64,000 nt of DNA, taken from contig NZ_QNFZ01000048.1 in the NCBI RefSeq assembly GCF_003313395.1, forward strand, positions 18,027-82,026, read 5' to 3'. How positions within the stretch are numbered: position 1 is the stretch's first letter; each line of letters begins with the position of its first letter. The notes under the pieces are model-generated. The model was given only the letters and a program-made list of their open reading frames with translations, made no database searches and was not told where the DNA came from. Origin of the DNA: Nonomuraea lactucae. GTDB taxonomy: Bacteria > Actinomycetota > Actinomycetes > Streptosporangiales > Streptosporangiaceae. Shown here in pieces: positions 1 through 64,000 of this stretch. The position numbers and the translations under genes were made by a program.

Positions 1-66
1 CGGTCGGGCGCGGCCGAAGACAAGCAAGGAAGCGCCGCGACCGGGCAGGACCCGGCCGGGACATGA
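1..66 (+). CDS. 3' end of an upstream gene (partial)
   Basis: Frame 1 is open from the window edge to a TGA at 64-66 and encodes a 21-residue polar, Ala/Gly-rich tail ending DPAGT. The TGA overlaps the next gene's ATG in an ATGA arrangement, typical of translationally coupled genes. The remainder lies outside the window, so no function can be given. Because it appears coupled to the protease-STAND-WD40 gene, its product is a candidate partner of that protein. Confidence 0.55.
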   Translation, partial: RSGAAEDKQGSAATGQDPAGT

Positions 67-3000
67 GCCGCACCGGTCCGGCCGACCGGTCTTGGATCAC
101 GGCGATTCACCTGCGCGAGGACGACGAGGCCCCGATCGGCTCGGGCCTGGTGGTGGACGAGCGGCGCGTGCTCACCTGCGCGCACGTGGCCCGGCCGAAG
201 GGGCAGCCGGAGCGGCCTGACCTGTGGGTGGCCTTCCCCATGGTGGAGGACTCCCTGCCGCCCCGCCGGCGGGTGCGTGAGAGGACCTTCGCCGAGCCCG
301 TTCACCTTACCGATCTCGTCGTCCTGCACCTGGACGAGGAGATCCCCGCCGGGGCGAACCCCGCCCCGCTGCGCTTCCCCCCAGGGAGCGAGATCCACTC
401 TCGCTCATGGTGGGCGCATGGATTCCCCGGCGGGGATCCGGCCGGAAACACGGCGGACGGCGTCGTGGGGGAGATCTTAGGCTATGGGAAGCTCCGCCTG
501 GACTCGGAGTCCCGCTATCACGTCGAGGTCGGCTTCAGCGGGGCGGGTCTGTGGTCGGGCGACTTTCGCGCGGTGGTCGGGGTGGTCTGCCAGGCGGCGC
601 ACCGTAACGGCGACGGCCAGGCCGTCAGCATGCACTGGGCTTTCAGGCAGTTGGAGGGCGAGAAACTCGGGGAGCTCACCAAACGCCTGGCCGATCAGGC
701 CGATGAGACGGCGCTGGCCGCGTGGGGATGGGAGCTCGCCAAGGATCCGCAGGCGAGGTCGCACTGGCGTCCCAAAGCGCGGGGTGTGACCCGGGAGAGC
801 GAGCGCGGATACCGCTTCCGGGGGCGGGACGCGGCCTTACGGGCTGTCAAGGACTGGTTGGACCGTGCGGACACCGAGCGCAAGGCGCTGGTCGTCACCG
901 GTTCTCCAGGGGTGGGCAAGTCGGCGGTGCTGGGCCGGATCATCACCACGGCGGATCCCGCTGTCCGAGCGCGGCTTCCGGTGACCGACTCAGCGGAGAA
1001 GGCCACGGTGGGCTCGGTGGCGTGCGCGGTGCACGCCAAGGGCAAGACCGCGCTGGAGGTGGCCGCCGAGATCGCCCGCGCGGCCAACCGCGTGGCCCCC
1101 GGCGCCGTCAGCGATCTGGCGACGGTGGTGCAGCAGGCACAGGCCGAGCAGACCGGTCGTCGCTTCAACGTGGTCATCGACGCGTTGGATGAGGCGACGA
1201 CACCTGCTGAGGCCCGCGCCATCGTCACCGGCATCGTTCTGCCGCTCGTGGAGACGTGTGACGACGTGCGCGTCGTGGTCGGCACCCGCAAACGCGATGA
1301 CGGTGGGGACCTGATCCGGACCTTCGGGCATGGCCTCAAGACCGTCGATCTGGACGAGGCCGAGTATTCCCGCCTTGAGGACCTGAGCCATTTCGCCATG
1401 GCGACCCTGCGGCTGATCGGGAGTGAACGGCTCGGCAACCCGTACGAGGCGGAGGTCGTGGCCCGTCCGGTCGCCGACCGGATCGCCGTTCTCGCGAAGG
1501 GCAACTTCCTGATCGCCGGTCTGATCGCACGTACCTATGGCCTCTACGACACCGTGGCCAGAGAGCCCGGCCAGGTGGACTTTCCCGCCGATATCCGGTG
1601 GGCGCTCGATGAGCATCTGGAACGGCTCCCCGCTGTGGAGGAGATCCCGGCGCGGACCGTACTGGCCGCGCTGGCCTTCGCCGAAGCTCCGGGATTCACC
1701 GCGGACCTCTGGGCCGTGGCATTGCGCGCCCTGGAAGGCATCGACATCGCACCGGACCGGTTGTCCCGGTTCGCGCGCTCGTCGGCGGCGAGCTTCCTGG
1801 TGGAGTCCAGCGCTTCGACAGCCCCGGTGTTCCGGCTCTTCCATCAGGCCCTCAACGACACGTTGCTGGCGGCCAGGACAGACTTCCATGCCCGCGAGGA
1901 CGACGAGCGGAGGCTCACCAGGGCCTTCATCGAGCACGGCACGAGCACCGGCTGGGTGTCCGCCCCCGACTACCTGCTGCGCTCGCTACCCCTCCACGCG
2001 GTCAAGGGCCGGGCGATGGACGAACTGCTCGCCGTGGACGAGTATCCGCTTCATGCGGATCTGATGCGGTTGACACCCCTGGCACGCAGAGCGGCCACGC
2101 CGCAGGGCAGGCAGCGCTCGCGCCTGCTCCGATCCTCCCCCCAGGCTGTGGCCGCGGAGCGGCCGGACGAGCGGCTGGCGCTGCTGAGCATCTCGGAGGC
2201 CCTGGACGCTCTCGGGAACGCCTACCAGCGGATGCCGCACCCGTCGCCGTACCGGGCGATGTGGGCTCAGGCCGCACCCCGCCTCATGGAGACGGTGCTC
2301 ACCGGCCATGACGCCGCCGTCAACGGCGCCTGCGCCGTGACCGTCGACGATCGCACGCTCCTGGCGACCGCCGGCTCCGACAGGACCGTACGCCTGTGGG
2401 ACCCGGCCACCGGCACGCAGATACGCGCCCTTACCGGGCACACCGCGAAGGTCACCGCCGTCCGCGCGTTCATGACCGCCGGTGGGTCCATGCTGGCCTC
2501 CTCCAGCATGGACAAGACCGTGCGCGTCTGGAACCCGGCCACCGGAGACCACCTGCGGACCTACAAGGGTCACACCTACGGGGTCACCGGCCTGTGCACG
2601 CTGATCGTGGACGGCCGTACCCTGCTGGTCACCACCAGCGACGACAGGACGGCACAGGTGTGGGACGCCGCCACCGGCCGCCGGCTGCGCACGCTGACCG
2701 GGCACACCGCGGAGGTCACCGGGGCCGGCGCCGTCACCCTTGACGGCCGCCCACTGCTGGCCACCGCCGGGCAGGACCGAACCATCCGCCTGTGGGACCC
2801 GGTCACCGGCGTCTGCCTTCGCACCTTGGCCGCTCACACCGAGGGGGTCAGAGGCCACTCGCGCCGGGTCACCGGCGTGTGCGGCCTCACTGTGGACGGC
2901 CGTCCCCTGCTCGCCTCCACCAGCCGCGACAGCACCGTCCGCCTGTGGGATCCGGCCACGGGCGTCTGCCTGCGTACCATGCTCGGTCACACCAGCGAGG

Positions 3001-4124
3001 TGACCGACGTCTGCGCTCTCACCGTGGAGGGCCGCACGCTGCTGGCCACCACAGGGGGCGACAGATTCGTCCGGATCTGGGATCCGGCGACGGGAGAGCA
3101 GGTCGGCAGCCTGGGAGGCCACACCAACGCGGTCAACTCGGCCAGCGCTCTGACCAGCAACGGTTACCCCCTGCTCGCCACGGCGAGCCGCGACCGCTCC
3201 GTGCACCTCTGGGCCGCGGACACCGGCACCATGCTCCGCCCGCACCGGTCGCTCCCGTACGGAGTCACCGGCCTGTGCCTGCTCAGCGTGGATGATCGCC
3301 CCGCGCTGGTGACGACCGGCCGGGACCGCATGGTCCACCTCCGGGACCCGAAGACCGGTGACCCTGTCCGCACACTTGCCGGGCACCAGGCCACGGTGAG
3401 CGCGGCCTGCGCCCTCAGGGTGAGCGATCGTACGGTCCTGGCGACCACCGGTGACGACAAGACCGTACGCTTGTGGGACCCGTCCACCGGGGCCTGCTTG
3501 CACGTCCTCACGGGACACGACAAGAGCGTCACAGCCGCGTGTGCTCTGGGCGAGGTGCTGGTGACGACAGGCCGCGACCACACGGTGCGCATGTGGGACG
3601 CGGCCACCGGCACGCCTCTGCGCACCATGACCGGTCACACCGGAGTCGTCAACGCAGCCTGCCCTGTAAGCGTGAACGGCAGGACCGTGCTCGCCACCGC
3701 GAGTCGCGACACCACGGTTCGCCTGTGGGATCCGGCGACCGGCCGGGCGGAGGGTGTCTTCGTCGCGCACGAGCGCTCGGCGGTCACCGGCCTGTGCACC
3801 GTTCAGTACGATCACTGGACGCTCCTGGTGACGACCAGCCGCGATCAGACGGCCAAGCTCTGGCACCCGGCCTCAGGCGACCGCCTGCTCACCCTCCGCG
3901 GACACACGGACACCGTCAGCGCCGCCTGCGCGGTGACTGTGGATGGTCGGATGCTGCTCGCCACGTCGAGCTACGACCGCACGGTGCGCCTGTGGGATCC
4001 GGCGACGGGTTCGTGCCTGCGGGTCGTGCCTGTCCAGCACGAGGCTCTGGCACTGTGCCCGATTCCCGGAGGGGTGGCGGTCGGCCTGACCGCAGGAGTA
4101 CTCGCCGTCAGCCTGTCGAGGTGA
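63..4124 (+). CDS. Trypsin-like protease / STAND NTPase / WD40 repeat protein
   Basis: A 1,353-aa three-part protein. Residues about 10-200 look like a trypsin-fold protease, with candidate triad His41 (LTCAHV), Asp84 (HLTDLVVLHL) and Ser159 (VGFSGAGLW). A NACHT/AAA-type P-loop follows: Walker A GSPGVGKS near 280-287 and Walker B VVIDALDE near 370-377. A helical linker leads to about 13-14 WD40 units from roughly residue 745 to the end, recognisable by recurring TGH...V and DRTVRLWDP signatures, enough for two propellers. No signal peptide is seen, so it is probably cytoplasmic. In known STAND proteins the repeats sense a ligand and the NTPase switches an effector; here the N-terminal protease is the likely effector. 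The ATG overlaps the preceding stop (ATGA), implying a partner gene just outside the window. Target and trigger are unknown. Confidence 0.88.
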   Translation: MSRTGPADRSWITAIHLREDDEAPIGSGLVVDERRVLTCAHVARPKGQPERPDLWVAFPMVEDSLPPRRRVRERTFAEPVHLTDLVVLHLDEEIPAGANPAPLRFPPGSEIHSRSWWAHGFPGGDPAGNTADGVVGEILGYGKLRLDSESRYHVEVGFSGAGLWSGDFRAVVGVVCQAAHRNGDGQAVSMHWAFRQLEGEKLGELTKRLADQADETALAAWGWELAKDPQARSHWRPKARGVTRESERGYRFRGRDAALRAVKDWLDRADTERKALVVTGSPGVGKSAVLGRIITTADPAVRARLPVTDSAEKATVGSVACAVHAKGKTALEVAAEIARAANRVAPGAVSDLATVVQQAQAEQTGRRFNVVIDALDEATTPAEARAIVTGIVLPLVETCDDVRVVVGTRKRDDGGDLIRTFGHGLKTVDLDEAEYSRLEDLSHFAMATLRLIGSERLGNPYEAEVVARPVADRIAVLAKGNFLIAGLIARTYGLYDTVAREPGQVDFPADIRWALDEHLERLPAVEEIPARTVLAALAFAEAPGFTADLWAVALRALEGIDIAPDRLSRFARSSAASFLVESSASTAPVFRLFHQALNDTLLAARTDFHAREDDERRLTRAFIEHGTSTGWVSAPDYLLRSLPLHAVKGRAMDELLAVDEYPLHADLMRLTPLARRAATPQGRQRSRLLRSSPQAVAAERPDERLALLSISEALDALGNAYQRMPHPSPYRAMWAQAAPRLMETVLTGHDAAVNGACAVTVDDRTLLATAGSDRTVRLWDPATGTQIRALTGHTAKVTAVRAFMTAGGSMLASSSMDKTVRVWNPATGDHLRTYKGHTYGVTGLCTLIVDGRTLLVTTSDDRTAQVWDAATGRRLRTLTGHTAEVTGAGAVTLDGRPLLATAGQDRTIRLWDPVTGVCLRTLAAHTEGVRGHSRRVTGVCGLTVDGRPLLASTSRDSTVRLWDPATGVCLRTMLGHTSEVTDVCALTVEGRTLLATTGGDRFVRIWDPATGEQVGSLGGHTNAVNSASALTSNGYPLLATASRDRSVHLWAADTGTMLRPHRSLPYGVTGLCLLSVDDRPALVTTGRDRMVHLRDPKTGDPVRTLAGHQATVSAACALRVSDRTVLATTGDDKTVRLWDPSTGACLHVLTGHDKSVTAACALGEVLVTTGRDHTVRMWDAATGTPLRTMTGHTGVVNAACPVSVNGRTVLATASRDTTVRLWDPATGRAEGVFVAHERSAVTGLCTVQYDHWTLLVTTSRDQTAKLWHPASGDRLLTLRGHTDTVSAACAVTVDGRMLLATSSYDRTVRLWDPATGSCLRVVPVQHEALALCPIPGGVAVGLTAGVLAVSLSR

Positions 4125-4155
4125 GAGGAAGAGGCGGTGTCCGGGAGGGCCTCGG

Positions 4156-6549
<2,394 letters not shown>

Positions 6550-6675
6550 CGTCTCTCCAACTGTCGGGCGGCGCGCCATCGCGGCAAGGGGAAGCTCGCG
6601 TGAACGGCGATGTCCATGGCAGTCAGGGTAGGTGCGGCTCCGAGACCCGCGCTTCTCGAATCCTGACCGGTCTGG

Positions 6676-7371
6676 TCACATGCGTACCAGCTCCAGTAGC
6701 TGATAAGTCAACACCGCGGGCTGCATAGCCGGGAAGCCGCGTAGCGTTCGTGTCTCCAGCCCTGCCTGCCGCGCCAGGGACTTCAGCAGTTCGTGGTTGC
6801 CGAGGCTGCTGAATCCCAAGAAGATCCGCCCGTCCGGTCGGACGTAGTGCGCCGCCTGGTCCAGGAAGCTTCGATGAGTGGTGTAGCCAGGATCGAATAT
6901 CGCGCGTTCCAGCACGTTGTGCACCACATGGTCAGGTGGAAGCTCGATGAAGCTGGAGTTCCAGAAGATGGCGTCGAAACGCGCTCCCTCCTCAAGTTCC
7001 GCGAACAGGTCGCTGCGCAGCACACGCACCCTCTCTCCGACGCCGTGCCTGCGGACGTTGAGCCGGGTGTTCTCGACGGCCTCCTCGCTGATGTCGAGGG
7101 CGGTGACCTCCGCGCAGCCCTTCAGCGCGGCGGTTACGGCGGTCACGCCGGCACCGCAGCCGATTTCCAGGAATGACCCCTGATCCGGATAGGGAAGCCA
7201 GGTGGTGAACAGCTGGGTCGACAGGTCGTGGACGGGAGCGAAAACTCCAGGGAGCAGATCCCATTCTCTGCCCAGGAGGGAGAAGACGGGAGGGCGCTGG
7301 GCTACGGCGGCGTTCATCCGGAGGAGTGCGCTTCCGAGACGGAGGCCGGGCTGATCCTCGCTGGTTGTCAT
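6676..7371 (-). CDS. Class I SAM-dependent methyltransferase
   Basis: A 231-aa protein with the Rossmann-type SAM-binding motif I (FLEIGCGAGVTAVTAAL, about residue 70), an acidic residue at the end of strand beta-2 (VTALDIS), and a later FWNSSFIELPP segment resembling the catalytic loop of N5-glutamine/L11-type methyltransferases, although a canonical NPPY is not present. The ATG overlaps the stop of the PabAB gene by four bases (ATGA), so it is the last gene of the long operon. By context it probably methylates the pathway product or an intermediate. N-, O- or C-methylation cannot be decided from sequence. Confidence 0.82.
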   Translation of the reverse strand: MTTSEDQPGLRLGSALLRMNAAVAQRPPVFSLLGREWDLLPGVFAPVHDLSTQLFTTWLPYPDQGSFLEIGCGAGVTAVTAALKGCAEVTALDISEEAVENTRLNVRRHGVGERVRVLRSDLFAELEEGARFDAIFWNSSFIELPPDHVVHNVLERAIFDPGYTTHRSFLDQAAHYVRPDGRIFLGFSSLGNHELLKSLARQAGLETRTLRGFPAMQPAVLTYQLLELVRM

Positions 7372-9500
7372 CCGGTGGCCAGACGTCCGGTTGCCGTCGC
7401 ATCGCCTCTGGGAAACTCCTGCCCGAGCAGCCGCAGGAGTGGTGCGGCTTTCACCGCCGTCTCCTCGAACTCGGCCTCGGGATCCGACAGAGCGATGATC
7501 GCACCGCCGACTCCGAACTCGATGCCCTCCGAGGACATCACCGCGGTTCGGATCGCGATACTGAAGTCCGCGGCTCCCGACAGGGAGAAATAGCCGATCG
7601 CGCCCGAATAGACACCGCGCGGCCCTTGTTCCAGCTCGTCGATGATCTGCATCGTGCGGATCTTCGGGGCCCCTGTCATGGAGCCGCCGGGGAACGACGC
7701 TCTCAGGCAGCCGACGGCCGAGGCCCCGGGCTTGAGCCGGGCGCGTACCGTGCTCACCAGTTGGTGGACCGTGGCGAAGGTCTCGACGTCGAAGAGCGGG
7801 TCGACGTGCACCGAGCCGGCCGCGGCGTTCCTGCTCAGGTCATTGCGGACGAGGTCCACGATCATCAGGTTCTCCGCGCGGTCCTTGGGATGAGTCGCCA
7901 GATCGTTCCGCAGCCGTTCGTCCTCGGCCGGGTCCGCCGAGCGTGGACGTGTGCCTTTGATGGGCTTCGACTCGACGACGCCGTCGGCGTCGATCCGCAG
8001 AAATCGCTCCGGAGAGGTGCTGAGAACGGAGAGCGGCCCCAGGCGCAGGAGCGCCGCGAACGGCACGGGGTTCTGCTGCCGCAGCAACCGGTAGGCGTTC
8101 CAGGGGATGAAGGTGCCCGGGACGGTCAGCATGTTCGTCAGACAGATCTCGTAGGACTCGCCGGCAGCCGTCTCATCCTGGCAACGGGCGATCAGCCCCA
8201 GATAGCGGTCTCTGGGATGGCGCAGGCGGATGCGGCCCGCGCGGCCGTGGGAGTCGATGGCCGGCGGGCCAGGGACGGGCGCGTGCTCGCCGGCCGTTCG
8301 TTCCAGCCGGGCCTGCACGTCGTCGAGCCATCGCGTCGCGGCGGCATCGTCGTGGGGTTCGGCGAGGGCGAGCAGGTAGATGTCCCGGGCGACGTGGTCG
8401 AAGACGATCATCCTGTCCGCGAAGACCATGACCGCATCCGGGTACGGTGAGCGATGGCAGCGGTCTCCCCCGCATTCGGCTTTGAGCTCGTAGCCGAGGT
8501 AGCCGACCCAGCCGAGCGTGAAGTCGAACGGCAGGCCCGGCACGTGAGTGCGGAGGGAAGCCAGATCATTCTCGAGCCAGTCGAAGAACGGTCCCTGATG
8601 GACTGCCGTTCCGGCGGCAGACTCGATCATGAGACGGCCGTGCCAGACATCGGCGCTCACCACACGGGCCAGCGGCCCGCCGGCGCAGCCCATGAAGGAG
8701 AACCGTCCATCCCGGTCTCCGGATCTGCTGCTGTCCAGCCAGAAGGCGTAGGGAGCATCGGAGTACAGCGCGTCGTACACCGCTTCGGGGGTGATGTCGG
8801 CGATGACGGCACGGACGATGACGTGTCGGCCGGCCGACACGTGCGGGACAAGCGGGGCATGGCCAGGTGATACGAACGTGGTCGCCGCCCTGGGCGTGGT
8901 CGCCGATCCGCCTCGTTCGTCCTGCCACCGGCGCGTGAGAGCCGCGAAGTTACGGAAGAGCCTCATGCCGTGCTCGGTGCAGATGGATTCGGGGTGGAAC
9001 TGCACCCCCCACATCGGGCGCTCCCGGTGCCGAAGGCCCATGATGACGCCGTCCGAAGTCCAGGCGGTGGCGACGAGATCGGGCGGCGGTTCGACGGCGG
9101 CGAGGGAGTGATACCGCACCGCCATGAACGGCGAAGGCAGTCCGGCGAAGATGTCCTCCCCGGTGTGCTCCACCGGCCAGCAGGTGCCGTGTTCGGCGCG
9201 GGGAGCGAGTCCGACCTTGCCGCCAAAGACGTAACAGATCCCCTGGTGCCCCAGGCAGATGCCGAGCAAGGGTATTCCCGCGGTCGCGATGATCTGCGCG
9301 GAGATCCCGAAGTCACCCTCCCTGTCGGGACGGCCTGGACCGGGGGATATCACCACGTTGTCGAAGTCCCGGAGAGACCGCGGGTCCCATCCGGGCTCGT
9401 CATTGCGGATGACGGTCGGCTCGCTCCCGTTCGCCTCCGCGAGGTAGTGGGCCACATTGTGGGTGAAGGAGTCGTAGTTGTCGATGATCAGAGTTTTCAC
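7368..9500 (-). CDS. pabAB: Aminodeoxychorismate synthase, PabA-PabB fusion
   Basis: A 710-aa fusion making 4-amino-4-deoxychorismate from chorismate and glutamine, the precursor of p-aminobenzoate. The N-terminal glutamine amidotransferase starts KTLIIDNYDSFTHN and has the triad Cys82 (GICLGHQG), His169 and Glu171 (GVQFHPES). The C-terminal chorismate-utilising domain carries PIKGTRPR, whose lysine (about residue 515) marks aminodeoxychorismate synthase rather than anthranilate synthase (PIAGT). It also has IVDLVRNDLSR and the FPGGSMTGAPK active-site segment. I start at GTG 9500, preceded by AAGGAAG; an ATG at 9545 overlapping the previous stop would add 15 residues not typical of PabA. No separate lyase (PabC) is seen in the cluster. 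Fused PabAB enzymes are common in antibiotic clusters (candicidin, chloramphenicol). Confidence 0.93.
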   Translation of the reverse strand: MKTLIIDNYDSFTHNVAHYLAEANGSEPTVIRNDEPGWDPRSLRDFDNVVISPGPGRPDREGDFGISAQIIATAGIPLLGICLGHQGICYVFGGKVGLAPRAEHGTCWPVEHTGEDIFAGLPSPFMAVRYHSLAAVEPPPDLVATAWTSDGVIMGLRHRERPMWGVQFHPESICTEHGMRLFRNFAALTRRWQDERGGSATTPRAATTFVSPGHAPLVPHVSAGRHVIVRAVIADITPEAVYDALYSDAPYAFWLDSSRSGDRDGRFSFMGCAGGPLARVVSADVWHGRLMIESAAGTAVHQGPFFDWLENDLASLRTHVPGLPFDFTLGWVGYLGYELKAECGGDRCHRSPYPDAVMVFADRMIVFDHVARDIYLLALAEPHDDAAATRWLDDVQARLERTAGEHAPVPGPPAIDSHGRAGRIRLRHPRDRYLGLIARCQDETAAGESYEICLTNMLTVPGTFIPWNAYRLLRQQNPVPFAALLRLGPLSVLSTSPERFLRIDADGVVESKPIKGTRPRSADPAEDERLRNDLATHPKDRAENLMIVDLVRNDLSRNAAAGSVHVDPLFDVETFATVHQLVSTVRARLKPGASAVGCLRASFPGGSMTGAPKIRTMQIIDELEQGPRGVYSGAIGYFSLSGAADFSIAIRTAVMSSEGIEFGVGGAIIALSDPEAEFEETAVKAAPLLRLLGQEFPRGDATATGRLATG

Positions 9501-9541
9501 GGCTTCCTTACCAGTCCAGAGGGCCGCACCGGGCAGGGCGC

Positions 9542-10933
9542 TCATCCGTTCGCGGTCCGGAAGGCCATCCGCAGGAGTTCGGGCCTGCGGATGATCTTTC
9601 CGTCGGGATTTCTCGGGACGGCGGCTGCCAGGTGGAAGCGCCGTGGGATCTTGAAGTCGCTCAGCCGGTCGCGGCACCAGCGGGCGAGGAGATCCGCTGT
9701 GAGCGTTTCGTCACCGCCCACATAGGCCTCGATGGTCGCGTCACACACCACGACCGCTTCCCGGACGGACGGATGCCCGCGAAGCACGGCCTCGACCTCT
9801 CCGAGGTCGACCTTCAACCCTCCGACCACGACCACGGAGTCGGTGCGACCGAGGATGTGCAGATGGCCTGTCCTCGCCTCGCCCACGCACCGGTCGAAGG
9901 TACGCAGCCACCCGTCGTCGTACCGTCCGTGCTGCTCGGTGTACAGGTAAGGGGAACGTTCCAGAGCGACATGGAGCTCACCCGCGAGTTCCCTCACTCG
10001 CATGTCACGGGTGGGAGTCCCCACGCAGGGCGGCGCGCAGCCTCCGGCGAGGTCCGCCGCGACGAGGCCGGTCTCCGTGGTGCCGTACACCGGCCGGATG
10101 GTGGTCCCGAAGGCGTCCGCGAACCGGTCGTACACCTCTTGGGGGAGCATCTCCCCCGCCGACACGGCCAACCGCAGCGCGGGCGGTTTCCGGTGCCGGC
10201 GACGAGAAAGGAGGTCGAAGTGTACGGGGACCCCGAAAATCGCGTGCGCTCCGGTCTCAGCGGCAGACTGTAAGACGTCGGCGGGGTTGATCCGCGCTGG
10301 GAACACCAGCTCGACTCCCGCGTTGAGGGCGTGCAGAAGGCCGCCCACCAGCCCCATGGTGTGGGTCAGCGAGTTGAGGAGCACGAGCCGCTCACCCCGC
10401 CCGGGCATACCCTCCAGTGCGGCGTACCGGTCGAGTTCGGCGAGCAACGAGCCGGAGGACCGGCCGACGGCTTTCGGCGCACCCGTCGACCCGGAGCTGA
10501 ACTGCACCAGGCAGATGTCACTCTCGGCGGAGCGGCCGGTCACCCGGCGCTCCACACGGACGTGGTGCTCGTCCGCCAGAATCGCCGTCGCCTTGCCCGG
10601 CGTCGCGGCCGGAGAAAGCACGTACTGGGGCTCACACAGGGACAGGACGCGCTCGAACTCACCGGCGGATGACCGGTGGTCGACCAGGATCACCTGCGCG
10701 CCGAGCGACCAGGCCGCGAAGAGCGTCTCCACCTGCGTCACCCCCGGCGGCACGCACAACGCGACGGTGGACCCACGCCCGGCACCGCGCGCCCTCAAAG
10801 CCGTCGCCCGTTCGGTGATGCGCTCCCTCAGCTGCCCCAAAGTCACTTCATGCGGAACCCTCGCCCAGACCGCGGACGCCGCCCCGCGTCCAAGGATGTC
10901 CGCACCCCACCACGTACGGGTTTCAGCTGCCAT
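9542..10933 (-). CDS. AMP-dependent acyl/aryl ligase
   Basis: A 463-aa adenylate-forming enzyme of the ANL superfamily. The phosphate-binding loop reads FSSGSTGAPKAVGRS, the A5 motif YGTTETGLV, and the C-terminus has the usual GRTDSVVVVGGLKVDL hinge and a catalytic Lys-containing RNPDGKIIRR tail. It would activate a carboxylate as acyl-AMP and pass it to CoA or a carrier-protein phosphopantetheine. With a free-standing ACP and a PABA synthase in the same operon, an aromatic acid such as p-aminobenzoate is the obvious candidate, but specificity is inferred. The ATG at 10933 has AAGGAAGGTGG upstream and lies inside the 3' end of the MFS gene (11-bp overlap). Confidence 0.86.
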   Translation of the reverse strand: MAAETRTWWGADILGRGAASAVWARVPHEVTLGQLRERITERATALRARGAGRGSTVALCVPPGVTQVETLFAAWSLGAQVILVDHRSSAGEFERVLSLCEPQYVLSPAATPGKATAILADEHHVRVERRVTGRSAESDICLVQFSSGSTGAPKAVGRSSGSLLAELDRYAALEGMPGRGERLVLLNSLTHTMGLVGGLLHALNAGVELVFPARINPADVLQSAAETGAHAIFGVPVHFDLLSRRRHRKPPALRLAVSAGEMLPQEVYDRFADAFGTTIRPVYGTTETGLVAADLAGGCAPPCVGTPTRDMRVRELAGELHVALERSPYLYTEQHGRYDDGWLRTFDRCVGEARTGHLHILGRTDSVVVVGGLKVDLGEVEAVLRGHPSVREAVVVCDATIEAYVGGDETLTADLLARWCRDRLSDFKIPRRFHLAAAVPRNPDGKIIRRPELLRMAFRTANG

Positions 10934-12161
10934 CGGTGACCACCTTCCTTGTTGATCCTTCGCGGTGATGCTCGCCGGCCCGCGAGCCCAGCGCCGCGGG
11001 GCCGAAACCGATGAGTGCGGCCAGCAAGGCGAGCACGGACGCCACGGCGGGTGCCGCATAGCCGGTCCGGGCGCCGGCCACATCCACGATCCAGCCGCCG
11101 ATGGCAGCGCCGGCCGAGATGCCGATGAGCATCCCGGTGTTGGTGAGCGTGATGCCCTCGTTGATCCGCGCCGGCGGCACCAGCTCGTGGACGAGCGTCA
11201 TGCTGGTGATCATGGTCGGCGCGGTCGCCACACCGGCGACGAAGAGCAGCACGGCAAGCGTCCAGATGTCCCCCGCGAACAGTACGGGCTGCATGAGCAC
11301 GGCCATGGCGGTGACGCACGCCAGGAAGCGCGCCGAAGTCGTGTGCCGCGCTCTGAGGGTGCCGAATGCCAGCCCCGCGATCGCCGAACCCGCGGCGAGG
11401 AGGCCCAGGATCACGCCCGCGGCCGAGGCGTGGCCCAGCGATTCGGCATAGGCCACGGTGACGACCTCCACACTGCCGAAGATCACACCGGTGAACAGGA
11501 ACGTCGCGATGATCTCCTTGATCCCGCCGACGCGCAGAGGTGATCCGGTGCCGGCCGTGACGGGATGCACGGCGGGTTCGGTCCGGCGCTGGGCGGCGAA
11601 AAGCAGCGTTCCAGCCAGGAGCAGCGCGGTCGCGGTGGTCAGTCCCGCCTCGGGCATGACCATGGCGCACAGCAGGGTCGCCAGCACCGGACCGAGCATG
11701 TAGCACAGTTCGTCCAGGGTCTGCTCGAAGGAGTTGGCACTGTGCAGCAGATCCGGCTCGTTCCGGTACAGCTCGGCCCAGCGCGCCCTGGCCATCGCGC
11801 CAACGCTGGGGACGCCCGAGGAGGCCATGTAGGTGACGAACAAGGTCCAGTCCGGAGCCCCACAGCGGACGCAGAGAACCATCAGCGTCGACGCGAACGC
11901 GGAGATCAGGATGGTCGGTACGGCCACCCTGGCCTGGCCGTGGCGGTCCGCGAGCCGTCCGATCCACGGTGTGAGGACGGCCACCGCCGCGAAACCGGCC
12001 GCGGACACGGCTCCGGCGAGCGCGTAGGAGTCGCGCAGGGTCGCCACCATGACGACGACGCTCACACCGTACATCGATGTCGGCAGCCGTCCCATGAATC
12101 CGGTCACGGTGAAGGCGACGGTGCCGGGCGCCGAGAACATGCGCCGGTAGGACGTGAGCAT
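10923..12161 (-). CDS. MFS transporter
   Basis: A 412-aa polytopic membrane protein with about 12 hydrophobic segments and the MFS loop signature GRLADRHGQARVAV after TM2. Its size and composition fit the drug:H+ antiporter-like MFS proteins, so it is the likely exporter of the operon's product and possibly a resistance determinant. The ATG at 12161 is preceded by AAGGAAG with good spacing. It overlaps the ligase gene by 11 bp and follows the sugar-kinase gene after a 43-bp gap, all on one strand. Confidence 0.86.
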   Translation of the reverse strand: MLTSYRRMFSAPGTVAFTVTGFMGRLPTSMYGVSVVVMVATLRDSYALAGAVSAAGFAAVAVLTPWIGRLADRHGQARVAVPTILISAFASTLMVLCVRCGAPDWTLFVTYMASSGVPSVGAMARARWAELYRNEPDLLHSANSFEQTLDELCYMLGPVLATLLCAMVMPEAGLTTATALLLAGTLLFAAQRRTEPAVHPVTAGTGSPLRVGGIKEIIATFLFTGVIFGSVEVVTVAYAESLGHASAAGVILGLLAAGSAIAGLAFGTLRARHTTSARFLACVTAMAVLMQPVLFAGDIWTLAVLLFVAGVATAPTMITSMTLVHELVPPARINEGITLTNTGMLIGISAGAAIGGWIVDVAGARTGYAAPAVASVLALLAALIGFGPAALGSRAGEHHREGSTRKVVTDGS

Positions 12162-12204
12162 GGCGAGGTCTTCCTTGGGCGAGGAGAAGGGAATACGTGG
12201 TGCG

Positions 12205-13185
12205 TCACGGACAGCGCATGACGTCGGCTCCTCTGGCCGACATGCGGAAGACGCGTTCGGTGAAGTCGTGGGCCGTCACAGCGGCGCGTACGTCGTCCAA
12301 GGCGTGCGCCGGAGCGTGCAGGAGCAGGAACCCTCCACCACCCGCGCCGAGGAGTTTGCCGCCGGTCGCTCCGGCGGCGAGCGCGTCACGATAGGCCCGG
12401 TCGACGGAGGGCAGGGACACCCCGGTGCCCAAGCCGCACTTCAACTCCCAGTGGCGGCCCAGCAGGTTTCCGAGCGAGACGGTGTCACCCTCGGTGAGCG
12501 CCTTTCGCGCCACCGTCGTGAGCTCCTTGATCTCGTGCAGTCGCCACTGCGTGTCCCGGTCCCCATGGACCACACGCGCGTTCTGTGCGGCGAGCATCTC
12601 TCCCGCGTCACGCACGGTGCCGGTGAAGAACAGCAGGAGCTCGTCATCGAGTCTCCTGATCGTCTCGGCGTCGACTTCGACGTCCTCCACCTCCACCCCG
12701 CCCGACCGGTCGAAGTAGAGCTGTCGCATGCCTCCGTACGCGGACAGGTAGGGGTCCTGCCGGCCGACGGGCCTGCCCAGGCTGCGGGTCTCGATGTCGC
12801 CCGCCGCTCCGGCCAGTTGCTCCGGCGACAGTGGCTGCCGGGACATCCCCGCCAGGAGGGCGACACAGAACGCCGCGGAGCTGCCGAGGCCGCTCCCGCC
12901 TGGCACGTCACCAAAGGAGGCGAGTCGCAGCGGCGAACCGTCCCAGTGTCTGCGCAGCACTTCACGGGCGAAGGGATTGATCTGGGCATCCGGCGCCTGG
13001 CTGTGCGCACAGCTGTCCAGGCAGGCGCGGATGCCATGCCCAGCGCTGCCGGTGTGTCCGACGACAGTGACGCGCAGGTCGATGGCCGAACCCAGGACGC
13101 TCCCCCCGAAGCGACGGGCATAGCTGGGCAGGTCCGTTCCGCCCCCGGCCAGAGAGATCCGCAGCGGGGCGCTGCTCATCCACAC
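12205..13185 (-). CDS. GHMP kinase, heptose-7-phosphate kinase (HddA) like
   Basis: A 326-aa GHMP-family kinase. The start reads SSAPLRISLAGGGTDLP, characteristic of the HddA branch (D-glycero-alpha-D-manno-heptose 7-phosphate kinase), and the ATP loop is VPGGSGLGSSAAF. The C-terminal motif GATGGKLLGAGGGGF is also canonical. Predicted reaction: heptose 7-phosphate to heptose 1,7-bisphosphate. It sits next to GmhB-like and GmhA-like genes, completing the set from sedoheptulose 7-phosphate. Either GTG 13185 or ATG 13179 may be the start; the strong AAGGAAGGAGGT site lies 4 bases before the first and 10 before the second. Confidence 0.87.
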   Translation of the reverse strand: MWMSSAPLRISLAGGGTDLPSYARRFGGSVLGSAIDLRVTVVGHTGSAGHGIRACLDSCAHSQAPDAQINPFAREVLRRHWDGSPLRLASFGDVPGGSGLGSSAAFCVALLAGMSRQPLSPEQLAGAAGDIETRSLGRPVGRQDPYLSAYGGMRQLYFDRSGGVEVEDVEVDAETIRRLDDELLLFFTGTVRDAGEMLAAQNARVVHGDRDTQWRLHEIKELTTVARKALTEGDTVSLGNLLGRHWELKCGLGTGVSLPSVDRAYRDALAAGATGGKLLGAGGGGFLLLHAPAHALDDVRAAVTAHDFTERVFRMSARGADVMRCP

Positions 13186-13206
13186 GTGGACCTCCTTCCT
13201 TGGTGT

Positions 13207-14871
13207 CTACAGGGCCGCGCGCAGCAGCGCCGCCGTCCGTTCGGGGTCGGTCTCACTGACGAAGGCGCCGGCGCCCAACTCCCCCGCGGCCGGCCGTTTG
13301 ACGGATGCTTCCGAGTACCTGTCGGTGAAGATGCGGGCGTGAAGGTGGCTGTACTCCCGGCCTCGCCGGGCAGGTGCCTGCATCCACAGGCTCATGTACG
13401 GGAGCGGGGTGGCCGCCACGCGGTCCAGGCAGCCGATGACGGAGCGGTAGACATGGGCCAGCTCAGTGGTCTCGTCCGGTGTCAGCGCGGGCAGGTCAGG
13501 CAGGTGACGCCGGGGATACAGATAGATCTCGTACGGCCAGCGGGCCGCGTACGGCACGAACGCCGTCCAGTGCTCGCGCTGCACGACGAGGCGTTCTCGT
13601 GCGGCCGTCTCCCGTTCGATCAGGCGACAGGCGATGCAGCCCTCCCCCCGCTCATGGGCCCGTTCAGCGCATGCCTGTACGCGGGCGAACCGGGCGGGCA
13701 CGAACGGATAGGCGTAGATCTGCCCGTGCGGGTGAGCCAGGCTGGCGCCGATCTGTGCACCTCGGTTCTCGAAACACAGGACCTGCGCCACCTCCCGGCG
13801 CGCTCCGAGCGCGAGGGTGCGGTCGGCCCAGGCGGTGATCACCGTACGTACACGCTCGACGGGCAGGCGGCTGAGGGGGACGTCGTGGTCACTGCCGAAC
13901 GACACGACCTCGCATGCCCCGGAGGCGGGCACATCGGCGAGCACACCGCCGTGCTCAGGACGATGGGGTACGGCGTCGCTGCCGGTCAGCGCCGGATAGC
14001 GATTGTCGATGACGACGACGTCGTAGCTCTCGGCGGGAATCTCCGTGGCCAGATCGCCCCGGCTGGGACACAACGGGCACACCTTCTCGCCCCCGCGGGT
14101 GCGCGCCCTGCGGGAAGGGGCGGAGATCACCCACTCTTCCTCCAACGGATCCCAGCGAAGGGTGCCGGGTGGCTGAAGCGGCGGCAGAGTCCGCCGGTCT
14201 CTGACGACGCGAGGCCGGACCTGTCCATCGTCGTAGAAGTGGACGCGGCGCCCGTCGGCGAGCCGCCCTGAGGTGACGGTCACCGCCGGAACGCCCCTGG
14301 AACAGCCCTCCTGTGCCACCACGCGATCCCGGATCGCTCGCAGCGCCTCCGCGGTGCTGGAGGCACGAATGTCGGCTCCGTCTGATTCCGTGTCACACGC
14401 CCCGCCGTAACAGACCCGAGCGGTACGGCATCCCGCCCGCCGCCCTGCCTCCACATCGCTGGCGAAGTCACCGACCATCCAGGAGGCGGACAGGTCGAGA
14501 CCGAGTTCGTGAGCGGCCCTCAGCAGCAGGCCGGGCGCGGGCTTGCGACAGTCGCAGGCGACGGCCAGATGCGGGACGACACCTTCGGCGTGATGCGGGC
14601 AGTGCAGAATGGCGTCCAGCGTCACCCCCTCGGCGGCGAGCCGGCACCGCAGATGGGAGTGCATGGCTTCCAGGTCGTCGCCGCCGAACAGCCCTCGGGC
14701 CAGGCCGGACTGGTTGGTAACCACCACGAGGGCCAGCCCTCGCTCCCGGAGAGCACGCAGATGAGGTGCCACCCCGGGTGACAGCACCAGGTGCTCGGGC
14801 CGGCTGGGGTAGTGCCTCGGCTCGGTCAGAGTCCCGTCACGATCGAGGAAGACGGCGGGCCGTCGCGTCAC
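13207..14871 (-). CDS. GmhB-like HAD phosphatase fused to GalT-like nucleotidylyltransferase
   Basis: A 554-aa bifunctional protein. Residues about 1-190 are a HAD phosphatase of the GmhB type: FLDRDGTLTEP supplies Asp10 and Asp12, VTNQSG follows, and a CPHH...CDC cluster matches the structural zinc site of D,D-heptose 1,7-bisphosphate phosphatase. The C-terminal part (about 220-554) is a galactose-1-phosphate uridylyltransferase (HIT fold) with CPLCPS and the active-site HPHGQ. Together they would dephosphorylate heptose 1,7-bisphosphate at C7 and then transfer NMP to the 1-phosphate, replacing the usual HddC/HldE nucleotidyltransferase. The nucleotide is not predictable. The GTG at 14871 overlaps the GmhA-like stop (GTGA). 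Confidence 0.87.
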   Translation of the reverse strand: MTRRPAVFLDRDGTLTEPRHYPSRPEHLVLSPGVAPHLRALRERGLALVVVTNQSGLARGLFGGDDLEAMHSHLRCRLAAEGVTLDAILHCPHHAEGVVPHLAVACDCRKPAPGLLLRAAHELGLDLSASWMVGDFASDVEAGRRAGCRTARVCYGGACDTESDGADIRASSTAEALRAIRDRVVAQEGCSRGVPAVTVTSGRLADGRRVHFYDDGQVRPRVVRDRRTLPPLQPPGTLRWDPLEEEWVISAPSRRARTRGGEKVCPLCPSRGDLATEIPAESYDVVVIDNRYPALTGSDAVPHRPEHGGVLADVPASGACEVVSFGSDHDVPLSRLPVERVRTVITAWADRTLALGARREVAQVLCFENRGAQIGASLAHPHGQIYAYPFVPARFARVQACAERAHERGEGCIACRLIERETAARERLVVQREHWTAFVPYAARWPYEIYLYPRRHLPDLPALTPDETTELAHVYRSVIGCLDRVAATPLPYMSLWMQAPARRGREYSHLHARIFTDRYSEASVKRPAAGELGAGAFVSETDPERTAALLRAAL

Positions 14872-15527
14872 CGAGGCTCTCCTGTCACGGCCAGGGTGAC
14901 CGAGGTGGCATCGGATCCGCGGACGACCTCCCGCATGTGCCGTGTCAGCACGTGGGTCATGGTCATGTGCAGGTCTTCCTGCTCTTCGATGGATTCCGCG
15001 GGCGCCGCCACCCACGCGTCGCACAGGTCTCGGGCATGCCCGCCGACGGGACCGAGCAGGCCGACGGTCGTCATGCCATGGTCGCGACCGTACGCGAGCG
15101 CGTGCAGGACGTTGGGAGAGTTGCCGCTCGTGCTGATGCCGATGATCACGTCTCCCGGCACGGCGAGCCCCTCGATCTGACCGCTGAAGACCTTCTCGTA
15201 CCCGATGTCGTTGGCCCAGGCGGTCAGTGCGGGCACATGGTCGACGAGGGACACGACCCGCACCGGAGGAACACCGGACACGCGGGTGTTCTTCGCCATG
15301 TCCACGGCGAAGTGCGAGGCGGTCGCGGCGCTGCCGCCGTTGCCGCAGACGTACAGCGTTCCGCGGGAACGGTAGGCGGCCTCGATGATGGAGGCGACCC
15401 GTGCCAGATCCGCCACGGAGACGGCCTTCAGGCTACGGCTCAGACGATCAAGGTAGTCATGCATGGAGGGGTACTGGTCCTGACTTCGCTCGGTCATGGG
15501 GGAGGCCGGTGTCCGGGACGGCTTCAC
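14868..15527 (-). CDS. SIS-domain phosphoheptose isomerase (GmhA-like)
   Basis: A 219-aa SIS-domain protein. The phosphosugar-binding signature CGNGGSAATASHFAVDM is that of GmhA-type sedoheptulose-7-phosphate isomerases, and GISTSGNSPNVLHAL is the second SIS loop. Predicted role: conversion of sedoheptulose 7-phosphate to D-glycero-D-manno-heptose 7-phosphate, the entry into NDP-heptose synthesis. GTG 15527 overlaps the epimerase stop (GTGA), which supports it; an internal ATG at 15497 is an alternative. Its stop overlaps the next gene's GTG in the same way. Confidence 0.87.
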   Translation of the reverse strand: MKPSRTPASPMTERSQDQYPSMHDYLDRLSRSLKAVSVADLARVASIIEAAYRSRGTLYVCGNGGSAATASHFAVDMAKNTRVSGVPPVRVVSLVDHVPALTAWANDIGYEKVFSGQIEGLAVPGDVIIGISTSGNSPNVLHALAYGRDHGMTTVGLLGPVGGHARDLCDAWVAAPAESIEEQEDLHMTMTHVLTRHMREVVRGSDATSVTLAVTGEPR

Positions 15528-16648
15528 CGAGTTCGGCGGAGCGTGCCGAGGGCGTACATCCGGTTGTCCGCCTCAGAGGTGACATCGCGGAAATCGGGTT
15601 GGGACGCCACCCAGGACAGGTACTCGTCGACGACGTCGGGGAGTTCGACGACCGGACGCCAGCCGAGCGCCTGCAGCGCCTCGGTGCTCGACAACACATG
15701 GCGGGTGTCCCCGACCCGGTAGGACCCGACGATCTCGGGTTCGCAATTGGCGCCGGCCGCCCGAATCACCAGTGCGGCATAGTCGCGGATACTCACCCGG
15801 CGTGCGCCGCCCACGTTGAACGCGCGTCCGACCGCTCGATCGTCACCGAGGACCAGCACGTTGGCACGGGTCACATCGTGGACGGACACGTAGTCGCGCA
15901 GTTGGCGCCCGTCCTCGTAACAAAGGGGAGCGCGACCGTTGATCACACGCTGGCTGAAGATCCGGAGGACACCCGAGTAGGCGTTGCGGAAGGACTGCCG
16001 GGCGCCCTGGACGATGGAGTATCGCAGCGCGACCGTCGGGATGCCGTAGCGGTCACCGAGCATCAGGGCGAGTGACTCTTCCCCATGTTTCGACAGGGCG
16101 TAGGAGTTGTGCGGGCGAGTGGCGCTCTCATCGGTCCAGACAGGTTCGAGAGCGGTCTCGCACGACGGACAAGGCAGGTCCCAGAGCCCGCGATCAAGGC
16201 GCTCACGGGCGCGCGGACCAGGCCGCAGCTCACGGAGAGCGGGACAGGCGGGACAGCTGTACGCGCCCTCCCCGTACACGGCCTGGCTGGAAGCGACGAT
16301 CACACGGGAACAGGGCTGGCCACGGGCGACGAGCACCTCGTACATCAGCGCGGTCGACACCGTGTTGGTAGTGAAGAAAGTGGAGAAGTCCGGAAGATAG
16401 TCCTGGTACGCGGCCAGGTGGTACACGGCGTCGACACCATCCAGCGCCTTCTCCCAAGCCTCTCGGTCGCGGACATCGCCTTCGACGCACTCGGCGCCAC
16501 GCTCCCGCAGGTGTTCGGGGAACCGCCGCTCGGCGTGCACCGGCGGCGTCAAGGCGTCGAGGATCCGGACCTCGTGGCCGAGGTCGAGGAGGGCGTCGGC
16601 CGTGTGCGAACCGATGAAGCCCGCGCCGCCCGTGACAAGGATTCTCAT
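15524..16648 (-). CDS. NAD-dependent NDP-sugar epimerase/dehydratase with zinc-ribbon insert
   Basis: A 374-aa extended SDR. The NAD-binding motif is TGGAGFIGSH, and the catalytic YxxxK is YALSK (about residue 185). Between strands there is an insert with two CPxC pairs (CPAC ... CPSC, about residues 130-165) that looks like a zinc ribbon. I recall a similar insert in dTDP-L-rhamnose 4-epimerase-type enzymes. It probably epimerises (C4 or another carbon) the NDP-heptose built by its neighbours. ATG 16648 overlaps the stop of the glycosyltransferase (ATGA) and its own stop overlaps the isomerase start. Exact substrate is not known. Confidence 0.84.
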   Translation of the reverse strand: MRILVTGGAGFIGSHTADALLDLGHEVRILDALTPPVHAERRFPEHLRERGAECVEGDVRDREAWEKALDGVDAVYHLAAYQDYLPDFSTFFTTNTVSTALMYEVLVARGQPCSRVIVASSQAVYGEGAYSCPACPALRELRPGPRARERLDRGLWDLPCPSCETALEPVWTDESATRPHNSYALSKHGEESLALMLGDRYGIPTVALRYSIVQGARQSFRNAYSGVLRIFSQRVINGRAPLCYEDGRQLRDYVSVHDVTRANVLVLGDDRAVGRAFNVGGARRVSIRDYAALVIRAAGANCEPEIVGSYRVGDTRHVLSSTEALQALGWRPVVELPDVVDEYLSWVASQPDFRDVTSEADNRMYALGTLRRTR

Positions 16649-18162
16649 ACGTGCTCCTGCTGACTCGATATGGCTGCGGCACCCGCGAGACCGGCCAGGC
16701 GCCGATAGAGCCGGGCGAACTCGTCCGCGGTGCGGGCCCAGGACCAGTCCCGGGCCATGGCGCGGCGACGAAGCACACTCGCCTCGGCGGGCCGGTCCCG
16801 CAGCACGGCGAGGGCGGAACGGACGGTGTCGCGTACGGCCTCCGGGGTGTGGGCGGGGATGATCCAGCCGATGCCGTCATCGGAGTCCACGGGAACGACG
16901 CTGTCCCGCAGTCCGCCTACGGGACTGACGACGGGAAGCGTGCCGTAGGCCATGGCGATCAGCTGGTTGAGGCCGCAGGGCTCCACGCGTGAGGGCATGA
17001 CAGTGAGGTCGGAGCCCGCGTAGAGCAGCCAGGCCGTCTCCTGATCGAATCGCGGAACACAGGCCAGCCGGTGCGGGTGTTCGCTCGCCAGAGCGGCCAG
17101 CGCGCCGCGGAAGGGTTCGACGCTGGGCCCCATGAGCACCATCTGTACGGCTCCTTCGGCTCCCTCGGCTCCCTCGGCGAGGAGCGGCGTCATGGCCGCG
17201 AGCAGCAGATCGGTGCCCTTCTCCGCGACGAAACGGGAGCAGATGCCGACGACCGGGACGCCCGGGTCCTCGACCAGGCCGAGGCGACGCTGAAGGGCCG
17301 CTTTGTTGAGGCGCTTGCCCTCGTCCACGGTGCCGGCGTCGAAGGGCACGGACGGACGACCCGTGGCCGCCGGGTTCCAGATCGTCCCGTCCACACCGGA
17401 CACGACGCCGGTGTGGTCCATCGCCGCCCACACATCGGCCACCGCGCTGTGCGCGTGGACCGTGGGAAGTTCCCGCGCGTACGTCGGACTGCAGGTCACC
17501 CCGGCGTCCGCCGAGAGCAATCCCAGGACGAGCATGCTCTCGCGGCCCCCCGCACGGCGTCGCAGCCGCGCGACGGCCTCCCCGGGTAGTCCGAGTGTCC
17601 TGGTCAGGTCCCCCAGGGCCGTCTGCCCGGCGAGGTGCCCCTCATAGGCGGCGCTGTGAATGTTCATCAACAGCGCCGGAGAGCCGCCGGCGCGCCGGGC
17701 CCGCAGGTGGGCCAGGGCTGCCCCGGACTGCCAGTCGTTGGCGTGCACGAGGTCGTAGGTGACGCCGGTGCGTTCAACCCATTCGGCGACGCTGGCCCCG
17801 AAGAAGGCGGCACGCTCGACGGCGTCGGCGAACTCCGTGTACCTGGCGTCACGGTAGATCCCATCCCGGTCATACCAGGCGTCCGCCTTGATCAGGACGA
17901 CGTCGCACGGCCCGCCGTGGTCGAGCAGTCGCAGGACGGTCGCCTCGGACGTGATGCTCCCTATGGTTCGGGCGGGTAGCCGGCCGATCTCGGCTGTGCG
18001 CAGCCCTGACCGCTCCACCAGCCACGGGTAGGCGGGCATGATGAGGTCGTGTACCAGACCGTGTCGGATCTGCAACGACGCGGGCAGTCCCCTGCTGGTG
18101 AGGCCGAGGCCCCCCTCCGTGAAGTGCGGGGCGTACTCCTGGGTGATGTACAGACATCTCAC
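16645..18162 (-). CDS. GT5-like glycosyltransferase (glycogen/starch synthase fold)
   Basis: A 505-aa GT-B enzyme. The N-terminus RCLYITQEYAPHFTEGGLG matches the starch-synthase catalytic domain, whose (K)xGGLG loop binds the nucleotide sugar. The C-terminal domain has PSRVEPCGLNQLIAMAYG, the donor-binding E-containing motif of GT4/GT5 enzymes. GTG 18162 forms a GTGA overlap with the previous gene. Inside this sugar-nucleotide operon it is better explained as the transferase attaching the unusual sugar than as a glycogen synthase; acceptor and donor are inferred only. Confidence 0.82.
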   Translation of the reverse strand: MRCLYITQEYAPHFTEGGLGLTSRGLPASLQIRHGLVHDLIMPAYPWLVERSGLRTAEIGRLPARTIGSITSEATVLRLLDHGGPCDVVLIKADAWYDRDGIYRDARYTEFADAVERAAFFGASVAEWVERTGVTYDLVHANDWQSGAALAHLRARRAGGSPALLMNIHSAAYEGHLAGQTALGDLTRTLGLPGEAVARLRRRAGGRESMLVLGLLSADAGVTCSPTYARELPTVHAHSAVADVWAAMDHTGVVSGVDGTIWNPAATGRPSVPFDAGTVDEGKRLNKAALQRRLGLVEDPGVPVVGICSRFVAEKGTDLLLAAMTPLLAEGAEGAEGAVQMVLMGPSVEPFRGALAALASEHPHRLACVPRFDQETAWLLYAGSDLTVMPSRVEPCGLNQLIAMAYGTLPVVSPVGGLRDSVVPVDSDDGIGWIIPAHTPEAVRDTVRSALAVLRDRPAEASVLRRRAMARDWSWARTADEFARLYRRLAGLAGAAAISSQQEHV

Positions 18163-18770
18163 GGGGCCGTGACCCCCTGCTGTATGGAGGTTGTGCGGAC
18201 CCACAGTCCGAAGATGTGCATGTCGGGGTTGACGGGGAGGAGCAGAGCACCACAGGGCAGGGCATCGTCGAGCCGGCTCTCGTGGCGATAGAGCCGGGGA
18301 CGCGGTCCCGGGATGTCCCGGCCGTGTTCGCGCAGCAGCGAGCCGGTGAAGTGACACCGATCGCCGTACACCGGCCGCGCGGAGAGGAAGTCGGTGAGAC
18401 CGACCGGCACGCGCTGCCGGCCGCCGTCGCCGTCGTCCAGGTGAAGCGAGTCAAGAAATGACCCGTTCGTACAGGAGCCCAGTACGATGACACCCGTCAC
18501 GTGCAGATGCGCGGGGAGCTCGATGCGCTGTCCGTCGCAGGCGACATTGTCGGGAGCTCCGCTCCCCCATGCCTCCGGTGCCGTCCGCAGGAGACCGGCC
18601 ACGGTGCCGAGCTCTTCGGCCGGATAGGACCGACCGAAGCCGTCGAGCCCCGGACCGATGTCGACGCCCGGCAGGGCGGTGCCCGCGTTGTCACGGTAGG
18701 CGGACAGATCGACCGGCAGGGTTCGTGGCGGCATGTCCTTCCGCGCTTCCGCCGCGCCGAGAGCTACCAT
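18159..18770 (-). CDS. Unknown protein, possible beta-sandwich sugar-binding module
   Basis: A 203-aa protein without catalytic motifs I can name. It begins near PVDLSAYRDNAG, followed by GLDGFGRSYPAEEL and NVACDGQRIELP. Similar strings occur in beta-sandwich domains attached to carbohydrate-active enzymes, but this resemblance is from memory and weak. ATG 18770 has AGGAGA upstream and overlaps the BtrH-like gene's TAG by 7 bp; the stop overlaps the glycosyltransferase GTG by 4 bp, so it is an integral operon member. It could bind or position the glycosyl acceptor, or be a noncanonical enzyme. Confidence 0.7.
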   Translation of the reverse strand: MVALGAAEARKDMPPRTLPVDLSAYRDNAGTALPGVDIGPGLDGFGRSYPAEELGTVAGLLRTAPEAWGSGAPDNVACDGQRIELPAHLHVTGVIVLGSCTNGSFLDSLHLDDGDGGRQRVPVGLTDFLSARPVYGDRCHFTGSLLREHGRDIPGPRPRLYRHESRLDDALPCGALLLPVNPDMHIFGLWVRTTSIQQGVTAP

Positions 18771-19828
18771 TCGATCTCCTCTCCCAGTGCTCGCAGCACG
18801 TCCGCGGCGGCGGTGAGAGCCGCTCGGACCTCTCCCAGACGGTTGAGGACCTCGTCGCGGTACTTCCCACGTTCGTGATCGGGAAGGATCACGCTGCGCA
18901 CGAGGAGAGCGCGGGTGACGAGCCAGTCCTGCGAGGCTCGTTCAACCGCGCCGGCCACCGCGTCGAGTGACGGGCACCCGTCCGCCTCCGGATCGGGCGC
19001 CAGCGTCAGGTGACGGCCGAACCAGCGCAGCGTGTGGTGGTAGGTCCACATGCCGCGCAGCAATCCGGCGACGCGATCGCGCTCCGGGTCCTCGCCGGAC
19101 GCTCGTTCCGGTCGGCGCATGGCCGGGAGGACTCCCAGGACATCGTCCATGGATCCGGCCAGCCAGTCGGTCAGTTCGACCCCGCTGAGCCGGGAACCTT
19201 CCCGTCCTGTGAGCATCTCGGTGTAGTCGAGGAACCGGCCAGCCCACGACCGCCTCACGGGGCCGGCTCCCCTGCCCGCGTAACCGTCACGCAGCATCAG
19301 CCAGCGCAGGTCGACTCGGTCGTCACTCAACGCGGGCACCAGTGCGTCGACGCGCACCCGGTCGTCGAAGTGAACGATGTCGACAGGGTCGGTAAGCCGG
19401 ACGGTGCCTTCCGCCGGATCGTACTCGCGGAGTACTACGGCGTGCGGCGCGTGCACCCGGCCGTGGTCGATCCAGTAGTGCGCCAGGTGGAACGTGTCGA
19501 CGATGACCATGGCCGGGTGGCCGTCGCGCAGCGCCTGGAAGAGCGCGTCGAGGCCCTCCGAGCCGGCGAGCGGGTTTCGGACCACGTCATGGCCCCACGC
19601 GGTGAGGGTCTCGCACAGGGTCGGCAGAACATCGTGCATCGCCACCCAGCCGTTCTGCCGTTCGGCGTCCGTCGCCGCCGTGGCGCCGAGGACGAGGGCG
19701 GGATCGGTGCCGGGGGAACGTTGCCGCAACAGCGTGGCCAGCGTCGCGTGATAGCAGCTCGGATCGGTCGGATCGGTCGGATCGGTCGGATCGGTCGGAT
19801 CGGTGCGGGGGGACGTGACGGCGCTCAC
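18764..19828 (-). CDS. BtrH-like acyltransferase (C39-peptidase-like N-domain)
   Basis: A 354-aa protein resembling the BtrH N-terminal domain from butirosin biosynthesis, which moves an amino-acyl group from a carrier protein to an aminoglycoside through a cysteine thioester. The candidate catalytic Cys is in SCYHATLATLLRQ and the candidate His in APHAVVLREYD; GWVAMHDVLPTL and AMVIVDTFHLAHYW between them fit that family. The start GTG (19828) overlaps the FAD-enzyme stop (GTGA). Directly before the Cys is a (TDP)n linker encoded by a 9-bp tandem repeat. With an ACP and acyl ligase in the operon, it is the predicted amide- or ester-forming step. The C-terminal ~170 residues are not recognised. 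Confidence 0.75.
   Translation of the reverse strand: MSAVTSPRTDPTDPTDPTDPTDPSCYHATLATLLRQRSPGTDPALVLGATAATDAERQNGWVAMHDVLPTLCETLTAWGHDVVRNPLAGSEGLDALFQALRDGHPAMVIVDTFHLAHYWIDHGRVHAPHAVVLREYDPAEGTVRLTDPVDIVHFDDRVRVDALVPALSDDRVDLRWLMLRDGYAGRGAGPVRRSWAGRFLDYTEMLTGREGSRLSGVELTDWLAGSMDDVLGVLPAMRRPERASGEDPERDRVAGLLRGMWTYHHTLRWFGRHLTLAPDPEADGCPSLDAVAGAVERASQDWLVTRALLVRSVILPDHERGKYRDEVLNRLGEVRAALTAAADVLRALGEEIEW
19761..19805. repeat. 9-bp minisatellite inside the BtrH-like gene
   Basis: Five tandem copies of GGATCGGTC (the last ends in G), in frame, encode repeated Thr-Asp-Pro units immediately upstream of the predicted catalytic cysteine. Copy-number change would alter linker length by three residues without a frameshift. 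Confidence 0.92.
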
Positions 19829-21321
19829 GCGATCGCGTCCTGGCCGGATCCGGCGGCATCGTACTGGTCGTAGTAGTGGCGCAACCTCGTCGAGATGCGT
19901 GGGTTGTGCCGTGCCGTGGCCAGGATCTCCGGTGGTGGGGTGAACACGGGGTGGAGGGAGTCCGCGAAGAAAGTGAGTTCGCGGTACATGTTGTGCTCGA
20001 TCTGGGTCGGCCAGTCGACGGGCAGATGCCAGTTCGACTCGTATCCGACCGCCAGGGTGTGCGTGACGGTGGTGCGGACGATCTCGTGGCGCTCCATGGA
20101 CTGGATCGGCGCGCGCACCGGTGAGAAGAGGCCGAGGTCGAGCTGAGCCGCGTCGCCGAGGATGCGGCGCGCCAGCTCAGGGGCGAGCAGCGGCGAGAGG
20201 GTGAGCCCGTCGCGATACGTCCCGGTCAGTATCCACAGGCCGTCGGGACCGGCCTGTCCGATGAGCGGATAACCGTCCAGAGACACCGGCCGGTTGCCGA
20301 CATGCGTGCGAGTGACGGGACTGTGCCACAGCCCACGATGCACTTGACGCACGGCGCAGTCCAACAGGAAGTGAACGTCCCTGACCACGGGGTGCGCGAC
20401 CGGGTCGGCCGAGATGATGTTGGTGGCGCCCACGTACACCTGTCCGGGGCCGCGCGGTACGACATGCAGACCGCAGGCGAACGCCCGGTTGGGTGTGCGG
20501 ATCACACTGCGCGGGACCCGGCCTCCCGCGGGCGTCGTGTCCAGGAGGACCGAGACGCCGTATCCGGAGACCAGGGGCGGCACGGTCCTGGCGAGATCGG
20601 GAATGCCGTCCAACAGGAGCTGGGTACGCGCTCCCGCGGCCACGATGACCGTACGACCGCTCAACCGGTCGCCGGAGGCGAGAACGACGCCGTCCATACG
20701 GTCGTGATCGACGATCAGCTCCACGGCCTCGTCGGTGACGAGCCGGCCGCCCCGCCCGATGAACGCCTGCCGCAGTCGGTCCAGGAGGAGAGCCGAGTTC
20801 ACGGCATGCTCGCCGGGTATGTGCAGCGCCTTCAGCGGCCTGGCCAAGGCATCGGGTTCGATCCAGTCGATCTGTGACGGGTCGACATCCTCGTACTTCT
20901 CGCCGTACTCGGCCAGCGCCTGCCGGATCGCCGCGTAGTTGTCGGAATCGACGCCAGGTGCGCCGATCGCGTTCAAGAGCACGAACGTGCCGTCGGCCGT
21001 GATCAGGCTTTCGGCCCCGGGCTCCCCCGCGTCGGCGTCGAGCTCGGCCAGCCAGGCGTCCCACCGGTTCCGCGCCTCGAACCCGAGATCCAGCTTGGCG
21101 CGTCCAGATCGTCCGTGCAGCAGCGTGGTCGTGACCTCACCGAAGCAACCGATCATCGCGCCCGCGGCTGCGGAGGCGGACCAGGGACGATGCTCCTGGC
21201 CCACCAGAGCGACAGCGACGCCGTGGCGTGCCAACGTGAGGGCCAGGGAAATCCCGAGTACGCCATTGCCGACGACGACGGCGTCAAACGATTCGGCAGT
21301 GCCCGAATTGGTGCTGGTCAT
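19825..21321 (-). CDS. FAD-dependent DAO-family oxidoreductase
   Basis: A 498-aa flavoprotein of the D-amino-acid/glycine oxidase superfamily. The dinucleotide-binding motif is VVVGNGVLGISLALTLARHG near the N-terminus, and a C-terminal GNRPVSLDGYPLIG segment resembles the second FAD contact of these enzymes. It likely oxidises a C-N bond of an amine or amino acid to an imine. The RidA-type protein two genes upstream would hydrolyse such an imine. ATG 21321 has GGTAGGAG upstream. The stop overlaps the BtrH-like start. The substrate is unknown; dehydrogenation of a sugar-linked amine is also possible. Confidence 0.84.
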   Translation of the reverse strand: MTSTNSGTAESFDAVVVGNGVLGISLALTLARHGVAVALVGQEHRPWSASAAAGAMIGCFGEVTTTLLHGRSGRAKLDLGFEARNRWDAWLAELDADAGEPGAESLITADGTFVLLNAIGAPGVDSDNYAAIRQALAEYGEKYEDVDPSQIDWIEPDALARPLKALHIPGEHAVNSALLLDRLRQAFIGRGGRLVTDEAVELIVDHDRMDGVVLASGDRLSGRTVIVAAGARTQLLLDGIPDLARTVPPLVSGYGVSVLLDTTPAGGRVPRSVIRTPNRAFACGLHVVPRGPGQVYVGATNIISADPVAHPVVRDVHFLLDCAVRQVHRGLWHSPVTRTHVGNRPVSLDGYPLIGQAGPDGLWILTGTYRDGLTLSPLLAPELARRILGDAAQLDLGLFSPVRAPIQSMERHEIVRTTVTHTLAVGYESNWHLPVDWPTQIEHNMYRELTFFADSLHPVFTPPPEILATARHNPRISTRLRHYYDQYDAAGSGQDAIA

Positions 21322-21442
21322 GAACTCCTACCTTGATGCGAGGCCCTGATGCGGACCGAGAAAGCCGACATGACCGGTTTCCGGGTGCCGGAGGGATACG
21401 AAAACCGCCTCGCGGCCGGGGGCGGAACGTCACGCCTTCGCC

Positions 21443-21694
21443 TCAGGAGCAAGCCACATCGTCAGGGAACTTCTCGGAGAGATAGCCGTACAGGGCACGG
21501 ACCGATGTGAATCTGCGCAGGTCTGAACGTTCGGGATCAATGCTGACGCCGTGCCGCTCTTCCAGCAGGTGCTGAATCCAGACGAGCGCGAGGGAGTCCA
21601 CGACGATGGGAGCATCGAAGGCCAACCCCTCGGGGTCACCAAGACTGAGGCATTCGGCCACGATCGCTCGCACTTCGTCAAGAGTGACTGACAC
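21443..21694 (-). CDS. Acyl carrier protein
   Basis: An 83-aa free-standing carrier protein. The phosphopantetheine attachment serine is in VVDSLALVWIQHLLEE, followed by the typical helix III with HGVSIDPE. The TTG at 21697 is a possible start, but the GTG at 21694 has better spacing from GAAAGGTAG. No ketosynthase or condensation domain exists in the window, so this is not a PKS or NRPS line. Instead it probably carries the acyl group activated by the AMP ligase for transfer by the BtrH-like protein, as in butirosin. It lies 22 bp downstream of RidA and about 120 bp upstream of the FAD enzyme. Confidence 0.87.
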   Translation of the reverse strand: MSVTLDEVRAIVAECLSLGDPEGLAFDAPIVVDSLALVWIQHLLEERHGVSIDPERSDLRRFTSVRALYGYLSEKFPDDVACS

Positions 21695-21716
21695 CAAGAG
21701 CTACCTTTCTGACGCG

Positions 21717-22115
21717 TCAAGGGATCGCGGCCATGGCACTGATCTCAACGAGCTGATCGGGGTATCCCAGGCAGGCAACCCCCAGCAGGGTCGAGGCGTG
21801 CGGCGGTGAGGCGAACCCGGAATCGCACGCGATGCCCCATGCCCGACCAAGGTCTTCGGAGGTGCTCGCGACGACGTAGACCGTGCTGGACAACACCTGG
21901 CTCAGGTCACTGCCGACCGCGCGCAGCGCCGTGCGCAGATTGGTCAGTGCCTGTCGCGTCTGAGCCACGAGATCGCCCGCACCGACAAGGCCGCCGCCAC
22001 CGTCCAAAGGAACGGCGCCGGCCATGAATGCCAGGTGATGGCTCGGCTCCACGACAACCGCGTGCGCGTAGCCCGGAGGCGGGAACAGACCTGCGACGGT
22101 CGGCCGGTGGATCAT
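21717..22115 (-). CDS. RidA/YjgF-family protein (imine deaminase-like)
   Basis: A 132-aa RidA-family protein, a trimeric beta-alpha fold that hydrolyses reactive enamines/imines in many pathways. Typical features include HLAFMAGAVPLDGGGGLVG, the helix QTRQALTNLRTALRAVGSDL, VYVVAS and the C-terminal LVEISAMAAIP. The catalytic Arg and Glu normally present near positions 105 and 120 are not both obvious: the region reads ASTLLGVACLGYPDQLVEI, lacking the usual R before the hydrophobic strand, so it may bind rather than deaminate. The ATG at 22115 has TAGGAG upstream; a GTG at 22118 is too close to it. It is the first gene of the operon. Confidence 0.83.
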   Translation of the reverse strand: MIHRPTVAGLFPPPGYAHAVVVEPSHHLAFMAGAVPLDGGGGLVGAGDLVAQTRQALTNLRTALRAVGSDLSQVLSSTVYVVASTSEDLGRAWGIACDSGFASPPHASTLLGVACLGYPDQLVEISAMAAIP

Positions 22116-22200
22116 CACACTCTCCTACTGGGTGCCACCAATCAGTATCACTTTCAGTAATTAATCGGATACTCTTAGTAGTCACCAAGAGCCTGCCCAA
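22116..22200 (-). promoter_or_regulatory. Probable promoter/operator of the biosynthetic operon
   Basis: An AT-rich pocket in otherwise GC-rich DNA directly upstream of RidA. It contains an inverted repeat AGTATC (22144-22149) ... GATACT (22168-22173) with a TAATTA core between the arms. This is the only sizeable non-coding stretch upstream of the operon, so the main promoter is expected here. No sigma consensus is clear enough to name. Confidence 0.45.
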
Positions 22201-22278
22201 TCCGACAGCCCCATCTACCGCTGGAGTTACAACAGGGCCAAGCGCAAGGCCGTAGGCAGCTGCCGCCAGAAAGACGAA

Positions 22279-22311
22279 AACGCCCCGGAGCGATGATCGC
22301 TTCGGGGCGTT
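22279..22311 (-). terminator. Hairpin terminator downstream of the tRNA trio
   Basis: A long near-perfect stem, AACGCCCCG with CGGGGCGTT continued by AGCGAT/ATCGCT, about 15 base pairs with one wobble. It lies 16 bp past tRNA-Phe on the same strand, so it most likely ends the Glu-Asp-Phe transcript and insulates the biosynthetic operon beyond it. Confidence 0.75.
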
Positions 22312-22326
22312 CTGGCTGTTCAAGTG

Positions 22327-22403
22327 TGGTGGTCAGGGGCAGGGTCGAACTGCCGACCTTCCGCTTTTCAGGCGGACGCTCGTACCAACTGAGCTACCTG
22401 ACC
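22327..22403 (-). tRNA. tRNA-Phe (GAA)
   Basis: The minus-strand cloverleaf has acceptor arms GGTCAGG/CCTGACC and anticodon stem TCCGC/GCGGA enclosing loop CTGAAAA, giving anticodon GAA. A 3' CCA is encoded (22327-22329). It is the third of three co-oriented tRNA genes. Confidence 0.95.
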
Positions 22404-22408
22404 CGGAG

Positions 22409-22483
22409 CGGTCCTGACGGGACTTGAACCCGCGACCTCCACCTTGACAGGGTGGCGAGCACTCCAAACTGCTCTACAGGACC
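22409..22483 (-). tRNA. tRNA-Asp (GTC)
   Basis: Acceptor arms GGTCCTG/CAGGACC, anticodon stem CCACC/GGTGG with loop CTGTCAA, anticodon GTC, discriminator G. No CCA is encoded. It is the middle gene of the Glu-Asp-Phe trio. Confidence 0.95.
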
Positions 22484-22579
22484 TTGCTTTGTTTTGCCGC
22501 GCTTTGCGACCCGCTTAGCTTACCAGGCTTTCGGTGGTCTTCGACCGGCCGTTTTCCCGGTGCGCCAGGCGCTTCGCGG

Positions 22580-22652
22580 TGCCCCCAACGGGATTCGAAC
22601 CCGTGCCGCCGCCTTGAAAGGGCGGTGTCCTAGGCCGCTAGACGATGGGGGC
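22580..22652 (-). tRNA. tRNA-Glu (TTC)
   Basis: Acceptor arms GCCCCCA/TGGGGGC, anticodon stem CCGCC/GGCGG with loop CTTTCAA, anticodon TTC. No CCA is encoded. Its first base coincides with the last base of the stop codon of the upstream phosphoesterase gene. Confidence 0.95.
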
Positions 22653-24211
22653 TAGGATTCCCTGTCGCCTTCCGTCGGAGACCTCTGAAGCATAGGGGAC
22701 GATCGCCCCTGATGCCAAAGTGGCGGGCCGGCGGCCGGCTTCGGGGTGGTGCTGACGGAGCCTGTCGGGGACGGGGGCGTCGTCGGCACCGGGGCAATCA
22801 TACGTCCAGGCTCGTCCTCGACGTGACGCTGGACGTACACCGACTGCTCCCCGAGGCCGCCGAGCGTGATGTCGTCCCAGGCCTGGAGGCGTCTGGTCTC
22901 CCTGTCGAAGTAGAGGACCGAGGCCTGTACGGGGGTGGGCTGGGCGTGTTCGAGGGCACGCAGGCCGGCGCCGCCGGTGGAGCCCTGGACCAGGACGCGG
23001 GTGCCGGTGGGCAGCAGGGTGGTGGAGCGTTCGTGGGCGTGGCCGGCGAGCACCAGGGGGGTGGCGCCGGAGAAGCCGCGGGCGATGATGTCGTCGTGGA
23101 CGGCCACCAGGTCCGCCTGACCGAGCTTGCCGAGGTGGGAGCGGCCGTACTGTTCGAGGTTGGCCGGGTCCGCGTCGACGGCGACCGACTTGTCGGGGGT
23201 GAAGCGCGGGTCGCCGAGGCCGTAGATGTTCAGGCCCTCCACGTTCTGGGCCTCGTCGTCCAGGACGACGGCGTTCCGGTGCCGGGCCACGGCCTTCTGG
23301 GTGATCACCGAGTCGTGGTTGCCCCGGACGAACACGTACGGCACGCCGAGGCGGCCGATCTCGTCGACGAACTTGTTCTCGGCCTTGCTGCCGTGGTCGG
23401 TGATGTCGCCGGTGTCGACGATCAGGTCGACGGCGAACTGGTCCTTCAGGGAGTGGATGACGTTCCAGGCGATCGGGTTGATGTGGATGTCCGAGACGTG
23501 CAGGACACGGATCGAGCGCGGGTCGGCGTCGTACACGGGCAGCGTCGAGACCGCGTCGTACAGCTTCGAGACGTTCGTCACGAGCTTGGTGAGCTGCGAC
23601 CGGTACGACTCGAACTTCGTCACGATCGACTCGGCGCTGCCGACGAGGGACGGCGCTGCGGCGACCAGGCCCGAGTAGCGCGGTTCGACCAGCGAGCCGG
23701 GCCGGAACGTGAGGGCGGCGAGCCCGGCCGTGGCGGCGAGCGTGACCGAGGCCGCCAGCAGGCCCGCCAGCGCGACGCGCGGCCGCCTGAAGACCATCAG
23801 GACGGCGAGCAGGGCGCCCGCCCCCGCGCACAGGAGCGAGCGGACGACCAGCGCGCGCACCCCGTCCAGCAGGTCACGCTCGATGAGCTCCGGAAGGCGG
23901 TCGGCCAGGCGGGGGTCCTCGATCAGCGCCTTGGCGCGCTCCTGGTCGATGTTCTCGAGCGTGATGCGCAGCCGCAGCGGAGCGTCGTGGGTGTGGAACG
24001 TGAGCGTCCCCAGCGGGCTGGCGTCGACGACGGTCTCGCCACCCCAGGCGGGACGGAGGGACATGCCGGTCTCCACGGGCCCGACCTGGGCCGTGACCGT
24101 GCCGCTGAGGAAGATCCCCAGCCAGGCGCCGACGGCCGCGACCGCGAGCACGGCGAGGAACCTGGACACGCGTGACCGGGCGACCCTGTTCAACCTGACA
24201 ACGAACTTCAT
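22652..24211 (-). CDS. Membrane-anchored metallophosphoesterase
   Basis: A 519-aa calcineurin-like phosphoesterase. The catalytic domain (about 235-420) has HVSDIHIN, DTGDITDHGS, VRGNHDS and a late GHAHERS, the dimetal-binding series. Three hydrophobic segments precede it (about 12-35, 115-135 and 142-165), so the enzyme is tethered to the membrane, probably with the catalytic domain outside. The last ~50 residues are Pro/Ser/Thr-rich. Substrate is unknown. The stop codon abuts tRNA-Glu, so transcription may run into the tRNAs. Confidence 0.87.
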   Translation of the reverse strand: MKFVVRLNRVARSRVSRFLAVLAVAAVGAWLGIFLSGTVTAQVGPVETGMSLRPAWGGETVVDASPLGTLTFHTHDAPLRLRITLENIDQERAKALIEDPRLADRLPELIERDLLDGVRALVVRSLLCAGAGALLAVLMVFRRPRVALAGLLAASVTLAATAGLAALTFRPGSLVEPRYSGLVAAAPSLVGSAESIVTKFESYRSQLTKLVTNVSKLYDAVSTLPVYDADPRSIRVLHVSDIHINPIAWNVIHSLKDQFAVDLIVDTGDITDHGSKAENKFVDEIGRLGVPYVFVRGNHDSVITQKAVARHRNAVVLDDEAQNVEGLNIYGLGDPRFTPDKSVAVDADPANLEQYGRSHLGKLGQADLVAVHDDIIARGFSGATPLVLAGHAHERSTTLLPTGTRVLVQGSTGGAGLRALEHAQPTPVQASVLYFDRETRRLQAWDDITLGGLGEQSVYVQRHVEDEPGRMIAPVPTTPPSPTGSVSTTPKPAAGPPLWHQGRSSPMLQRSPTEGDRES

Positions 24212-24244
24212 GAGGTTTCTGGCTCACCTGACAAGCGGGGCAGA

Positions 24245-24595
24245 ATGGCAACTGTGATCGACGTATCGCGGGAGAAGTTCGAGGAGCTCGTGGCCGAGGC
24301 ACTGGACACGATCCCTCCCGAGCTGATCCGGGTGATGAGCAACGTGGTCGTCACGGTGGTCGACGACCCGCCCGAACCCGATCTCCTGGGTCTCTACACA
24401 GGTGTCCCCCTTACCGAGCGCGGCGACTGGTACTCCGGAGTTCTGCCCGACCGCATCGAGATCTACCGCAATCCCATCTGCCAAGTGTGCGACACCGAGG
24501 AGGACGTGATCGACGAGGTGCGGATCACGGTGGTCCACGAGGTCGGGCACCACTTCGGGATCGACGACGCGAGGCTGCACGAGCTGGGCTGGTGA
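24245..24595 (+). CDS. Small zincin-like metallopeptidase family protein
   Basis: A 116-aa protein with HEVGHHFGIDD near the C-terminus, the HExxH zinc motif of the minimal zincin family (PF06262 type) common in actinomycetes. An N-terminal region FEELVAEALDTIPPEL and GLYTGVPLTER also match that family. No signal peptide is seen; it is likely cytoplasmic. It is divergent from the phosphoesterase with only 33 bp between starts. Confidence 0.88.
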   Translation: MATVIDVSREKFEELVAEALDTIPPELIRVMSNVVVTVVDDPPEPDLLGLYTGVPLTERGDWYSGVLPDRIEIYRNPICQVCDTEEDVIDEVRITVVHEVGHHFGIDDARLHELGW

Positions 24596-24695
24596 CCAGG
24601 CGCATCGGGTTGGCCGCTTTGGGTTGCGGGCGGCCCGGTGATCAGGCACCTTAGGTGACATACTGAACACGCTCAGTCAGGCACAGCGGAGTCCA

Positions 24696-25988
24696 ATGGG
24701 GGCCATGCGGACGCGACGGCTGCCGGGGCGGCATCGCCGTGCTGGACACCATCACGCCACCTACGGCGAGGTCATCGCCATCAGCGAGTTCCGCGCGCTC
24801 TGGTACGGCCAGGGCCTGTCGCTGCTGGGCGACCAGCTGGCCCAGGTGGCGCTGGCCGTGCTGGTCTACGAGCGCACCGGCTCGCCGCTCGCGACCGCCG
24901 CCGTCTACGCGCTGACCTACCTGCCGTCCATCGTCGGGGGCCCGCTGCTCGCCGGCCTCGCCGACCGGTTCGCCCGCAGGGGCGTCATGCTGACCTGCGA
25001 CCTGATCCGCGCCGCGCTGGTCTCCGCGATGGCGCTGCCGGGCATGCCGTTCTCTGTGCTGTGCGGGCTGGTGTTCCTGGTGGTGCTGCTCAGCGCGCCG
25101 TTCTCGGCGGCCCGGGCGGCGCTGCTGCCCGAGGTGCTGGAGGGTGACCGCTATGTCGTGGGCTCGGCCTTGCAGAACATGACGAACCAGGCCGTCCAGA
25201 TGCTCGGCTTCGCCGCGGGGGGCGCGGTGATCGCCACCATGGGCCCCTACCGTGCGCTGGCGCTCGACGCGGCGACGTTCCTGGGGTCGGCGCTGATCCT
25301 GGTCACGGGTGTACGGCGGCGCCCGGCGGCCGGCGGCGACGGGGCCAGGCCGTCCATGTGGAAGATGACCAGGGCGGGCACCCGGCTGGTCTTCGGTGAC
25401 CGGAAGCTCCGCACGCTCGTGCTCTTCGCGTGGCTGTGCGGGTTCTACATCCTGCCCGAGGGCCTGGCCGCGCCGTACGCCAAGGAGCTCTACACGGGGA
25501 CGCTGCCGGTGCCGGTGATCACCGGGCTGCTGATGGCGGCGATGCCGACGGGCACGGTGGTGGGGGCGTTCCTCTTCGGAAGGTTCGTCTCGCCGTCGAG
25601 GCGGCTGCGGATGATGGGCTGGATGGCCATGCTGAGCTGCCTGCCGCTGGTCGTGACCGCGATGCGGCCACCGCTGCCCGTGGTGCTGGCGGCCTGGGTC
25701 CTGTCGGGCATCGGGGGCGCCTACCAGCTCGCGGCCAACGCCGCGTTCGTCCAGCGGGTGCCCGCCGAGCGGCGCGGCCAGGCGTTCGGCCTGGCGCAGT
25801 CGGGGCTGATGGCCGCGCAGGGCGCGGGCATCCTGCTGGGCGGGCTGGCCGCGGAGAGACTCGGCCCCGAGCCGGTGATCGCGCTGGCCGGCGTCATGGG
25901 GGTGACGTGCGCGGCCGTGCTCGCCATGATCTGGGCCGAGTCTCGCGGTGACAGCGCGGCCCGGGCGGGCGCCCCGGCCACCACGTGA
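24696..25988 (+). CDS. MFS transporter
   Basis: A 430-aa polytopic protein beginning FRALWYGQGLSLLGDQLAQVALAVLV after a short basic N-terminus, typical of the enterobactin-exporter/DHA3-like MFS branch. The loop motif is LADRFARRGVM. ATG 24696 or 24705 could be the start. Substrate unknown. It ends immediately before the convergent PspC gene, with no intergenic base. Confidence 0.85.
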   Translation: MGAMRTRRLPGRHRRAGHHHATYGEVIAISEFRALWYGQGLSLLGDQLAQVALAVLVYERTGSPLATAAVYALTYLPSIVGGPLLAGLADRFARRGVMLTCDLIRAALVSAMALPGMPFSVLCGLVFLVVLLSAPFSAARAALLPEVLEGDRYVVGSALQNMTNQAVQMLGFAAGGAVIATMGPYRALALDAATFLGSALILVTGVRRRPAAGGDGARPSMWKMTRAGTRLVFGDRKLRTLVLFAWLCGFYILPEGLAAPYAKELYTGTLPVPVITGLLMAAMPTGTVVGAFLFGRFVSPSRRLRMMGWMAMLSCLPLVVTAMRPPLPVVLAAWVLSGIGGAYQLAANAAFVQRVPAERRGQAFGLAQSGLMAAQGAGILLGGLAAERLGPEPVIALAGVMGVTCAAVLAMIWAESRGDSAARAGAPATT

Positions 25989-26285
25989 TCACTGCTGGGG
26001 TTTCTGCTCGTCGTCCCAGACGCCGGTGGTCGTGGAGGAGGACTTGGCCTGCTGCTTGTTGATCAGGTCCTGGACGATCGAGGCGTCCCTGCCCTCCTCG
26101 GGCAGGAGCAGCCATCCGATCGCGTACACGCCGATGCCCAGCCCGCCGAACAACGTCGCGATCGCGAGCGCGATGCGGATCAGGTTCGCGTCGATGCCGA
26201 CGTACTCGCCGACGCCCGAGCAGACACCGGCGATGATCCGGCCGTTGCGGGTCCTGCGCAGCTGCTTGATGTTCTGTTCGCTCAT
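25989..26285 (-). CDS. PspC-domain envelope stress protein
   Basis: A 98-aa protein with RTRNGRIIAGVCSGVGEYVG followed by a hydrophobic segment (LIRIALAIATLFGGLGIGVY), the PspC domain, and a polar C-terminal tail. In the phage-shock family such proteins sit in the membrane and signal envelope stress. The ATG at 26285 is chosen over an upstream one because TGGAGG precedes it. Confidence 0.9.
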   Translation of the reverse strand: MSEQNIKQLRRTRNGRIIAGVCSGVGEYVGIDANLIRIALAIATLFGGLGIGVYAIGWLLLPEEGRDASIVQDLINKQQAKSSSTTTGVWDDEQKPQQ

Positions 26286-26376
26286 GCCTCCAGGCTGCCC
26301 GCGGGGGGCGCCTTCGCACATCGGGATTCCCCCTGGTAGAACCCTGGTAGCCCCTTATGCGAGGAGAGGACACCTC

Positions 26377-27531
26377 ATGGACGATCTGCTTCGCGTCGAC
26401 GACCGGCTCAGTGGTGACCAGAGGCTGATCAGGGACACGGTCACCTCGTTCGTCTCCGACCGGGTCCTGCCGTACGTGGGCGACTGGTTCGAGGAGGGCA
26501 CCTTCCCGGCGCGCGAGCTCGCGCCGGAGCTCGGCTCGCTCGGCCTGCTCGGCATGCACCTGGAGGGATACGGCTGCGCGGGCACGGACGCCACCTCGTA
26601 CGGCGTGGCCTGCCGCGAGCTGGAGGCGGGCGACTCCGGGCTGCGCTCCTTCGTGTCGGTCCAGGGGTCGCTGGCGATGTTCCCCATCTGGCGGTACGGC
26701 TCCGACGAGCAGAAGGACGAGTGGCTGCCCAGGATGGCGGCCGGCGAGGCGATCGGCTGCTTCGGTCTGACCGAGCCCGACCACGGCTCCGACCCGGCCG
26801 GCATGCGCACCTACGCCAAGCGGGACGGCGCCGACTGGGTGCTCAACGGATCCAAGATGTGGATCACCAACGGCTCGATCGCCGACGTGGCGGTGGTGTG
26901 GGCGCAGACCGACGAGGGGATCCGCGGCTTCGTCGTCCCCACGGACACGCCGGGCTTCTCCGCCCCTGAGATCCACAAGAAGCTGTCCCTGAGGGCGTCG
27001 GTCACCTCGTCCCTGTACTTCGACGACGTCCGCCTGCCCGGCTCCGCCGTGCTCCCTGGGGTCTCCGGGCTGAAAGGCCCGCTGTCGTGCCTCACGGAGG
27101 CCCGGTTCGGGATCCTCTGGGGGGTGGTGGGCGCCGCCCGCGCGTGCCTGGAGGCGGCGGTCGAGTACGCCAAGACGCGCGTGCAGTTCGGCAAGCCGAT
27201 CGGCGCGTTCCAGCTCACCCAGGAGAAGCTGGCGTGGATGTACGTCGGCACGGCTCAGGCGTCGCTGACGGCCTTCCACCTCGGCGCGCTGAAGGACGAG
27301 GGGCGGCTGGAGCCCCGGCAGGTCAGCTTCGGCAAGCTGGCGAACGTGCGGGCGGCGCTCGACATCGCCCGGCAGGCCCGCTCGATCCTCGGCGGCAACG
27401 GGATCACGCTCGAATACCCGGTGATCAGGCACATGAACAACCTGGAGAGCGTGCTCACCTACGAGGGCACGCAGGAGATCCACACGCTCGTGCTCGGCGA
27501 GGCGCTCACCGGGATCTCCGCCTATCGTTGA
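26377..27531 (+). CDS. Acyl-CoA dehydrogenase, glutaryl-CoA dehydrogenase-like
   Basis: A 384-aa flavoenzyme of the acyl-CoA dehydrogenase family. Motifs include CFGLTEPDHGSDPAGM and KMWITNG (FAD and substrate loops) and YEGTQEIHTLVLGEALTG at the C-terminus, where the Glu of YEGT is the likely catalytic base. Sequence pattern and length resemble glutaryl-CoA dehydrogenases of lysine/tryptophan degradation. The ATG at 26377 follows GAGGAGAGG. Its 3' end overlaps the convergent DauR-type regulator by 26 bp. Confidence 0.88.
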   Translation: MDDLLRVDDRLSGDQRLIRDTVTSFVSDRVLPYVGDWFEEGTFPARELAPELGSLGLLGMHLEGYGCAGTDATSYGVACRELEAGDSGLRSFVSVQGSLAMFPIWRYGSDEQKDEWLPRMAAGEAIGCFGLTEPDHGSDPAGMRTYAKRDGADWVLNGSKMWITNGSIADVAVVWAQTDEGIRGFVVPTDTPGFSAPEIHKKLSLRASVTSSLYFDDVRLPGSAVLPGVSGLKGPLSCLTEARFGILWGVVGAARACLEAAVEYAKTRVQFGKPIGAFQLTQEKLAWMYVGTAQASLTAFHLGALKDEGRLEPRQVSFGKLANVRAALDIARQARSILGGNGITLEYPVIRHMNNLESVLTYEGTQEIHTLVLGEALTGISAYR

Positions 27532-28168
27532 GCTGGTCGAGATAGTTGTAGGCGGTGACGCGTGAGACGCCGAGCCGCCGGGCGACCCGGTCGACCGAGC
27601 GCTTGACGAAGAAGGCCCCCTTCTCGTCCAGATATTTCAGGACTTCGAGCTTGTCGTCCTTGGTCATCAAGGCGACGGACTTGCCGGTCTTCTCGATCGC
27701 GGTCTCGATGAGGTTGTCGAGCACCTCCACGATGTCGGTGGCGAAGATCTCCTCGCGCTCCGGCGCCTCGTCCCCGAGCAGGTGCTCGATGTTGGCCCGC
27801 GCCGCCTGCAGCGGCGTCATGTCCACGTTGATGCAGAACGCCGCGATCACCCGGCCCTGCTCGTCACGGATGTAGACCGACGACGAGCGGAGCTCTCGGC
27901 CGTCTCCGGTGCGCCCCTTGTAGCCGAACTCGTCGTGGTCGGCCTCCTCCTCCCTGAGCATCTCCAGCCCGAGATTGGTGGAGGGTCCGCCGACCTTGCG
28001 CCCGGTCACGTGACCGTTCTCGATGGCCGCGATCGAGCTGGCCATGTCGTGCCCGGACAGGTCGTGCAGGACGACCTCGCAGTGCGGGCCGACCGCCACC
28101 GCGACCGCCTTCATCACGGGACGCAGGATCGCCTCGAGCTCGTCCAGGTTGTTGATCATCAGCCTCAT
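27506..28168 (-). CDS. DauR/YheO-type transcriptional regulator
   Basis: A 220-aa protein with a YheO-type PAS-like sensor (residues about 10-120, including GPHCEVVLHDLSGHDM and GYKGRTGDGRELRSSSVYI) and a C-terminal helix-turn-helix (SVDRVARRLGVSRVTAYNYL). Family members regulate amino-acid or small-metabolite catabolism. It is divergent from the ABC sugar operon across a 101-bp gap and convergent with the acyl-CoA dehydrogenase, so either could be its target. ATG 28159 is an alternative start. Confidence 0.87.
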   Translation of the reverse strand: MRLMINNLDELEAILRPVMKAVAVAVGPHCEVVLHDLSGHDMASSIAAIENGHVTGRKVGGPSTNLGLEMLREEEADHDEFGYKGRTGDGRELRSSSVYIRDEQGRVIAAFCINVDMTPLQAARANIEHLLGDEAPEREEIFATDIVEVLDNLIETAIEKTGKSVALMTKDDKLEVLKYLDEKGAFFVKRSVDRVARRLGVSRVTAYNYLDQLNDRRRSR

Positions 28169-28192
28169 CCCCCTGCACAGAATTTCAGTTCA

Positions 28193-28213
28193 CTGTATTG
28201 ATTAGTTGTACAG
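28193..28213. promoter_or_regulatory. Inverted repeat in the divergent promoter region
   Basis: CTGTA (28193-28197) and TACAG (28209-28213) are separated by an AT-rich 11-base spacer, midway between the divergent regulator and the ABC binding-protein gene. ACAGAAT also occurs twice around it. It is a plausible operator for one or both promoters. Confidence 0.4.
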
Positions 28214-28269
28214 AATCTGCGCACACTTAGCCACCAACGTGAACCCCCGGTGTGCGCGATGGAGCGGCC

Positions 28270-29535
28270 ATGAGAACACGACCCGTCCTGCTCGCCGCCG
28301 TGCTCGGCACGGCGCTGCTGGCTGCGACCGCATGCGGCGGTGGCGGTGGCGAGGGCAAGCCCGCCGCCGAAGGTGGACAACTCGTCTTCGCCAACTTCCA
28401 GTGGCTGGAGCCCAACAGAGGTGAACAGCTGTGGAAGGCCGTCACCGGCTACCAGCAGGCCAACCCTAAGGCCACGATGAAGCAGCAGGCGATCACCCGC
28501 AAGGACTACGAGAGCACGCTCAAGACCCAGATGGGCGCGCGCGGCGGCCCCGACATCCTCGTCATCCCCGACACGTTCTTCCCCGAGCTGGCCCAGGCCG
28601 GGCTCCTCGAACCCGTCGGCGACGCCCTCGGCCCCGACGAGAAGGGCCGGCTCAACACCACCAACCAGGCGGCCACCTACAAGGGCGAGCAGCTCGCCTA
28701 CGCCTGGGAGAACGTCAACTACGCCCTGTTCTGGAACAAGAAGCTGCTCGACGAGGCGGGCGTGCAGCCGCCCAGGGACATGGCCGGACTCGTCGCCGCC
28801 GCCAAGGCCGTCAAGGAGAAGACCGGCAACCCCGGCTTCGCCGTGCGGCACCAGATCAACGAGGAGACGCCCTGGTGGATCGACTTCTCCAACTGGCCGT
28901 ACGGCTTCGGCGGCGGCTGGTCGCGTGACGGAAAGCTGACCATCGACTCGCCGGAGAACGTCGCCGCGCTGACGGCGTACAAGCAGATGTACGCCAGCGG
29001 CGCGATGCCCGTGGGCGACGACGCCTCCACGTTCAGGTCGAAGTTCCAGCAGGGCAAGATCGGCATGATGATCGACAACAGCTCCGCGCTGTTCACGATG
29101 GTCAACGGCAACGCGACGGTGCCGAGCACCTCCGGCGTGGGAGCCGCGCCGCTGCCCTTCCCCGGTAAGGGGTCGAGCCGGGCCAGCTTCTTCGTCGGCA
29201 TCAACAAGAACAGCCCGAACAAGGCGCTCGCCAAGGACTGGCTGAAGTGGTTCTTCTCGGCGAAGGCGCAGGAGACGGCCGCCGCGGCGCTCGGCGCCAG
29301 CGTGATCGGCACCGACGCGCAGCCGCCGCAGGCGTTCCTGTCGGCGAACCCGTGGGTGCCGGTCTTCCGCGACCAGGCCGCCGGCTCGCAGGACGCCGTG
29401 ATCGACGGTTTCGAGACCAAGACACCGCGGATCAGGCACATCGTGCTCCAGCAGGTGGAGAGGGTGCTCGTGCAGAACGCGGATCCCGCCGCCGCGCTGA
29501 AGCAGGCGCAGCAGGAGGCGGAGAAGCTCGGGTGA
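28270..29535 (+). CDS. ABC sugar transporter substrate-binding lipoprotein
   Basis: A 421-aa extracellular solute-binding protein (family 1 type). It has a lipoprotein signal peptide with lipobox AATAC (Cys about residue 19) followed by a Gly-rich linker. Characteristic segments are TQMGARGGPDILVIPDTFFPELA and KARSFFVGINK-like C-terminal helices. ATG 28270 is preceded by GGAG. It is the first gene of a four-gene import operon; the ligand is probably a sugar or sugar-like compound, not defined by sequence. Confidence 0.9.
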   Translation: MRTRPVLLAAVLGTALLAATACGGGGGEGKPAAEGGQLVFANFQWLEPNRGEQLWKAVTGYQQANPKATMKQQAITRKDYESTLKTQMGARGGPDILVIPDTFFPELAQAGLLEPVGDALGPDEKGRLNTTNQAATYKGEQLAYAWENVNYALFWNKKLLDEAGVQPPRDMAGLVAAAKAVKEKTGNPGFAVRHQINEETPWWIDFSNWPYGFGGGWSRDGKLTIDSPENVAALTAYKQMYASGAMPVGDDASTFRSKFQQGKIGMMIDNSSALFTMVNGNATVPSTSGVGAAPLPFPGKGSSRASFFVGINKNSPNKALAKDWLKWFFSAKAQETAAAALGASVIGTDAQPPQAFLSANPWVPVFRDQAAGSQDAVIDGFETKTPRIRHIVLQQVERVLVQNADPAAALKQAQQEAEKLG

Positions 29536-30422
29536 TCGAGAACCCCGGGGCGGCGAGGCGCCTGCCGTACCTCTTCGTCGGCGGCGCGGCGGTCTACCTC
29601 GTGCTGCTGACCGCCGCGCCCCTGCTCAACGGCCTCTGGCTGAGCGTCACCGACGCGCAGTTGCTGAACCCGACGGGCGGGTCGTTCATCGGGTTCCAGC
29701 ACTACGCGAGGCTCTTCGGCGATCCGGGGTTCTACCACTCGCTGTACGTCACGCTCGTCTACACCGCCGCGGTGGTCGCCGGCTCGCTGCTGCTCGGCAC
29801 CGTGGCCGCCGTCCTGCTCAACCGGTCCTTCCCCGGCCGTACGGCCGCGCGGACCGTGCTGACGATGCCGTGGGCGGTGCCCACCGTGGCGGTGAGCCTG
29901 ATCTTCGTGTGGATCTACAACAACGACAGCGGCGTGCTGAACCGGCTGGTGCGCGCTCTCGGGTTCGACGCGCAGGGGTGGCTGACCGACACCTCGTGGG
30001 CCCTGGTCGCGGTGACGGCGGCCTCGGTCTGGAAGGTCTTCCCCTTCGTGATGCTGGTCGTGCTGGCGGCGCTGCAGTCGGTGCCCGACGAGCTGTACGA
30101 GTCGTCGCGGGTGGACGGGGCCGACGCGCTCAACACGTTCAGGCAGATCGTGTTCCCGTACCTGCTGCCCATGCTGCGGGTGGCGGCGCTGCTGATGACG
30201 ATCTGGTCACTGCGGCGCTTCGACATCGTGTGGCTGCTCACGCAGGGCGGACCGGTGGAGGCCACGAACACCGTGGTGATCAGCGTCTACCGGGAGTCGT
30301 TCATCAACTCCGACCTCGGCCTGTCGGCGGCCATCGGCGCCGTGGGCCTGGTCCTGTCCACTGTGGTGACCGTGGCGCACTTCGCGCTGGAAAGGCGCTC
30401 GAAGGAGAGTGAGGCGTGGTGA
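29532..30422 (+). CDS. ABC sugar transporter permease (MalF-type)
   Basis: A 296-aa inner-membrane permease with six predicted transmembrane segments. The EAA loop reads SSRVDGADALNTFRQIVFPYL, where the ATPase docks. GTG 29532 overlaps the binding-protein stop (GTGA). It pairs with the next gene as a heterodimeric channel. Confidence 0.9.
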   Translation: MIENPGAARRLPYLFVGGAAVYLVLLTAAPLLNGLWLSVTDAQLLNPTGGSFIGFQHYARLFGDPGFYHSLYVTLVYTAAVVAGSLLLGTVAAVLLNRSFPGRTAARTVLTMPWAVPTVAVSLIFVWIYNNDSGVLNRLVRALGFDAQGWLTDTSWALVAVTAASVWKVFPFVMLVVLAALQSVPDELYESSRVDGADALNTFRQIVFPYLLPMLRVAALLMTIWSLRRFDIVWLLTQGGPVEATNTVVISVYRESFINSDLGLSAAIGAVGLVLSTVVTVAHFALERRSKESEAW

Positions 30423-31243
30423 CCCGTTCGCGGCGGTTCGGGGTGCTGCGGGCCCTGGTGGTGCTGGTGCTCGTGGCCGTGGTGGGCTTTCCGCTCTACT
30501 GGATGGTGACCACGGCCACCCGGCGCAACCAGGAGATCTTCGCCGGCGACGCGCCGCTGGTGCCGGATCCGGCGCGGCTGGGCGAGCTGTTCTCCGGGCT
30601 CGGGCCCATGCTGGACTGGCTGGCCAACAGCGCTTTCGTGGCGTTCGGTACGACGCTGCTGAGCCTGCTGATGGCCGTACTGGCGGCCTACGCTCTGTCG
30701 CGGTACCGGTTCAGGGGTCGGGGCGTCTTCGGGTTCGCGCTGTTCGCGACGCAGATGCTGCCTGAGGCGCTGATCGTCGTCCCGCTTTATGCCATTTTTT
30801 TGGTACTTGGGCTGCTGAACGATCTGGGCGGGCTGGTGCTGGCGAACACCGCGTTCGCCATGCCCGTCGCGGTCTGGATCCTCAAGAGCGCCATAGACCG
30901 CATTCCGGTCGAGATCGAGGAGTCGGCCCGGGTGGACGGGTGCCCGCGGTACGCGGTGCTGCCGCAGGTCGTGCTGCCGCTGGTGATGCCGTCAGTGGCG
31001 GCCGCGGCCGTCATCTCGTTCTTCGACGGGTGGAACGAGTTTCTCTTCGCCAACACGTTCATGGTCGACAAGGAGAAATGGCCCGCCTCCAAGGGGCTGG
31101 CCTCCTATGTCGGCGAGTTCGTCACGCCGCTGGGCACGGTGATGTCGGCCGCGCTGGTCTTCACGCTGCCGGCCATCGTCTTCTTCCTGCTGGTGCAGCG
31201 GCGGATCGTCAGCGGGCTCACGTCCGGGTCCGTGAAGGGGTAG
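30416..31243 (+). CDS. ABC sugar transporter permease (MalG-type)
   Basis: A 275-aa permease with the short N-terminus and EAA loop (EIEESARVDGCPRYAVLPQV) of MalG-type subunits. GTG 30416 overlaps the preceding gene by 7 bp and follows AAGGAGAG. A local TTTTTT run near 30796 codes AIFLV and is unusually AT-rich for the gene, with no obvious consequence. Confidence 0.9.
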   Translation: MVTRSRRFGVLRALVVLVLVAVVGFPLYWMVTTATRRNQEIFAGDAPLVPDPARLGELFSGLGPMLDWLANSAFVAFGTTLLSLLMAVLAAYALSRYRFRGRGVFGFALFATQMLPEALIVVPLYAIFLVLGLLNDLGGLVLANTAFAMPVAVWILKSAIDRIPVEIEESARVDGCPRYAVLPQVVLPLVMPSVAAAAVISFFDGWNEFLFANTFMVDKEKWPASKGLASYVGEFVTPLGTVMSAALVFTLPAIVFFLLVQRRIVSGLTSGSVKG

Positions 31244-31250
31244 GTGCCAG

Positions 31251-32366
31251 GTGCCTCGCATCGTGTTCGACGGTGTTTCGAAGTCGTACGGCGACACATC
31301 CGTCATTACTGATTTTTCAGCAGAGGTGGAGGATCAGGAGTTTTTGGTGCTTCTGGGCCCCTCAGGGTGCGGCAAGTCCACCATGCTCCGCATGATCGCC
31401 GGCCTCACGGACATCACCTCCGGGTCGCTGGAGTTCGACGGCCGCCAGGTCAACGCCCTGGAGCCGCGCGACCGCCGGATCGCCTTCGTCTTCCAGTCGT
31501 ACGCGCTGTACCCGCACATGACGGTCCGCGCGAACATCGCCTTCCCCCTCCTCATGAACCGCTTCCGCTGGTACCACCACCTGCCGGTGGCCAACTCCCT
31601 CATGCGCCGCCGATTCCTGCGCGACCCCGCCGTGAACGCCAAGGTCGAGGAGGTGGCCGCGATGATGGAGCTCACCGACCACCTCGACCGCCGCCCCCGC
31701 ACACTCTCCGGCGGCCAGCGCCAGCGCGTAGCCGTCGCCCGCGCGCTCGTCCGCGAACCCGCCCTGTACCTCCTCGACGAGCCCCTCTCGAACCTCGACG
31801 CCAAACTCCGCACCCAGATGCGCGCCGAGATCGCCGCCCTCTACCACCGGGTCCGCAAGACCTTCGTGTACGTCACGCACGACCAGGTCGAGGCCATGAC
31901 CATGGGCACCCGCATCATCGTGCTCAACGACGGCACGATCCAGCAGTACGGCACCCCGAAGGAGATCTACGACCGCCCCGCCAACACCTTCGTGGCCCGC
32001 TTCATCGGCAGCCCGCCCATGAACCTCATCCCCTGCACCCCGACCGGCGACACCCTCACCACCCCCGGCGGCCCCCTCCCCCTCCGTGCCCCCACCCCCG
32101 ACCCCGTCCTCCTCGGCGTCCGCGCGGAGAAGGTCACCCTCAGCACCTCCCCCGGCGGCCTACGCGCCCGGATCGTGGTCGTCGAACACCTCGGCGCGGA
32201 GACCGTCATCGGCTTCAACCTGGGCGACTCCCGCGACCTCCACTACGCCCGCATGCCCGGCGACGTCACCTTCACCCCGGACACCACCTGCCGCGCCGAC
32301 CTGGACCTCAACGGCGCCTCCTGGTTCGCCCCGGAAACCGGCGCCCGCCTCGATCCGTTACTGTGA
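31251..32366 (+). CDS. ABC transporter ATPase (MalK/UgpC-type)
   Basis: A 371-aa ATPase with Walker A GPSGCGKST, Q-loop FQSYALYPHMT, signature TLSGGQRQRVA, Walker B LYLLDEPLSNLD and a C-terminal TOBE/MalK-type regulatory domain (about 240-371). Between the Q-loop and the signature there is an extra segment of roughly 20 residues (around NRFRWYHHLPVANSLMRRRF) not found in typical MalK. GTG 31251 is preceded by AAGGGG. It energises the three upstream transport genes. Confidence 0.9.
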   Translation: MPRIVFDGVSKSYGDTSVITDFSAEVEDQEFLVLLGPSGCGKSTMLRMIAGLTDITSGSLEFDGRQVNALEPRDRRIAFVFQSYALYPHMTVRANIAFPLLMNRFRWYHHLPVANSLMRRRFLRDPAVNAKVEEVAAMMELTDHLDRRPRTLSGGQRQRVAVARALVREPALYLLDEPLSNLDAKLRTQMRAEIAALYHRVRKTFVYVTHDQVEAMTMGTRIIVLNDGTIQQYGTPKEIYDRPANTFVARFIGSPPMNLIPCTPTGDTLTTPGGPLPLRAPTPDPVLLGVRAEKVTLSTSPGGLRARIVVVEHLGAETVIGFNLGDSRDLHYARMPGDVTFTPDTTCRADLDLNGASWFAPETGARLDPLL

Positions 32367-32422
32367 GGGGGCGGGAACGGCGTCGCGCCGCGGGCGGTAG
32401 TCTCTGTACCCTTGCTGTGCAT

Positions 32423-32495
32423 GGGGCGTTAGCTCAATTGGCAGAGCTGCGGACTTTTAATCCGTAGGTTCCGGGTTCGAGCCCCGGGCGCCCTA
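32423..32495 (+). tRNA. tRNA-Lys (TTT)
   Basis: Acceptor GGGGCGT pairs with GCGCCCT using two wobble pairs; anticodon stem GCGGA/TCCGT encloses loop CTTTTAA, anticodon TTT; T-arm CCGGG/CCCGG. No CCA is encoded. An integrase remnant begins about 70 bp downstream, consistent with use of this gene's 3' end as an attachment site. Confidence 0.94.
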
Positions 32496-32566
32496 CCTCA
32501 CTGAACTGGGCGGACTCCCCTTTTGTTGATCGGGAAATCCGCCCAGGGGTGCAATATGGGTTGCAA

Positions 32567-33160
32567 TCAGCCGTCCCACAGAGCGCGACCCATGCACGCC
32601 GCCGCCTCCGTGGCGAGGGTCTCCGTGATGTGCGTGTAGCGCTTGGTCGTGGTCAGTTGGGAGTGGCCAAGGACGGCCTGGACCACGCGGATGTCCACGC
32701 CCTGTTCGAGTGCAGGGTCGCGGCAGTATGCCGGGCGTCGTGGACTCGGGCGTCCTTGTCGATGTCGGCTTCCTTGAGGATCTCTTTCCACTCGTCCCAG
32801 TCGTCGCCGGCGTCTAGCGGGTTTCCGTCCGGCATGCACCAGACGAGGTCCCACTCCTGCCACCTCTCCCCTGCGGCTTCCCGTTCAACCTGCTGGGCTT
32901 CCTTCTGGAGCTTGAGCAGCGCGATCAACGGAGGCGGGAGGGCGATCTTGCCCTTGCCCTTGCCCTTGCCCTTCGGCTTCACGAACGTCCAGCCGCTCAC
33001 CTGCTTGGGGCATGCAACCGCGTGCTTGGCGCAGTCGGGCGGGCAGAACTTGGCCTTGGGGCAGTCCTTGGGGCCGGGTAGCGGTGAAGTCGCTCGCCGC
33101 AGGCATGCGGCTCTTCGCAGCCGTGCCGATACCGGAGGCGCTTGGCAGCTCGACCAGTGG
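32567..33160 (-). pseudogene. Tyrosine integrase remnant (frameshifted)
   Basis: Three minus-strand frames together give an actinomycete pSAM2-type integrase. Around 33,120 comes RHGCEEPHACG; then, in another frame, CPPDCAKHAVACPK, a lysine/glycine-rich stretch coded by a TTGCCC repeat, WCMPDGNPLDAGDDW and the catalytic box VHDARHTAATL. After another frameshift near 32,700 come VDIRVVQAVLGHSQLTTTKR and YTHIT with the catalytic His and Tyr. At least two frame changes and a missing N-terminus make it nonfunctional. It lies beside tRNA-Lys, the expected position for the integrase of an integrated element. Confidence 0.78.
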
Positions 33161-33638
33161 CGCAGCACACCTCTGGTTGCCGAGTTCCACACGGCAAATT
33201 CTGGCACCACGGTGGCGAGAAGATCGTCTACTGTCCCGACTCCGCCGCTGCGAAGCTCCGGGAAGACCTCGGCGACCTCGCCGGCGTAATCAGCCGTGGC
33301 CCCACATCGATGTATTCGCCACCGACATCGAACCGCCTGATGTCCGTCGTCTTGTGCGAGGAGCACGTGAGTGCCCAGTCCGCCGCCGGTCCGATCTCCT
33401 GGAGACGCAGTCGCTTCTTTCGATTGATCCCGCGAGCGCGACCGCGGGTGCGGAGACAGCCCAGGGCGGCTTTCTGACTGGGAGCAGGTCCTGTTACTCC
33501 AAGATCACTCAACCGAACATGACGACGCTCCTTGTCCAGCGCGGGGGCGTCGTCATGTTCAGGATCAGAGCAAGTCATAAGCCCAAGAAGTGCCTGACAT
33601 CGTGCGGCGGACTCTAGAAAGTCAGCCCTGCGAGCATG

Positions 33639-33890
33639 TCAGCTTTTGCGCACAAGCTTGCCTTCTTCGTTGACTCGATGCGCTAGCAACTCCTTGAGCA
33701 GCGCCTCATCGTCCTCTTGCCGGCGGAGCTCGCTCGTCAAGGAGACATCCTTCCAGAGCCGCTGCCCTTCCAGGGCCACAAGGGTCGCCTTGCCCTCATC
33801 CCCATTACCGAGTTCCGACTGACCGCCGAATGACCCACCGAGGATATTGCCATAATCATCGGTGATCAGCGTGACGTTATTTAGGTTCAT
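33639..33890 (-). CDS. Small hypothetical protein (second gene of an orphan pair)
   Basis: An 83-aa acidic protein beginning MNLNNVTLITDDYGNILGG, with a charged helical second half (RRQEDDEALLKELLAHR). No signal peptide, membrane segment or known motif. It starts 20 bp after the upstream gene with AAAGGGA as ribosome-binding site. Base composition is visibly lower in GC than the surrounding chromosome. Function unknown. Confidence 0.6.
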   Translation of the reverse strand: MNLNNVTLITDDYGNILGGSFGGQSELGNGDEGKATLVALEGQRLWKDVSLTSELRRQEDDEALLKELLAHRVNEEGKLVRKS

Positions 33891-33910
33891 ATTGTTGTCC
33901 CTTTTGATAG

Positions 33911-34183
33911 TCAGCTATTGGCAGCGTGGGTGCGAAACCAAAGCCCGACGGTGTTGCCGTTCGTGACAGTGAAGTGATAGAAGCATCGGCTAGTGAGGCC
34001 ATCAGGGTTTGTCGAGGTGAACCGAACATGCCCCAGCGATCCATTCATTGCCCAGTTGAGCAGCTGCGGAACCGCACCGAGCACGATGGGGCCGCGGTAG
34101 GCTTCATTCGCATATCGCCACTGGTAACCGAGGGTCGTGTTGCCGGCGATGAAAAAGTCTGTTGAGTCGTAGGATACGGTCAT
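33911..34183 (-). CDS. Small hypothetical protein (first gene of an orphan pair)
   Basis: A 90-aa protein rich in aromatic residues and Asn/Thr/Ser (YDSTDFFIAGNTTLGYQWRY, CFYHFTVTNGNTVGLWFR), suggesting a compact beta-sheet fold. No motif recognised. The ATG at 34183 follows a strong AGGAGG site. With the next gene it forms a lower-GC two-gene unit lying between two integrase remnants, so it was probably brought in on a mobile element. Confidence 0.62.
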   Translation of the reverse strand: MTVSYDSTDFFIAGNTTLGYQWRYANEAYRGPIVLGAVPQLLNWAMNGSLGHVRFTSTNPDGLTSRCFYHFTVTNGNTVGLWFRTHAANS

Positions 34184-34729
34184 TGAGGCCTCCTGATATG
34201 TCGTGGTCAAGACACTGAGGCGCACGGAATTGGAGTATCCCGGTAGCTGTCACGCACAGGCCCCCGCGCCTGACTCGAAATCCGACGTACCCGATAGTTT
34301 TAGCGCAAGAACGCTACAACAACTAAAGATTTTCTTTGGAAAGCATGTCAGGTTCGTCATGCGGCGGCCCACACCCTGTATCGGCGCTCTGGACAACCAC
34401 AGCATTCCGGGCCACCGGTCCGGATGCCGAGCGGCACGAAATATTGCCCTGTTAGACCCGCCAGGGTTGGCGGACACTGTTTCGACTAAGCCGACATGAA
34501 CGCCTCAAGCACAAGACCACGAGCCAGGCGTCAACGATCGACGTCGGTCGCACACAACTGCCTAGCCCGCTGTGCGGGTCGCACGCTGCGCGTGCGGCCT
34601 GGGGCCGTTCTCGCGCGCGGCCCGACACTCGGGCCGCGCCACCCCTGCTGTTATCCCAAGATCCGGAACATATGCGGAACGAGAGTGGCACAGCCTGATC
34701 ACAACGACGCTCCACCATCCGCCAAGAAT
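34184..34729. other. Non-coding, mobile-element debris
   Basis: About 550 bp with lower GC and no ORF that shows actinomycete codon bias or a recognisable family on either strand. It probably contains the promoter of the orphan pair and degraded element DNA. Confidence 0.4.
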
Positions 34730-34995
34730 TTATGAAACTGCGCCGCGTGCCGCGCGTCGTGGGATCATCGCCACGGCTGCCTTAGCCGACTCGGCGGCCA
34801 ACTCGGGGTGTCGGTGGTGAACCAGAACTGCCGGTGTCCCAGGTGCGCCGACACGTCCTTCATGACGGCGCCGGCCGCCGGCATGACGGTGGCCGCGCAG
34901 TGCCGGAGGTCGTGCAGCCGTAGGGGCGGCAATCCGGACTTCTTGATCAGCCACTCGAAGTGGTCAGACAGCTTGTCTGGATCAAGCGTTTGATC
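34730..34995 (-). pseudogene. Second tyrosine integrase remnant (C-terminal, frameshifted)
   Basis: The minus strand encodes KLSDHFEWLIKKSGLPPLRL, then HDLRHCAATVMPAAGA (the HxxR box), KDVSAHLGHRQFWFTTDT, and, after a frameshift near 34,810, PELAAESAKAAVAMIPRRA to a stop. The catalytic tyrosine region and the N-terminus are lost. Its sequence differs from the remnant at 32.6 kb, so two elements, or one composite element, once integrated here. Confidence 0.72.
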
Positions 34996-35219
34996 AGCAT
35001 GCCCGCCTTGGGGAGGGCACCGCCGCATGCGCGATCCGATCAGCGCGGCAAGATTAGGTCTCGAGCGTGGATGTCCCGTCGGGGGGAGGATGGCGGCCCG
35101 CATCAGCGAGCGAGGTGCTCAGCTATAACGCTCCACAAATAGATAAATGGTATGAGGCGGTCCGAGTATCCAGGCATATCGTCGCGTCACCCCCAGTCAC
35201 ACGAAAGGACTGCCAGCTG

Positions 35220-36404
35220 ATGCGACGACTCACGATGGCAGCCACGGTGGTGTTCGTCGCGGTAACCACCGCGACGCCCGCCAACGCCGCGCCCCCAGCC
35301 TTACCATCCCAGCCCTCGCCCCAGACGGCCCAAGCCGTGACAGCCGCCGATCCGGCACCTGAGGTGGTCGGTACCGAGCAGGCCGTATCCCGGCGGCTCG
35401 GCGCGAATCGCACCAGCACCACAATCCGGCATGCCGACGCCACCTACGTCAAGGTCCACATCGACGAACTCCTGTTACGGCCCGGCGACTACATCACCGT
35501 GTCAGACCCTGCCGGGCGCGAAACCCACACCTACCTCTCCGACCCCACACGCGTACAGCGGCCCGAAAACTCCGCCGCGACCACCGCCGACCGCGGCTTC
35601 TGGGCGATGTCGGTCGAGGGCGACACCGCGGTCGTGACGCTGCACAGCCCGACGCGCGGCATCGGATCGTACGTTCGCCTCGACCGGATCGCACGAGGCT
35701 TCACCCCAGCGGAGTTCGCGGCGCGCGACGCCGTCCGGCCCCTGTCCATCTGCGGCGCCAATGACTATCGCGACGCGGTCTGCTACCGGTCCAGCCATCC
35801 GACGGAGTACCAGCGCTCCCGCGCGGTGGCCCGGCTGCTCATCGGCGGCACCAGCGCCTGCACCGGCTGGCGGGTCGGGCCGAACAATCGGTTGCTGACG
35901 AACAACCACTGCGTCAGTACGACCAGTGGCGTCAGGCAGACCGAGATCCAGTTCAACTATGACTGCCCGACGTGCGGCGGCACCGGTGCCAACCCGGTGA
36001 CCAAGGTCGTGGGCGAGCAGATGCTGAAGACCAGCCCGCTGTCCAGCCTCGACTACACGCTGCTCACCGTGCAGAACTTCGGCGCCATCTCCAGCTTCGG
36101 CTACCTGGAGCTCGACGCTCGCCGCCCCCTGCAGGGCGAGCAGATCTACATCGCCGGGCACCCGCGCGCGGCCGTGAAGAAGCTCTCCATCACCAGCGAC
36201 CGGAACAACGGGAACTGCGTCATCGACAGGCCCGTCAGCGGCGTCAACAGCGGCTACCTCTGTGACACCGAAGGCGGCTCGTCGGGTTCGCCGGTCATCG
36301 CCCGCTCCACGCACAGGGTGATCGCGCTCCATCACCTGGGGGGCTGTCCCAACGAGGGAACCCGCATCGAGCTGATCAAGCCGGAAATCGACGGCATACT
36401 CTGA
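35220..36404 (+). CDS. Secreted trypsin/V8-like serine protease
   Basis: A 394-aa secreted protease. The N-terminus MRRLTMAATVVFVAVTTATP with a following AxA site is a signal peptide. After a ~190-aa pro-/beta-rich region, the chymotrypsin-fold domain has His in LTNNHCV (about 230), Asp in SSLDYTLLTV (about 278) and Ser in GGSSGSPVI (about 357). Several cysteines (CPTCGG, NGNC...YLC) suggest disulfides. The ATG at 35220 has AAAGGA upstream. It stands alone just outside the integrase debris; substrate is unknown. Confidence 0.87.
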   Translation: MRRLTMAATVVFVAVTTATPANAAPPALPSQPSPQTAQAVTAADPAPEVVGTEQAVSRRLGANRTSTTIRHADATYVKVHIDELLLRPGDYITVSDPAGRETHTYLSDPTRVQRPENSAATTADRGFWAMSVEGDTAVVTLHSPTRGIGSYVRLDRIARGFTPAEFAARDAVRPLSICGANDYRDAVCYRSSHPTEYQRSRAVARLLIGGTSACTGWRVGPNNRLLTNNHCVSTTSGVRQTEIQFNYDCPTCGGTGANPVTKVVGEQMLKTSPLSSLDYTLLTVQNFGAISSFGYLELDARRPLQGEQIYIAGHPRAAVKKLSITSDRNNGNCVIDRPVSGVNSGYLCDTEGGSSGSPVIARSTHRVIALHHLGGCPNEGTRIELIKPEIDGIL

Positions 36405-36863
36405 CCGGCGCGAGCGTGCTCTGAAGAGACTGCGGTGCCGCGGGCCCTGGACGGCTGCCCGGCCGCGGCCGGCACGCTCAGGGCCTGACACCACGCCCGG
36501 CCCGGGGACCCCATGGGCCCTGGGCCGGATCGGACGTTACAGGCCGCCTCCGGCACCCTCGGGGTCCAGGCGGGTCAGCCCTATACGGGGATCCAGTCGA
36601 GCGTGACCGCCAGGATGACGAAAGGCGACGGCCGCGTAGCCCACGACGAACGCGATGATCGTGGCCAGGATAGACGGTGGTCTGGGTGCGCCAGTCGACG
36701 CTCATGGACGACCCCGCCCGCACCGCCGACATCGCCAAGGCCTTCGCCAAGGTGCTGTCGATCTGACGAGGCGCGCCGGTCCAGGTCACTCTGGGACTGC
36801 CGATGTCCGTGGATTTCCGGCATTCCTCCTGTCACGGAGATCGCCGTCTGTAACCTGGACGGC
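36405..36863. other. Intergenic region with degenerate coding traces
   Basis: No intact gene is supported. The plus strand has a short tail MDDPARTADIAKAFAKVLSI ending at a TGA near 36,764, and the minus strand has a hydrophobic fragment (ATIIAFVVGYAAVAF) that resembles a membrane-protein piece. Both look like decayed ends of genes. The promoter of the following sigma-factor gene should lie here. Confidence 0.4.
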
Positions 36864-37817
36864 ATGGCTGATGCGGTACTGGCCGAGGCTGACCTGGTCC
36901 GCGAGGCGCAATCGGGGGATGTCACCGCTCTCGGGGTGCTGCTGGCCCGACACCAGGCGGACATGCGCGCGGTCGCTCTGAGCATCCTGGGATACGGCCC
37001 CGACGCCGAGGACGCCGTCCAGGAAGCCGCCCTGGTCGCGTTGCGCCGCATCGGGGACGTCCGCGATCCGCACGCGGTGGGGGCGTGGCTGCGGGCGGTC
37101 GTCCGGAACGTCTGCCGGATGCAACTTCGCACCAGAACCGCGGTGCCGACAGACGACATCGAGTCGCTCGCACCGCCGTGCGCCGAGCCCGACCCGGGCG
37201 AGCTGCTGGATCGGTACGCGACGCGGGACTGGATCTGGCGCGCCCTGCAGGAGCTGTCGCCCAACCTGCGACTGGTGACGATGCTGCGCCACTTCACGGG
37301 GGTGACCGCCTATGACCAGATCGCGGAGTTGTGCGCGGTGCCGGTGGGAACGGTGCGCAGCCGGCTCAGCCAGGCGCGGGCCAAGATCTCCGAAGCGCTG
37401 CTGGCGACTTCGAGGCTGGCACACGACGATGTGGCGGCGCTGACCGAGGCATGCCGCCGGGACGCTGAGGAGACGCTGCGGGCCGCGGAGCGCGGCTCGT
37501 TCGGTGAGGCGCTGGCGGCACAGTGGTCGCCGATGGTGGAGACGACGTGGGCCCGCGACAAGCACACGCACGGTCTTGACTATCCCGTGCAGGTGATGAA
37601 CCGCAACCTCGACGACGGTGTGCGCCATCACCTGGCCAACGTCGTCGCCGGCCACGATGTGGTCATCTGGGAGACCGACCTGACCAATCCCCCCGACGAC
37701 CCCTTCCACTGTCCACCGGCGTCCGTGTGGGTGATGTTCATGGAGCAGGGCCGGGTGGGGCGGCTGCGGGTGTTCCATCCCCGGCATCATGGCGGCCCCT
37801 CGAGGCCGTCGCGCTGA
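36864..37817 (+). CDS. ECF sigma factor with C-terminal SnoaL-like domain
   Basis: A 317-aa extracytoplasmic-function sigma factor. Region 2 includes DAEDAVQEAALVALRRIGDV and VGAWLRAVVRNVC; region 4 has YDQIAELCAVPVGTVRSRLS. A C-terminal extension of about 130 residues with VWVMFMEQGRVGRLRVFHP resembles the NTF2/SnoaL-like domain of SigJ/ECF41-type factors, which regulate without a classic anti-sigma. No anti-sigma gene is adjacent. ATG 36864 chosen as the first Met before region 2. Confidence 0.85.
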   Translation: MADAVLAEADLVREAQSGDVTALGVLLARHQADMRAVALSILGYGPDAEDAVQEAALVALRRIGDVRDPHAVGAWLRAVVRNVCRMQLRTRTAVPTDDIESLAPPCAEPDPGELLDRYATRDWIWRALQELSPNLRLVTMLRHFTGVTAYDQIAELCAVPVGTVRSRLSQARAKISEALLATSRLAHDDVAALTEACRRDAEETLRAAERGSFGEALAAQWSPMVETTWARDKHTHGLDYPVQVMNRNLDDGVRHHLANVVAGHDVVIWETDLTNPPDDPFHCPPASVWVMFMEQGRVGRLRVFHPRHHGGPSRPSR

Positions 37818-37939
37818 CCGTCACTGGCCTGGCCGGCTGAGGTCGGCTCCGGGTGGCGCGTACCGATTCGCCGACTGATCGAACTTCTGGCGTGGCCGGC
37901 GCATCTTGCGGGTGCCAACAAGTAACCCAGGGGGACATC

Positions 37940-38410
37940 ATGTCGAAACCTCAGCCGGCCGCTCTTGACGGAGACGCCGATTGCGACGTTCGCATGTCGG
38001 TACGGATCGGGCGAGCCGCCTTACGGCACCGCCGGTATTCCGCGCGCCATGTCCGCCGCGCTCACCGAGCCGCGGGCGTACCGCGAAGCCTCTGCGGTGG
38101 ATGCCGTGAACGGCCCGCCGACCGGCGGGCGGGCGGGGCGCGGTCGGTTCCGGCCGAGGCGGGCCCGCCTCGGCCGGTGCTGGTGGCAGCACTGACGGAG
38201 CGTGAGCTGGAGGTTCTCCGGCTGGCGGCCCAGGGGCTGAGCAACCGGGAGATCGGCGAGCGGCTGGTGATCTCCAGCCGGACCGTCGGGCACCACCTCT
38301 CCCACGTCTACGACAAGACCGGGCAGCGGACCCGGGCCAGTGTGGCCGTGTTCGCCATCGAGCATGGCTTGCTCGCCCGACCATCTGCGGCGGCCCCGCT
38401 GGTCGGATAG
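37940..38410 (+). CDS. LuxR-type HTH protein, probably a truncated remnant
   Basis: The last ~75 residues are a clear LuxR C-terminal helix-turn-helix: LTERELEVLRLAAQGLSNRE followed by ERLVISSRTVGHHLSHVYDK. The first ~80 residues of this frame are Arg-rich and unconvincing, while another frame over 37965-38150 has more protein-like composition, suggesting a frameshift. The original protein was likely a larger LuxR-family regulator whose sensor/ATPase part has been lost. It may still bind DNA as a stand-alone HTH. Confidence 0.55.
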   Translation: MSKPQPAALDGDADCDVRMSVRIGRAALRHRRYSARHVRRAHRAAGVPRSLCGGCRERPADRRAGGARSVPAEAGPPRPVLVAALTERELEVLRLAAQGLSNREIGERLVISSRTVGHHLSHVYDKTGQRTRASVAVFAIEHGLLARPSAAAPLVG

Positions 38411-38483
38411 GTCGGTTGGCCGATGTCGCTCCAGGTGGACGTCAGTGATCCTTGATGCCGCGGGGTCGGGGAGAGAGGGCCGG

Positions 38484-39365
38484 ATGAACGCCGGTTTGAG
38501 CGCCCCGCAGGAATCGAGGGAGCATTCTGTGTACGATTATCCCCGCCTGGACATGGAGATGGCCGAGCTCGCCGAGGCCGAGGCCATGTTCCGGTTCGAG
38601 TCGGGTGCGCGCGCCGAGGTTCGGGCCGCTCTCGGCATAGAATGCGCCCGGCTCGGCGGCGGTGTCGTCCTGTCCATGCGCGACGACCCGACGGGCTACT
38701 GGAGCAAGGCGCTGGGATTCGGCTTCGCCGAGCCCGTCACGGCTGAGCTCATCAAGGAGATCTGCGAGTTCTACCGGTCCAGGGCCGTTCCGATGGCCGT
38801 CCTGCAGCTCGCGCCCTGGGTGCTGCCCACCGACTGGGAGCAGATCTGTGCCGAGCACGGGCTGGCCGCAGGACCGCCGTGGGTGAAACTCGTGCGCGAC
38901 CTGCCTGGCTGGACGAGGATTCCGGAGCCGGGGCTGCGGGTCGAGCGGGTCGACGAGCGGGAGGCGCGGCGATGGGCATCAGTCCTGATGCGTGGTTTCG
39001 GCATGCCGCAGGGGCCGCTCGTGGAGATGGCGGCCGCCGCCGTCGGGCGGCCGGGTTTCCACGCCTACGCCATCAGGTTCGACGGGAAGGTGACGGCGTC
39101 GGCAGGGATGTACGTGGACGGTGACGTGGCCCAGCTCTTCGGCGCCGCCACATTGCCGTCCCATCGCCGCCGTGGCGCCCAGTCCGCGTTGCTGCGGGCG
39201 CGCATCCGCGACGCCTGGGCGCTCGGCTGCCGGCTGATGTTCGCGGAGACGGCGGGCGAGCAGGCGGGCGCGCACAATTCGTCCCTGCACAACATGCTGA
39301 AAGCGGGGTTCGAGAGGCTGTACGTACGGCAGAACTGGACCTGGCAGCGGAGTCCCGCGGGGTGA
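38484..39365 (+). CDS. GNAT-family N-acetyltransferase
   Basis: A 293-aa protein whose C-terminal half carries the GNAT acetyl-CoA loop (LPSHRRRGAQSALLRARI) and the following strand/helix with FAETAGEQAGAHNSSLHNML. The N-terminal ~130 residues (MEMAELAEAEAMFRFESGAR) are typical of a two-domain GNAT subfamily. ATG 38484 is preceded by GAGAGAGGG. A 14-bp inverted repeat follows the stop. Substrate unknown. Confidence 0.85.
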   Translation: MNAGLSAPQESREHSVYDYPRLDMEMAELAEAEAMFRFESGARAEVRAALGIECARLGGGVVLSMRDDPTGYWSKALGFGFAEPVTAELIKEICEFYRSRAVPMAVLQLAPWVLPTDWEQICAEHGLAAGPPWVKLVRDLPGWTRIPEPGLRVERVDEREARRWASVLMRGFGMPQGPLVEMAAAAVGRPGFHAYAIRFDGKVTASAGMYVDGDVAQLFGAATLPSHRRRGAQSALLRARIRDAWALGCRLMFAETAGEQAGAHNSSLHNMLKAGFERLYVRQNWTWQRSPAG

Positions 39366-39370
39366 ACCGG

Positions 39371-39410
39371 CCCGGACCCGTGCACCGGCTGCGCGATGCA
39401 CGGGTCCGGG
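39371..39410 (+). terminator. Perfect 14-bp inverted repeat, likely terminator
   Basis: CCCGGACCCGTGCA and TGCACGGGTCCGGG flank a 12-base loop, six bases after the GNAT stop codon. There is no U-tract, as is common for actinomycete terminators. Confidence 0.75.
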
Positions 39411-39488
39411 AGCCCGGACGGTGGTCAGCTTCAAGCTGTTAGTCACGCCGAGTACCGGAGTTTGGGCAATAGAGTTCTTTTTGTGCCG

Positions 39489-39808
39489 TTATGGTGTTTC
39501 CTCCGAGGGGTGTTACGTTATGACTTCTTTATCCACTCCAACCGATGTCCGTTTCGCCAATTTACTGATGGATAGTTTCGGCCGTATCGTCGGGTCGTCC
39601 CTGCTGCCCGCTGGCGTCGACGAGAGGGACGTATCGCGGTGGCTCTACTTATGGTGTTTCCTCCGAGGGGTGTTACGTTATGACTTCTTTATCCACTCCA
39701 ACCGATGTCCGTTTCGCCAATTTACTGATGGATAGTTTCGGCCGTATCGTCGGGTCGTCCCTGCTGCCCGCTGGCGTCGACGAGAGGGACGTATCGCGGT
39801 GGCTCTAC
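39489..39808 (+). repeat. Perfect 160-bp tandem duplication
   Basis: 39489-39648 and 39649-39808 are identical by eye. Each copy carries the same leader, GAGGGG-type ribosome site, ATG and the first 43 codons of the MEKHLA-like gene. As 160 is not a multiple of three, the first copy runs out of frame into the second while the second copy restores an intact gene. Confidence 0.95.
39520..39735 (+). pseudogene. Duplicated 5' end of the MEKHLA-like gene (out-of-frame decoy ORF)
   Basis: The first copy of the duplication gives a 71-codon ORF identical to the real gene's start for 43 residues (MTSLSTPTDVRFANLL...), then shifts frame and stops inside the real coding region. It overlaps the genuine ATG at 39680, so ribosomes starting here translate past the real start. 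It is either a neutral scar or a translational brake. Confidence 0.8.
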
Positions 39809-40183
39809 GAGGACGCCCCGTTCGTCCTGCTCGCGCATGACACCTCGGCGGACCCGTTGTTCGTTTACGCGAACCGTACGGCCCAGCGTTGCTTCGAGTA
39901 CAGCTGGGACGAGATCGTCGGCATGCCGTCGCGGCTTTCGGCCGAGGCGCCGAATCGCGAGGAGCGCCAGCGGCTCTTGGATGGCGTCCGGCGACACGGC
40001 TACGTTGATGACTACCGAGGCCTGCGGATCGCGAGGTCCGGACGTCGTTTCTGGATAGATGAGGCGATCGTGTGGAACCTCGTTGACGACGAGGGAACGC
40101 GTCATGGACAAGCTGCGCTCGTCCGCCGGTGGACAGATGCGTCACGGGCGCTTGGGTGCGCCGGTTCCTCCAAACCTTCGTAG
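39680..40183 (+). CDS. MEKHLA/PAS-like domain protein
   Basis: A 167-aa protein with a PAS-type core: LLAHDTSADPLFVYANRTAQ and FEYSWDEIVGMPSRLSAE match the MEKHLA domain, a PAS-related sensor module found in bacteria and plants. No output domain or membrane segment is present. The start lies in the second copy of the duplicated segment. The last ten residues (ALGCAGSSKPS) look like read-out past the natural end. Confidence 0.78.
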   Translation: MTSLSTPTDVRFANLLMDSFGRIVGSSLLPAGVDERDVSRWLYEDAPFVLLAHDTSADPLFVYANRTAQRCFEYSWDEIVGMPSRLSAEAPNREERQRLLDGVRRHGYVDDYRGLRIARSGRRFWIDEAIVWNLVDDEGTRHGQAALVRRWTDASRALGCAGSSKPS

Positions 40184-40265
40184 ACTGCTGCGCGCAGGCT
40201 CGGCTGCGATGGCTTTCGGTAAGCCTGGGCCGCCGGCCAGGTCCGGCGCGGAGGACGCCTGAACC

Positions 40266-40500
40266 CGCCTTAGCCGGAAGCCGGCGGCCATCCGCAAGTG
40301 GCGCGAGCGGTACAACGCTCGCGTGGTGGGCCGCGCTGACAGGCGCGTCTTCTACGACTTCACCGACCTGGCCACGATCGACGGCTGTATCAGCCGCCGG
40401 GAGGAGTCCCCTCGACTCCTGAGAAGCGCGACCAACTGCGCGCCAACCTCCACGCCCGATGGAAGGGCGGGCGCCGCCTAGGCTGGTCCACTCGGAACAC
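40266..40500 (+). pseudogene. Frameshifted small mobile-element-like gene remnant
   Basis: A plus-strand frame reads IRKWRERYNARVVGRADRRV and FYDFTDLATIDGCISRRE, then moves by one base near 40,410 to PSTPEKRDQLRANLHARWK. The two parts look like one small basic protein of the kind found on actinomycete integrative elements. No start is evident and the frame is broken. The rest of 40,184-40,558 has no other gene. Confidence 0.45.
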
Positions 40501-40558
40501 TGCGGCCGCTGGCGCGCCTCGAACAGGTCTGTGATCTCAGGCGTCCGTGGGCTGACGA

Positions 40559-40933
40559 TCACTCCGCCCATGGCGGGGTGAACGGCGCCATACCGGGCAT
40601 GATCGCCCGCCCGCCTACGGGGAGGACCGCGACCAACTCGGCCGGTTCGTCGTGCGGGTTACCGATACCGAACGGGGTGTGCGCGGGCACGATCAGCGCG
40701 TCGCCCGCGCTGAGCGCGTGCTCCTCGCCTTCGATGATGGCGGTCAGACTTCCCGACAGCACGACGAAGATCTCCTCGCGGTCGACCGCGTGGCTGTCGG
40801 CGGGCATGCCGGGTGCGATGGCGAACCGCCAGGCGCAGGTCTCGGTGGCGCCCCTGCTGGGGGCCGCGAGGCCGGTGGCGGTGACGTGCGGGAGGGCGAA
40901 GGTGGGGGCGTCGGCCCCGGAGATGACCGGCAC
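40559..40933 (-). CDS. Cupin-domain protein 1
   Basis: A 124-aa single-domain cupin. The two cupin motifs are HAVDREEIFVVLSGSLTAII and GDALIVPAHTPFGIGNPHDE. It is a close paralogue of the next gene upstream (same length and pattern), 21 bp apart in one operon. Metal ligands are partly conserved (His, Glu, His). It could be a small-molecule-binding protein or dioxygenase-like enzyme. Controlled in all likelihood by the divergent MarR protein. Confidence 0.83.
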   Translation of the reverse strand: MPVISGADAPTFALPHVTATGLAAPSRGATETCAWRFAIAPGMPADSHAVDREEIFVVLSGSLTAIIEGEEHALSAGDALIVPAHTPFGIGNPHDEPAELVAVLPVGGRAIMPGMAPFTPPWAE

Positions 40934-40954
40934 GGGAGAGGTCCTTTCGGGTGG

Positions 40955-41329
40955 CTATTGCGCGGTCGGGGGCACGAAGGGGTCGCCGCCGTTCATGCGG
41001 GCGAGCGCGCCCACCGGGAGCGCCGCGACCAACTCCAGTGGTTCGTCGTGCGGGTTGGCGAGGCTGAACAGTGTGTGCGCGGGCACCACGATCGCGTCGC
41101 CGGCGGACACCTCGTGCTCGACGCCGTCCAGCGTGGCGGTCGCCCGGCCGGACAGCACGATAAGCACCTCTTCGTGGTCGAACGAGTGCTCGGCGGGAAG
41201 CGCCCCAGGACTCACATGGGTACGCCAGACGCAGGTCTCCTTCGCGCCCCGGCTAGGGGAGGCCAGGCCGGTGAAGGTCGTGTGGCCGACGGTGAAGGTG
41301 GGAGCGGTGGCTCCTCGGACGATAGGCAC
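40955..41329 (-). CDS. Cupin-domain protein 2
   Basis: A 124-aa cupin with HSFDHEEVLIVLSGRATATL and GDAIVVPAHTLFSLANPHDE. GTG 41329 has TGGAGGATA upstream and lies about 17 bp from the palindromic operator. High similarity to its neighbour indicates a tandem duplication. Function not known; the GATE-like acid/His pattern suggests metal binding. Confidence 0.83.
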   Translation of the reverse strand: MPIVRGATAPTFTVGHTTFTGLASPSRGAKETCVWRTHVSPGALPAEHSFDHEEVLIVLSGRATATLDGVEHEVSAGDAIVVPAHTLFSLANPHDEPLELVAALPVGALARMNGGDPFVPPTAQ

Positions 41330-41345
41330 GGTGTATCCTCCAGAG

Positions 41346-41380
41346 ATATACAACCAAGGTTTACAACCATGGTTGTATAT
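41346..41380. promoter_or_regulatory. Palindromic MarR operator
   Basis: TACAACCATGGTTGTA (41362-41377) is a perfect 16-bp palindrome, and ATATACAACCA/TGGTTGTATAT form a longer inverted repeat (41346-41356, 41370-41380). A second, imperfect site (TACAACC...GGTT) overlaps at 41349-41360. It lies between the divergent cupin operon and MarR gene, the expected place for autoregulation. Confidence 0.8.
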
Positions 41381-41414
41381 CTTGGGTGGTGACTGTGTCA
41401 ACCGGAGGCCAGGG

Positions 41415-41873
41415 ATGGATGAGATCGACTTCGGCGTGCTGCTCGGGCTGGCCTATCACCAGTTCGTCGCCGAGCTGCACGCCCATCTGGCCGGTGCGGG
41501 CTTCACCGGTATCCGGCCGACCTTCGGCTACGCGTTCAGGGTGCTGGCCAGAGAGGAGCTGACCACCAGCCAGCTCGCCGCCCGACTCCAGATCACGCCG
41601 CAGGGGGCCGCCAAGACGGTCGAGGAGATGGTGGCCGCGGGCTACGTGAAGCGGACCCCGGACCCGGCCGATGGACGGGTGAAGCGGCTCAACCTGACCG
41701 ATCGCTGCCGGGCGCTGATGGCGTCCGCGCAGGAGTTCCACGCTGACTTCGAGCGACGCCTCGAAGCAGACCTCGGCAAGGCGCGGGTGGCCGACCTACG
41801 TGAGGTGCTCACCACGATCATGGAGCGGAACGAGTCCCCCGACGGCCTCGCTCGCGCACTCAGGCAGATCTAA
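41415..41873 (+). CDS. MarR-family transcriptional regulator
   Basis: A 152-aa winged-helix regulator. The recognition helix region is LTTSQLAARLQITPQGAAKT and the wing KRTPDPADGRVKRLNLTD contains the family DxR motif. It probably dimerises on the 16-bp palindrome upstream to repress itself and the two cupins, and releases on binding a small ligand. ATG 41415 is preceded by CCAGGG. Confidence 0.88.
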   Translation: MDEIDFGVLLGLAYHQFVAELHAHLAGAGFTGIRPTFGYAFRVLAREELTTSQLAARLQITPQGAAKTVEEMVAAGYVKRTPDPADGRVKRLNLTDRCRALMASAQEFHADFERRLEADLGKARVADLREVLTTIMERNESPDGLARALRQI

Positions 41874-41954
41874 TCCGAAAATCGGACAGTAACTGGCAGG
41901 CGGCAGCGAACCCCGGCGTTGGAGGTGCACGGGCATCCGTACGAGATCCCGTAA

Positions 41955-42332
41955 GCCTATGTCCGGCGGCGCACCGACTCCCACGAAGACGCCGCCTACG
42001 CCCTCGCCGAGACGTTCACCACGGCCTGGCGCCGCCTCGACGACATTCCCGAGGAGCGGGACGCGCGCCTGCGGCTGTTCGGCGTGGCCCGCCGCGTGCT
42101 GGCCAACGGCCGCCGGGCCGAGTCGCACCGCAGCGAGCTGGTGGAACGGCTCGGCCGGGAGCTCGCCGTGTGGGCGGAGTCGGCCAGGCCCGGCGGCGCA
42201 CTCCCCGGCGTGCGCGAGGATCGGATTCGGCGTGGCGCTACCGCTGGATTTTCTCCTGGCACAAACTCAGGTGTTCCCGTTCCAACTGTCCGGATTCTCC
42301 CGCACGTTCCCTGCAGGAAGCGACCCGGATAG
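41955..42332 (+). pseudogene. ECF sigma factor fragment
   Basis: An open frame reads YVRRRTDSHEDAAYALAETF, then TTAWRRLDDIPEERDARLRL, then GVARRVLANGRRAESHRSEL, which is region 2 of a sigma factor of the kind with DxAxDVxAETFxxAWRR. A TAA just before and unrelated sequence after about 42,170 show that both the start and region 4 are lost. Confidence 0.6.
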
Positions 42333-42386
42333 TTGCTGGGCCATTGCCGGACCACAAAGCATGGCCACAGACGGACACCGTCGGGC

Positions 42387-43109
42387 ATGAACCGCAACGG
42401 GAACGCCCGCGACGAGCTTCTGGTCCGCGAGAAGGTCCACACCCGCGAGGGCGACGCCATCGCCGCGGCCCGCCGCCGGCTGCCGATGGTGGAGCTCGAC
42501 GGGACGGTCGAGGTCGTCGGACCCGACGGCCCGGTCCCGTTCCTGGACCTGTTCCAGGGGCGCGACGAACTCGTGGTCTACAAGCACATGTGGTACGGCG
42601 GCGCGCCGCACCAGGGGCAGTGCGAGGGCTGCACCACCACGGCCTGGCACCTGAAGGACGCTGTCTACCTCAACACCCGCGGCGTCTCGTTCGCCATCCT
42701 GACCACGGGCCGGTGGGACGAGGTGGCCTCCTACGTCGAGTTCATGGGCTACACCCAGCCCTGGTACTCGGTGCGCGACGTGGACGCGCCGGTCGGCGGC
42801 AGCATGGGTTACATCACCTGCTTCCTGCGCGACGGCGACCGCGTGTTCCCCACCTACTCCACGACGGGCCGTGGCAACGAGCCGGTCAACGGGTCCCTCG
42901 GCCTGCTCGACATGACGCCCTACGGCCGCGGCGAGGCGTGGGAGGACACGCCCGAGGGCTGGCCCGAGGGGCGCCGCCCGTGCTGGTTCTGGCGCTCGGA
43001 CGCGGACGGGAACGCCACCTGGGGCCCGACCAGCGGCCCCGTGCCGCAGTGGACCCGCCCCGGCGCGACCCCCGTGGAGACCCTCGGCCGGCACGGCCAC
43101 CACCACTGA
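42387..43109 (+). CDS. DUF899 thioredoxin-like family protein
   Basis: A 240-aa DUF899 protein. It begins ARDELLVREKVHTREGDAIA and carries DELVVYKHMWYGG, QCEGCTTTAWHL and the C-terminal YDMTPYGR-like and WWRHDxY-like positions of the family. The fold is thioredoxin-related, but the CxxC here is CEGC, so a redox role is uncertain. ATG 42387 is chosen; upstream Met at 42333 is within the debris of the sigma fragment. Confidence 0.84.
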   Translation: MNRNGNARDELLVREKVHTREGDAIAAARRRLPMVELDGTVEVVGPDGPVPFLDLFQGRDELVVYKHMWYGGAPHQGQCEGCTTTAWHLKDAVYLNTRGVSFAILTTGRWDEVASYVEFMGYTQPWYSVRDVDAPVGGSMGYITCFLRDGDRVFPTYSTTGRGNEPVNGSLGLLDMTPYGRGEAWEDTPEGWPEGRRPCWFWRSDADGNATWGPTSGPVPQWTRPGATPVETLGRHGHHH

Positions 43110-43157
43110 CGCGCCTGCGTCGACGGCGTCGGCAAAGGTGTTCGGCCGGAAGGTGAA

Positions 43158-43210
43158 GGACTCCTGGTAGGAGAGGCGTTGTTCAGGCTTGCCAGTCTTA
43201 CCAGGAGTCC
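43158..43210. repeat. 12-bp perfect inverted repeat
   Basis: GGACTCCTGGTA (43158-43169) and TACCAGGAGTCC (43199-43210) flank 29 bases. It lies between the converging DUF899 and DUF1062 genes and may act as a bidirectional terminator, or mark ends of a short lost insertion. Confidence 0.6.
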
Positions 43211-43264
43211 GGGCGGATTTCGCACGGATGCTTGAGGGGATCGCGCGCCGCGGCTACAGCCCCG

Positions 43265-43825
43265 CTAGTCTCCGGCCATCACGGTAAAGGTGAACCCGGC
43301 GCTCGTCGGACGGCGCAGCGGAATGTCGCACTTGATCCGGCGCAGCACCTCGTTCCTGCTGAGGCCGAGCCCCTGTGCGATGAGCCGGTCCGGGCGCACC
43401 GGTATCGGATCCTCGAAGACGACCTCCACCTGGACCGGCCACGCCTCGTCCAGCCATGCCGGCGAAGTGTCCAGCCGCCAGGCCCCTTTCCAGTCCAGGG
43501 TGAAGCGGTTGCGCCGGGCGAGCAGCGGATCCAACAGCCTGGACGCCACCAGCTCCGGATCGTTGGCGTGGTAGCGGTCGAGCTCGGCCGGATCGAAGGA
43601 GGTGACCGACGCTCGCTCGTGCACGGTGAGCTTGCTCGTCCGATCGCAGGACACGCAGCGGACCAGCAGCCACACGTCCAGCAGCTTGCCGTTGGCGTTG
43701 ACGCGGAACCTGCCCTCGCCGGTGGTGGCCGACTCCGACCAACAGCGCACGCACCGCAACGACAGCAGAGGCAGCCTGGTCCGACGGACGACCCAGGGCA
43801 GCACAGTATGAGGTTGTGAAGACAT
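43265..43825 (-). CDS. DUF1062 family protein
   Basis: A 186-aa protein with paired CxxC motifs (RCVRCWSES and RCVSCDRTSK) that should bind zinc, and a C-terminal GLGLSRNEVLRRIKCDIPL segment. These match DUF1062, a small family of unknown role. ATG 43825. It is convergent with the DUF899 gene. Confidence 0.83.
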   Translation of the reverse strand: MSSQPHTVLPWVVRRTRLPLLSLRCVRCWSESATTGEGRFRVNANGKLLDVWLLVRCVSCDRTSKLTVHERASVTSFDPAELDRYHANDPELVASRLLDPLLARRNRFTLDWKGAWRLDTSPAWLDEAWPVQVEVVFEDPIPVRPDRLIAQGLGLSRNEVLRRIKCDIPLRRPTSAGFTFTVMAGD

Positions 43826-44041
43826 GATCTCTCTAGACCTGACACGAGGCCGATTGCGCGCGACCTCAAACGCCGTATGACCGGGCGCACACGGACAGCC
43901 CGGCAGAGCCGACGGGAGGGTCGGCTTGAAGGTGAGCGGAAGAAGGTGTCAGGTCTAAAGAGCAGGCGGGGTCACGCGGTTTGTCCTCTGTCCTCACTGC
44001 GACGGGGCCGCAGGCAACCTACGGGAACGCGGGAGGAAGCC

Positions 44042-44290
44042 TCAAACGGTTTTCCGGCGGCGGTGCTCCCTGGTGCCCGCGACGGCCGTGCTGCATGGCA
44101 GACCGTTCGGGCGCACGCCGCTGAGGCAGGCGGCCGCAGAGTCGCTGGCGTCGTTTCGCGCCTCGGTGAAGTCCAGGTCGTGGCCCTGCCAGGAGACGCT
44201 GGCGCCGTCGCGGAGATGGGCGGTGATCAGCCGGATGATGGCGCAGCCGGCAAGTTCCCGAGCAGGAACGCCAGCCCTCGGCGGGTAAGC
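44042..44290 (-). pseudogene. Possible pentapeptide-repeat protein remnant
   Basis: A minus-strand frame has IIRLITAHLRDGASVSWQGH followed by DLDFTEARNDASDSAAACLSG. This recalls the start of actinomycete pentapeptide-repeat proteins (LDFTGAxFDxxDFxGAxFSG), but the repeats are garbled. No valid start. The remaining 43,826-44,337 interval shows no other gene. Confidence 0.3.
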
Positions 44291-44337
44291 GAACGGAGTC
44301 GGTGGTTTGGACTTCAAGGTCCGGGCAGATGCGGGGC

Positions 44338-44571
44338 ATGAACGGACAGGACGAGGTGCCAGCGGACCTGCCGGCCGCGGTCGGCCGTGTCGACGGGGAG
44401 AGCGACACCATCGCCGCACGGGCCGGAGTCGAGGTCCGCGAGACGCGACGCCCGATACCGGCGGAGCCCGTTGAGGCGCCCCTCGATCCCGAACACAAGG
44501 TCGAGCAGGAACGACGCGAGGCAACCGAGAACGGTGAGGATGTGCGCCCCGATGCCGAGCCCACCGACTGA
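44338..44571 (+). CDS. Small acidic hypothetical protein
   Basis: A 77-aa, strongly acidic, probably disordered protein (QDEVPADLPAAVGRVDGESD; EHKVEQERREATENGEDVR). No motif. ATG 44338 is the first Met that gives this composition. It precedes the molybdopterin oxidoreductase by about 50 bp; relation unknown. Confidence 0.5.
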   Translation: MNGQDEVPADLPAAVGRVDGESDTIAARAGVEVRETRRPIPAEPVEAPLDPEHKVEQERREATENGEDVRPDAEPTD

Positions 44572-44619
44572 GCTTGCTCTCTAACGTGTACGCGAGCACG
44601 GAAGGGCGGGAAAGGGACT

Positions 44620-46781
44620 TTGGACACGTCTGACCGTATTGCCCATCCCTGGGGATCCCGTACGCCCTACGGGCCCGGAGAAGAGTGGCCGGTCCGCGTG
44701 GACAGCTATCTCGAAGGTGACCTGGCTGAGGGGGACGTCGAGTCGTGGGCGCAGTCCGCGTCGATCCTGCATTCCAACGGTGACGCGATGGACATCGCTG
44801 TCCGGGGCGGGCGGGTCGTGGGGGTGCGGGGCGCGCCGTCGACCGGGTCAACCGCGGTCGGCTCGATCTGAAGGATCTGTACGGCTGGCAGGCCAACAAC
44901 AGCCCCGACCGCCTCACCCACCCGCTGGTCCGCGAGCGGGGAAGGCTGGTGGAGACGGACTGGGACACCGCGATGGACCGTATCGTGGCCCGCTCGCGAG
45001 AACTGCTCGACAGGCCGGGAGGGTGGAGGCGTCTCGGTTTTCACACCAGTGGCCAGCTGTTCCTGGAGGAGTACTACACGCTGGCGGTGATCGGAAAGGC
45101 GGGCATCGGCACTCCGCACATGGACGGCAACACCCGCCTGTGCACGGCGACGGCGGCCTCGGCGCTCAAGGCCAGCTTCGGCACCGACGGGCAGCCGGGT
45201 TCGTACACCGATGTCGATCACTGCGACGCGCTCGCGCTGTGGGGGCACAACGTGGCCGAGACCCAGGTGGTCCTTTGGGAGCGGATGCTGGATCGCCGCC
45301 GGGGCCCGCGTCCGCCCGCCATGATCGCCGTCGATCCGCGCGTCACGCCGGTCGCCCGCGAGGCGGACGTGCACCTGGCCGTCCGCCCGGGCACCAACCT
45401 GGCGCTGATGAGCGCGCTGATCCACCGAATCGTCGAGCGCGGCTGGCACGACCCTCAGTACGTGGCCGAGCACACCGTCGGGTTCGAGGAGCTGTGCCGG
45501 GTCGTCTCCGGTTGCCCTCCAGAGCGCGCCGCACGGATCTGTGACGTGCCGGTCGCCAGAATCGAGCAGGCCGCGGAGATCCTCGGCGGTTGCCAGGGGC
45601 TGCTGTCCACCGTGTTGCAGGGTTTCTACCAGTCCCATCAAGCCACCGCCTCCCCCTGCCAGGTCAACAACCTCCACCTGCTGCGTGGCATGCTGGGCCG
45701 GCCGGGGGCGGGTGTGCTGCAGATGAACGGCCAGCCGACAGCGCAGAACACGCGCGAGACCGGCGCTGACGGCGACCTGCCGGGCCTGCGCAACTGGAAC
45801 AACCCCGTCCATATCCGCGAGCTCGCCGAGCTGTGGAACGTCGAGCCGTCCGTCATCCCCCACTGGGCGCCGCCCACGCACGCCATGCAGATCTTCCGCT
45901 ACGCCGAGCAGGGCTCGATCCAGCTGCTGTGGATCTCGGCCACCAACCCGGCGGTGTCGCTGCCCGACCTGGCGCGGATCCGCCGCATTCTGTCGCGCGA
46001 GGGGCTGTTCGTGGTGGTACAGGACCTCTATCTCACCGAGACGGCCGAGCTGGCGGACGTGGTGCTGCCTGCTGCGACCTGGGCCGAGAAGCTGGGCACG
46101 TTCACCAATGCCGACCGTACCGTCCACCTGTCGGAAAAGGCCGTGCCGCCGCCCGGACAGGCCCGCTCGGATCTGGACATCTTCCTGGACTACGCGCGGC
46201 GGATGGACTTCCGCGACCGCGACGGCAAGCCGCTCATCACATGGCAGGATCCGGAGTCGGCGTTCGAGGCGTGGAAAGCGTGCTCGGCCGGGCGCCCCTG
46301 CGACTACACCGGCATCACCTACGACCGCCTGCGCGGTGGCAGCGGCATCCAGTGGCCCTGCACGCCGTCAGCCCCTGGCGGCACGGAAGCGCCGACGGAC
46401 GCGTACCCGATGCTCCTGACCACCGGGCGGACGATCCACCACTTCCACACGCGCACCAAGACCGGCCGAGCGCCGCAGCTCGACGGCGCCGCGCCCGACT
46501 CCTGGGTGGAGATCAACCCGCGCGACGCCGATACGCTCGGCATCTCCGAGGGCGATCTGATCCTGGTCGAGTCGCCACGCGGTGCCCTGCAGGCTCGCGC
46601 GCGGCTGTGCCCCGTCCGGCGCGGCGTGGTGTTCGTCCCGTTCCACTACGGCTATTGGGACCTCGCCGAGGGCGCGCCCCCGCGTGCCGCGAACGAGGTC
46701 ACGGCCACGGGCTGGGACCCGGTGTCCAAGCAACCGCTCTACAAGGTCACCGCGGTCCGGTTGACCAGGATGGCGGGTTGA
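44620..46781 (+). pseudogene. Molybdopterin oxidoreductase, frameshifted near the N-terminus
   Basis: A molybdopterin-dependent oxidoreductase of the formate-dehydrogenase/assimilatory nitrate-reductase family, about 720 aa if repaired. 44620-44830 encodes PYGPGEEWPVRVDSYLEGDL ... MDIAVRGGRVVGVRG. One base seems missing at about 44,831, and the frame resumes as VDRVNRGRLDLKDLYGW into a 610-codon ORF (from 44949) with STVLQGFYQSHQATA, LWISATNPAVSLPDLARIRR, DVVLPAATWAEKLGTFTNAD and a C-terminal MopB/Mo-binding domain. Where family members usually have the 4Fe-4S cysteines this one reads SASILHSNGDAMD, with no CxxC. TTG 44620 follows GAAAGGG. It may be inactive, or the frameshift may be a sequencing error. 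Confidence 0.78.
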
Positions 46782-46783
46782 GC

Positions 46784-47245
46784 ATGTTCCTCGCCCACTA
46801 CCTCGGACTTCTGCACCGCTCGGAGCAGGAGCTGGCCGACGCCTTCCGCGACGTGGCGGATGGTCACAAGGACGAGGCAGATGTGATCCGCATCTGCCAC
46901 CGCCTGGCCGAGCAGTGCGAGGATCATGTGCGCCGGCTGGCGCCGTTCGTTGAAAGCTACGCCGAGGACGCGCCCGACGAACCGCACAGGCTGCACGCCG
47001 TGCTCTTCGCCGGCACCCGGGAGGGCGGGCTCGGCCTCCTGCGTGACCTGCACGACCTGTATCTGATGGCGGCCGAGTGCGACATCGCGTGGACCCTGGT
47101 CGGGCAGGCCGCGCAAGGGACACGCGACCAACGGCTGGCGCAGGTGGTCGGGCTGTGTGAGGCCGAGACCTCCACCCAGCTGCTGTGGTTGCGCACCCGT
47201 ATGAAACAGGCCGCACCACAGGCGCTCGTCGTGTCAACCGGGTAG
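46784..47245 (+). CDS. Small helical protein coupled to the molybdoenzyme
   Basis: A 153-aa all-helical protein with regularly spaced His/Glu residues (AHYLGLLHRSEQELADAF, EADVIRICHRLAEQCEDH), suggesting a ferritin- or hemerythrin-like bundle. The ATG lies 2 bp after the molybdoenzyme stop, so the two are an operon and it may be an accessory or chaperone-like partner. Family not identified. Confidence 0.7.
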   Translation: MFLAHYLGLLHRSEQELADAFRDVADGHKDEADVIRICHRLAEQCEDHVRRLAPFVESYAEDAPDEPHRLHAVLFAGTREGGLGLLRDLHDLYLMAAECDIAWTLVGQAAQGTRDQRLAQVVGLCEAETSTQLLWLRTRMKQAAPQALVVSTG

Positions 47246-47317
47246 CGCCTCATCACTGGTCGAGCAATGCGCACCAGCTGATATGCCGCCACCCGGTCGA
47301 ACTCCGCCGACCCTCGG

Positions 47318-47683
47318 TCAGCGCTTCCATGGCGGGCTGTCGCCCATCTTCTCGTAGTAGCGGGCGAGGTGGGCCTTGACCCTGCCGACCTCCTGTGTGG
47401 GGAGGTCGATGCCGCCACGAGCACCCTGCATGATGTTGCCGGCGGCCATGATGGCCCGTGGCACGGCCTGGAGCCGGCCGTCGATGACGTCGGCGATCAG
47501 CAGCTTGTAACTGGTGAAGTTCTCGGGCTTGTCGCCGTCGTACCAGATGTGGGCGTCGCGGTAGGCGGCGTCCGGCTCGTCCTCGGCATCGGCCCAGTCG
47601 CGAACCCGCTTGTCGGCGGCGTCGCCGTCCCAGGCGCGGTCACGGTCAGCGAGCGGCAGATCCTGAAACCTCGTGACAGTCAT
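47318..47683 (-). CDS. Conserved hypothetical protein
   Basis: A 121-aa protein: RDRAWDGDAADKRVRDWADA, YKLLIADVIDGRLQAVPRAI and a final LARYYEKMGDSPPW. I recall similar sequences in actinobacteria and around phage-type prohead proteins, but assign no function. ATG 47683 chosen. Confidence 0.7.
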   Translation of the reverse strand: MTVTRFQDLPLADRDRAWDGDAADKRVRDWADAEDEPDAAYRDAHIWYDGDKPENFTSYKLLIADVIDGRLQAVPRAIMAAGNIMQGARGGIDLPTQEVGRVKAHLARYYEKMGDSPPWKR

Positions 47684-47897
47684 ACCTTGCCGGCTACCCC
47701 GCCCGACCCCAGTAAACGGCAGGCCGCCAGGCTACGGCCCGCGTCGCCTACAGCGAGCGACCCCCAGCCGGGCCAGATGACACCGTCCATGTTTCGGCCG
47801 CCAGCTGCGGGAACGGGACGAAGAGGCTCGTCGACGCCGCCGACCCGCGCCGCGCCGACGAGGCCCAGAGCAGCAAGACGACCCGAGGGAGGCTGCC

Positions 47898-48461
47898 GTG
47901 GAAGCACAGCAGGATGTGATCGCGGTCCTGATCACCGATCATCACGAGGTCGAGGAGATGTTCTCCGAGCTCGAACAGATGAGCGGGCAGACGAGCGAGC
48001 AGGCCAAGACGCTGGCCGAGCAGGTGGTCATCGAGCTGGTGCGACACTCGGTCGCCGAGGAGGAATACCTCTATCCGGCCGTCCGCGAACACGTTCGGGG
48101 CGGTGACAAGCTGGCCGATCAGGAGATCTCCGAGCACGCCGACGCCGAGCAGACCATGAAGCGCCTGGAGCGGCTGGAGCCGGGCGACGCCGACTTCTGG
48201 CCTACCACGGAGCTCCTGATGGGCCAGATCCGTGACCACATCCGGGAAGAGGAGAACGACCTGTTCCCGCAGCTGCGGGAAGCCTGCCCGCCCGAGCAAC
48301 TCAGGGAACTGGGGACGAAGGTGCAGCGGGCCAAGAAGCTCGCCCCAACCCGGCCGCACCCGTCGGCGCCCGACACCCCGCCGGCCAACAAGCTCCTGGC
48401 GCCAGGGGCCGGGCTGGTGGACCGCATCCGCGATGCCCTCACCGGCCGAGGCCGTTCCTAG
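47898..48461 (+). CDS. Hemerythrin-like (HHE) protein 1
   Basis: A 187-aa protein with repeated HHE-domain signatures: LITDHHEVEEMFSELE, LVRHSVAEEEYLYP, EISEHADAEQTMKRLE and IRDHIREEENDLFP. These His/Glu pairs bind a di-iron centre in hemerythrins, which sense O2, NO or oxidative stress. A proline-rich tail follows. GTG 47898 is used, with GGGAGG upstream. It converges on a second HHE gene. Confidence 0.9.
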   Translation: MEAQQDVIAVLITDHHEVEEMFSELEQMSGQTSEQAKTLAEQVVIELVRHSVAEEEYLYPAVREHVRGGDKLADQEISEHADAEQTMKRLERLEPGDADFWPTTELLMGQIRDHIREEENDLFPQLREACPPEQLRELGTKVQRAKKLAPTRPHPSAPDTPPANKLLAPGAGLVDRIRDALTGRGRS

Positions 48462-48558
48462 CAAACCGCACCATGGAACGACCGGAATTACGGTCAAAGG
48501 CCGCCTCGGTGGCTGAGGCGATCGGCTCGACGGTCGAACAGTCAGGGCTCGGAGGCGA

Positions 48559-49113
48559 TCAGTGCTTCAGAGCGGCGGCGAGTTCGCCCTTGGTCATGGC
48601 GGAATATCCGTCGATGCCTTTCGCCTTGGCCTGTTCCAGCAGTTCCCGCTTGGTACGCGTAACGGGCCGTGGAGGGGCGTTGAGCAGGGCGGCCTTGGCA
48701 GCGCTGAAGGCATGGGCCAGCTCGGCCAACCGCTTGGCGGGCAGGGCCTTGGCCAGGGCAGGGAGGATCTCGCTCTCCTCTTCCTCCACATGGTGCGTGA
48801 CCGCCTTGACCAGATCCTTGAGGATCGGCTCGAAGGCCGGTCCGGTGGGATCCGTGTCGAGCAGTTCGAGGAGCTTCTCCTCGGCTTCGTGGTGTTCTTC
48901 GGTGCCGTGGTGGACTTCGCGTCGCTCGCTGGGCGCCGCCTTGGCCAGCTCGGAGTAGACCTCGCTCTCTTCGGCACGGGCATGCGCGGTGAACTTCGCG
49001 GCGAGCTCGGCCAACAATGCGGGGCGGTTCTCCGGCTGCTTGTACAGCTTGTCGAAGATCGCCTCCACGTCGCGGTGATCGGCGGTGATCAGGTCAATGA
49101 CGTTCAGTGGCAT
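48559..49113 (-). CDS. Hemerythrin-like protein 2 with Rho-N-like tail
   Basis: A 184-aa HHE protein: LITADHRDVEAIFDKLY, FTAHARAEESEVY, EEHHEAEEKLLELL and THHVEEEESEILPALA. The C-terminus RTKRELLEQAKAKGIDGYSA with TKGELAAALKH is a Rho-N/SAP-like short helical module that can bind nucleic acid. ATG 49113 has AGGGAGGG upstream. Paired with the convergent HHE gene it suggests a local stress-response cluster. Confidence 0.88.
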   Translation of the reverse strand: MPLNVIDLITADHRDVEAIFDKLYKQPENRPALLAELAAKFTAHARAEESEVYSELAKAAPSERREVHHGTEEHHEAEEKLLELLDTDPTGPAFEPILKDLVKAVTHHVEEEESEILPALAKALPAKRLAELAHAFSAAKAALLNAPPRPVTRTKRELLEQAKAKGIDGYSAMTKGELAAALKH

Positions 49114-49229
49114 ATCACCCTCCCTAGGTTGGGATCCGGCGGCCCCTCCTACCCGGGGAAGCCGGTCACATGCGGAGAACGTGGGGCCCATAGGAGACGG
49201 GTGTCGAGCCCGGCACGTCACTCGTACGA

Positions 49230-50077
49230 CTACCGCAGCCGGGGCAGGACCTCGCGGGCGTAGAACTCGAAGAAGGCGTCCTGCTCGGTGCCGATCTGGC
49301 TGATGTAGACCTCGTCGAACCCGGCGTCCACGTACTCCTGGATCGCCTTGACATGCACCTCGGGCTCGGGGCCACACGGTGTTGACGTGGTGGCGTCCTC
49401 CTCGCTGACCATCTCCGCCAGTTGCGCGAAATGCCTCGGCAGCGGCAGCAGCTGGGAGGCTTCGCCCTTGATGCCCTGGGTCGGCCACAGCCGGTGCACC
49501 TTCTTGCGGGCGTCAGCCTTGTCCTCGGCATAGCAGACCTTCAGCCCGCCCTGCGCGGGTTTGCCCGCCCCGCCGGACTCGCGGAACAGCTTGACCAGGT
49601 CTGCGTTCGGCCCTGTGCAGATGTAGCCGTCGCCGATCCGCCCCGCCAGCTCCACTGACTTCTCGCCGAGGCCAGAGATGTATACCGGCGGTGGGTTGTC
49701 GGGGAGCGTGTAGAGGCGCGCGCTGTCGACGGAGTAGTGCGTTCCGCGGTGGGTGGTCAGATCGCCGCTCCACAGCCGACGCATCACCTCGATCGCTTGC
49801 TCCAGCATCTCCAGTCGTTCGGCGGCCGGCGGCCAGCGGGAGTCGGTGATGTGCTCGTTCAGCGCCTCGCCTGTGCCGACGCCGAGCTGGAAGCGTCCTC
49901 CCGTCAGTACGGCGCTGGTCGCGGCAGCTTGGGCGATGACGGCCGGATGGATGACGAAGGGGCTCTGCCCCTGTTGGTCCAGCCAGGGATGGTAGTGATC
50001 GGAGATCACTTCGACTGCCGGACGAGTTCCTTGGGCCCGTGCTCCTCGCTGCTCAGAAAGTATCCGATGTGTGCCAT
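49230..50077 (-). pseudogene. F420-type LLM oxidoreductase, frameshifted and internally deleted
   Basis: The gene starts well (ATG 50077 after GGGAGGA; AHIGYFLSSEEHGPKELVRQ) but shifts frame at 50,008, where TGA overlaps a GTG that resumes with ISDHYHPWLDQQGQSPFV. The usual segment between the N-terminus and ISDHYHPW is missing, and another ~25 residues expected between SPFV and IHPAVIAQAAATSAVL are absent. The rest (FQLGVGTGEALNEHI, VYISGLGEKSVELAGRIGDG) is a normal TIGR03557-like luciferase-fold reductase. The 259-codon fragment from 50009 may still be expressed but is unlikely to be active. Confidence 0.75.
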
Positions 50078-50376
50078 TGCTGAGTCCTCCCGCCCAGGAC
50101 GAGCAAGATCAGGCCGATGACGATGTCCTCCTCCAGGCTGCGTTCCTTTCGAGCCGGAGAGCCGAGGGTCGGCTACCCGACGAGTTCGCGGTAAACGACC
50201 CGCGGGGAGAGACTTCGCGGCGAGGAGTGCCGAGGCTACGCCTCACTCTCCTCGCAGCAGGCGGCCGCGACCCGCATAAGCCGAATTTCGCAATCGCACA
50301 GCTTAAGCGGCATATCCCCATGCCCATCGGCCCCATGGACGTTAGCCGCGATTCAGGACGGGCAGGGAGCAGCCCC

Positions 50377-50934
50377 ATGAGCAGGATCGAGTACTCCGTA
50401 GACGTCAAGGTCCCGATCCGCGTCGCCTACGACCAGTGGACGCAGTTCGAGACGTTCCCCGAATTCATGGAAGGGGTGGAGTCGGTCAAGCAGCACACCG
50501 ATACCCGCGCCACCTGGCTGGCTGAGATCGCCGGGGTGAAGCGCGAGTTCGAGACCGAGATCACCGAGCAGCACCCTGACGAGCGCGTCGCCTGGCGCAC
50601 GCTCGACAAGCCCCACCAGGCCGGCGTCGTGACCTTCCATCGCCTCGACGACGCCACCACCCGCGTCACCCTCCAGATGGAGTACGACCCCGAGGGCTTC
50701 GTAGAAACCGCCGGCGACTGGCTTCAACTCGTCCGCCTGCGCGTCCAGGGCGATCTGCGCCGCTTCAAGGACTACATCGAGTCTCGCGGCCACGAGACCG
50801 GCGCCTGGCGTGGCAGCGTGCCGCCCCAGCACGCCGGCGACGCACCGCGTCGGTCCGATGCGCGGCCACCGGGCACCGGCACGCCGCCGCGGTCTGGCAC
50901 TGGCTATCCGCCGTCTCCGGACCCAGGCCTGTAA
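50377..50934 (+). CDS. SRPBCC / polyketide-cyclase-like protein
   Basis: A 185-aa START-like protein beginning SRIEYSVDVKVPIRVAYDQW, with FETFPEFMEGVESVKQ and VTLQMEYDPEGFVETAGDWL. Such proteins of the cyclase/dehydrase family bind hydrophobic ligands and occur in actinomycete stress loci. A disordered Pro-rich tail follows about residue 145. ATG 50377 is after CAGGGAG. Not linked to any polyketide genes here. Confidence 0.82.
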   Translation: MSRIEYSVDVKVPIRVAYDQWTQFETFPEFMEGVESVKQHTDTRATWLAEIAGVKREFETEITEQHPDERVAWRTLDKPHQAGVVTFHRLDDATTRVTLQMEYDPEGFVETAGDWLQLVRLRVQGDLRRFKDYIESRGHETGAWRGSVPPQHAGDAPRRSDARPPGTGTPPRSGTGYPPSPDPGL

Positions 50935-51011
50935 TCCTTGCGATCGCGCCTCCTCGCCCGCAAGGGCGGGAGGCGCGACGCTCGTCCGTCCGGCGCAGCA
51001 CGCCGGTCGAC

Positions 51012-51359
51012 ATGCACCAACGCGCCTCAAGGCTCTGCATACGGCAGTACGAACACATCAAGGACAGCGCCAAGCGGCGGGGGGAAAGTGACAGCCGAGC
51101 CAAGGAGATCGCGGCCCGGACGGTGAACAAGGAACGCGCCAGGGCCGGTGAGTCGAGGACCGCCAGCCGGACCTCGACCCAGGACATCTCTTCGAGCCGG
51201 CGCGGAGGGCTGCGCTCGCACTCCGGAGCGGGTGGCCGTACGCGGGATCAACTGTACGCCGAGGCCAAGCGCCGCAACATCAAGGGCCGCTCGAAGATGA
51301 GCAAGGCGCAGCTGGAGAAAGCCCTCAGCCAGCCGGTTTCCTGCCGGGAGCTGCCGGCG
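51012..51359 (+). pseudogene. Plasmid-stabilisation-like small protein with lost stop codon
   Basis: Residues about 12-107 match a small actinomycete protein I recall annotated as a plasmid stabilisation protein: RQYEHIKDSAKRRGES, EIAARTVNKERARAGESRT, TSTQDISSSRRGGLRSH and DQLYAEAKRRNIKGRSKMSK. Its natural end should be near LEKAL at about 51,330, but no in-frame stop occurs until 53,021. The reading frame runs on for about 560 codons as antisense of the next two genes. The end given here is the limit of the family-like part. Confidence 0.6.
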
Positions 51360-52748
51360 TCAACCGTGCCACTCCAGTTCGTCGCGTTTCGCCAGGAACT
51401 CCTCGGTCAAGGACCACTCCAGAGGCAGCGGCATCGGATAGGTCGTGTGGATCCGGGCCAGCTCACGGTGAGCGCGGGCCAGGCTGGCGAAGTCACGCGG
51501 GTACGCGCGGGTGTCGACACCGGTGAAGACGCCCACCTTGCGGGCCCGCGCCAGCATCCTCCGCCAGTCCTCGGCCGAGGCCAGCCCGATGGACTCCACC
51601 CCGTGGGAGAACAGGACGATCCTGATCTCGTCGAACGACTCCGCCCGGTCGAGATAGGCCTGCGCGTGCGCGAGCGACTGCTCGGTGTTGAACACCATCC
51701 AGTACGGGACGGACCCGCTGCGCAGCGCCCACCAGGGCTCCATCAGCAGGAAGGACTCGACGAGCAGCCGGTCACCGGGCAGCCCGCGCCGCCGGTACCA
51801 GCTCCTGTAGAGGTCGGCGACCACCGGGCTCAGGTCCTCCGGCTCGCCGAAGCGCATGCGGACCAGCCGCCACCGGTTGCGTTCCGCGAGGTCTTCCAGG
51901 TCGGCGAGCAGCCCGGGCTCGAACCCCCACTCCGCTTCTGGGCTGTCGCCGTCCGCCGGCGGGTATTCCCAGCGCGACCGCCCGGCCCGATAGCGGGCGA
52001 GGTAGTCGGCCACGCGCGGCCCGCCGTGCTCGTACTCCTGCCTGGTGGCGCCGCCGAGCGCGCCGTGCTGGAACACGTGGCGCTCGCCCACCGTCGTGGT
52101 GGGCCAGCGCAGCGCGCAGTCCACGACGACCAGCGTCGCGCCGGGCGGCAGCGACGACTCCAGGAACGCGCGGTAGGCCGCTGCCAGACGGCGCCATTTG
52201 ACCCGGAAGTACGTCATACCGGCAATCATCAGGCGGTCCTGGTTGGCGTCGTGCATGTGGTGCAGCACCAGGTCGGGGTTCGCGTCCAGCAGCGCCCGGC
52301 CCGCCGTGCGCGTCCGCGCCAGGTCGCCCTCGGGGTCGTCGGGCCGCACGCCGTGGCGGCGTACCGGCAGCAGCAGCGTCTGCGGCAGCCACGGCGCGGA
52401 CAGGGCCGCCGCCAGGTGGATCATGGCGCCGTTGGACGACCCGATGAAGGCCACCGGGTACGGGCGGCGCGGGTAGTGCCCGGTCACCCAGCGCGCCAGG
52501 TCGCCGGAACGGAGCTCGGGCACGCGACGCATCGGCACGGCCTCGGCCCATCCGCTCACGGCGTACGCCTTCTCCTGCAGCGCCCGCGGCAGCCTCGCCG
52601 CCCCGCCGAGCACCGCCGACGCCACGCCCTCCAGCGCCGCCGGGCCCTGGCCGATCAGGGGAACGTCCCTGCCGTGCAGGAATCGGGACAGGGCCCGCAA
52701 CGTGCCGGTGGCCGAGTCGAACGACGCCACCGCCCTGCCGGGCCTCAC
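51360..52748 (-). CDS. Hypothetical alpha/beta-hydrolase-like protein
   Basis: A 462-aa protein not recognised as a named family. It has a possible nucleophile elbow (PVAFIGSSNGAMIHLAAAL, Ser in GSSNG) and LLDANPDLVLHHMHDANQDR with TLVVVDCALRW. GTG 52748 overlaps the previous gene's stop (GTGA), so the two hydrolase-like genes are co-translated. No signal peptide. It may act with the alpha/beta hydrolase on a shared substrate. Confidence 0.75.
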   Translation of the reverse strand: MRPGRAVASFDSATGTLRALSRFLHGRDVPLIGQGPAALEGVASAVLGGAARLPRALQEKAYAVSGWAEAVPMRRVPELRSGDLARWVTGHYPRRPYPVAFIGSSNGAMIHLAAALSAPWLPQTLLLPVRRHGVRPDDPEGDLARTRTAGRALLDANPDLVLHHMHDANQDRLMIAGMTYFRVKWRRLAAAYRAFLESSLPPGATLVVVDCALRWPTTTVGERHVFQHGALGGATRQEYEHGGPRVADYLARYRAGRSRWEYPPADGDSPEAEWGFEPGLLADLEDLAERNRWRLVRMRFGEPEDLSPVVADLYRSWYRRRGLPGDRLLVESFLLMEPWWALRSGSVPYWMVFNTEQSLAHAQAYLDRAESFDEIRIVLFSHGVESIGLASAEDWRRMLARARKVGVFTGVDTRAYPRDFASLARAHRELARIHTTYPMPLPLEWSLTEEFLAKRDELEWHG

Positions 52749-53491
52749 GAGCCGGCCTCCCGCAGGAAGGCGGCGACCTCACGGGCCAGACCATGCGGAT
52801 CGCGGTACGGCACCATGTGCGGCAGCCCGTCCATGACCGAGAGTCGCCCACGCGGCAGGAGCCTGGTGACCTGCTCGGCCCACGCCTGGCTCACCATCCG
52901 GTCCTTGCCGCCGCGCACCACCAGGACGGGCACGTCCACGTACAGCAGCTTGTCCTCGATCCGATCCCGCAGGGAAGCGCCAAAGCTGGCCAGCACTCGC
53001 CGCAGCCCGGCGTCCCGGTAGTCGGCGACGTTCAGCGGCGTCATGCCCGGGCTTTCCCGCACCGAGTTGCGCAGCCACTGGCCCACCAGCCGGACGGCGG
53101 ATCTGGCGTGCGGATCAACGGTCGGGCCGACCAGCACCAGCGCGCCTGTCCGGCCCGCGAAGCGAGCCGCCACATCGACGGCCACCTGGCAGCCGAAGGA
53201 CCCGCCCAGCAGGCAGGGCCGCGCCAGCCCAGCCGCATCCAGCCAGGCGGCCACCGCGTCCGCGAGCCCCGCCACGGTCGGAAGATCATCGGGTCTGTCG
53301 CTGTGCCCAAAGCCGGGCAGGTCGAGGCTCCAGGTGTCGTGAGTCCGTCCCAGCACCTCGACGAGAGGCAGCATCTCCCGGCTGGACACCCCAGCGCCAT
53401 GGACGCACACCACCGGCGGCCCCGGGCCTCGTCTGCGCCAGCTCGCCATGGTCAAGTCCATGACCGAATGAGTGAGCGGTTCGAGCGGCAC
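52745..53491 (-). CDS. Alpha/beta-fold hydrolase
   Basis: A 248-aa hydrolase. HGAGVSSREMLPLVEVLG is the oxyanion region, GGSFGCQVAVDVAARFAG carries the nucleophile Ser (GGSFG), and VLVVRGGKDRMVS and GLPHMVPYRDP hold the Asp and His of the triad. GTG 53491 with AAGGAGAGG upstream is the start; longer upstream frame is noncoding. Its stop overlaps the next gene. Substrate unknown. Confidence 0.86.
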   Translation of the reverse strand: MPLEPLTHSVMDLTMASWRRRGPGPPVVCVHGAGVSSREMLPLVEVLGRTHDTWSLDLPGFGHSDRPDDLPTVAGLADAVAAWLDAAGLARPCLLGGSFGCQVAVDVAARFAGRTGALVLVGPTVDPHARSAVRLVGQWLRNSVRESPGMTPLNVADYRDAGLRRVLASFGASLRDRIEDKLLYVDVPVLVVRGGKDRMVSQAWAEQVTRLLPRGRLSVMDGLPHMVPYRDPHGLAREVAAFLREAGS

Positions 53492-53921
53492 GCCTCTCCT
53501 TTCGAAGGCCGCCCCTCTACCCGAATCGTGATCGTAAGAACCCCAGCCGAACGGATCAGTCGCCAGGCGCATGAGTGGCCGGCGCCGACCGGTCCGACGC
53601 GTTCGGCGTAACCGCTGGTCGGAAGCGTCTCGACACTCCGCACGCCGGCGAGCGCCCCCGCGAGGGCCACCTCGACGTCTCCCGACAGTGTCCCGCCCAC
53701 CTGGGTCAACCGGCCCGCGCCGCCGACCTCGTATGCGCAGCGGGGCCGGGAGGGCAGGCCGGGTGGAGATCCTCATGGGCACCACGCGACGAGAAGCGGG
53801 TCCGTCCATCGCGGCGATCCCGGCTGGTAGGGTGGCGGACGGCTCGTCCTGCTCGGCACCGGGCTCACGGCCTGGAACCACCCCCAGGGCTGGACGGCCC
53901 GATCGACCCTTCCGCCGACCT
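53492..53921. other. Intergenic region
   Basis: About 430 bp upstream of the hydrolase pair and downstream of the serine hydrolase. ORFs here lack recognisable families and good starts. It should hold the promoter for the hydrolase pair. Confidence 0.4.
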
Positions 53922-55172
53922 TTACCCCCGCTTGGTGCACAGCGCGGTGTCCATCGCGTCGATCACGTGCCGCATGGCGTCCTCGGTGCTGGGGAGTGCG
54001 GTGACGGCGACGGTGGCGACCCGGCCGTGCTCGGTCACCCCGTTGCGGGTCTCGTAGCCGTCGATGTCACCGCCGTGGCCCCAGGCGACGCCGCCGCACG
54101 TCAGCGGCATCTTCGACAGGCCGAGCCCGTACTCCCAGCCGGTCGGCATACCGGGGGCCTTCATCGTGTGCTTCATGGCCGCGAGCTGCTCCGGCTTGAG
54201 CAGCTCGCCGCCCATCAGCGCACTCATGAAGCGGTTGAGGTCGCTGGGGGTCGCGATGAGCTGGCCGGCCGCCCACCCCCATGACGGGTCCAGGTTCGTG
54301 ACGTCCACCAGCTTGCCGCCGGGCTTCTCGGATCCGTATCCCCGGGGGTGACGCCCGCGGATGGTCTTGTCGCCCTTGGCCGGCCAGTAGGTGTGGCGCA
54401 GCCCGATCGGCTTGATGATCCGCTCGTTGATCGCCTCGGCCACCGGGCGACGGTCGATCTTCTCGATGAGCAGGCCGGCCAGCACGTAGCCGGTGTTGCT
54501 GTACTCCCAGCTCGTGCCGGGCGCGAACGACGCCTTGTGCGCGAAGGCCATGTCCAGCAGGTCCTGGGGCGAGCGGTAGACGGCGCGGGCCTTGAAGGCG
54601 GTCGGCATCCAGCGGGTGTAGTTCGGCAGGCCGCTGGTGTGCTGGAGCAACTGCCGTACCGTGATCTTGCGGCCGTCGATACCCTTGCCGCGGACCACCT
54701 TCGGCAGGTACGTCTCGATCGGCTCGTCCAGACCGACCTTGCCCTCACCGGCGAGTTGCAGCACCGCCACCGCGGTGAACATCTTGGTGTTACTGGCGAT
54801 CCGCACCTGACCGTCGACCGGGACCTTCGCCCTGGTCGTCAGGTCCGCGACCCCGGCGGTGTAGTGGCGGGTCCGGCCCCTGGCGTCCCGCACCGCTGCC
54901 AGTGCCGCCGGGAACCTGTCCTTCTTGACCAGCCTGTCCAGTTTCTTCTGAACGGTGTCGGGCCTGCGGTCGCGCTTCAGCTCGTCAGGCGTCTCGGCCA
55001 GCCCGGCGGACGGGCTATCGTCCGGTCTCTGCGGCACGGGGTTCGCGGTGCGGTCAGGTCCGGTGGCCGCCGCGGCCGGCGTCCCTGCCACGGCCAGCGC
55101 CGTCAGCGCCGCCGCGGCAGCCAGAACCCGCGCGCGCCGGGGGGACTTCGACTCGGAAGAGGTACGCGACAT
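53922..55172 (-). CDS. Secreted serine hydrolase (class C beta-lactamase / DD-peptidase-like)
   Basis: A 416-aa secreted enzyme. It has a signal peptide (basic start, then VLAAAAALTALAVAGTPAAAA). The catalytic SxxK is ASNTKMF, the YxN is YSNTGYV, and WGHGGDIDGYETR occupies the KTG-like position (HGG). This is the beta-lactamase/DD-carboxypeptidase family (PF00144). ATG 55172 follows AGGAG, with a 19-bp hairpin directly upstream. The likely role is in cell-wall or small-ester hydrolysis, not necessarily antibiotic resistance. Confidence 0.88.
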   Translation of the reverse strand: MSRTSSESKSPRRARVLAAAAALTALAVAGTPAAAATGPDRTANPVPQRPDDSPSAGLAETPDELKRDRRPDTVQKKLDRLVKKDRFPAALAAVRDARGRTRHYTAGVADLTTRAKVPVDGQVRIASNTKMFTAVAVLQLAGEGKVGLDEPIETYLPKVVRGKGIDGRKITVRQLLQHTSGLPNYTRWMPTAFKARAVYRSPQDLLDMAFAHKASFAPGTSWEYSNTGYVLAGLLIEKIDRRPVAEAINERIIKPIGLRHTYWPAKGDKTIRGRHPRGYGSEKPGGKLVDVTNLDPSWGWAAGQLIATPSDLNRFMSALMGGELLKPEQLAAMKHTMKAPGMPTGWEYGLGLSKMPLTCGGVAWGHGGDIDGYETRNGVTEHGRVATVAVTALPSTEDAMRHVIDAMDTALCTKRG

Positions 55173-55188
55173 GGGGAAACGCTCCTGT

Positions 55189-55229
55189 TGCTCGGTGGAG
55201 TCGTCCGGAGCGGACGACTCCACCGAGCA
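55189..55229 (-). promoter_or_regulatory. Perfect 19-bp hairpin in the serine-hydrolase leader
   Basis: Left arm 55189-55207 and right arm 55211-55229 are exact reverse complements with a 3-base loop (core GGTGGAGTCGTCC / GGACGACTCCACC). It sits about 17 bases upstream of the ATG and next to the AGGAG, so it could attenuate transcription, stabilise the mRNA, or serve as a protein-binding operator. Confidence 0.85.
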
Positions 55230-55369
55230 TGTCCGTTGAGGGCCCCCTTGATCGATCCTGCGTACTGGAGCGTTCAGGTACGGCCAGCTGTACCCGGACA
55301 GGCCAGGGAGGGGATGCCCTAGGTGCGAAACAGGGCCGCCTGGCTCACGCCCACGCGGCCGTCAGCCAC

Positions 55370-56905
55370 TCACGGGGTGGCGATTCGGCCTGCATGCCGG
55401 TCAGGGCCGTGATCAGCGCCGGTCGGTGGCTCGACGGCCGGGCAGTGCGTACCGCGCGCCGGCGTCCGCAGGCTGATCAGATACCGCTCGGTCGCCGCGG
55501 AGACGCAGTTGCTGCCCAGCGAGTGCACCCCATGGCCCCACCCGTCGTAGGTCAGCAGCACCGCACCCGACTGGCGCGCCGCGTTCTGCGCCCACTCGTG
55601 CGGTGTGAACGGGTCGTACCGGCTGTTGAGCATCAGCACCGGCGGCACGCCCTTCCACCGCAGCGGTTCCTGTGGATTGCGCACCTGGGCCGGCCAGCCG
55701 ACGCACCCCAGGGTCACGGTCCAGGCCTGCACGGGCAGCTTCATGTCCGGCGCCACCTCGGCGAGTCCTCGGCGGTATGACCGCACCTCATCGACGTCGC
55801 GCACCGGCAGTCTCCAGTCCTGGCAGAAGATGGCCTCGGATGCGCCCTCGACCGTCTCCTCAGCGTCTCTCTCGCGCTGGGCGGTGGCCTCTGGCTCCGG
55901 CTTGCCCGCCAGCAGTTTCGCCTGGTTCTCAGACAACGACTTCCAGTACGGGCCGGTGAAAGCGTGTTGGGTGTCGATGAGGAATTCGAGGAGGTGGATC
56001 TTCTTGGTCGTACGCGGATCAATCAGCTCCCCGCGTTCGGCCTTGGCGTACAACTGGGCGAAGACGCGGCGGACGTCCCGGCCGTGCAGCGCGCAGTCGG
56101 TCGAGCGCCCGCACCACGCCACGTACTGGTCGAAGCTGTCCTGCACAGCCTTGGCCTCACTGCGCAGGAAACTCCACGTCGTGGCCTGGCTGTGGTCCAT
56201 GTTGCTGTCGAGCACCATCGCACGGACCCGGTGCGGGAACATCTGGGCGTACTGCTGGCCCATCAGGGTGCCGTAGGAGTTGCCGTAGTAGGTCAGCCTG
56301 GGCTCGCCGAGGGCGGCCCGGATCGCGTCCATGTCGCGGACGACGCTCTTGGTGTCCATGAAGTCGAACAGCGGCCCGTTCAGCTTCCGGCAGCTCTCGC
56401 CGAACGCCCGGTTGAGCTCGCGGAGGCGGCGGAACTGCTCGGCCGTGGTGGGTAACGCGTCGGAGGGCTGCCACGTCGACTGCTGACACCGGATCGGGTG
56501 GCTGCGGCCCACGCCCCGAGGGTCGAACCCGACGACGTCGAAGCGGCGGCGCACGTCGGCGGAGAAGGTGCCGCGCATGCCGGCGTCCGACTCCACGTCT
56601 GCCACGCCCGACGCACCCGGGCCGCCGGGGTTGATCAGGATGCTGCCGATGCGTGCGCTCGGATCCGTGGCCTTGCGCCGGGCGAGAGCGATGTCGATCG
56701 TTGGCCCGTCCGGTGCGGACCAGTCGATCGGCACGGTCACGCTGCCGCACTCCACCTCCGCCGTGTCCGGACACGGCTTCCAGTCGACGCTCTTCGTCGC
56801 GCGATGCGGCTCGTCGTGCGAGTCCGCGTGCCCCGGCGCGATTCCGAGCGCCGCAGCGGTTGACAGGGCGGTGAGCAGCGTGCCAATCCGGTATCGCCGT
56901 ATCAA
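55370..56905 (-). CDS. Secreted TAP-like alpha/beta hydrolase (tripeptidyl aminopeptidase family)
   Basis: A 511-aa secreted hydrolase. The signal peptide is LIRRYRIGTLLTALSTAAAL. Motifs are INPGGPGASG (oxyanion), FDPRGVGRS, GNSYGTLMGQQYA (nucleophile Ser), NSRYDPFTP (Asp) and GWGHGVHS (His) in the TAP C-terminal domain. The TTG at 56905 is preceded by an excellent GGAGGT; the ORF is open back to GTG 56986, but that would hide the signal peptide. Family members release N-terminal tripeptides. Confidence 0.88.
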   Translation of the reverse strand: MIRRYRIGTLLTALSTAAALGIAPGHADSHDEPHRATKSVDWKPCPDTAEVECGSVTVPIDWSAPDGPTIDIALARRKATDPSARIGSILINPGGPGASGVADVESDAGMRGTFSADVRRRFDVVGFDPRGVGRSHPIRCQQSTWQPSDALPTTAEQFRRLRELNRAFGESCRKLNGPLFDFMDTKSVVRDMDAIRAALGEPRLTYYGNSYGTLMGQQYAQMFPHRVRAMVLDSNMDHSQATTWSFLRSEAKAVQDSFDQYVAWCGRSTDCALHGRDVRRVFAQLYAKAERGELIDPRTTKKIHLLEFLIDTQHAFTGPYWKSLSENQAKLLAGKPEPEATAQRERDAEETVEGASEAIFCQDWRLPVRDVDEVRSYRRGLAEVAPDMKLPVQAWTVTLGCVGWPAQVRNPQEPLRWKGVPPVLMLNSRYDPFTPHEWAQNAARQSGAVLLTYDGWGHGVHSLGSNCVSAATERYLISLRTPARGTHCPAVEPPTGADHGPDRHAGRIATP

Positions 56906-56978
56906 GTCGTACCTCCGGTTCTGGCTGGTGCGGGGAGTGCGGGACGGCTGGTCGGACGGGGTACGGGTGTTTCCGGTT

Positions 56979-59324
56979 CTACTCACTGCGTAGCCCGCCC
57001 GGCTTGGTCAGGCGCCACAGCAGCGGCAGGCTGGCCGCGGTGGTCAGCAGGACGACCAGGGCGGCTGCGCCGGTGGTGGCGCTGATGCCGAGCCAGTCGA
57101 ACCGGATCGGGGCCTTGGCCGCGGCCTGCAGGATCGTCGACAGGCCGGTTCCGGTCAGGACGGCCAGGGTGAGGCCGAGCATGACAGGGATGGCGATCTG
57201 GCAGAGGACTGATCCGCTCAGCGTGTTGCGGCGGACGCCGAAGGCGACGAGCACGGCGAGCAGCCGGCGCCGCTCGCGGAGCTGCTCGGCGACGTTGACC
57301 AGGAGGCTGGCGCCGATGAGCAGCAGCAGCGCCGTGGCGCCGGCGAGGAGCGCCTGCCTGATGGTCAGCAGGGTGCCGTCGAGTGTCCGCAGCTCGATCA
57401 GCTGGACGTGGGCGGCCGGGTCCACCCGGGCGGCGGCGTTGCGGAGCCGGTCGAGGGCGTCGGGGTCGGCGGGGTCCAGCGCGACGTAGTACGTGACGCC
57501 GGACGGGGTGGGTTGGGTGCCGCGCAGCGCCGCTGGGGTGACCAGGATGGTCGCGTCGGTCGGCTGGAAGGAGCCGGCGTGCGGCTGGACGGTGCGGGCC
57601 TTGGCGGGCAGGGTCCACCGCGGCCGCGGTCCGGCTGCCTTCTCGGTGGCCTCGCCGAGGGTGTAGGTGGTGCCGGGGCGGGGTGGCGCTGCCGGCGAGG
57701 CGACGACGAACGTATCGCCGTCGGTGCAGGCGTCGAGCCGGGCCTCCTGCCGCAGTGCGGCGCAGTCCCCGACCCGCAGGTTGGTGAGGGCGTCCGGTGC
57801 GGCGGCGGACCCGGTGGGGACGGCCTCCACCGACGCCACCGGTTCGGTGGCACGGACGCCCGGGGCTCTGCGCAACGCGGTCTTCCAGCGCCTCAACTCG
57901 GTCGCCCGGTCCGCGCCGGACCCGCCGATGCTGGACGTGTTGAACACCTTGGCCTGGAACTGGCCGGTGTCGCGCTGGTTCTCCACGGTGACCTGGGCCT
58001 GGACGGCGACGAACAGCCCCTGCAACGCGATCACGCCGGCGACCGAGACGGCGATGCCGGACACCGCGCGCACCGCGCTGCCGCTGTCCAGCTGAAGCCG
58101 GCGTACCGCCAGCTGCCAGGCGACGCCTCCGCCACCCAACCGGCGGACCACCGCCTCCACCACCCAGGGCAGCAACAGGGCCACGCCGGCCAGCAGGGCC
58201 GCCACCCCCGCCATGACCTGGAACTCGAAGCCCTGCGCCTGCTCGGAGAGCCCGTCATGCAGCGGGTACAGCAGGGCCAGTCCGGCCACGGGCAGGATCA
58301 GCCGCCACCACAGCCGCCGGCGGCGGTCACCGCTGAGCCGGACCACGCCGAGCGGCTCGACCACCACCCGCCGCAGCGCGGACAGCGTGACCAGCACCGC
58401 CGCCACCGGCACCAGCGCGACGACCAGGACCGCCAGGGCCGGCACCGGCAGGAAGTCGGCAGGGGAGAAGGTCATGCCTGATACCCGGTCGGCCAGCAGG
58501 CGCACGGCGACGCAGAGCAGCCCGCCGACGCCCAGTCCGAGCAGGGCGCCGGCCAGGGTCTCCCCGGCGGCGATCCGCCGGGTCATCGCGGCGTCCGCGC
58601 CGACCAGCCGCAGCGCGGCGAGCCGGCGGTCACGGGCCTCGCCGCCGAAGCGCACCGCTGTGGCTACGAAGATCGCTACTGGCAGCAGCAGCACGACCAT
58701 CGCGACCACTCCCAGCAGCAGCAGCACCGGCGGCACTCCCTCGTCGAGGTCCGGCCTGCCGAACGACCGCACCCGGGTGGCCGCGCTCTCGTCGAGCCGG
58801 TCGGTGCCCAGGTAGAAGGCGTACTCGCCGGGGCCGGCCAGTCCTTCCTCGCCGATGGCGCCGACCACGCGCGCGCCCCACCGGCCGCGCAGCAGCGCCC
58901 CCTCGTCGCCGGCGAGCAGCCGGGCCAGGGCAGGCGATGCCACCATCTCGCCGGGGGCCGGCCGCCGGGTCACCCCTGGCGGTAGCGGGGCACGCTCCCC
59001 CTCGGGCTGCACCAGCCGCCCGTAGATCTCCCGGCCTCGGTACTGCGTGTCCGCCCTGGCGATGAGCAAGGTGTCTCCACCGCTGGGCATCGACTGCCCC
59101 CAGACAACCTCACGCGCGGCGAGCCGGGCGTCGCGGCCCGCCACCGCGGTCGGAACGCTCGCGGCGACGAGCAGCATCGCCACCCCGAGCCCCACCCCGA
59201 GCGAGATCATCACGAGCCGGGCCCAGCCCGAGCGGCCGCCGGCCACGCTCAACCGCATCCCCAACGCCAGCTCGCCGACCCACATCGCGAAGGCACCGCG
59301 CCCCGGTGCGCCGCCCGCGCTCAT
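56979..59324 (-). CDS. FtsX/MacB-type ABC permease
   Basis: A 781-aa permease with a first TM at about 40-60, two clusters of four-TM FtsX-like domains (about 205-390 and 660-780), and a large extracellular segment between. It forms a transporter or mechanotransmission complex with the ATPase. ATG 59324 overlaps the ATPase stop (ATGA). The substrate is probably a peptide, lipid or drug; such PadR-controlled pairs often serve antibiotic resistance. Confidence 0.86.
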   Translation of the reverse strand: MSAGGAPGRGAFAMWVGELALGMRLSVAGGRSGWARLVMISLGVGLGVAMLLVAASVPTAVAGRDARLAAREVVWGQSMPSGGDTLLIARADTQYRGREIYGRLVQPEGERAPLPPGVTRRPAPGEMVASPALARLLAGDEGALLRGRWGARVVGAIGEEGLAGPGEYAFYLGTDRLDESAATRVRSFGRPDLDEGVPPVLLLLGVVAMVVLLLPVAIFVATAVRFGGEARDRRLAALRLVGADAAMTRRIAAGETLAGALLGLGVGGLLCVAVRLLADRVSGMTFSPADFLPVPALAVLVVALVPVAAVLVTLSALRRVVVEPLGVVRLSGDRRRRLWWRLILPVAGLALLYPLHDGLSEQAQGFEFQVMAGVAALLAGVALLLPWVVEAVVRRLGGGGVAWQLAVRRLQLDSGSAVRAVSGIAVSVAGVIALQGLFVAVQAQVTVENQRDTGQFQAKVFNTSSIGGSGADRATELRRWKTALRRAPGVRATEPVASVEAVPTGSAAAPDALTNLRVGDCAALRQEARLDACTDGDTFVVASPAAPPRPGTTYTLGEATEKAAGPRPRWTLPAKARTVQPHAGSFQPTDATILVTPAALRGTQPTPSGVTYYVALDPADPDALDRLRNAAARVDPAAHVQLIELRTLDGTLLTIRQALLAGATALLLLIGASLLVNVAEQLRERRRLLAVLVAFGVRRNTLSGSVLCQIAIPVMLGLTLAVLTGTGLSTILQAAAKAPIRFDWLGISATTGAAALVVLLTTAASLPLLWRLTKPGGLRSE

Positions 59325-60013
59325 CGGGCGTTCGCCTGCTCGCGTACGCTGCCGTCGCGGACCACGGCCTCCCGGTCGGAGTACGCGGCGACCCGAGCCT
59401 CATGGGTGACCAGCACCACCGCCGCGCCGGTCTCCCGGGCCGCCGTGATGAACAGCCGCATCACCCGCTCCCCGTTGAGCGAGTCCAGCGCTCCCGTCGG
59501 CTCGTCGGCGAAGATCACCCGAGGTCCGGTGACCAGCGCGCGGGCCACCGCCACCCGCTGGCCCTGCCCACCGGACACCTGGCCGGGCCGCTTGTCCGCC
59601 ACGTCGGCGATCTCCAGCTGCTCCAGCAGGCCGGCCGCCCGCCGGGTCGCCTTCCCCCGCCGCATCCCGGCCAGCCGCAGTGGCAGCACCACGTTCTCCA
59701 GGCAGGTCAGTTCCGGCACCAACTGCCCGAACTGGAACACGAAACCGAACTCGGTACGCCGCAGCGCGCTGCGCTTCGCGTCGGACATGGCCACCACGTC
59801 CTGGCCGGCGTAGCTCACCCGGCCGGCGTCCGGGGTGACGATCCCGGCCAGGCAGTGCAGCAGCGTGGACTTGCCGGAACCGGACGGCCCCATCAGCGCC
59901 AGCACCTCCCCGGAGTAGACCTGCAGCGAGGCACCGTGCAGTGCCGGGGTGGCGCCGAAGCTCTTGACCAGGTTCTCCGCGATCAGCAGCGGCGCGTTCG
60001 GGGTGCTCATCAC
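59321..60013 (-). CDS. ABC transporter ATPase (MacB/LolD-type)
   Basis: A 230-aa ATPase: Walker A GPSGSGKST, Q-loop FQFGQLVPELT, signature VSGGQGQRVAVARAL, Walker B RVIFADEPTGALD. GTG 60013 overlaps the PadR stop; ATG 60010 is equally possible. Works with the FtsX-type permease downstream. Confidence 0.9.
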   Translation of the reverse strand: MMSTPNAPLLIAENLVKSFGATPALHGASLQVYSGEVLALMGPSGSGKSTLLHCLAGIVTPDAGRVSYAGQDVVAMSDAKRSALRRTEFGFVFQFGQLVPELTCLENVVLPLRLAGMRRGKATRRAAGLLEQLEIADVADKRPGQVSGGQGQRVAVARALVTGPRVIFADEPTGALDSLNGERVMRLFITAARETGAAVVLVTHEARVAAYSDREAVVRDGSVREQANAR

Positions 60014-60537
60014 GTGTTCCCCCGCACCCGGTCGCCGAGCTGGTCCAGCCGGGCCGCGGTCAGCTCCAGCCAGCGCAGGTCGGCCTCCAGGTGGAACAGG
60101 GCGTGGTCGCAGATGAGCTGGTCGGCAAGGTCCCCGTCGCTCTTGCGACGGGTCAGCTCGCGCATCAGCCGCAGGTGCTCGCCGCGCTGGGTGTCCAGCA
60201 GGTCGGCGGCGTCCCGGCCGGTCAGCAGCGCCAGGACGACCTTGGTGTAGAGGGTGCTCTGCAGGTACGGCTCGGGCTTCTCCGGCCGGGTCAGCCAGCG
60301 GTCCACATCGGTGATTCCGGACGTGGTGATCGCGTACCGCTTGCGGTCCGGGCCGGCGCCCGGCTCGGATTCGACCTCCACCGAGCCGTTCTTCAGCAGC
60401 CGGGCCAGGGTCGCGTAGACCTGGCCATAGTGCAGCGCCCGGCCCTGGCCGAACTGCTCGTCGTAGGAGCGCTTCAGGTCGTAGCCGTGGCGGGAGCCGG
60501 ACTCCAACAGGCCCAGCAGAGTCAAGGAAACTGGCAT
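60010..60537 (-). CDS. PadR-family transcriptional regulator
   Basis: A 175-aa PadR regulator: LTLLGLLESGSRHGYDLKRS, YGQVYATLARLLKNGSVEVE (wing) and a C-terminal coiled-coil dimerisation helix. It is first in the PadR-ATPase-permease operon, with a palindromic operator upstream. No ribosome-binding site precedes ATG 60537, but TATAGT lies six bases upstream, which would place the transcription start at the ATG (leaderless mRNA). Confidence 0.88.
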   Translation of the reverse strand: MPVSLTLLGLLESGSRHGYDLKRSYDEQFGQGRALHYGQVYATLARLLKNGSVEVESEPGAGPDRKRYAITTSGITDVDRWLTRPEKPEPYLQSTLYTKVVLALLTGRDAADLLDTQRGEHLRLMRELTRRKSDGDLADQLICDHALFHLEADLRWLELTAARLDQLGDRVRGNT

Positions 60538-60545
60538 GTCGGCAC

Positions 60546-60575
60546 TATACACACCGCCTATACACTAGGTGTATA
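60546..60575. promoter_or_regulatory. PadR operator/promoter
   Basis: TATACACTAGGTGTATA (60559-60575) is an inverted repeat with a 3-base centre; an extra TATACAC half-site lies at 60546-60552, overlapping the probable -10 element on the minus strand. PadR proteins typically bind such ATAC-type palindromes. Confidence 0.75.
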
Positions 60576-60625
60576 CATCGCTTCAGTCGGAGGAGAGGAC
60601 GGACCCGCGGGATCGCACGCCGGGA

Positions 60626-63136
60626 TCAGGAGGGCATGTTGTTACCGCCCCGGTTCTCCCAGGCCTGTACCCGATCGCCCTGGACCACGAGGTAGTCGGC
60701 CTTGAAGTCGCCGGTGACGTCGCGGAAGGCCACCGTGGTGTCGGGGTAGAACGACTCGTTGGCGAAGTACCTGTGCTCGGTCCAGTTGCCGTCGGACATC
60801 CCCGCCATGTGGTTGATGTAGGCGTGGACCGCGCCGGTGCTGCCGACGACCAGGTAGTCGACCTTTCGGTCGCCGTTGACGTCGCCCAGCCGCATCCTGG
60901 CCCGGGGGCCGGCCTCGGTCCCGGCAGCGAAGGTGTCGATCTTGGACCAGTTGGTCGTGTTCGGGGTGCGCACGTACGCGTCCATGGAGCCGGCCGGTCC
61001 CACGACGAGGTAGTCGTCCAGGCCGTCACCGTTGACATCGGCCAGGCGCACGTCCTCGCGCTCCCACCCCAGTTCGATCCCGGTCTCGTCGCCCGGCTTC
61101 TTTGTACTGTGGTAGTAGGGGAAGATGCGGGACTGGGCTTCCCAGTGGATCTTCCCGTCGCTGCCGGGCCTGTTCAGGAACGACCACAGCGACCCCTTGG
61201 CGCCCAGGATCAGGTAGTCGTCCAGGCCGTCGCCGTTCATGTCGGCGAAGCGCACGGATTCGCCTGGCTGGCCGACACCGGGGGCGATGATGCCCTGGTC
61301 CACCCAGTGGATCCGGCCGTCGGCCTGCCGCGTGTTCAGGGCGGCCCGTACCGACCCGTCTGGGAAGATCTTCACGTAGTCGGCGCGGCGGTCGCCGTTG
61401 AGCTCCACCAGGTCGATCCGGCCGGCGGGACCGCCCATTCCGGGCGCGATCACCCCCATGGGTCTCCAGCCCGGGCCGAGGTCCTGCTGGAAGCCCTCGG
61501 CGCAGGTCTTGGGGTTCCCCTCGGGGCCCTCGGGGTCCTTGATCCAGCCGCGCTTGTGCGCGGTGGTGATTCCGGACAGGAAGGCCCTGGCCATGTCGCG
61601 GTAGCCGGTGTCGTTCGGGTGAGACGTATCGGCCAGCTCAGACGTGGTGACCGCGCCCATGTCGACGAGTACGACGTGCTTGCCTTCCTTCTCCCGCTCG
61701 GCGACGACGCCGGGCAGGGCCTCGTTGAACGCGTCGATCTTGGGCTGCATGCCCTCCTTGACGGACGGGATGAGGGAGGCGACCACCACGGTCGCTCCGG
61801 GCACGTCGGCGAGCACCTGGTCGATCAGGTCGCCGAGCCGCTCCGGCGCATTGGCGAGGTCGTAATTCTGGTTCATGTCGTTGGTGCCCAGGTGAACGGT
61901 CACCATGTTCGGGTTCGCCCTTTGGACCGTGCAGTCGGCGATGGCCGCCACCTGGTCGATGCGCCGCCCGGGGTATCCCTCGTGATCGTCGTCGGGCAGG
62001 CTTCCCGACTCCTGCGAACCGACGAAGGCCACCTTGTCGGTGTGAGCCTTGAGCATGTCCCACAGGTCGCCCCGGTAGCCCGACCCTGTGGAGCTGCCCA
62101 CGCCGTAGGTGATGGAGTCACCCAACGGCATGATCCTCAAATTCGCGCCGGTGGGTCCAGGTTCGGGCCCAGGTCCGGGGTCCGGGTCGGGCGGGGGGTT
62201 CGGGTCGCCGGGGGAGCCCTCGTCGCGGCCGTAGTCGAAGTCGAACTCGATCACGGTCTTTTCCTTCTCGCTGCAGATCGTGGCGCCGGTGCCGGTGACC
62301 ATGCACTCAAGGGTGATGGCGGTGTTGGCGCTTTCGAGGTTGCTCGCGAACGTGTCGTCCTTGATCCCGATCGTGGCGCTACCGAAGTCGTGGCCGAACA
62401 GCTTGTCGCGAAGTCCGCTCGGAAAGCCGTTGTAGGAGACCAGTGTCGAGCGCCGCCACTGGCCGGAGTGGTTCTCGGGCGGTTCGTCGCCTTCTGTGGC
62501 GAAGCGGAAGGCGTGGGTGGAGGGGCCGTCCTTGTGGTACACGATCTTGGGGTGGGTGCCGTCCCAGCGGACCTGGTCGGCGCCTCTGATCTCATAGTGG
62601 CCGTGCGCCGACGTGGCGACGTACTCGGCCTTGTCGTCGCGGACCCAGACCGCGATGTGCTCCCAGTCGTGCACGTGGCCACCGGCGCCGGGGCCGTCCA
62701 CGTGCTGGACCGCGACGTCCTTTTCGAAGTAGTAGTCGTAGAGGTAGACGCACCAGCCGGAGTTGCACCGTTGGCGGGCGTAGGCGTTGGTGTTGTCCAG
62801 GTCAGACTGGTCGCGGCAGTCGCCCGTGTTGGTGGTGTTCTGGTTGTCCAGGCCCTCGGAGATCCGGCCGTCAGGTCCGATGGCCGGGACGTTGTAGCAG
62901 CTGTCGGTGTCGTAGTCGAGGGTCGGCTGCCACTTCAGGTCCGCCGCGGTGGCGTTCTGCGGCAGCGCGCGCGGCGGGTCGGCGGCAGCCGCGGCGGGCG
63001 TGGCCGGGAGAACGACGACACCGAGTAACAGCAGCCCGGCGACAACCGCGCGACCGCCTGGATCGGCGAGTCTCTTCACCGACTTTCTCGTCACGGACAC
63101 GACGGCCATCAATGCCGCCTCGATTGAGTTACGCAC
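60626..63136 (-). CDS. Secreted NLP (necrosis-inducing-like) - SGNH hydrolase - FG-GAP fusion
   Basis: An 836-aa secreted protein. A long signal peptide ends near PATPAAAA. Residues about 60-300 are an NPP1/NLP-type domain with GHVHDWE (about 152-158, matching the GHRHDWE hallmark), which in plant-pathogen toxins binds metal and attacks membranes. After a Pro/Gly linker (about 305-330) an SGNH hydrolase has MPLGDSITYG, HLGTNDMN and DTSHPNDTGY. The C-terminal ~270 residues have repeated ADMNGDGLDDYL-type FG-GAP/VCBS motifs, forming a calcium-binding propeller. GTG 63136 has AAGGA upstream. Substrates are unknown. Confidence 0.86.
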   Translation of the reverse strand: MRNSIEAALMAVVSVTRKSVKRLADPGGRAVVAGLLLLGVVVLPATPAAAAADPPRALPQNATAADLKWQPTLDYDTDSCYNVPAIGPDGRISEGLDNQNTTNTGDCRDQSDLDNTNAYARQRCNSGWCVYLYDYYFEKDVAVQHVDGPGAGGHVHDWEHIAVWVRDDKAEYVATSAHGHYEIRGADQVRWDGTHPKIVYHKDGPSTHAFRFATEGDEPPENHSGQWRRSTLVSYNGFPSGLRDKLFGHDFGSATIGIKDDTFASNLESANTAITLECMVTGTGATICSEKEKTVIEFDFDYGRDEGSPGDPNPPPDPDPGPGPEPGPTGANLRIMPLGDSITYGVGSSTGSGYRGDLWDMLKAHTDKVAFVGSQESGSLPDDDHEGYPGRRIDQVAAIADCTVQRANPNMVTVHLGTNDMNQNYDLANAPERLGDLIDQVLADVPGATVVVASLIPSVKEGMQPKIDAFNEALPGVVAEREKEGKHVVLVDMGAVTTSELADTSHPNDTGYRDMARAFLSGITTAHKRGWIKDPEGPEGNPKTCAEGFQQDLGPGWRPMGVIAPGMGGPAGRIDLVELNGDRRADYVKIFPDGSVRAALNTRQADGRIHWVDQGIIAPGVGQPGESVRFADMNGDGLDDYLILGAKGSLWSFLNRPGSDGKIHWEAQSRIFPYYHSTKKPGDETGIELGWEREDVRLADVNGDGLDDYLVVGPAGSMDAYVRTPNTTNWSKIDTFAAGTEAGPRARMRLGDVNGDRKVDYLVVGSTGAVHAYINHMAGMSDGNWTEHRYFANESFYPDTTVAFRDVTGDFKADYLVVQGDRVQAWENRGGNNMPS

Positions 63137-63378
63137 ATGAGTCCTTCCCGACCAGAACGCCGGCCGCCGGACACGCCGATGCCTGCCAGGCGCGGTTCAG
63201 CTCTACGGCCGGGCGTTGAACGGCGTGGGCTTGAGTGGACCCCCTGGCGGCGATCGCGGCACATTGTGGGACGACGGGTGGTCCAGTATCACGATGTGCC
63301 CGCCCGGTGACATCGGCTGATCGACCTATGCCTCGCTCGGGCTTGGAACCAGTGCGACGCTGGGCCGGTAGTACAACC

Positions 63379-63927
63379 ATGAGACCCCTCGGGACCGCAC
63401 TGGCGGCCATCCTCCTCGCCACCTCCTGCGCACCGGCCGGCGGACAGGCCGCCACGCAGGTGACACCGACTGTCCCAGCGGCGTCCGACCGGCCCGATCC
63501 AGGCGGGGGCGTCACACGCACCTGCGGCAGCCACTACGCCCATGACTTCGATCCAGGTCTGGAGTCGCGAACGGTCCAGGCGGGGCCGGTCTCCCTGTTG
63601 GCGTTCCGCGTCTCCCCCGTTCCCGACAGGTCCGCACCGGTGCGGACCTTCAAGATGATGGTGCGGCTCTCCGCGGGCGCCCAGGCGACGATTCGCACCG
63701 CCACCGCGGGCACCTCGCTCGCCTACGATCGGGCGAGGTTCAGGGAGGACAACACCTACCGGCTCGGCGACGGTGAGAACAGCGTGCGGTTCGTGGGGTG
63801 CCGGGACCGGTCAGCGGTGTTCAACGGCGCCATCCTGACCACCGGACCGCGGACCGTGGAACTGGACGTCGTCGTGGGCGGCAGCGCCCGGCACGTCGCG
63901 GTGACGGCGTACGCGTCCACCGACTAG
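63379..63927 (+). CDS. Putative lipoprotein
   Basis: A 182-aa protein with a lipoprotein signal (LAAILLATSC, Cys about 17) and no recognised domain; the middle is beta-rich (KMMVRLSAGAQATIRTATAG). Two cysteines (RTCGSHY, VGCRDR) may form a disulfide. ATG 63379. It is divergent from the NLP-SGNH gene. The stop codon lies in the first unit of a 26-bp tandem repeat. Confidence 0.72.
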   Translation: MRPLGTALAAILLATSCAPAGGQAATQVTPTVPAASDRPDPGGGVTRTCGSHYAHDFDPGLESRTVQAGPVSLLAFRVSPVPDRSAPVRTFKMMVRLSAGAQATIRTATAGTSLAYDRARFREDNTYRLGDGENSVRFVGCRDRSAVFNGAILTTGPRTVELDVVVGGSARHVAVTAYASTD

Positions 63928-63976
63928 CGATCTTCGGTCGCTGGTTTCTGTAGCGATCTTCGGTCGCTGGTTTCTG
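63925..63976 (+). repeat. Two tandem 26-bp units (terminator-like)
   Basis: 63925-63950 and 63951-63976 are identical. Each begins with the TAG that ends the lipoprotein gene in the first copy, contains GCGATCTTCGGTCGC (a short GCGA/TCGC stem with CTTCGG-type loop) and then TGGTTTCTG. They could be twin small terminators. Confidence 0.85.
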
Positions 63977-64000
63977 TAGGTTTGTGTCAAGTTTCACGAC

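Follow-up and report, generated by a model that had tools for sequence, protein, structure and literature searches.

In the lincosamide pathway, a carrier-bound acyl unit (a proline derivative) is condensed with a C8 sugar that is made by an isomerase/kinase/phosphatase/nucleotidyltransferase set. In butirosin biosynthesis, BtrH transfers an acyl group from an ACP to a sugar and works with an ACP and a ligase (PMC10318531). NDP-heptose formation in septacidin and hygromycin B biosynthesis is described as following the sedoheptulose-7-phosphate route. The acceptors described for flavoenzymes of the Orf1 type are aminoglycosides and streptothricins, modified at aliphatic amines (PMC10156733). 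Features resembling parts of these systems occur at one locus of Nonomuraea lactucae, within a window (the whole stretch of DNA analysed) of 64,000 nucleotides. As the first-pass annotation had proposed, positions 6676 to 22115 carry a block of 14 minus-strand ORFs, all intact and without internal stops, listed here from first to last gene with the adjoining tRNAs at the end:

21717..22115, minus strand: RidA/YjgF-family protein, 132 aa, first gene (PF01042, E 6.7e-17)
21443..21697, minus strand: free acyl carrier protein of 84 aa with the phosphopantetheine Ser in a DSL motif (PF00550, 20.8 bits, equal to the cut-off)
19825..21321, minus strand: FAD-dependent N-formimidoyl/iminoacetyl synthase homologue, Orf1/Fsm14 type (PDB 7xqa)
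18764..19828, minus strand: candidate cysteine acyltransferase of BtrH/AziU3/CcbD fold
18159..18770, minus strand: U203, AziU2 homologue, predicted beta-sandwich subunit pairing with the BtrH-like protein
16645..18162, minus strand: GT5 (GlgA-like) glycosyltransferase, candidate heptosyltransferase (TIGR02095, 329.0 against a cut-off of 328.45)
15524..16648, minus strand: NAD-dependent sugar epimerase/dehydratase with a CxxC...CxxC insert (PF01370, E 2.6e-41; YxxxK)
14868..15497 (GTG start at 15527 also possible), minus strand: GmhA-like sedoheptulose-7-phosphate isomerase, SIS (TIGR00441, E 1.5e-34)
13207..14871, minus strand: GmhB-GalT fusion, predicted heptose bisphosphate phosphatase and nucleotidyltransferase (LDRDGT and HPHGQ motifs)
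12205..13179, minus strand: HddA-like GHMP heptose-7-phosphate kinase (NF049969, E 3.3e-36)
10923..12161, minus strand: predicted MFS exporter (PF07690, E 6.7e-27)
9542..10933, minus strand: stand-alone AMP-dependent acyl/aryl ligase (PF00501, E 4e-44)
7368..9500, minus strand: PabAB fusion, 4-amino-4-deoxychorismate synthase (PDB 8hx6, E 4.8e-219; TIGR00553 above cut-off)
6676..7371, minus strand: SAM methyltransferase, PrmC/HemK-like class, last gene (PF05175, E 6.3e-15)
22327..22652, minus strand: tRNA-Phe, tRNA-Asp and tRNA-Glu, conserved chromosomal flank

The family names given earlier to 13 of the products hold at the Pfam level, while U203 had been left unnamed. A Pfam search of the 14 products detected neither PKS nor NRPS domains, as anticipated; the ligase matches the AMP-binding family, which is also used by NRPS. 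Four-base overlaps had been attributed to much of the block, which is somewhat generous: they are present, but at only five of the 13 junctions with the chosen starts, and overlaps of any length occur at seven (−4 five times, −7 and −11 once each). The alternative GmhA start at 15527 would raise these counts to six and eight. The widest intergenic gap (121 nt) separates the ACP gene from the FAD gene. By eye, this gap contains a GC-rich hairpin followed by TTTT, a site outside the terminator scan's count; RidA and the ACP gene, on its far side, may be transcribed together with the rest.

In Salinispora oceanensis, 13 of the 14 genes (all but RidA) are collinear with the block at 59-80% identity, e.g., 69% for the ACP, 80% for the epimerase and 64% for the methyltransferase. 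The −4, −7 and −11 overlaps are shared with this species, several of them identical to the base, and GmhB and GalT are fused there too. This retention of the order of 13 genes excludes a chance assembly and shows that the genes belong to a genuine pathway, forming a single functional unit as first proposed. It is most improbable that it represents several unrelated neighbouring transcripts. The 121-nt gap with its hairpin-like stretch could suggest such a division, as could RidA, for which the 38 kb Salinispora stretch gave no match better than E 0.24, but gene order and overlaps are kept in another genus from the ACP through the methyltransferase, terminator-like sites in the block number three against 4.8 expected from shuffles, and folding of the ACP-FAD gap does not exceed that of its shuffles (z 0.18). 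Two other loci (L104 and L107) have a RidA homologue about 4.7 kb from their FAD-enzyme homologue, and in S. finlayi one adjoins the FAD homologue, as a homologue of the methyltransferase (46%) immediately does too.

The tRNA-Phe/Asp/Glu flank is retained at all 30 loci read, including that of N. lactucae itself. Homology to four relatives stops at 22261-22329 and the variable slot starts past the tRNAs; by this comparison, the operon occupies a variable slot adjoining tRNA-Phe.

The third gene had been called an FAD oxidase, a name that has to be revised, since its product is homologous to the N-formimidoyl/iminoacetyl synthase Orf1 and is not a plain oxidase. It matches the structure of Orf1 (BD-12) with glycine (7xqa) at E 1.6e-116 over most of its length. 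Orf1 residues C281, T298, N299, F316, R342, R368 and E426 correspond here to C283, T300, N301, F318, R344, R370 and E428. Both catalytic centres of the Orf1 and Fsm14 (dactimicin) family are thus kept, the transfer site of the NOS chemistry (Cys281 and Glu426) as C283 and E428 and the glycine site (Arg342 and Arg368) as R344 and R370; as a control, ThiO from the same genome has gaps at the Cys281 and Glu426 positions. Identity as the glycine oxidase ThiO was rejected (TIGR02352, 130.5 bits against a cut-off of 250.8). Glycine-dependent amidination of an amine is the predicted reaction. Glu312 and Glu313 of the Orf1 acceptor site are replaced by Arg and Asp, so that a different acceptor is expected, and the gene lies among those for PABA, ACP and heptose, not in an aminoglycoside or streptothricin cluster. 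The Arg-Asp pair is not a PABA signature, because the S. finlayi homologue has the same pair, and a search of the 180 kb plasmid that carries it found no PabAB. Conversely, a homologue that does neighbour PabAB (L105) has Gly instead.

The PabAB protein is a full-length fusion in which the PIKGT lysine, the GATase Cys and the His-Glu motifs are all kept, and its match to a solved ADC synthase (8hx6) spans residues 1-692 of 710. We surveyed by tblastn the neighbourhoods of FAD-enzyme homologues at seven loci, other than that of N. lactucae, from a sample of 394 genomes. PabAB lies 1.4-6.2 kb from the FAD homologue at five of them and was not found at the other two; no BtrH or heptose genes were detected by tblastn at the loci where PabAB is near. 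Three of these five (L103, L104 and L107) share similar gene content, which reduces the independent cases to about three, and the PabAB match in L107 is split across two frames. L104 carries PabAB together with chorismate mutase, as in aminophenylalanine pathways. The locus L102 unites PabAB, ligase, FAD enzyme and ACP (44% identical), with the ligase homologue (51%) placed between PabAB and FAD, and no BtrH or heptose genes were found in its 19.8 kb. Conversely, the Streptomyces plasmid NBC_00868 carries the heptose set, GT5, BtrH and U203 without PabAB. The parts of the operon thus occur elsewhere as separate modules, PABA/ligase/ACP/FAD at one locus versus heptose/GT5/BtrH/U203 on one plasmid.

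These associations bear on the quite improbable scenario in which the acid taken up by ligase and ACP is not PABA, while PabAB sustains folate synthesis against an antifolate product, as self-resistance. PABA/chorismate metabolism is an antibiotic target according to PMC6100094, and the operon PabAB exists alongside the PabB-like gene of the genome, which adjoins a class IV aminotransferase (PabC-family) gene, but the recurrence of PabAB with ligase, FAD and ACP in L102, and with chorismate mutase in L104, argues against it.

The BtrH-like protein shares the fold of AziU3, CtaG and CcbD and has a putative Cys-His-Asp triad (C25, H129, D147). It misses the BtrH_N gathering score by 0.1 (PF14399, 29.6 bits against 29.7) and resembles AziU3 by fold, with a sequence match of only E 0.0057, whereas U203 is an AziU2 homologue by both fold and sequence. 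Two adjacent genes hence match both subunits of one solved azinomycin complex, and the two products probably form one heterodimer. The CcbD (celesticetin) structures matched include complexes with methylthiolincosamide and with the cognate PCP. The matched CtaG structure is that of a Cys enzyme with PHBA, presumably p-hydroxybenzoate and as such an isostere of PABA; the CtaG entry titles name no AziU2-like partner, and the closthioamide pathway, to which CtaG belongs, gives a product class different from that proposed here. The likeness to BtrH itself, drawn from domain and acyl-transfer logic, is limited by the amino-acid side chain and aminoglycoside acceptor of butirosin. The homology to AziU3/AziU2 could also indicate a ring-forming or eliminating enzyme like that aziridine synthase instead of an acyltransferase. 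This appears improbable. No sulfotransferase or amino-group carrier partners for sulfate elimination were recognised among the 14 products by Pfam, and the context consists of ACP, ligase, GT5 and heptose genes.

The NDP-heptose set is complete (isomerase, kinase, phosphatase and nucleotidyltransferase together) and conserved in Salinispora. The names GmhA, HddA, GmhB and GalT should be taken at the family level only, as suggested by scores below the NCBIfam equivalog cut-offs for GmhA (119 bits against 209), HddA (125 against 600) and GmhB (145.6 against 178); the GalT domain passes TIGR00209 (130 against 102) and falls below NF008724 (183 against 448). The route from sedoheptulose-7-phosphate would be shared with septacidin and hygromycin B, but the GalT-type nucleotidyltransferase is fused here to GmhB and no adenine or aminocyclitol genes were recognised. 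Glycogen synthase GlgA carries the sugar-nucleotide lysine motif KxGGL, which is replaced in the GT5 protein by TEGGL, with EPCGL kept. An xEGGL motif is present in six of the seven GT5 copies read; a pattern search found none in the seventh (L035a). No acceptor for the GT5 enzyme is evident among the operon genes.

We consider it rather probable that this is a horizontally mobile operon for an exported small molecule that combines a PABA-derived acyl unit with a C7 sugar; the earlier proposal, such a unit together with activated heptose, remains the best interpretation and is supported by the gene set and its conservation. We infer the reaction order, acceptors, sugar nucleotide, methylation site and product as follows. 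PabAB would make 4-amino-4-deoxychorismate, to be converted to PABA by a PabC-like lyase whose gene lies elsewhere in the genome, and the ligase would load the free ACP with PABA. The FAD enzyme may add a glycine-derived N-formimidoyl (or iminoacetyl) group, a rare amidine, to an amine, most simply that of PABA, because no other amine evidently comes from the operon's own genes. GmhA, HddA, GmhB and GalT would convert sedoheptulose-7-phosphate to NDP-heptose, which the epimerase may reshape before GT5 passes the heptose to an acceptor. The BtrH-like/U203 pair would then move the aroyl group from ACP to sugar, i.e., transfer carrier-bound (formimidoyl)aminobenzoate onto the heptoside; the methyltransferase would act last and the MFS protein export the product. 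The celesticetin pathway follows the same logic of carrier-bound acyl unit and sugar, but here the sugar is C7, the acid is aryl, and a formimidoyl synthase and a GT5 are added. The mass of an aminobenzoyl heptoside predicted earlier (+119) should be widened by optional increments of +27 (formimidoyl) and +14 (methyl).

Tentatively, the product may represent a new class of natural products, the N-aryl formamidines, with a NOS-bridge flavoenzyme acting on ACP-bound p-aminobenzoate and an AziU3/AziU2-type heterodimer serving as ACP-dependent aroyltransferase to a heptosyl sugar. Against PABA as the acceptor, aryl amines are poorer nucleophiles than the aliphatic amines known to be accepted by Orf1, and the S. 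finlayi homologue with the Arg-Asp pair, without PabAB on its plasmid, points the same way. The FAD enzyme might instead use a host-derived amino-sugar or aminocyclitol and formimidoylate one of its aliphatic amines, in fortimicin or BD-12 style, with PABA as a separate acyl decoration of an aminoglycoside-like heptosyl pseudo-oligosaccharide. The Orf1-type acceptors described in PMC10156733 and the binding of an amino-sugar acceptor by CcbD are consistent with this scenario, but we regard it as rather unlikely: besides PabAB, Pfam revealed no aminotransferase or other enzyme that would generate an amine in the set of 14, and PabAB accompanies FAD homologues at most sampled loci without BtrH or heptose genes.

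None of the papers listed by searches of an open-access library, aimed at this gene combination and at heptose natural products, describes the combination in its title or the opening of its abstract; most subscription papers fall outside this scope. The operon was matched to no known product in this analysis. The 13-gene pathway of Salinispora oceanensis DSM 45547 is compact, making cloning of the whole feasible. The pathway bears on NOS-bridge amidination of aryl amines, on AziU3/U2-like pairs as acyltransferases and on GalT-type enzymes making NDP-heptoses. If the N-aryl formamidine reading is true, the pairing of PabAB with Orf1-type enzymes would recur as a module in several orphan clusters besides this one. 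The operon also points toward more clusters assembled from the same modules.

The operon comprises 14 intact genes on the minus strand, reading from 22115 down to 6676 in the order RidA, ACP, FAD enzyme, BtrH-like candidate acyltransferase, U203, GT5 (GlgA-like glycosyltransferase), NAD-epimerase, GmhA, GmhB-GalT, HddA, MFS, AMP ligase, PabAB (4-amino-4-deoxychorismate (ADC) synthase fusion) and methyltransferase. The gene names proposed by the first-pass annotation are borne out at the family level by Pfam and NCBIfam, and none of the 14 products contains a PKS or NRPS domain, as had been stated. The families that it named stand, and its list had to be completed by U203 (18159..18770; 203 aa), the AziU2-homologous predicted partner of the BtrH-like protein (18764..19828), which has no match in Pfam or NCBIfam. 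The 4-base overlaps attributed to much of the block occur at 5 of the 13 junctions, seven of which overlap at all; the widest junction is the 121-nt gap between the ACP and FAD genes. The BtrH-like protein begins with a Thr-Asp-Pro repeat, encoded by a short 9-nt tandem repeat (19759–19804).

GTDB contigs were scanned once with a three-sequence BtrH alignment, which returned three loci; as such a scan picks up relatives via short exact patterns, this number is a minimum. A BtrH query (E <= 1e-8) matched the own genome alone among 394 genomes of the class, and the plasmid search matched two Streptomyces plasmids. Salinispora oceanensis DSM 45547 carries 13 of the 14 operon genes with the same order and strand and 59–80% identity; no RidA was detected over the 38 kb that were read. 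The window and Salinispora have in common the junctions of −7 at BtrH/U203 and −11 at MFS/ligase, as well as the −4 overlaps at FAD/BtrH, U203/GT5, GT5/epimerase and GmhA/GmhB-GalT, the remaining junctions differing through start choice or a few bases. Because gene order and junction lengths match, the operon is, as judged from conserved gene order, one unit from the ACP to the methyltransferase. The sequence between ACP and FAD differs between the two species, and the gap in the window folds no better than shuffled sequences. Predictions of transcription signals in the operon gave two promoters (1.0 expected) and three terminators (4.8 expected), none of them usable. About 0.5 kb upstream of its ACP gene, Salinispora carries a DDE_5 transposase, and a second piece on the downstream side looks transposase-like by eye. 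No description of the operon's gene set appeared in titles and abstract openings of the open-access literature searched for the combination and for heptose natural products, and the operon is a genuine, probably undescribed pathway.

The operon is a movable unit. The adjacent tRNA-Glu/Asp/Phe cluster, metallophosphoesterase gene and next MFS gene are kept in all 30 loci of the genus that were read (own included), and the metallophosphoesterase of the flank is present in 55/55 genomes. None of the operon genes was detected in the 29 loci of other genomes, which end about 1.2 kb past tRNA-Phe (E <= 1e-20), or in four relatives read about 18 kb further (E <= 1e-15). In one relative (G014), homology returns about 2.3 kb beyond the window's left edge, and the slot beside tRNA-Phe is occupied by about 13.7 kb that show no DNA similarity to the contig of the window. 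The variable slot of N. lactucae extends about 24.6 kb leftward from 22261 and includes, besides the operon, two further genes:

63–4124, plus strand: WD40 protein of 1353 aa with 12 WD40 stretches in Pfam
4156–6579, minus strand: UvrA-like protein of 807 aa adjoining the operon, which matches UvrA weakly and contains two ABC-type ATP-binding stretches

The GC3 of the 14 operon genes (0.69–0.88, mean 0.816) contrasts with that of six hand-picked right-flank genes (0.92–0.96). This lends modest support to a foreign origin of the operon, modest because two further right-flank ORFs stand at 0.86 and 0.85 and the left neighbours of the operon at 0.87 and 0.95. We do not claim an insertion by a tRNA integrase: besides the gene itself, the att-like repeats of tRNA-Phe are chance-type matches of 10–14 bases.

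The best solved relatives of the FAD enzyme (19825..21321) are entries titled N-formimidoyl fortimicin A synthase (7xqa, E 1.6e-116); glycine-oxidase structures begin only at E 2e-15. 7XQA corresponds to Orf1 of BD-12 with glycine (PMC10156733). Orf1 is reported to oxidize glycine at the FAD and to hand the glycine-imine, via an N-O-S adduct on Cys281, to an amine, yielding N-formimidoyl or N-iminoacetyl products; transfer needs C281 and E426, and glycine oxidation R342 (PMC10156733). Residues C281, T298, N299, F316, R342, R368 and E426 of Orf1 are all kept in the window enzyme (offset of 21, read by hand from the HMMER alignment and consistent at nine named residues). In ThiO, the glycine oxidase of the same genome taken as control, R342 and R368 are kept and C281 and E426 fall in gaps. 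The score and the transfer-site residues rule out a plain glycine-oxidase role, and the label 'FAD oxidase' gives way to that of an amidine-forming enzyme homologue retaining the Orf1-type transfer site. Because the catalytic residues are kept but the acceptor-site pair E312-E313 of Orf1 is replaced by Arg-Asp, the enzyme should place a glycine-derived amidine on a different acceptor from that of Orf1.

Homologues of this enzyme (E <= 1e-50) are present in 8 of the 394 genomes of the class, own included. One locus was read in each of the seven others (L102–L108; a second, weaker place in G271, at 34%, was left out), with genes called by a simple script and ten products run through Pfam. PabAB lies 1.4–6.2 kb from the FAD homologue in five of these loci (L102, L103, L104, L105 and L107) and was not found at L106 and L108. 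L103, L104 and L107 are alike in gene content, so that these amount to about three independent cases; since a few kb represent well under 1% of such genomes, we estimate that the proximity is far from chance. These three similar clusters, each with PabAB and an Orf1-type flavoenzyme, also contain GNAT-like genes (by eye). In L103, Pfam identifies an enzyme with the class I/II aminotransferase fold along with a PD40-amidohydrolase, and in L104 a chorismate mutase; RidA was detected by tblastn in L104 and L107. PIKGT is present in each of the seven PabAB proteins that were read, the window's among them.

Among 13 plasmid records with FAD matches, three regions were read. The Agrobacterium homologue has an anthranilate-synthase-family gene about 3.4 kb away, with PISGT, not PIKGT; the P. 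cerasi region contains neither PabAB nor an anthranilate-synthase-family gene, and its FAD homologue lacks the E426 equivalent. Counting against the association with PabAB, the S. finlayi record has no PabAB, though its FAD homologue is flanked by a methyltransferase (46% like the window's) and, on the other side, RidA; these three genes adjoin an NRPS, a GMC oxidoreductase and an acyl-CoA dehydrogenase (L115 9466-26435). Arg at position 312 occurs in 4/5 sampled PabAB-neighbour homologues, in Salinispora and in the window; of the two sampled FAD loci where PabAB is lacking, one has Gly and the other Ala. We abandoned this Arg as a PABA signature of the acceptor site: L105 has Gly, and S. finlayi has Arg without PabAB on its plasmid. 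Because a PabB-like gene sits beside a class IV aminotransferase gene elsewhere in the N. lactucae genome (C1049), the operon PabAB probably serves as an additional ADC synthase, and the lyase for PABA supply can come from outside the operon.

For the sugar genes, GmhA, HddA and GmhB score under the NCBIfam equivalog cut-offs, and the sugar assignment is made at the family level only. GalT keeps HPHGQ; GT5 retains EPCGL and differs from GlgA in the absence of its lysine. The NAD-epimerase (15524–16648, minus strand) has a CxxC...CxxC insert, zinc-ribbon-like and present in 3/3 copies read (window, Salinispora and plasmid NBC_00715). None of the 50 VIA-align matches listed for the BtrH-like protein is a BtrH structure.

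The two halves of the operon occur apart elsewhere. L102 (G355:C23:80200-100000) encodes PabAB, the ligase (51%), the FAD enzyme (63%), ACP (44%) and a class IV aminotransferase, of the Pfam family to which PabC belongs, and tblastn detected no BtrH, U203 or heptose genes in its 19.8 kb. This orphan cluster also encodes a luciferase-like monooxygenase, an allantoicase-like protein, a ketosynthase and a condensation-domain protein. On plasmid NBC_00868, the genes for BtrH, U203, GT5, GmhA, GmhB, GalT, HddA and MFS follow one another, with no PabAB on the record. NBC_00715 has most genes of this module; HddA and the corresponding MFS were not found in the 36.9 kb read. At L034, a DUF1349 protein considered as the U203 homologue was wrong (25%), the true copy adjoining BtrH. 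In NBC_00868 and in S. hygroscopicus NBRC 3401 (L037), BtrH-U203-GT5-GmhA are linked to an AMP ligase and a protein resembling methionyl-tRNA synthetase, which in L037 bears a cupin domain; this linkage resembles systems predicted in PMC2922099. The NBRC 3401 strain also has PabAB (L048, L047; 51–53% identical) about 17 kb from GT5, with ACP-like and ligase genes nearby.

The operons of the window and Salinispora look like a fusion of L102-type and NBC_00868-type modules. This likeness is the main ground for the view that the PABA unit would serve as acyl group for a heptoside acceptor.
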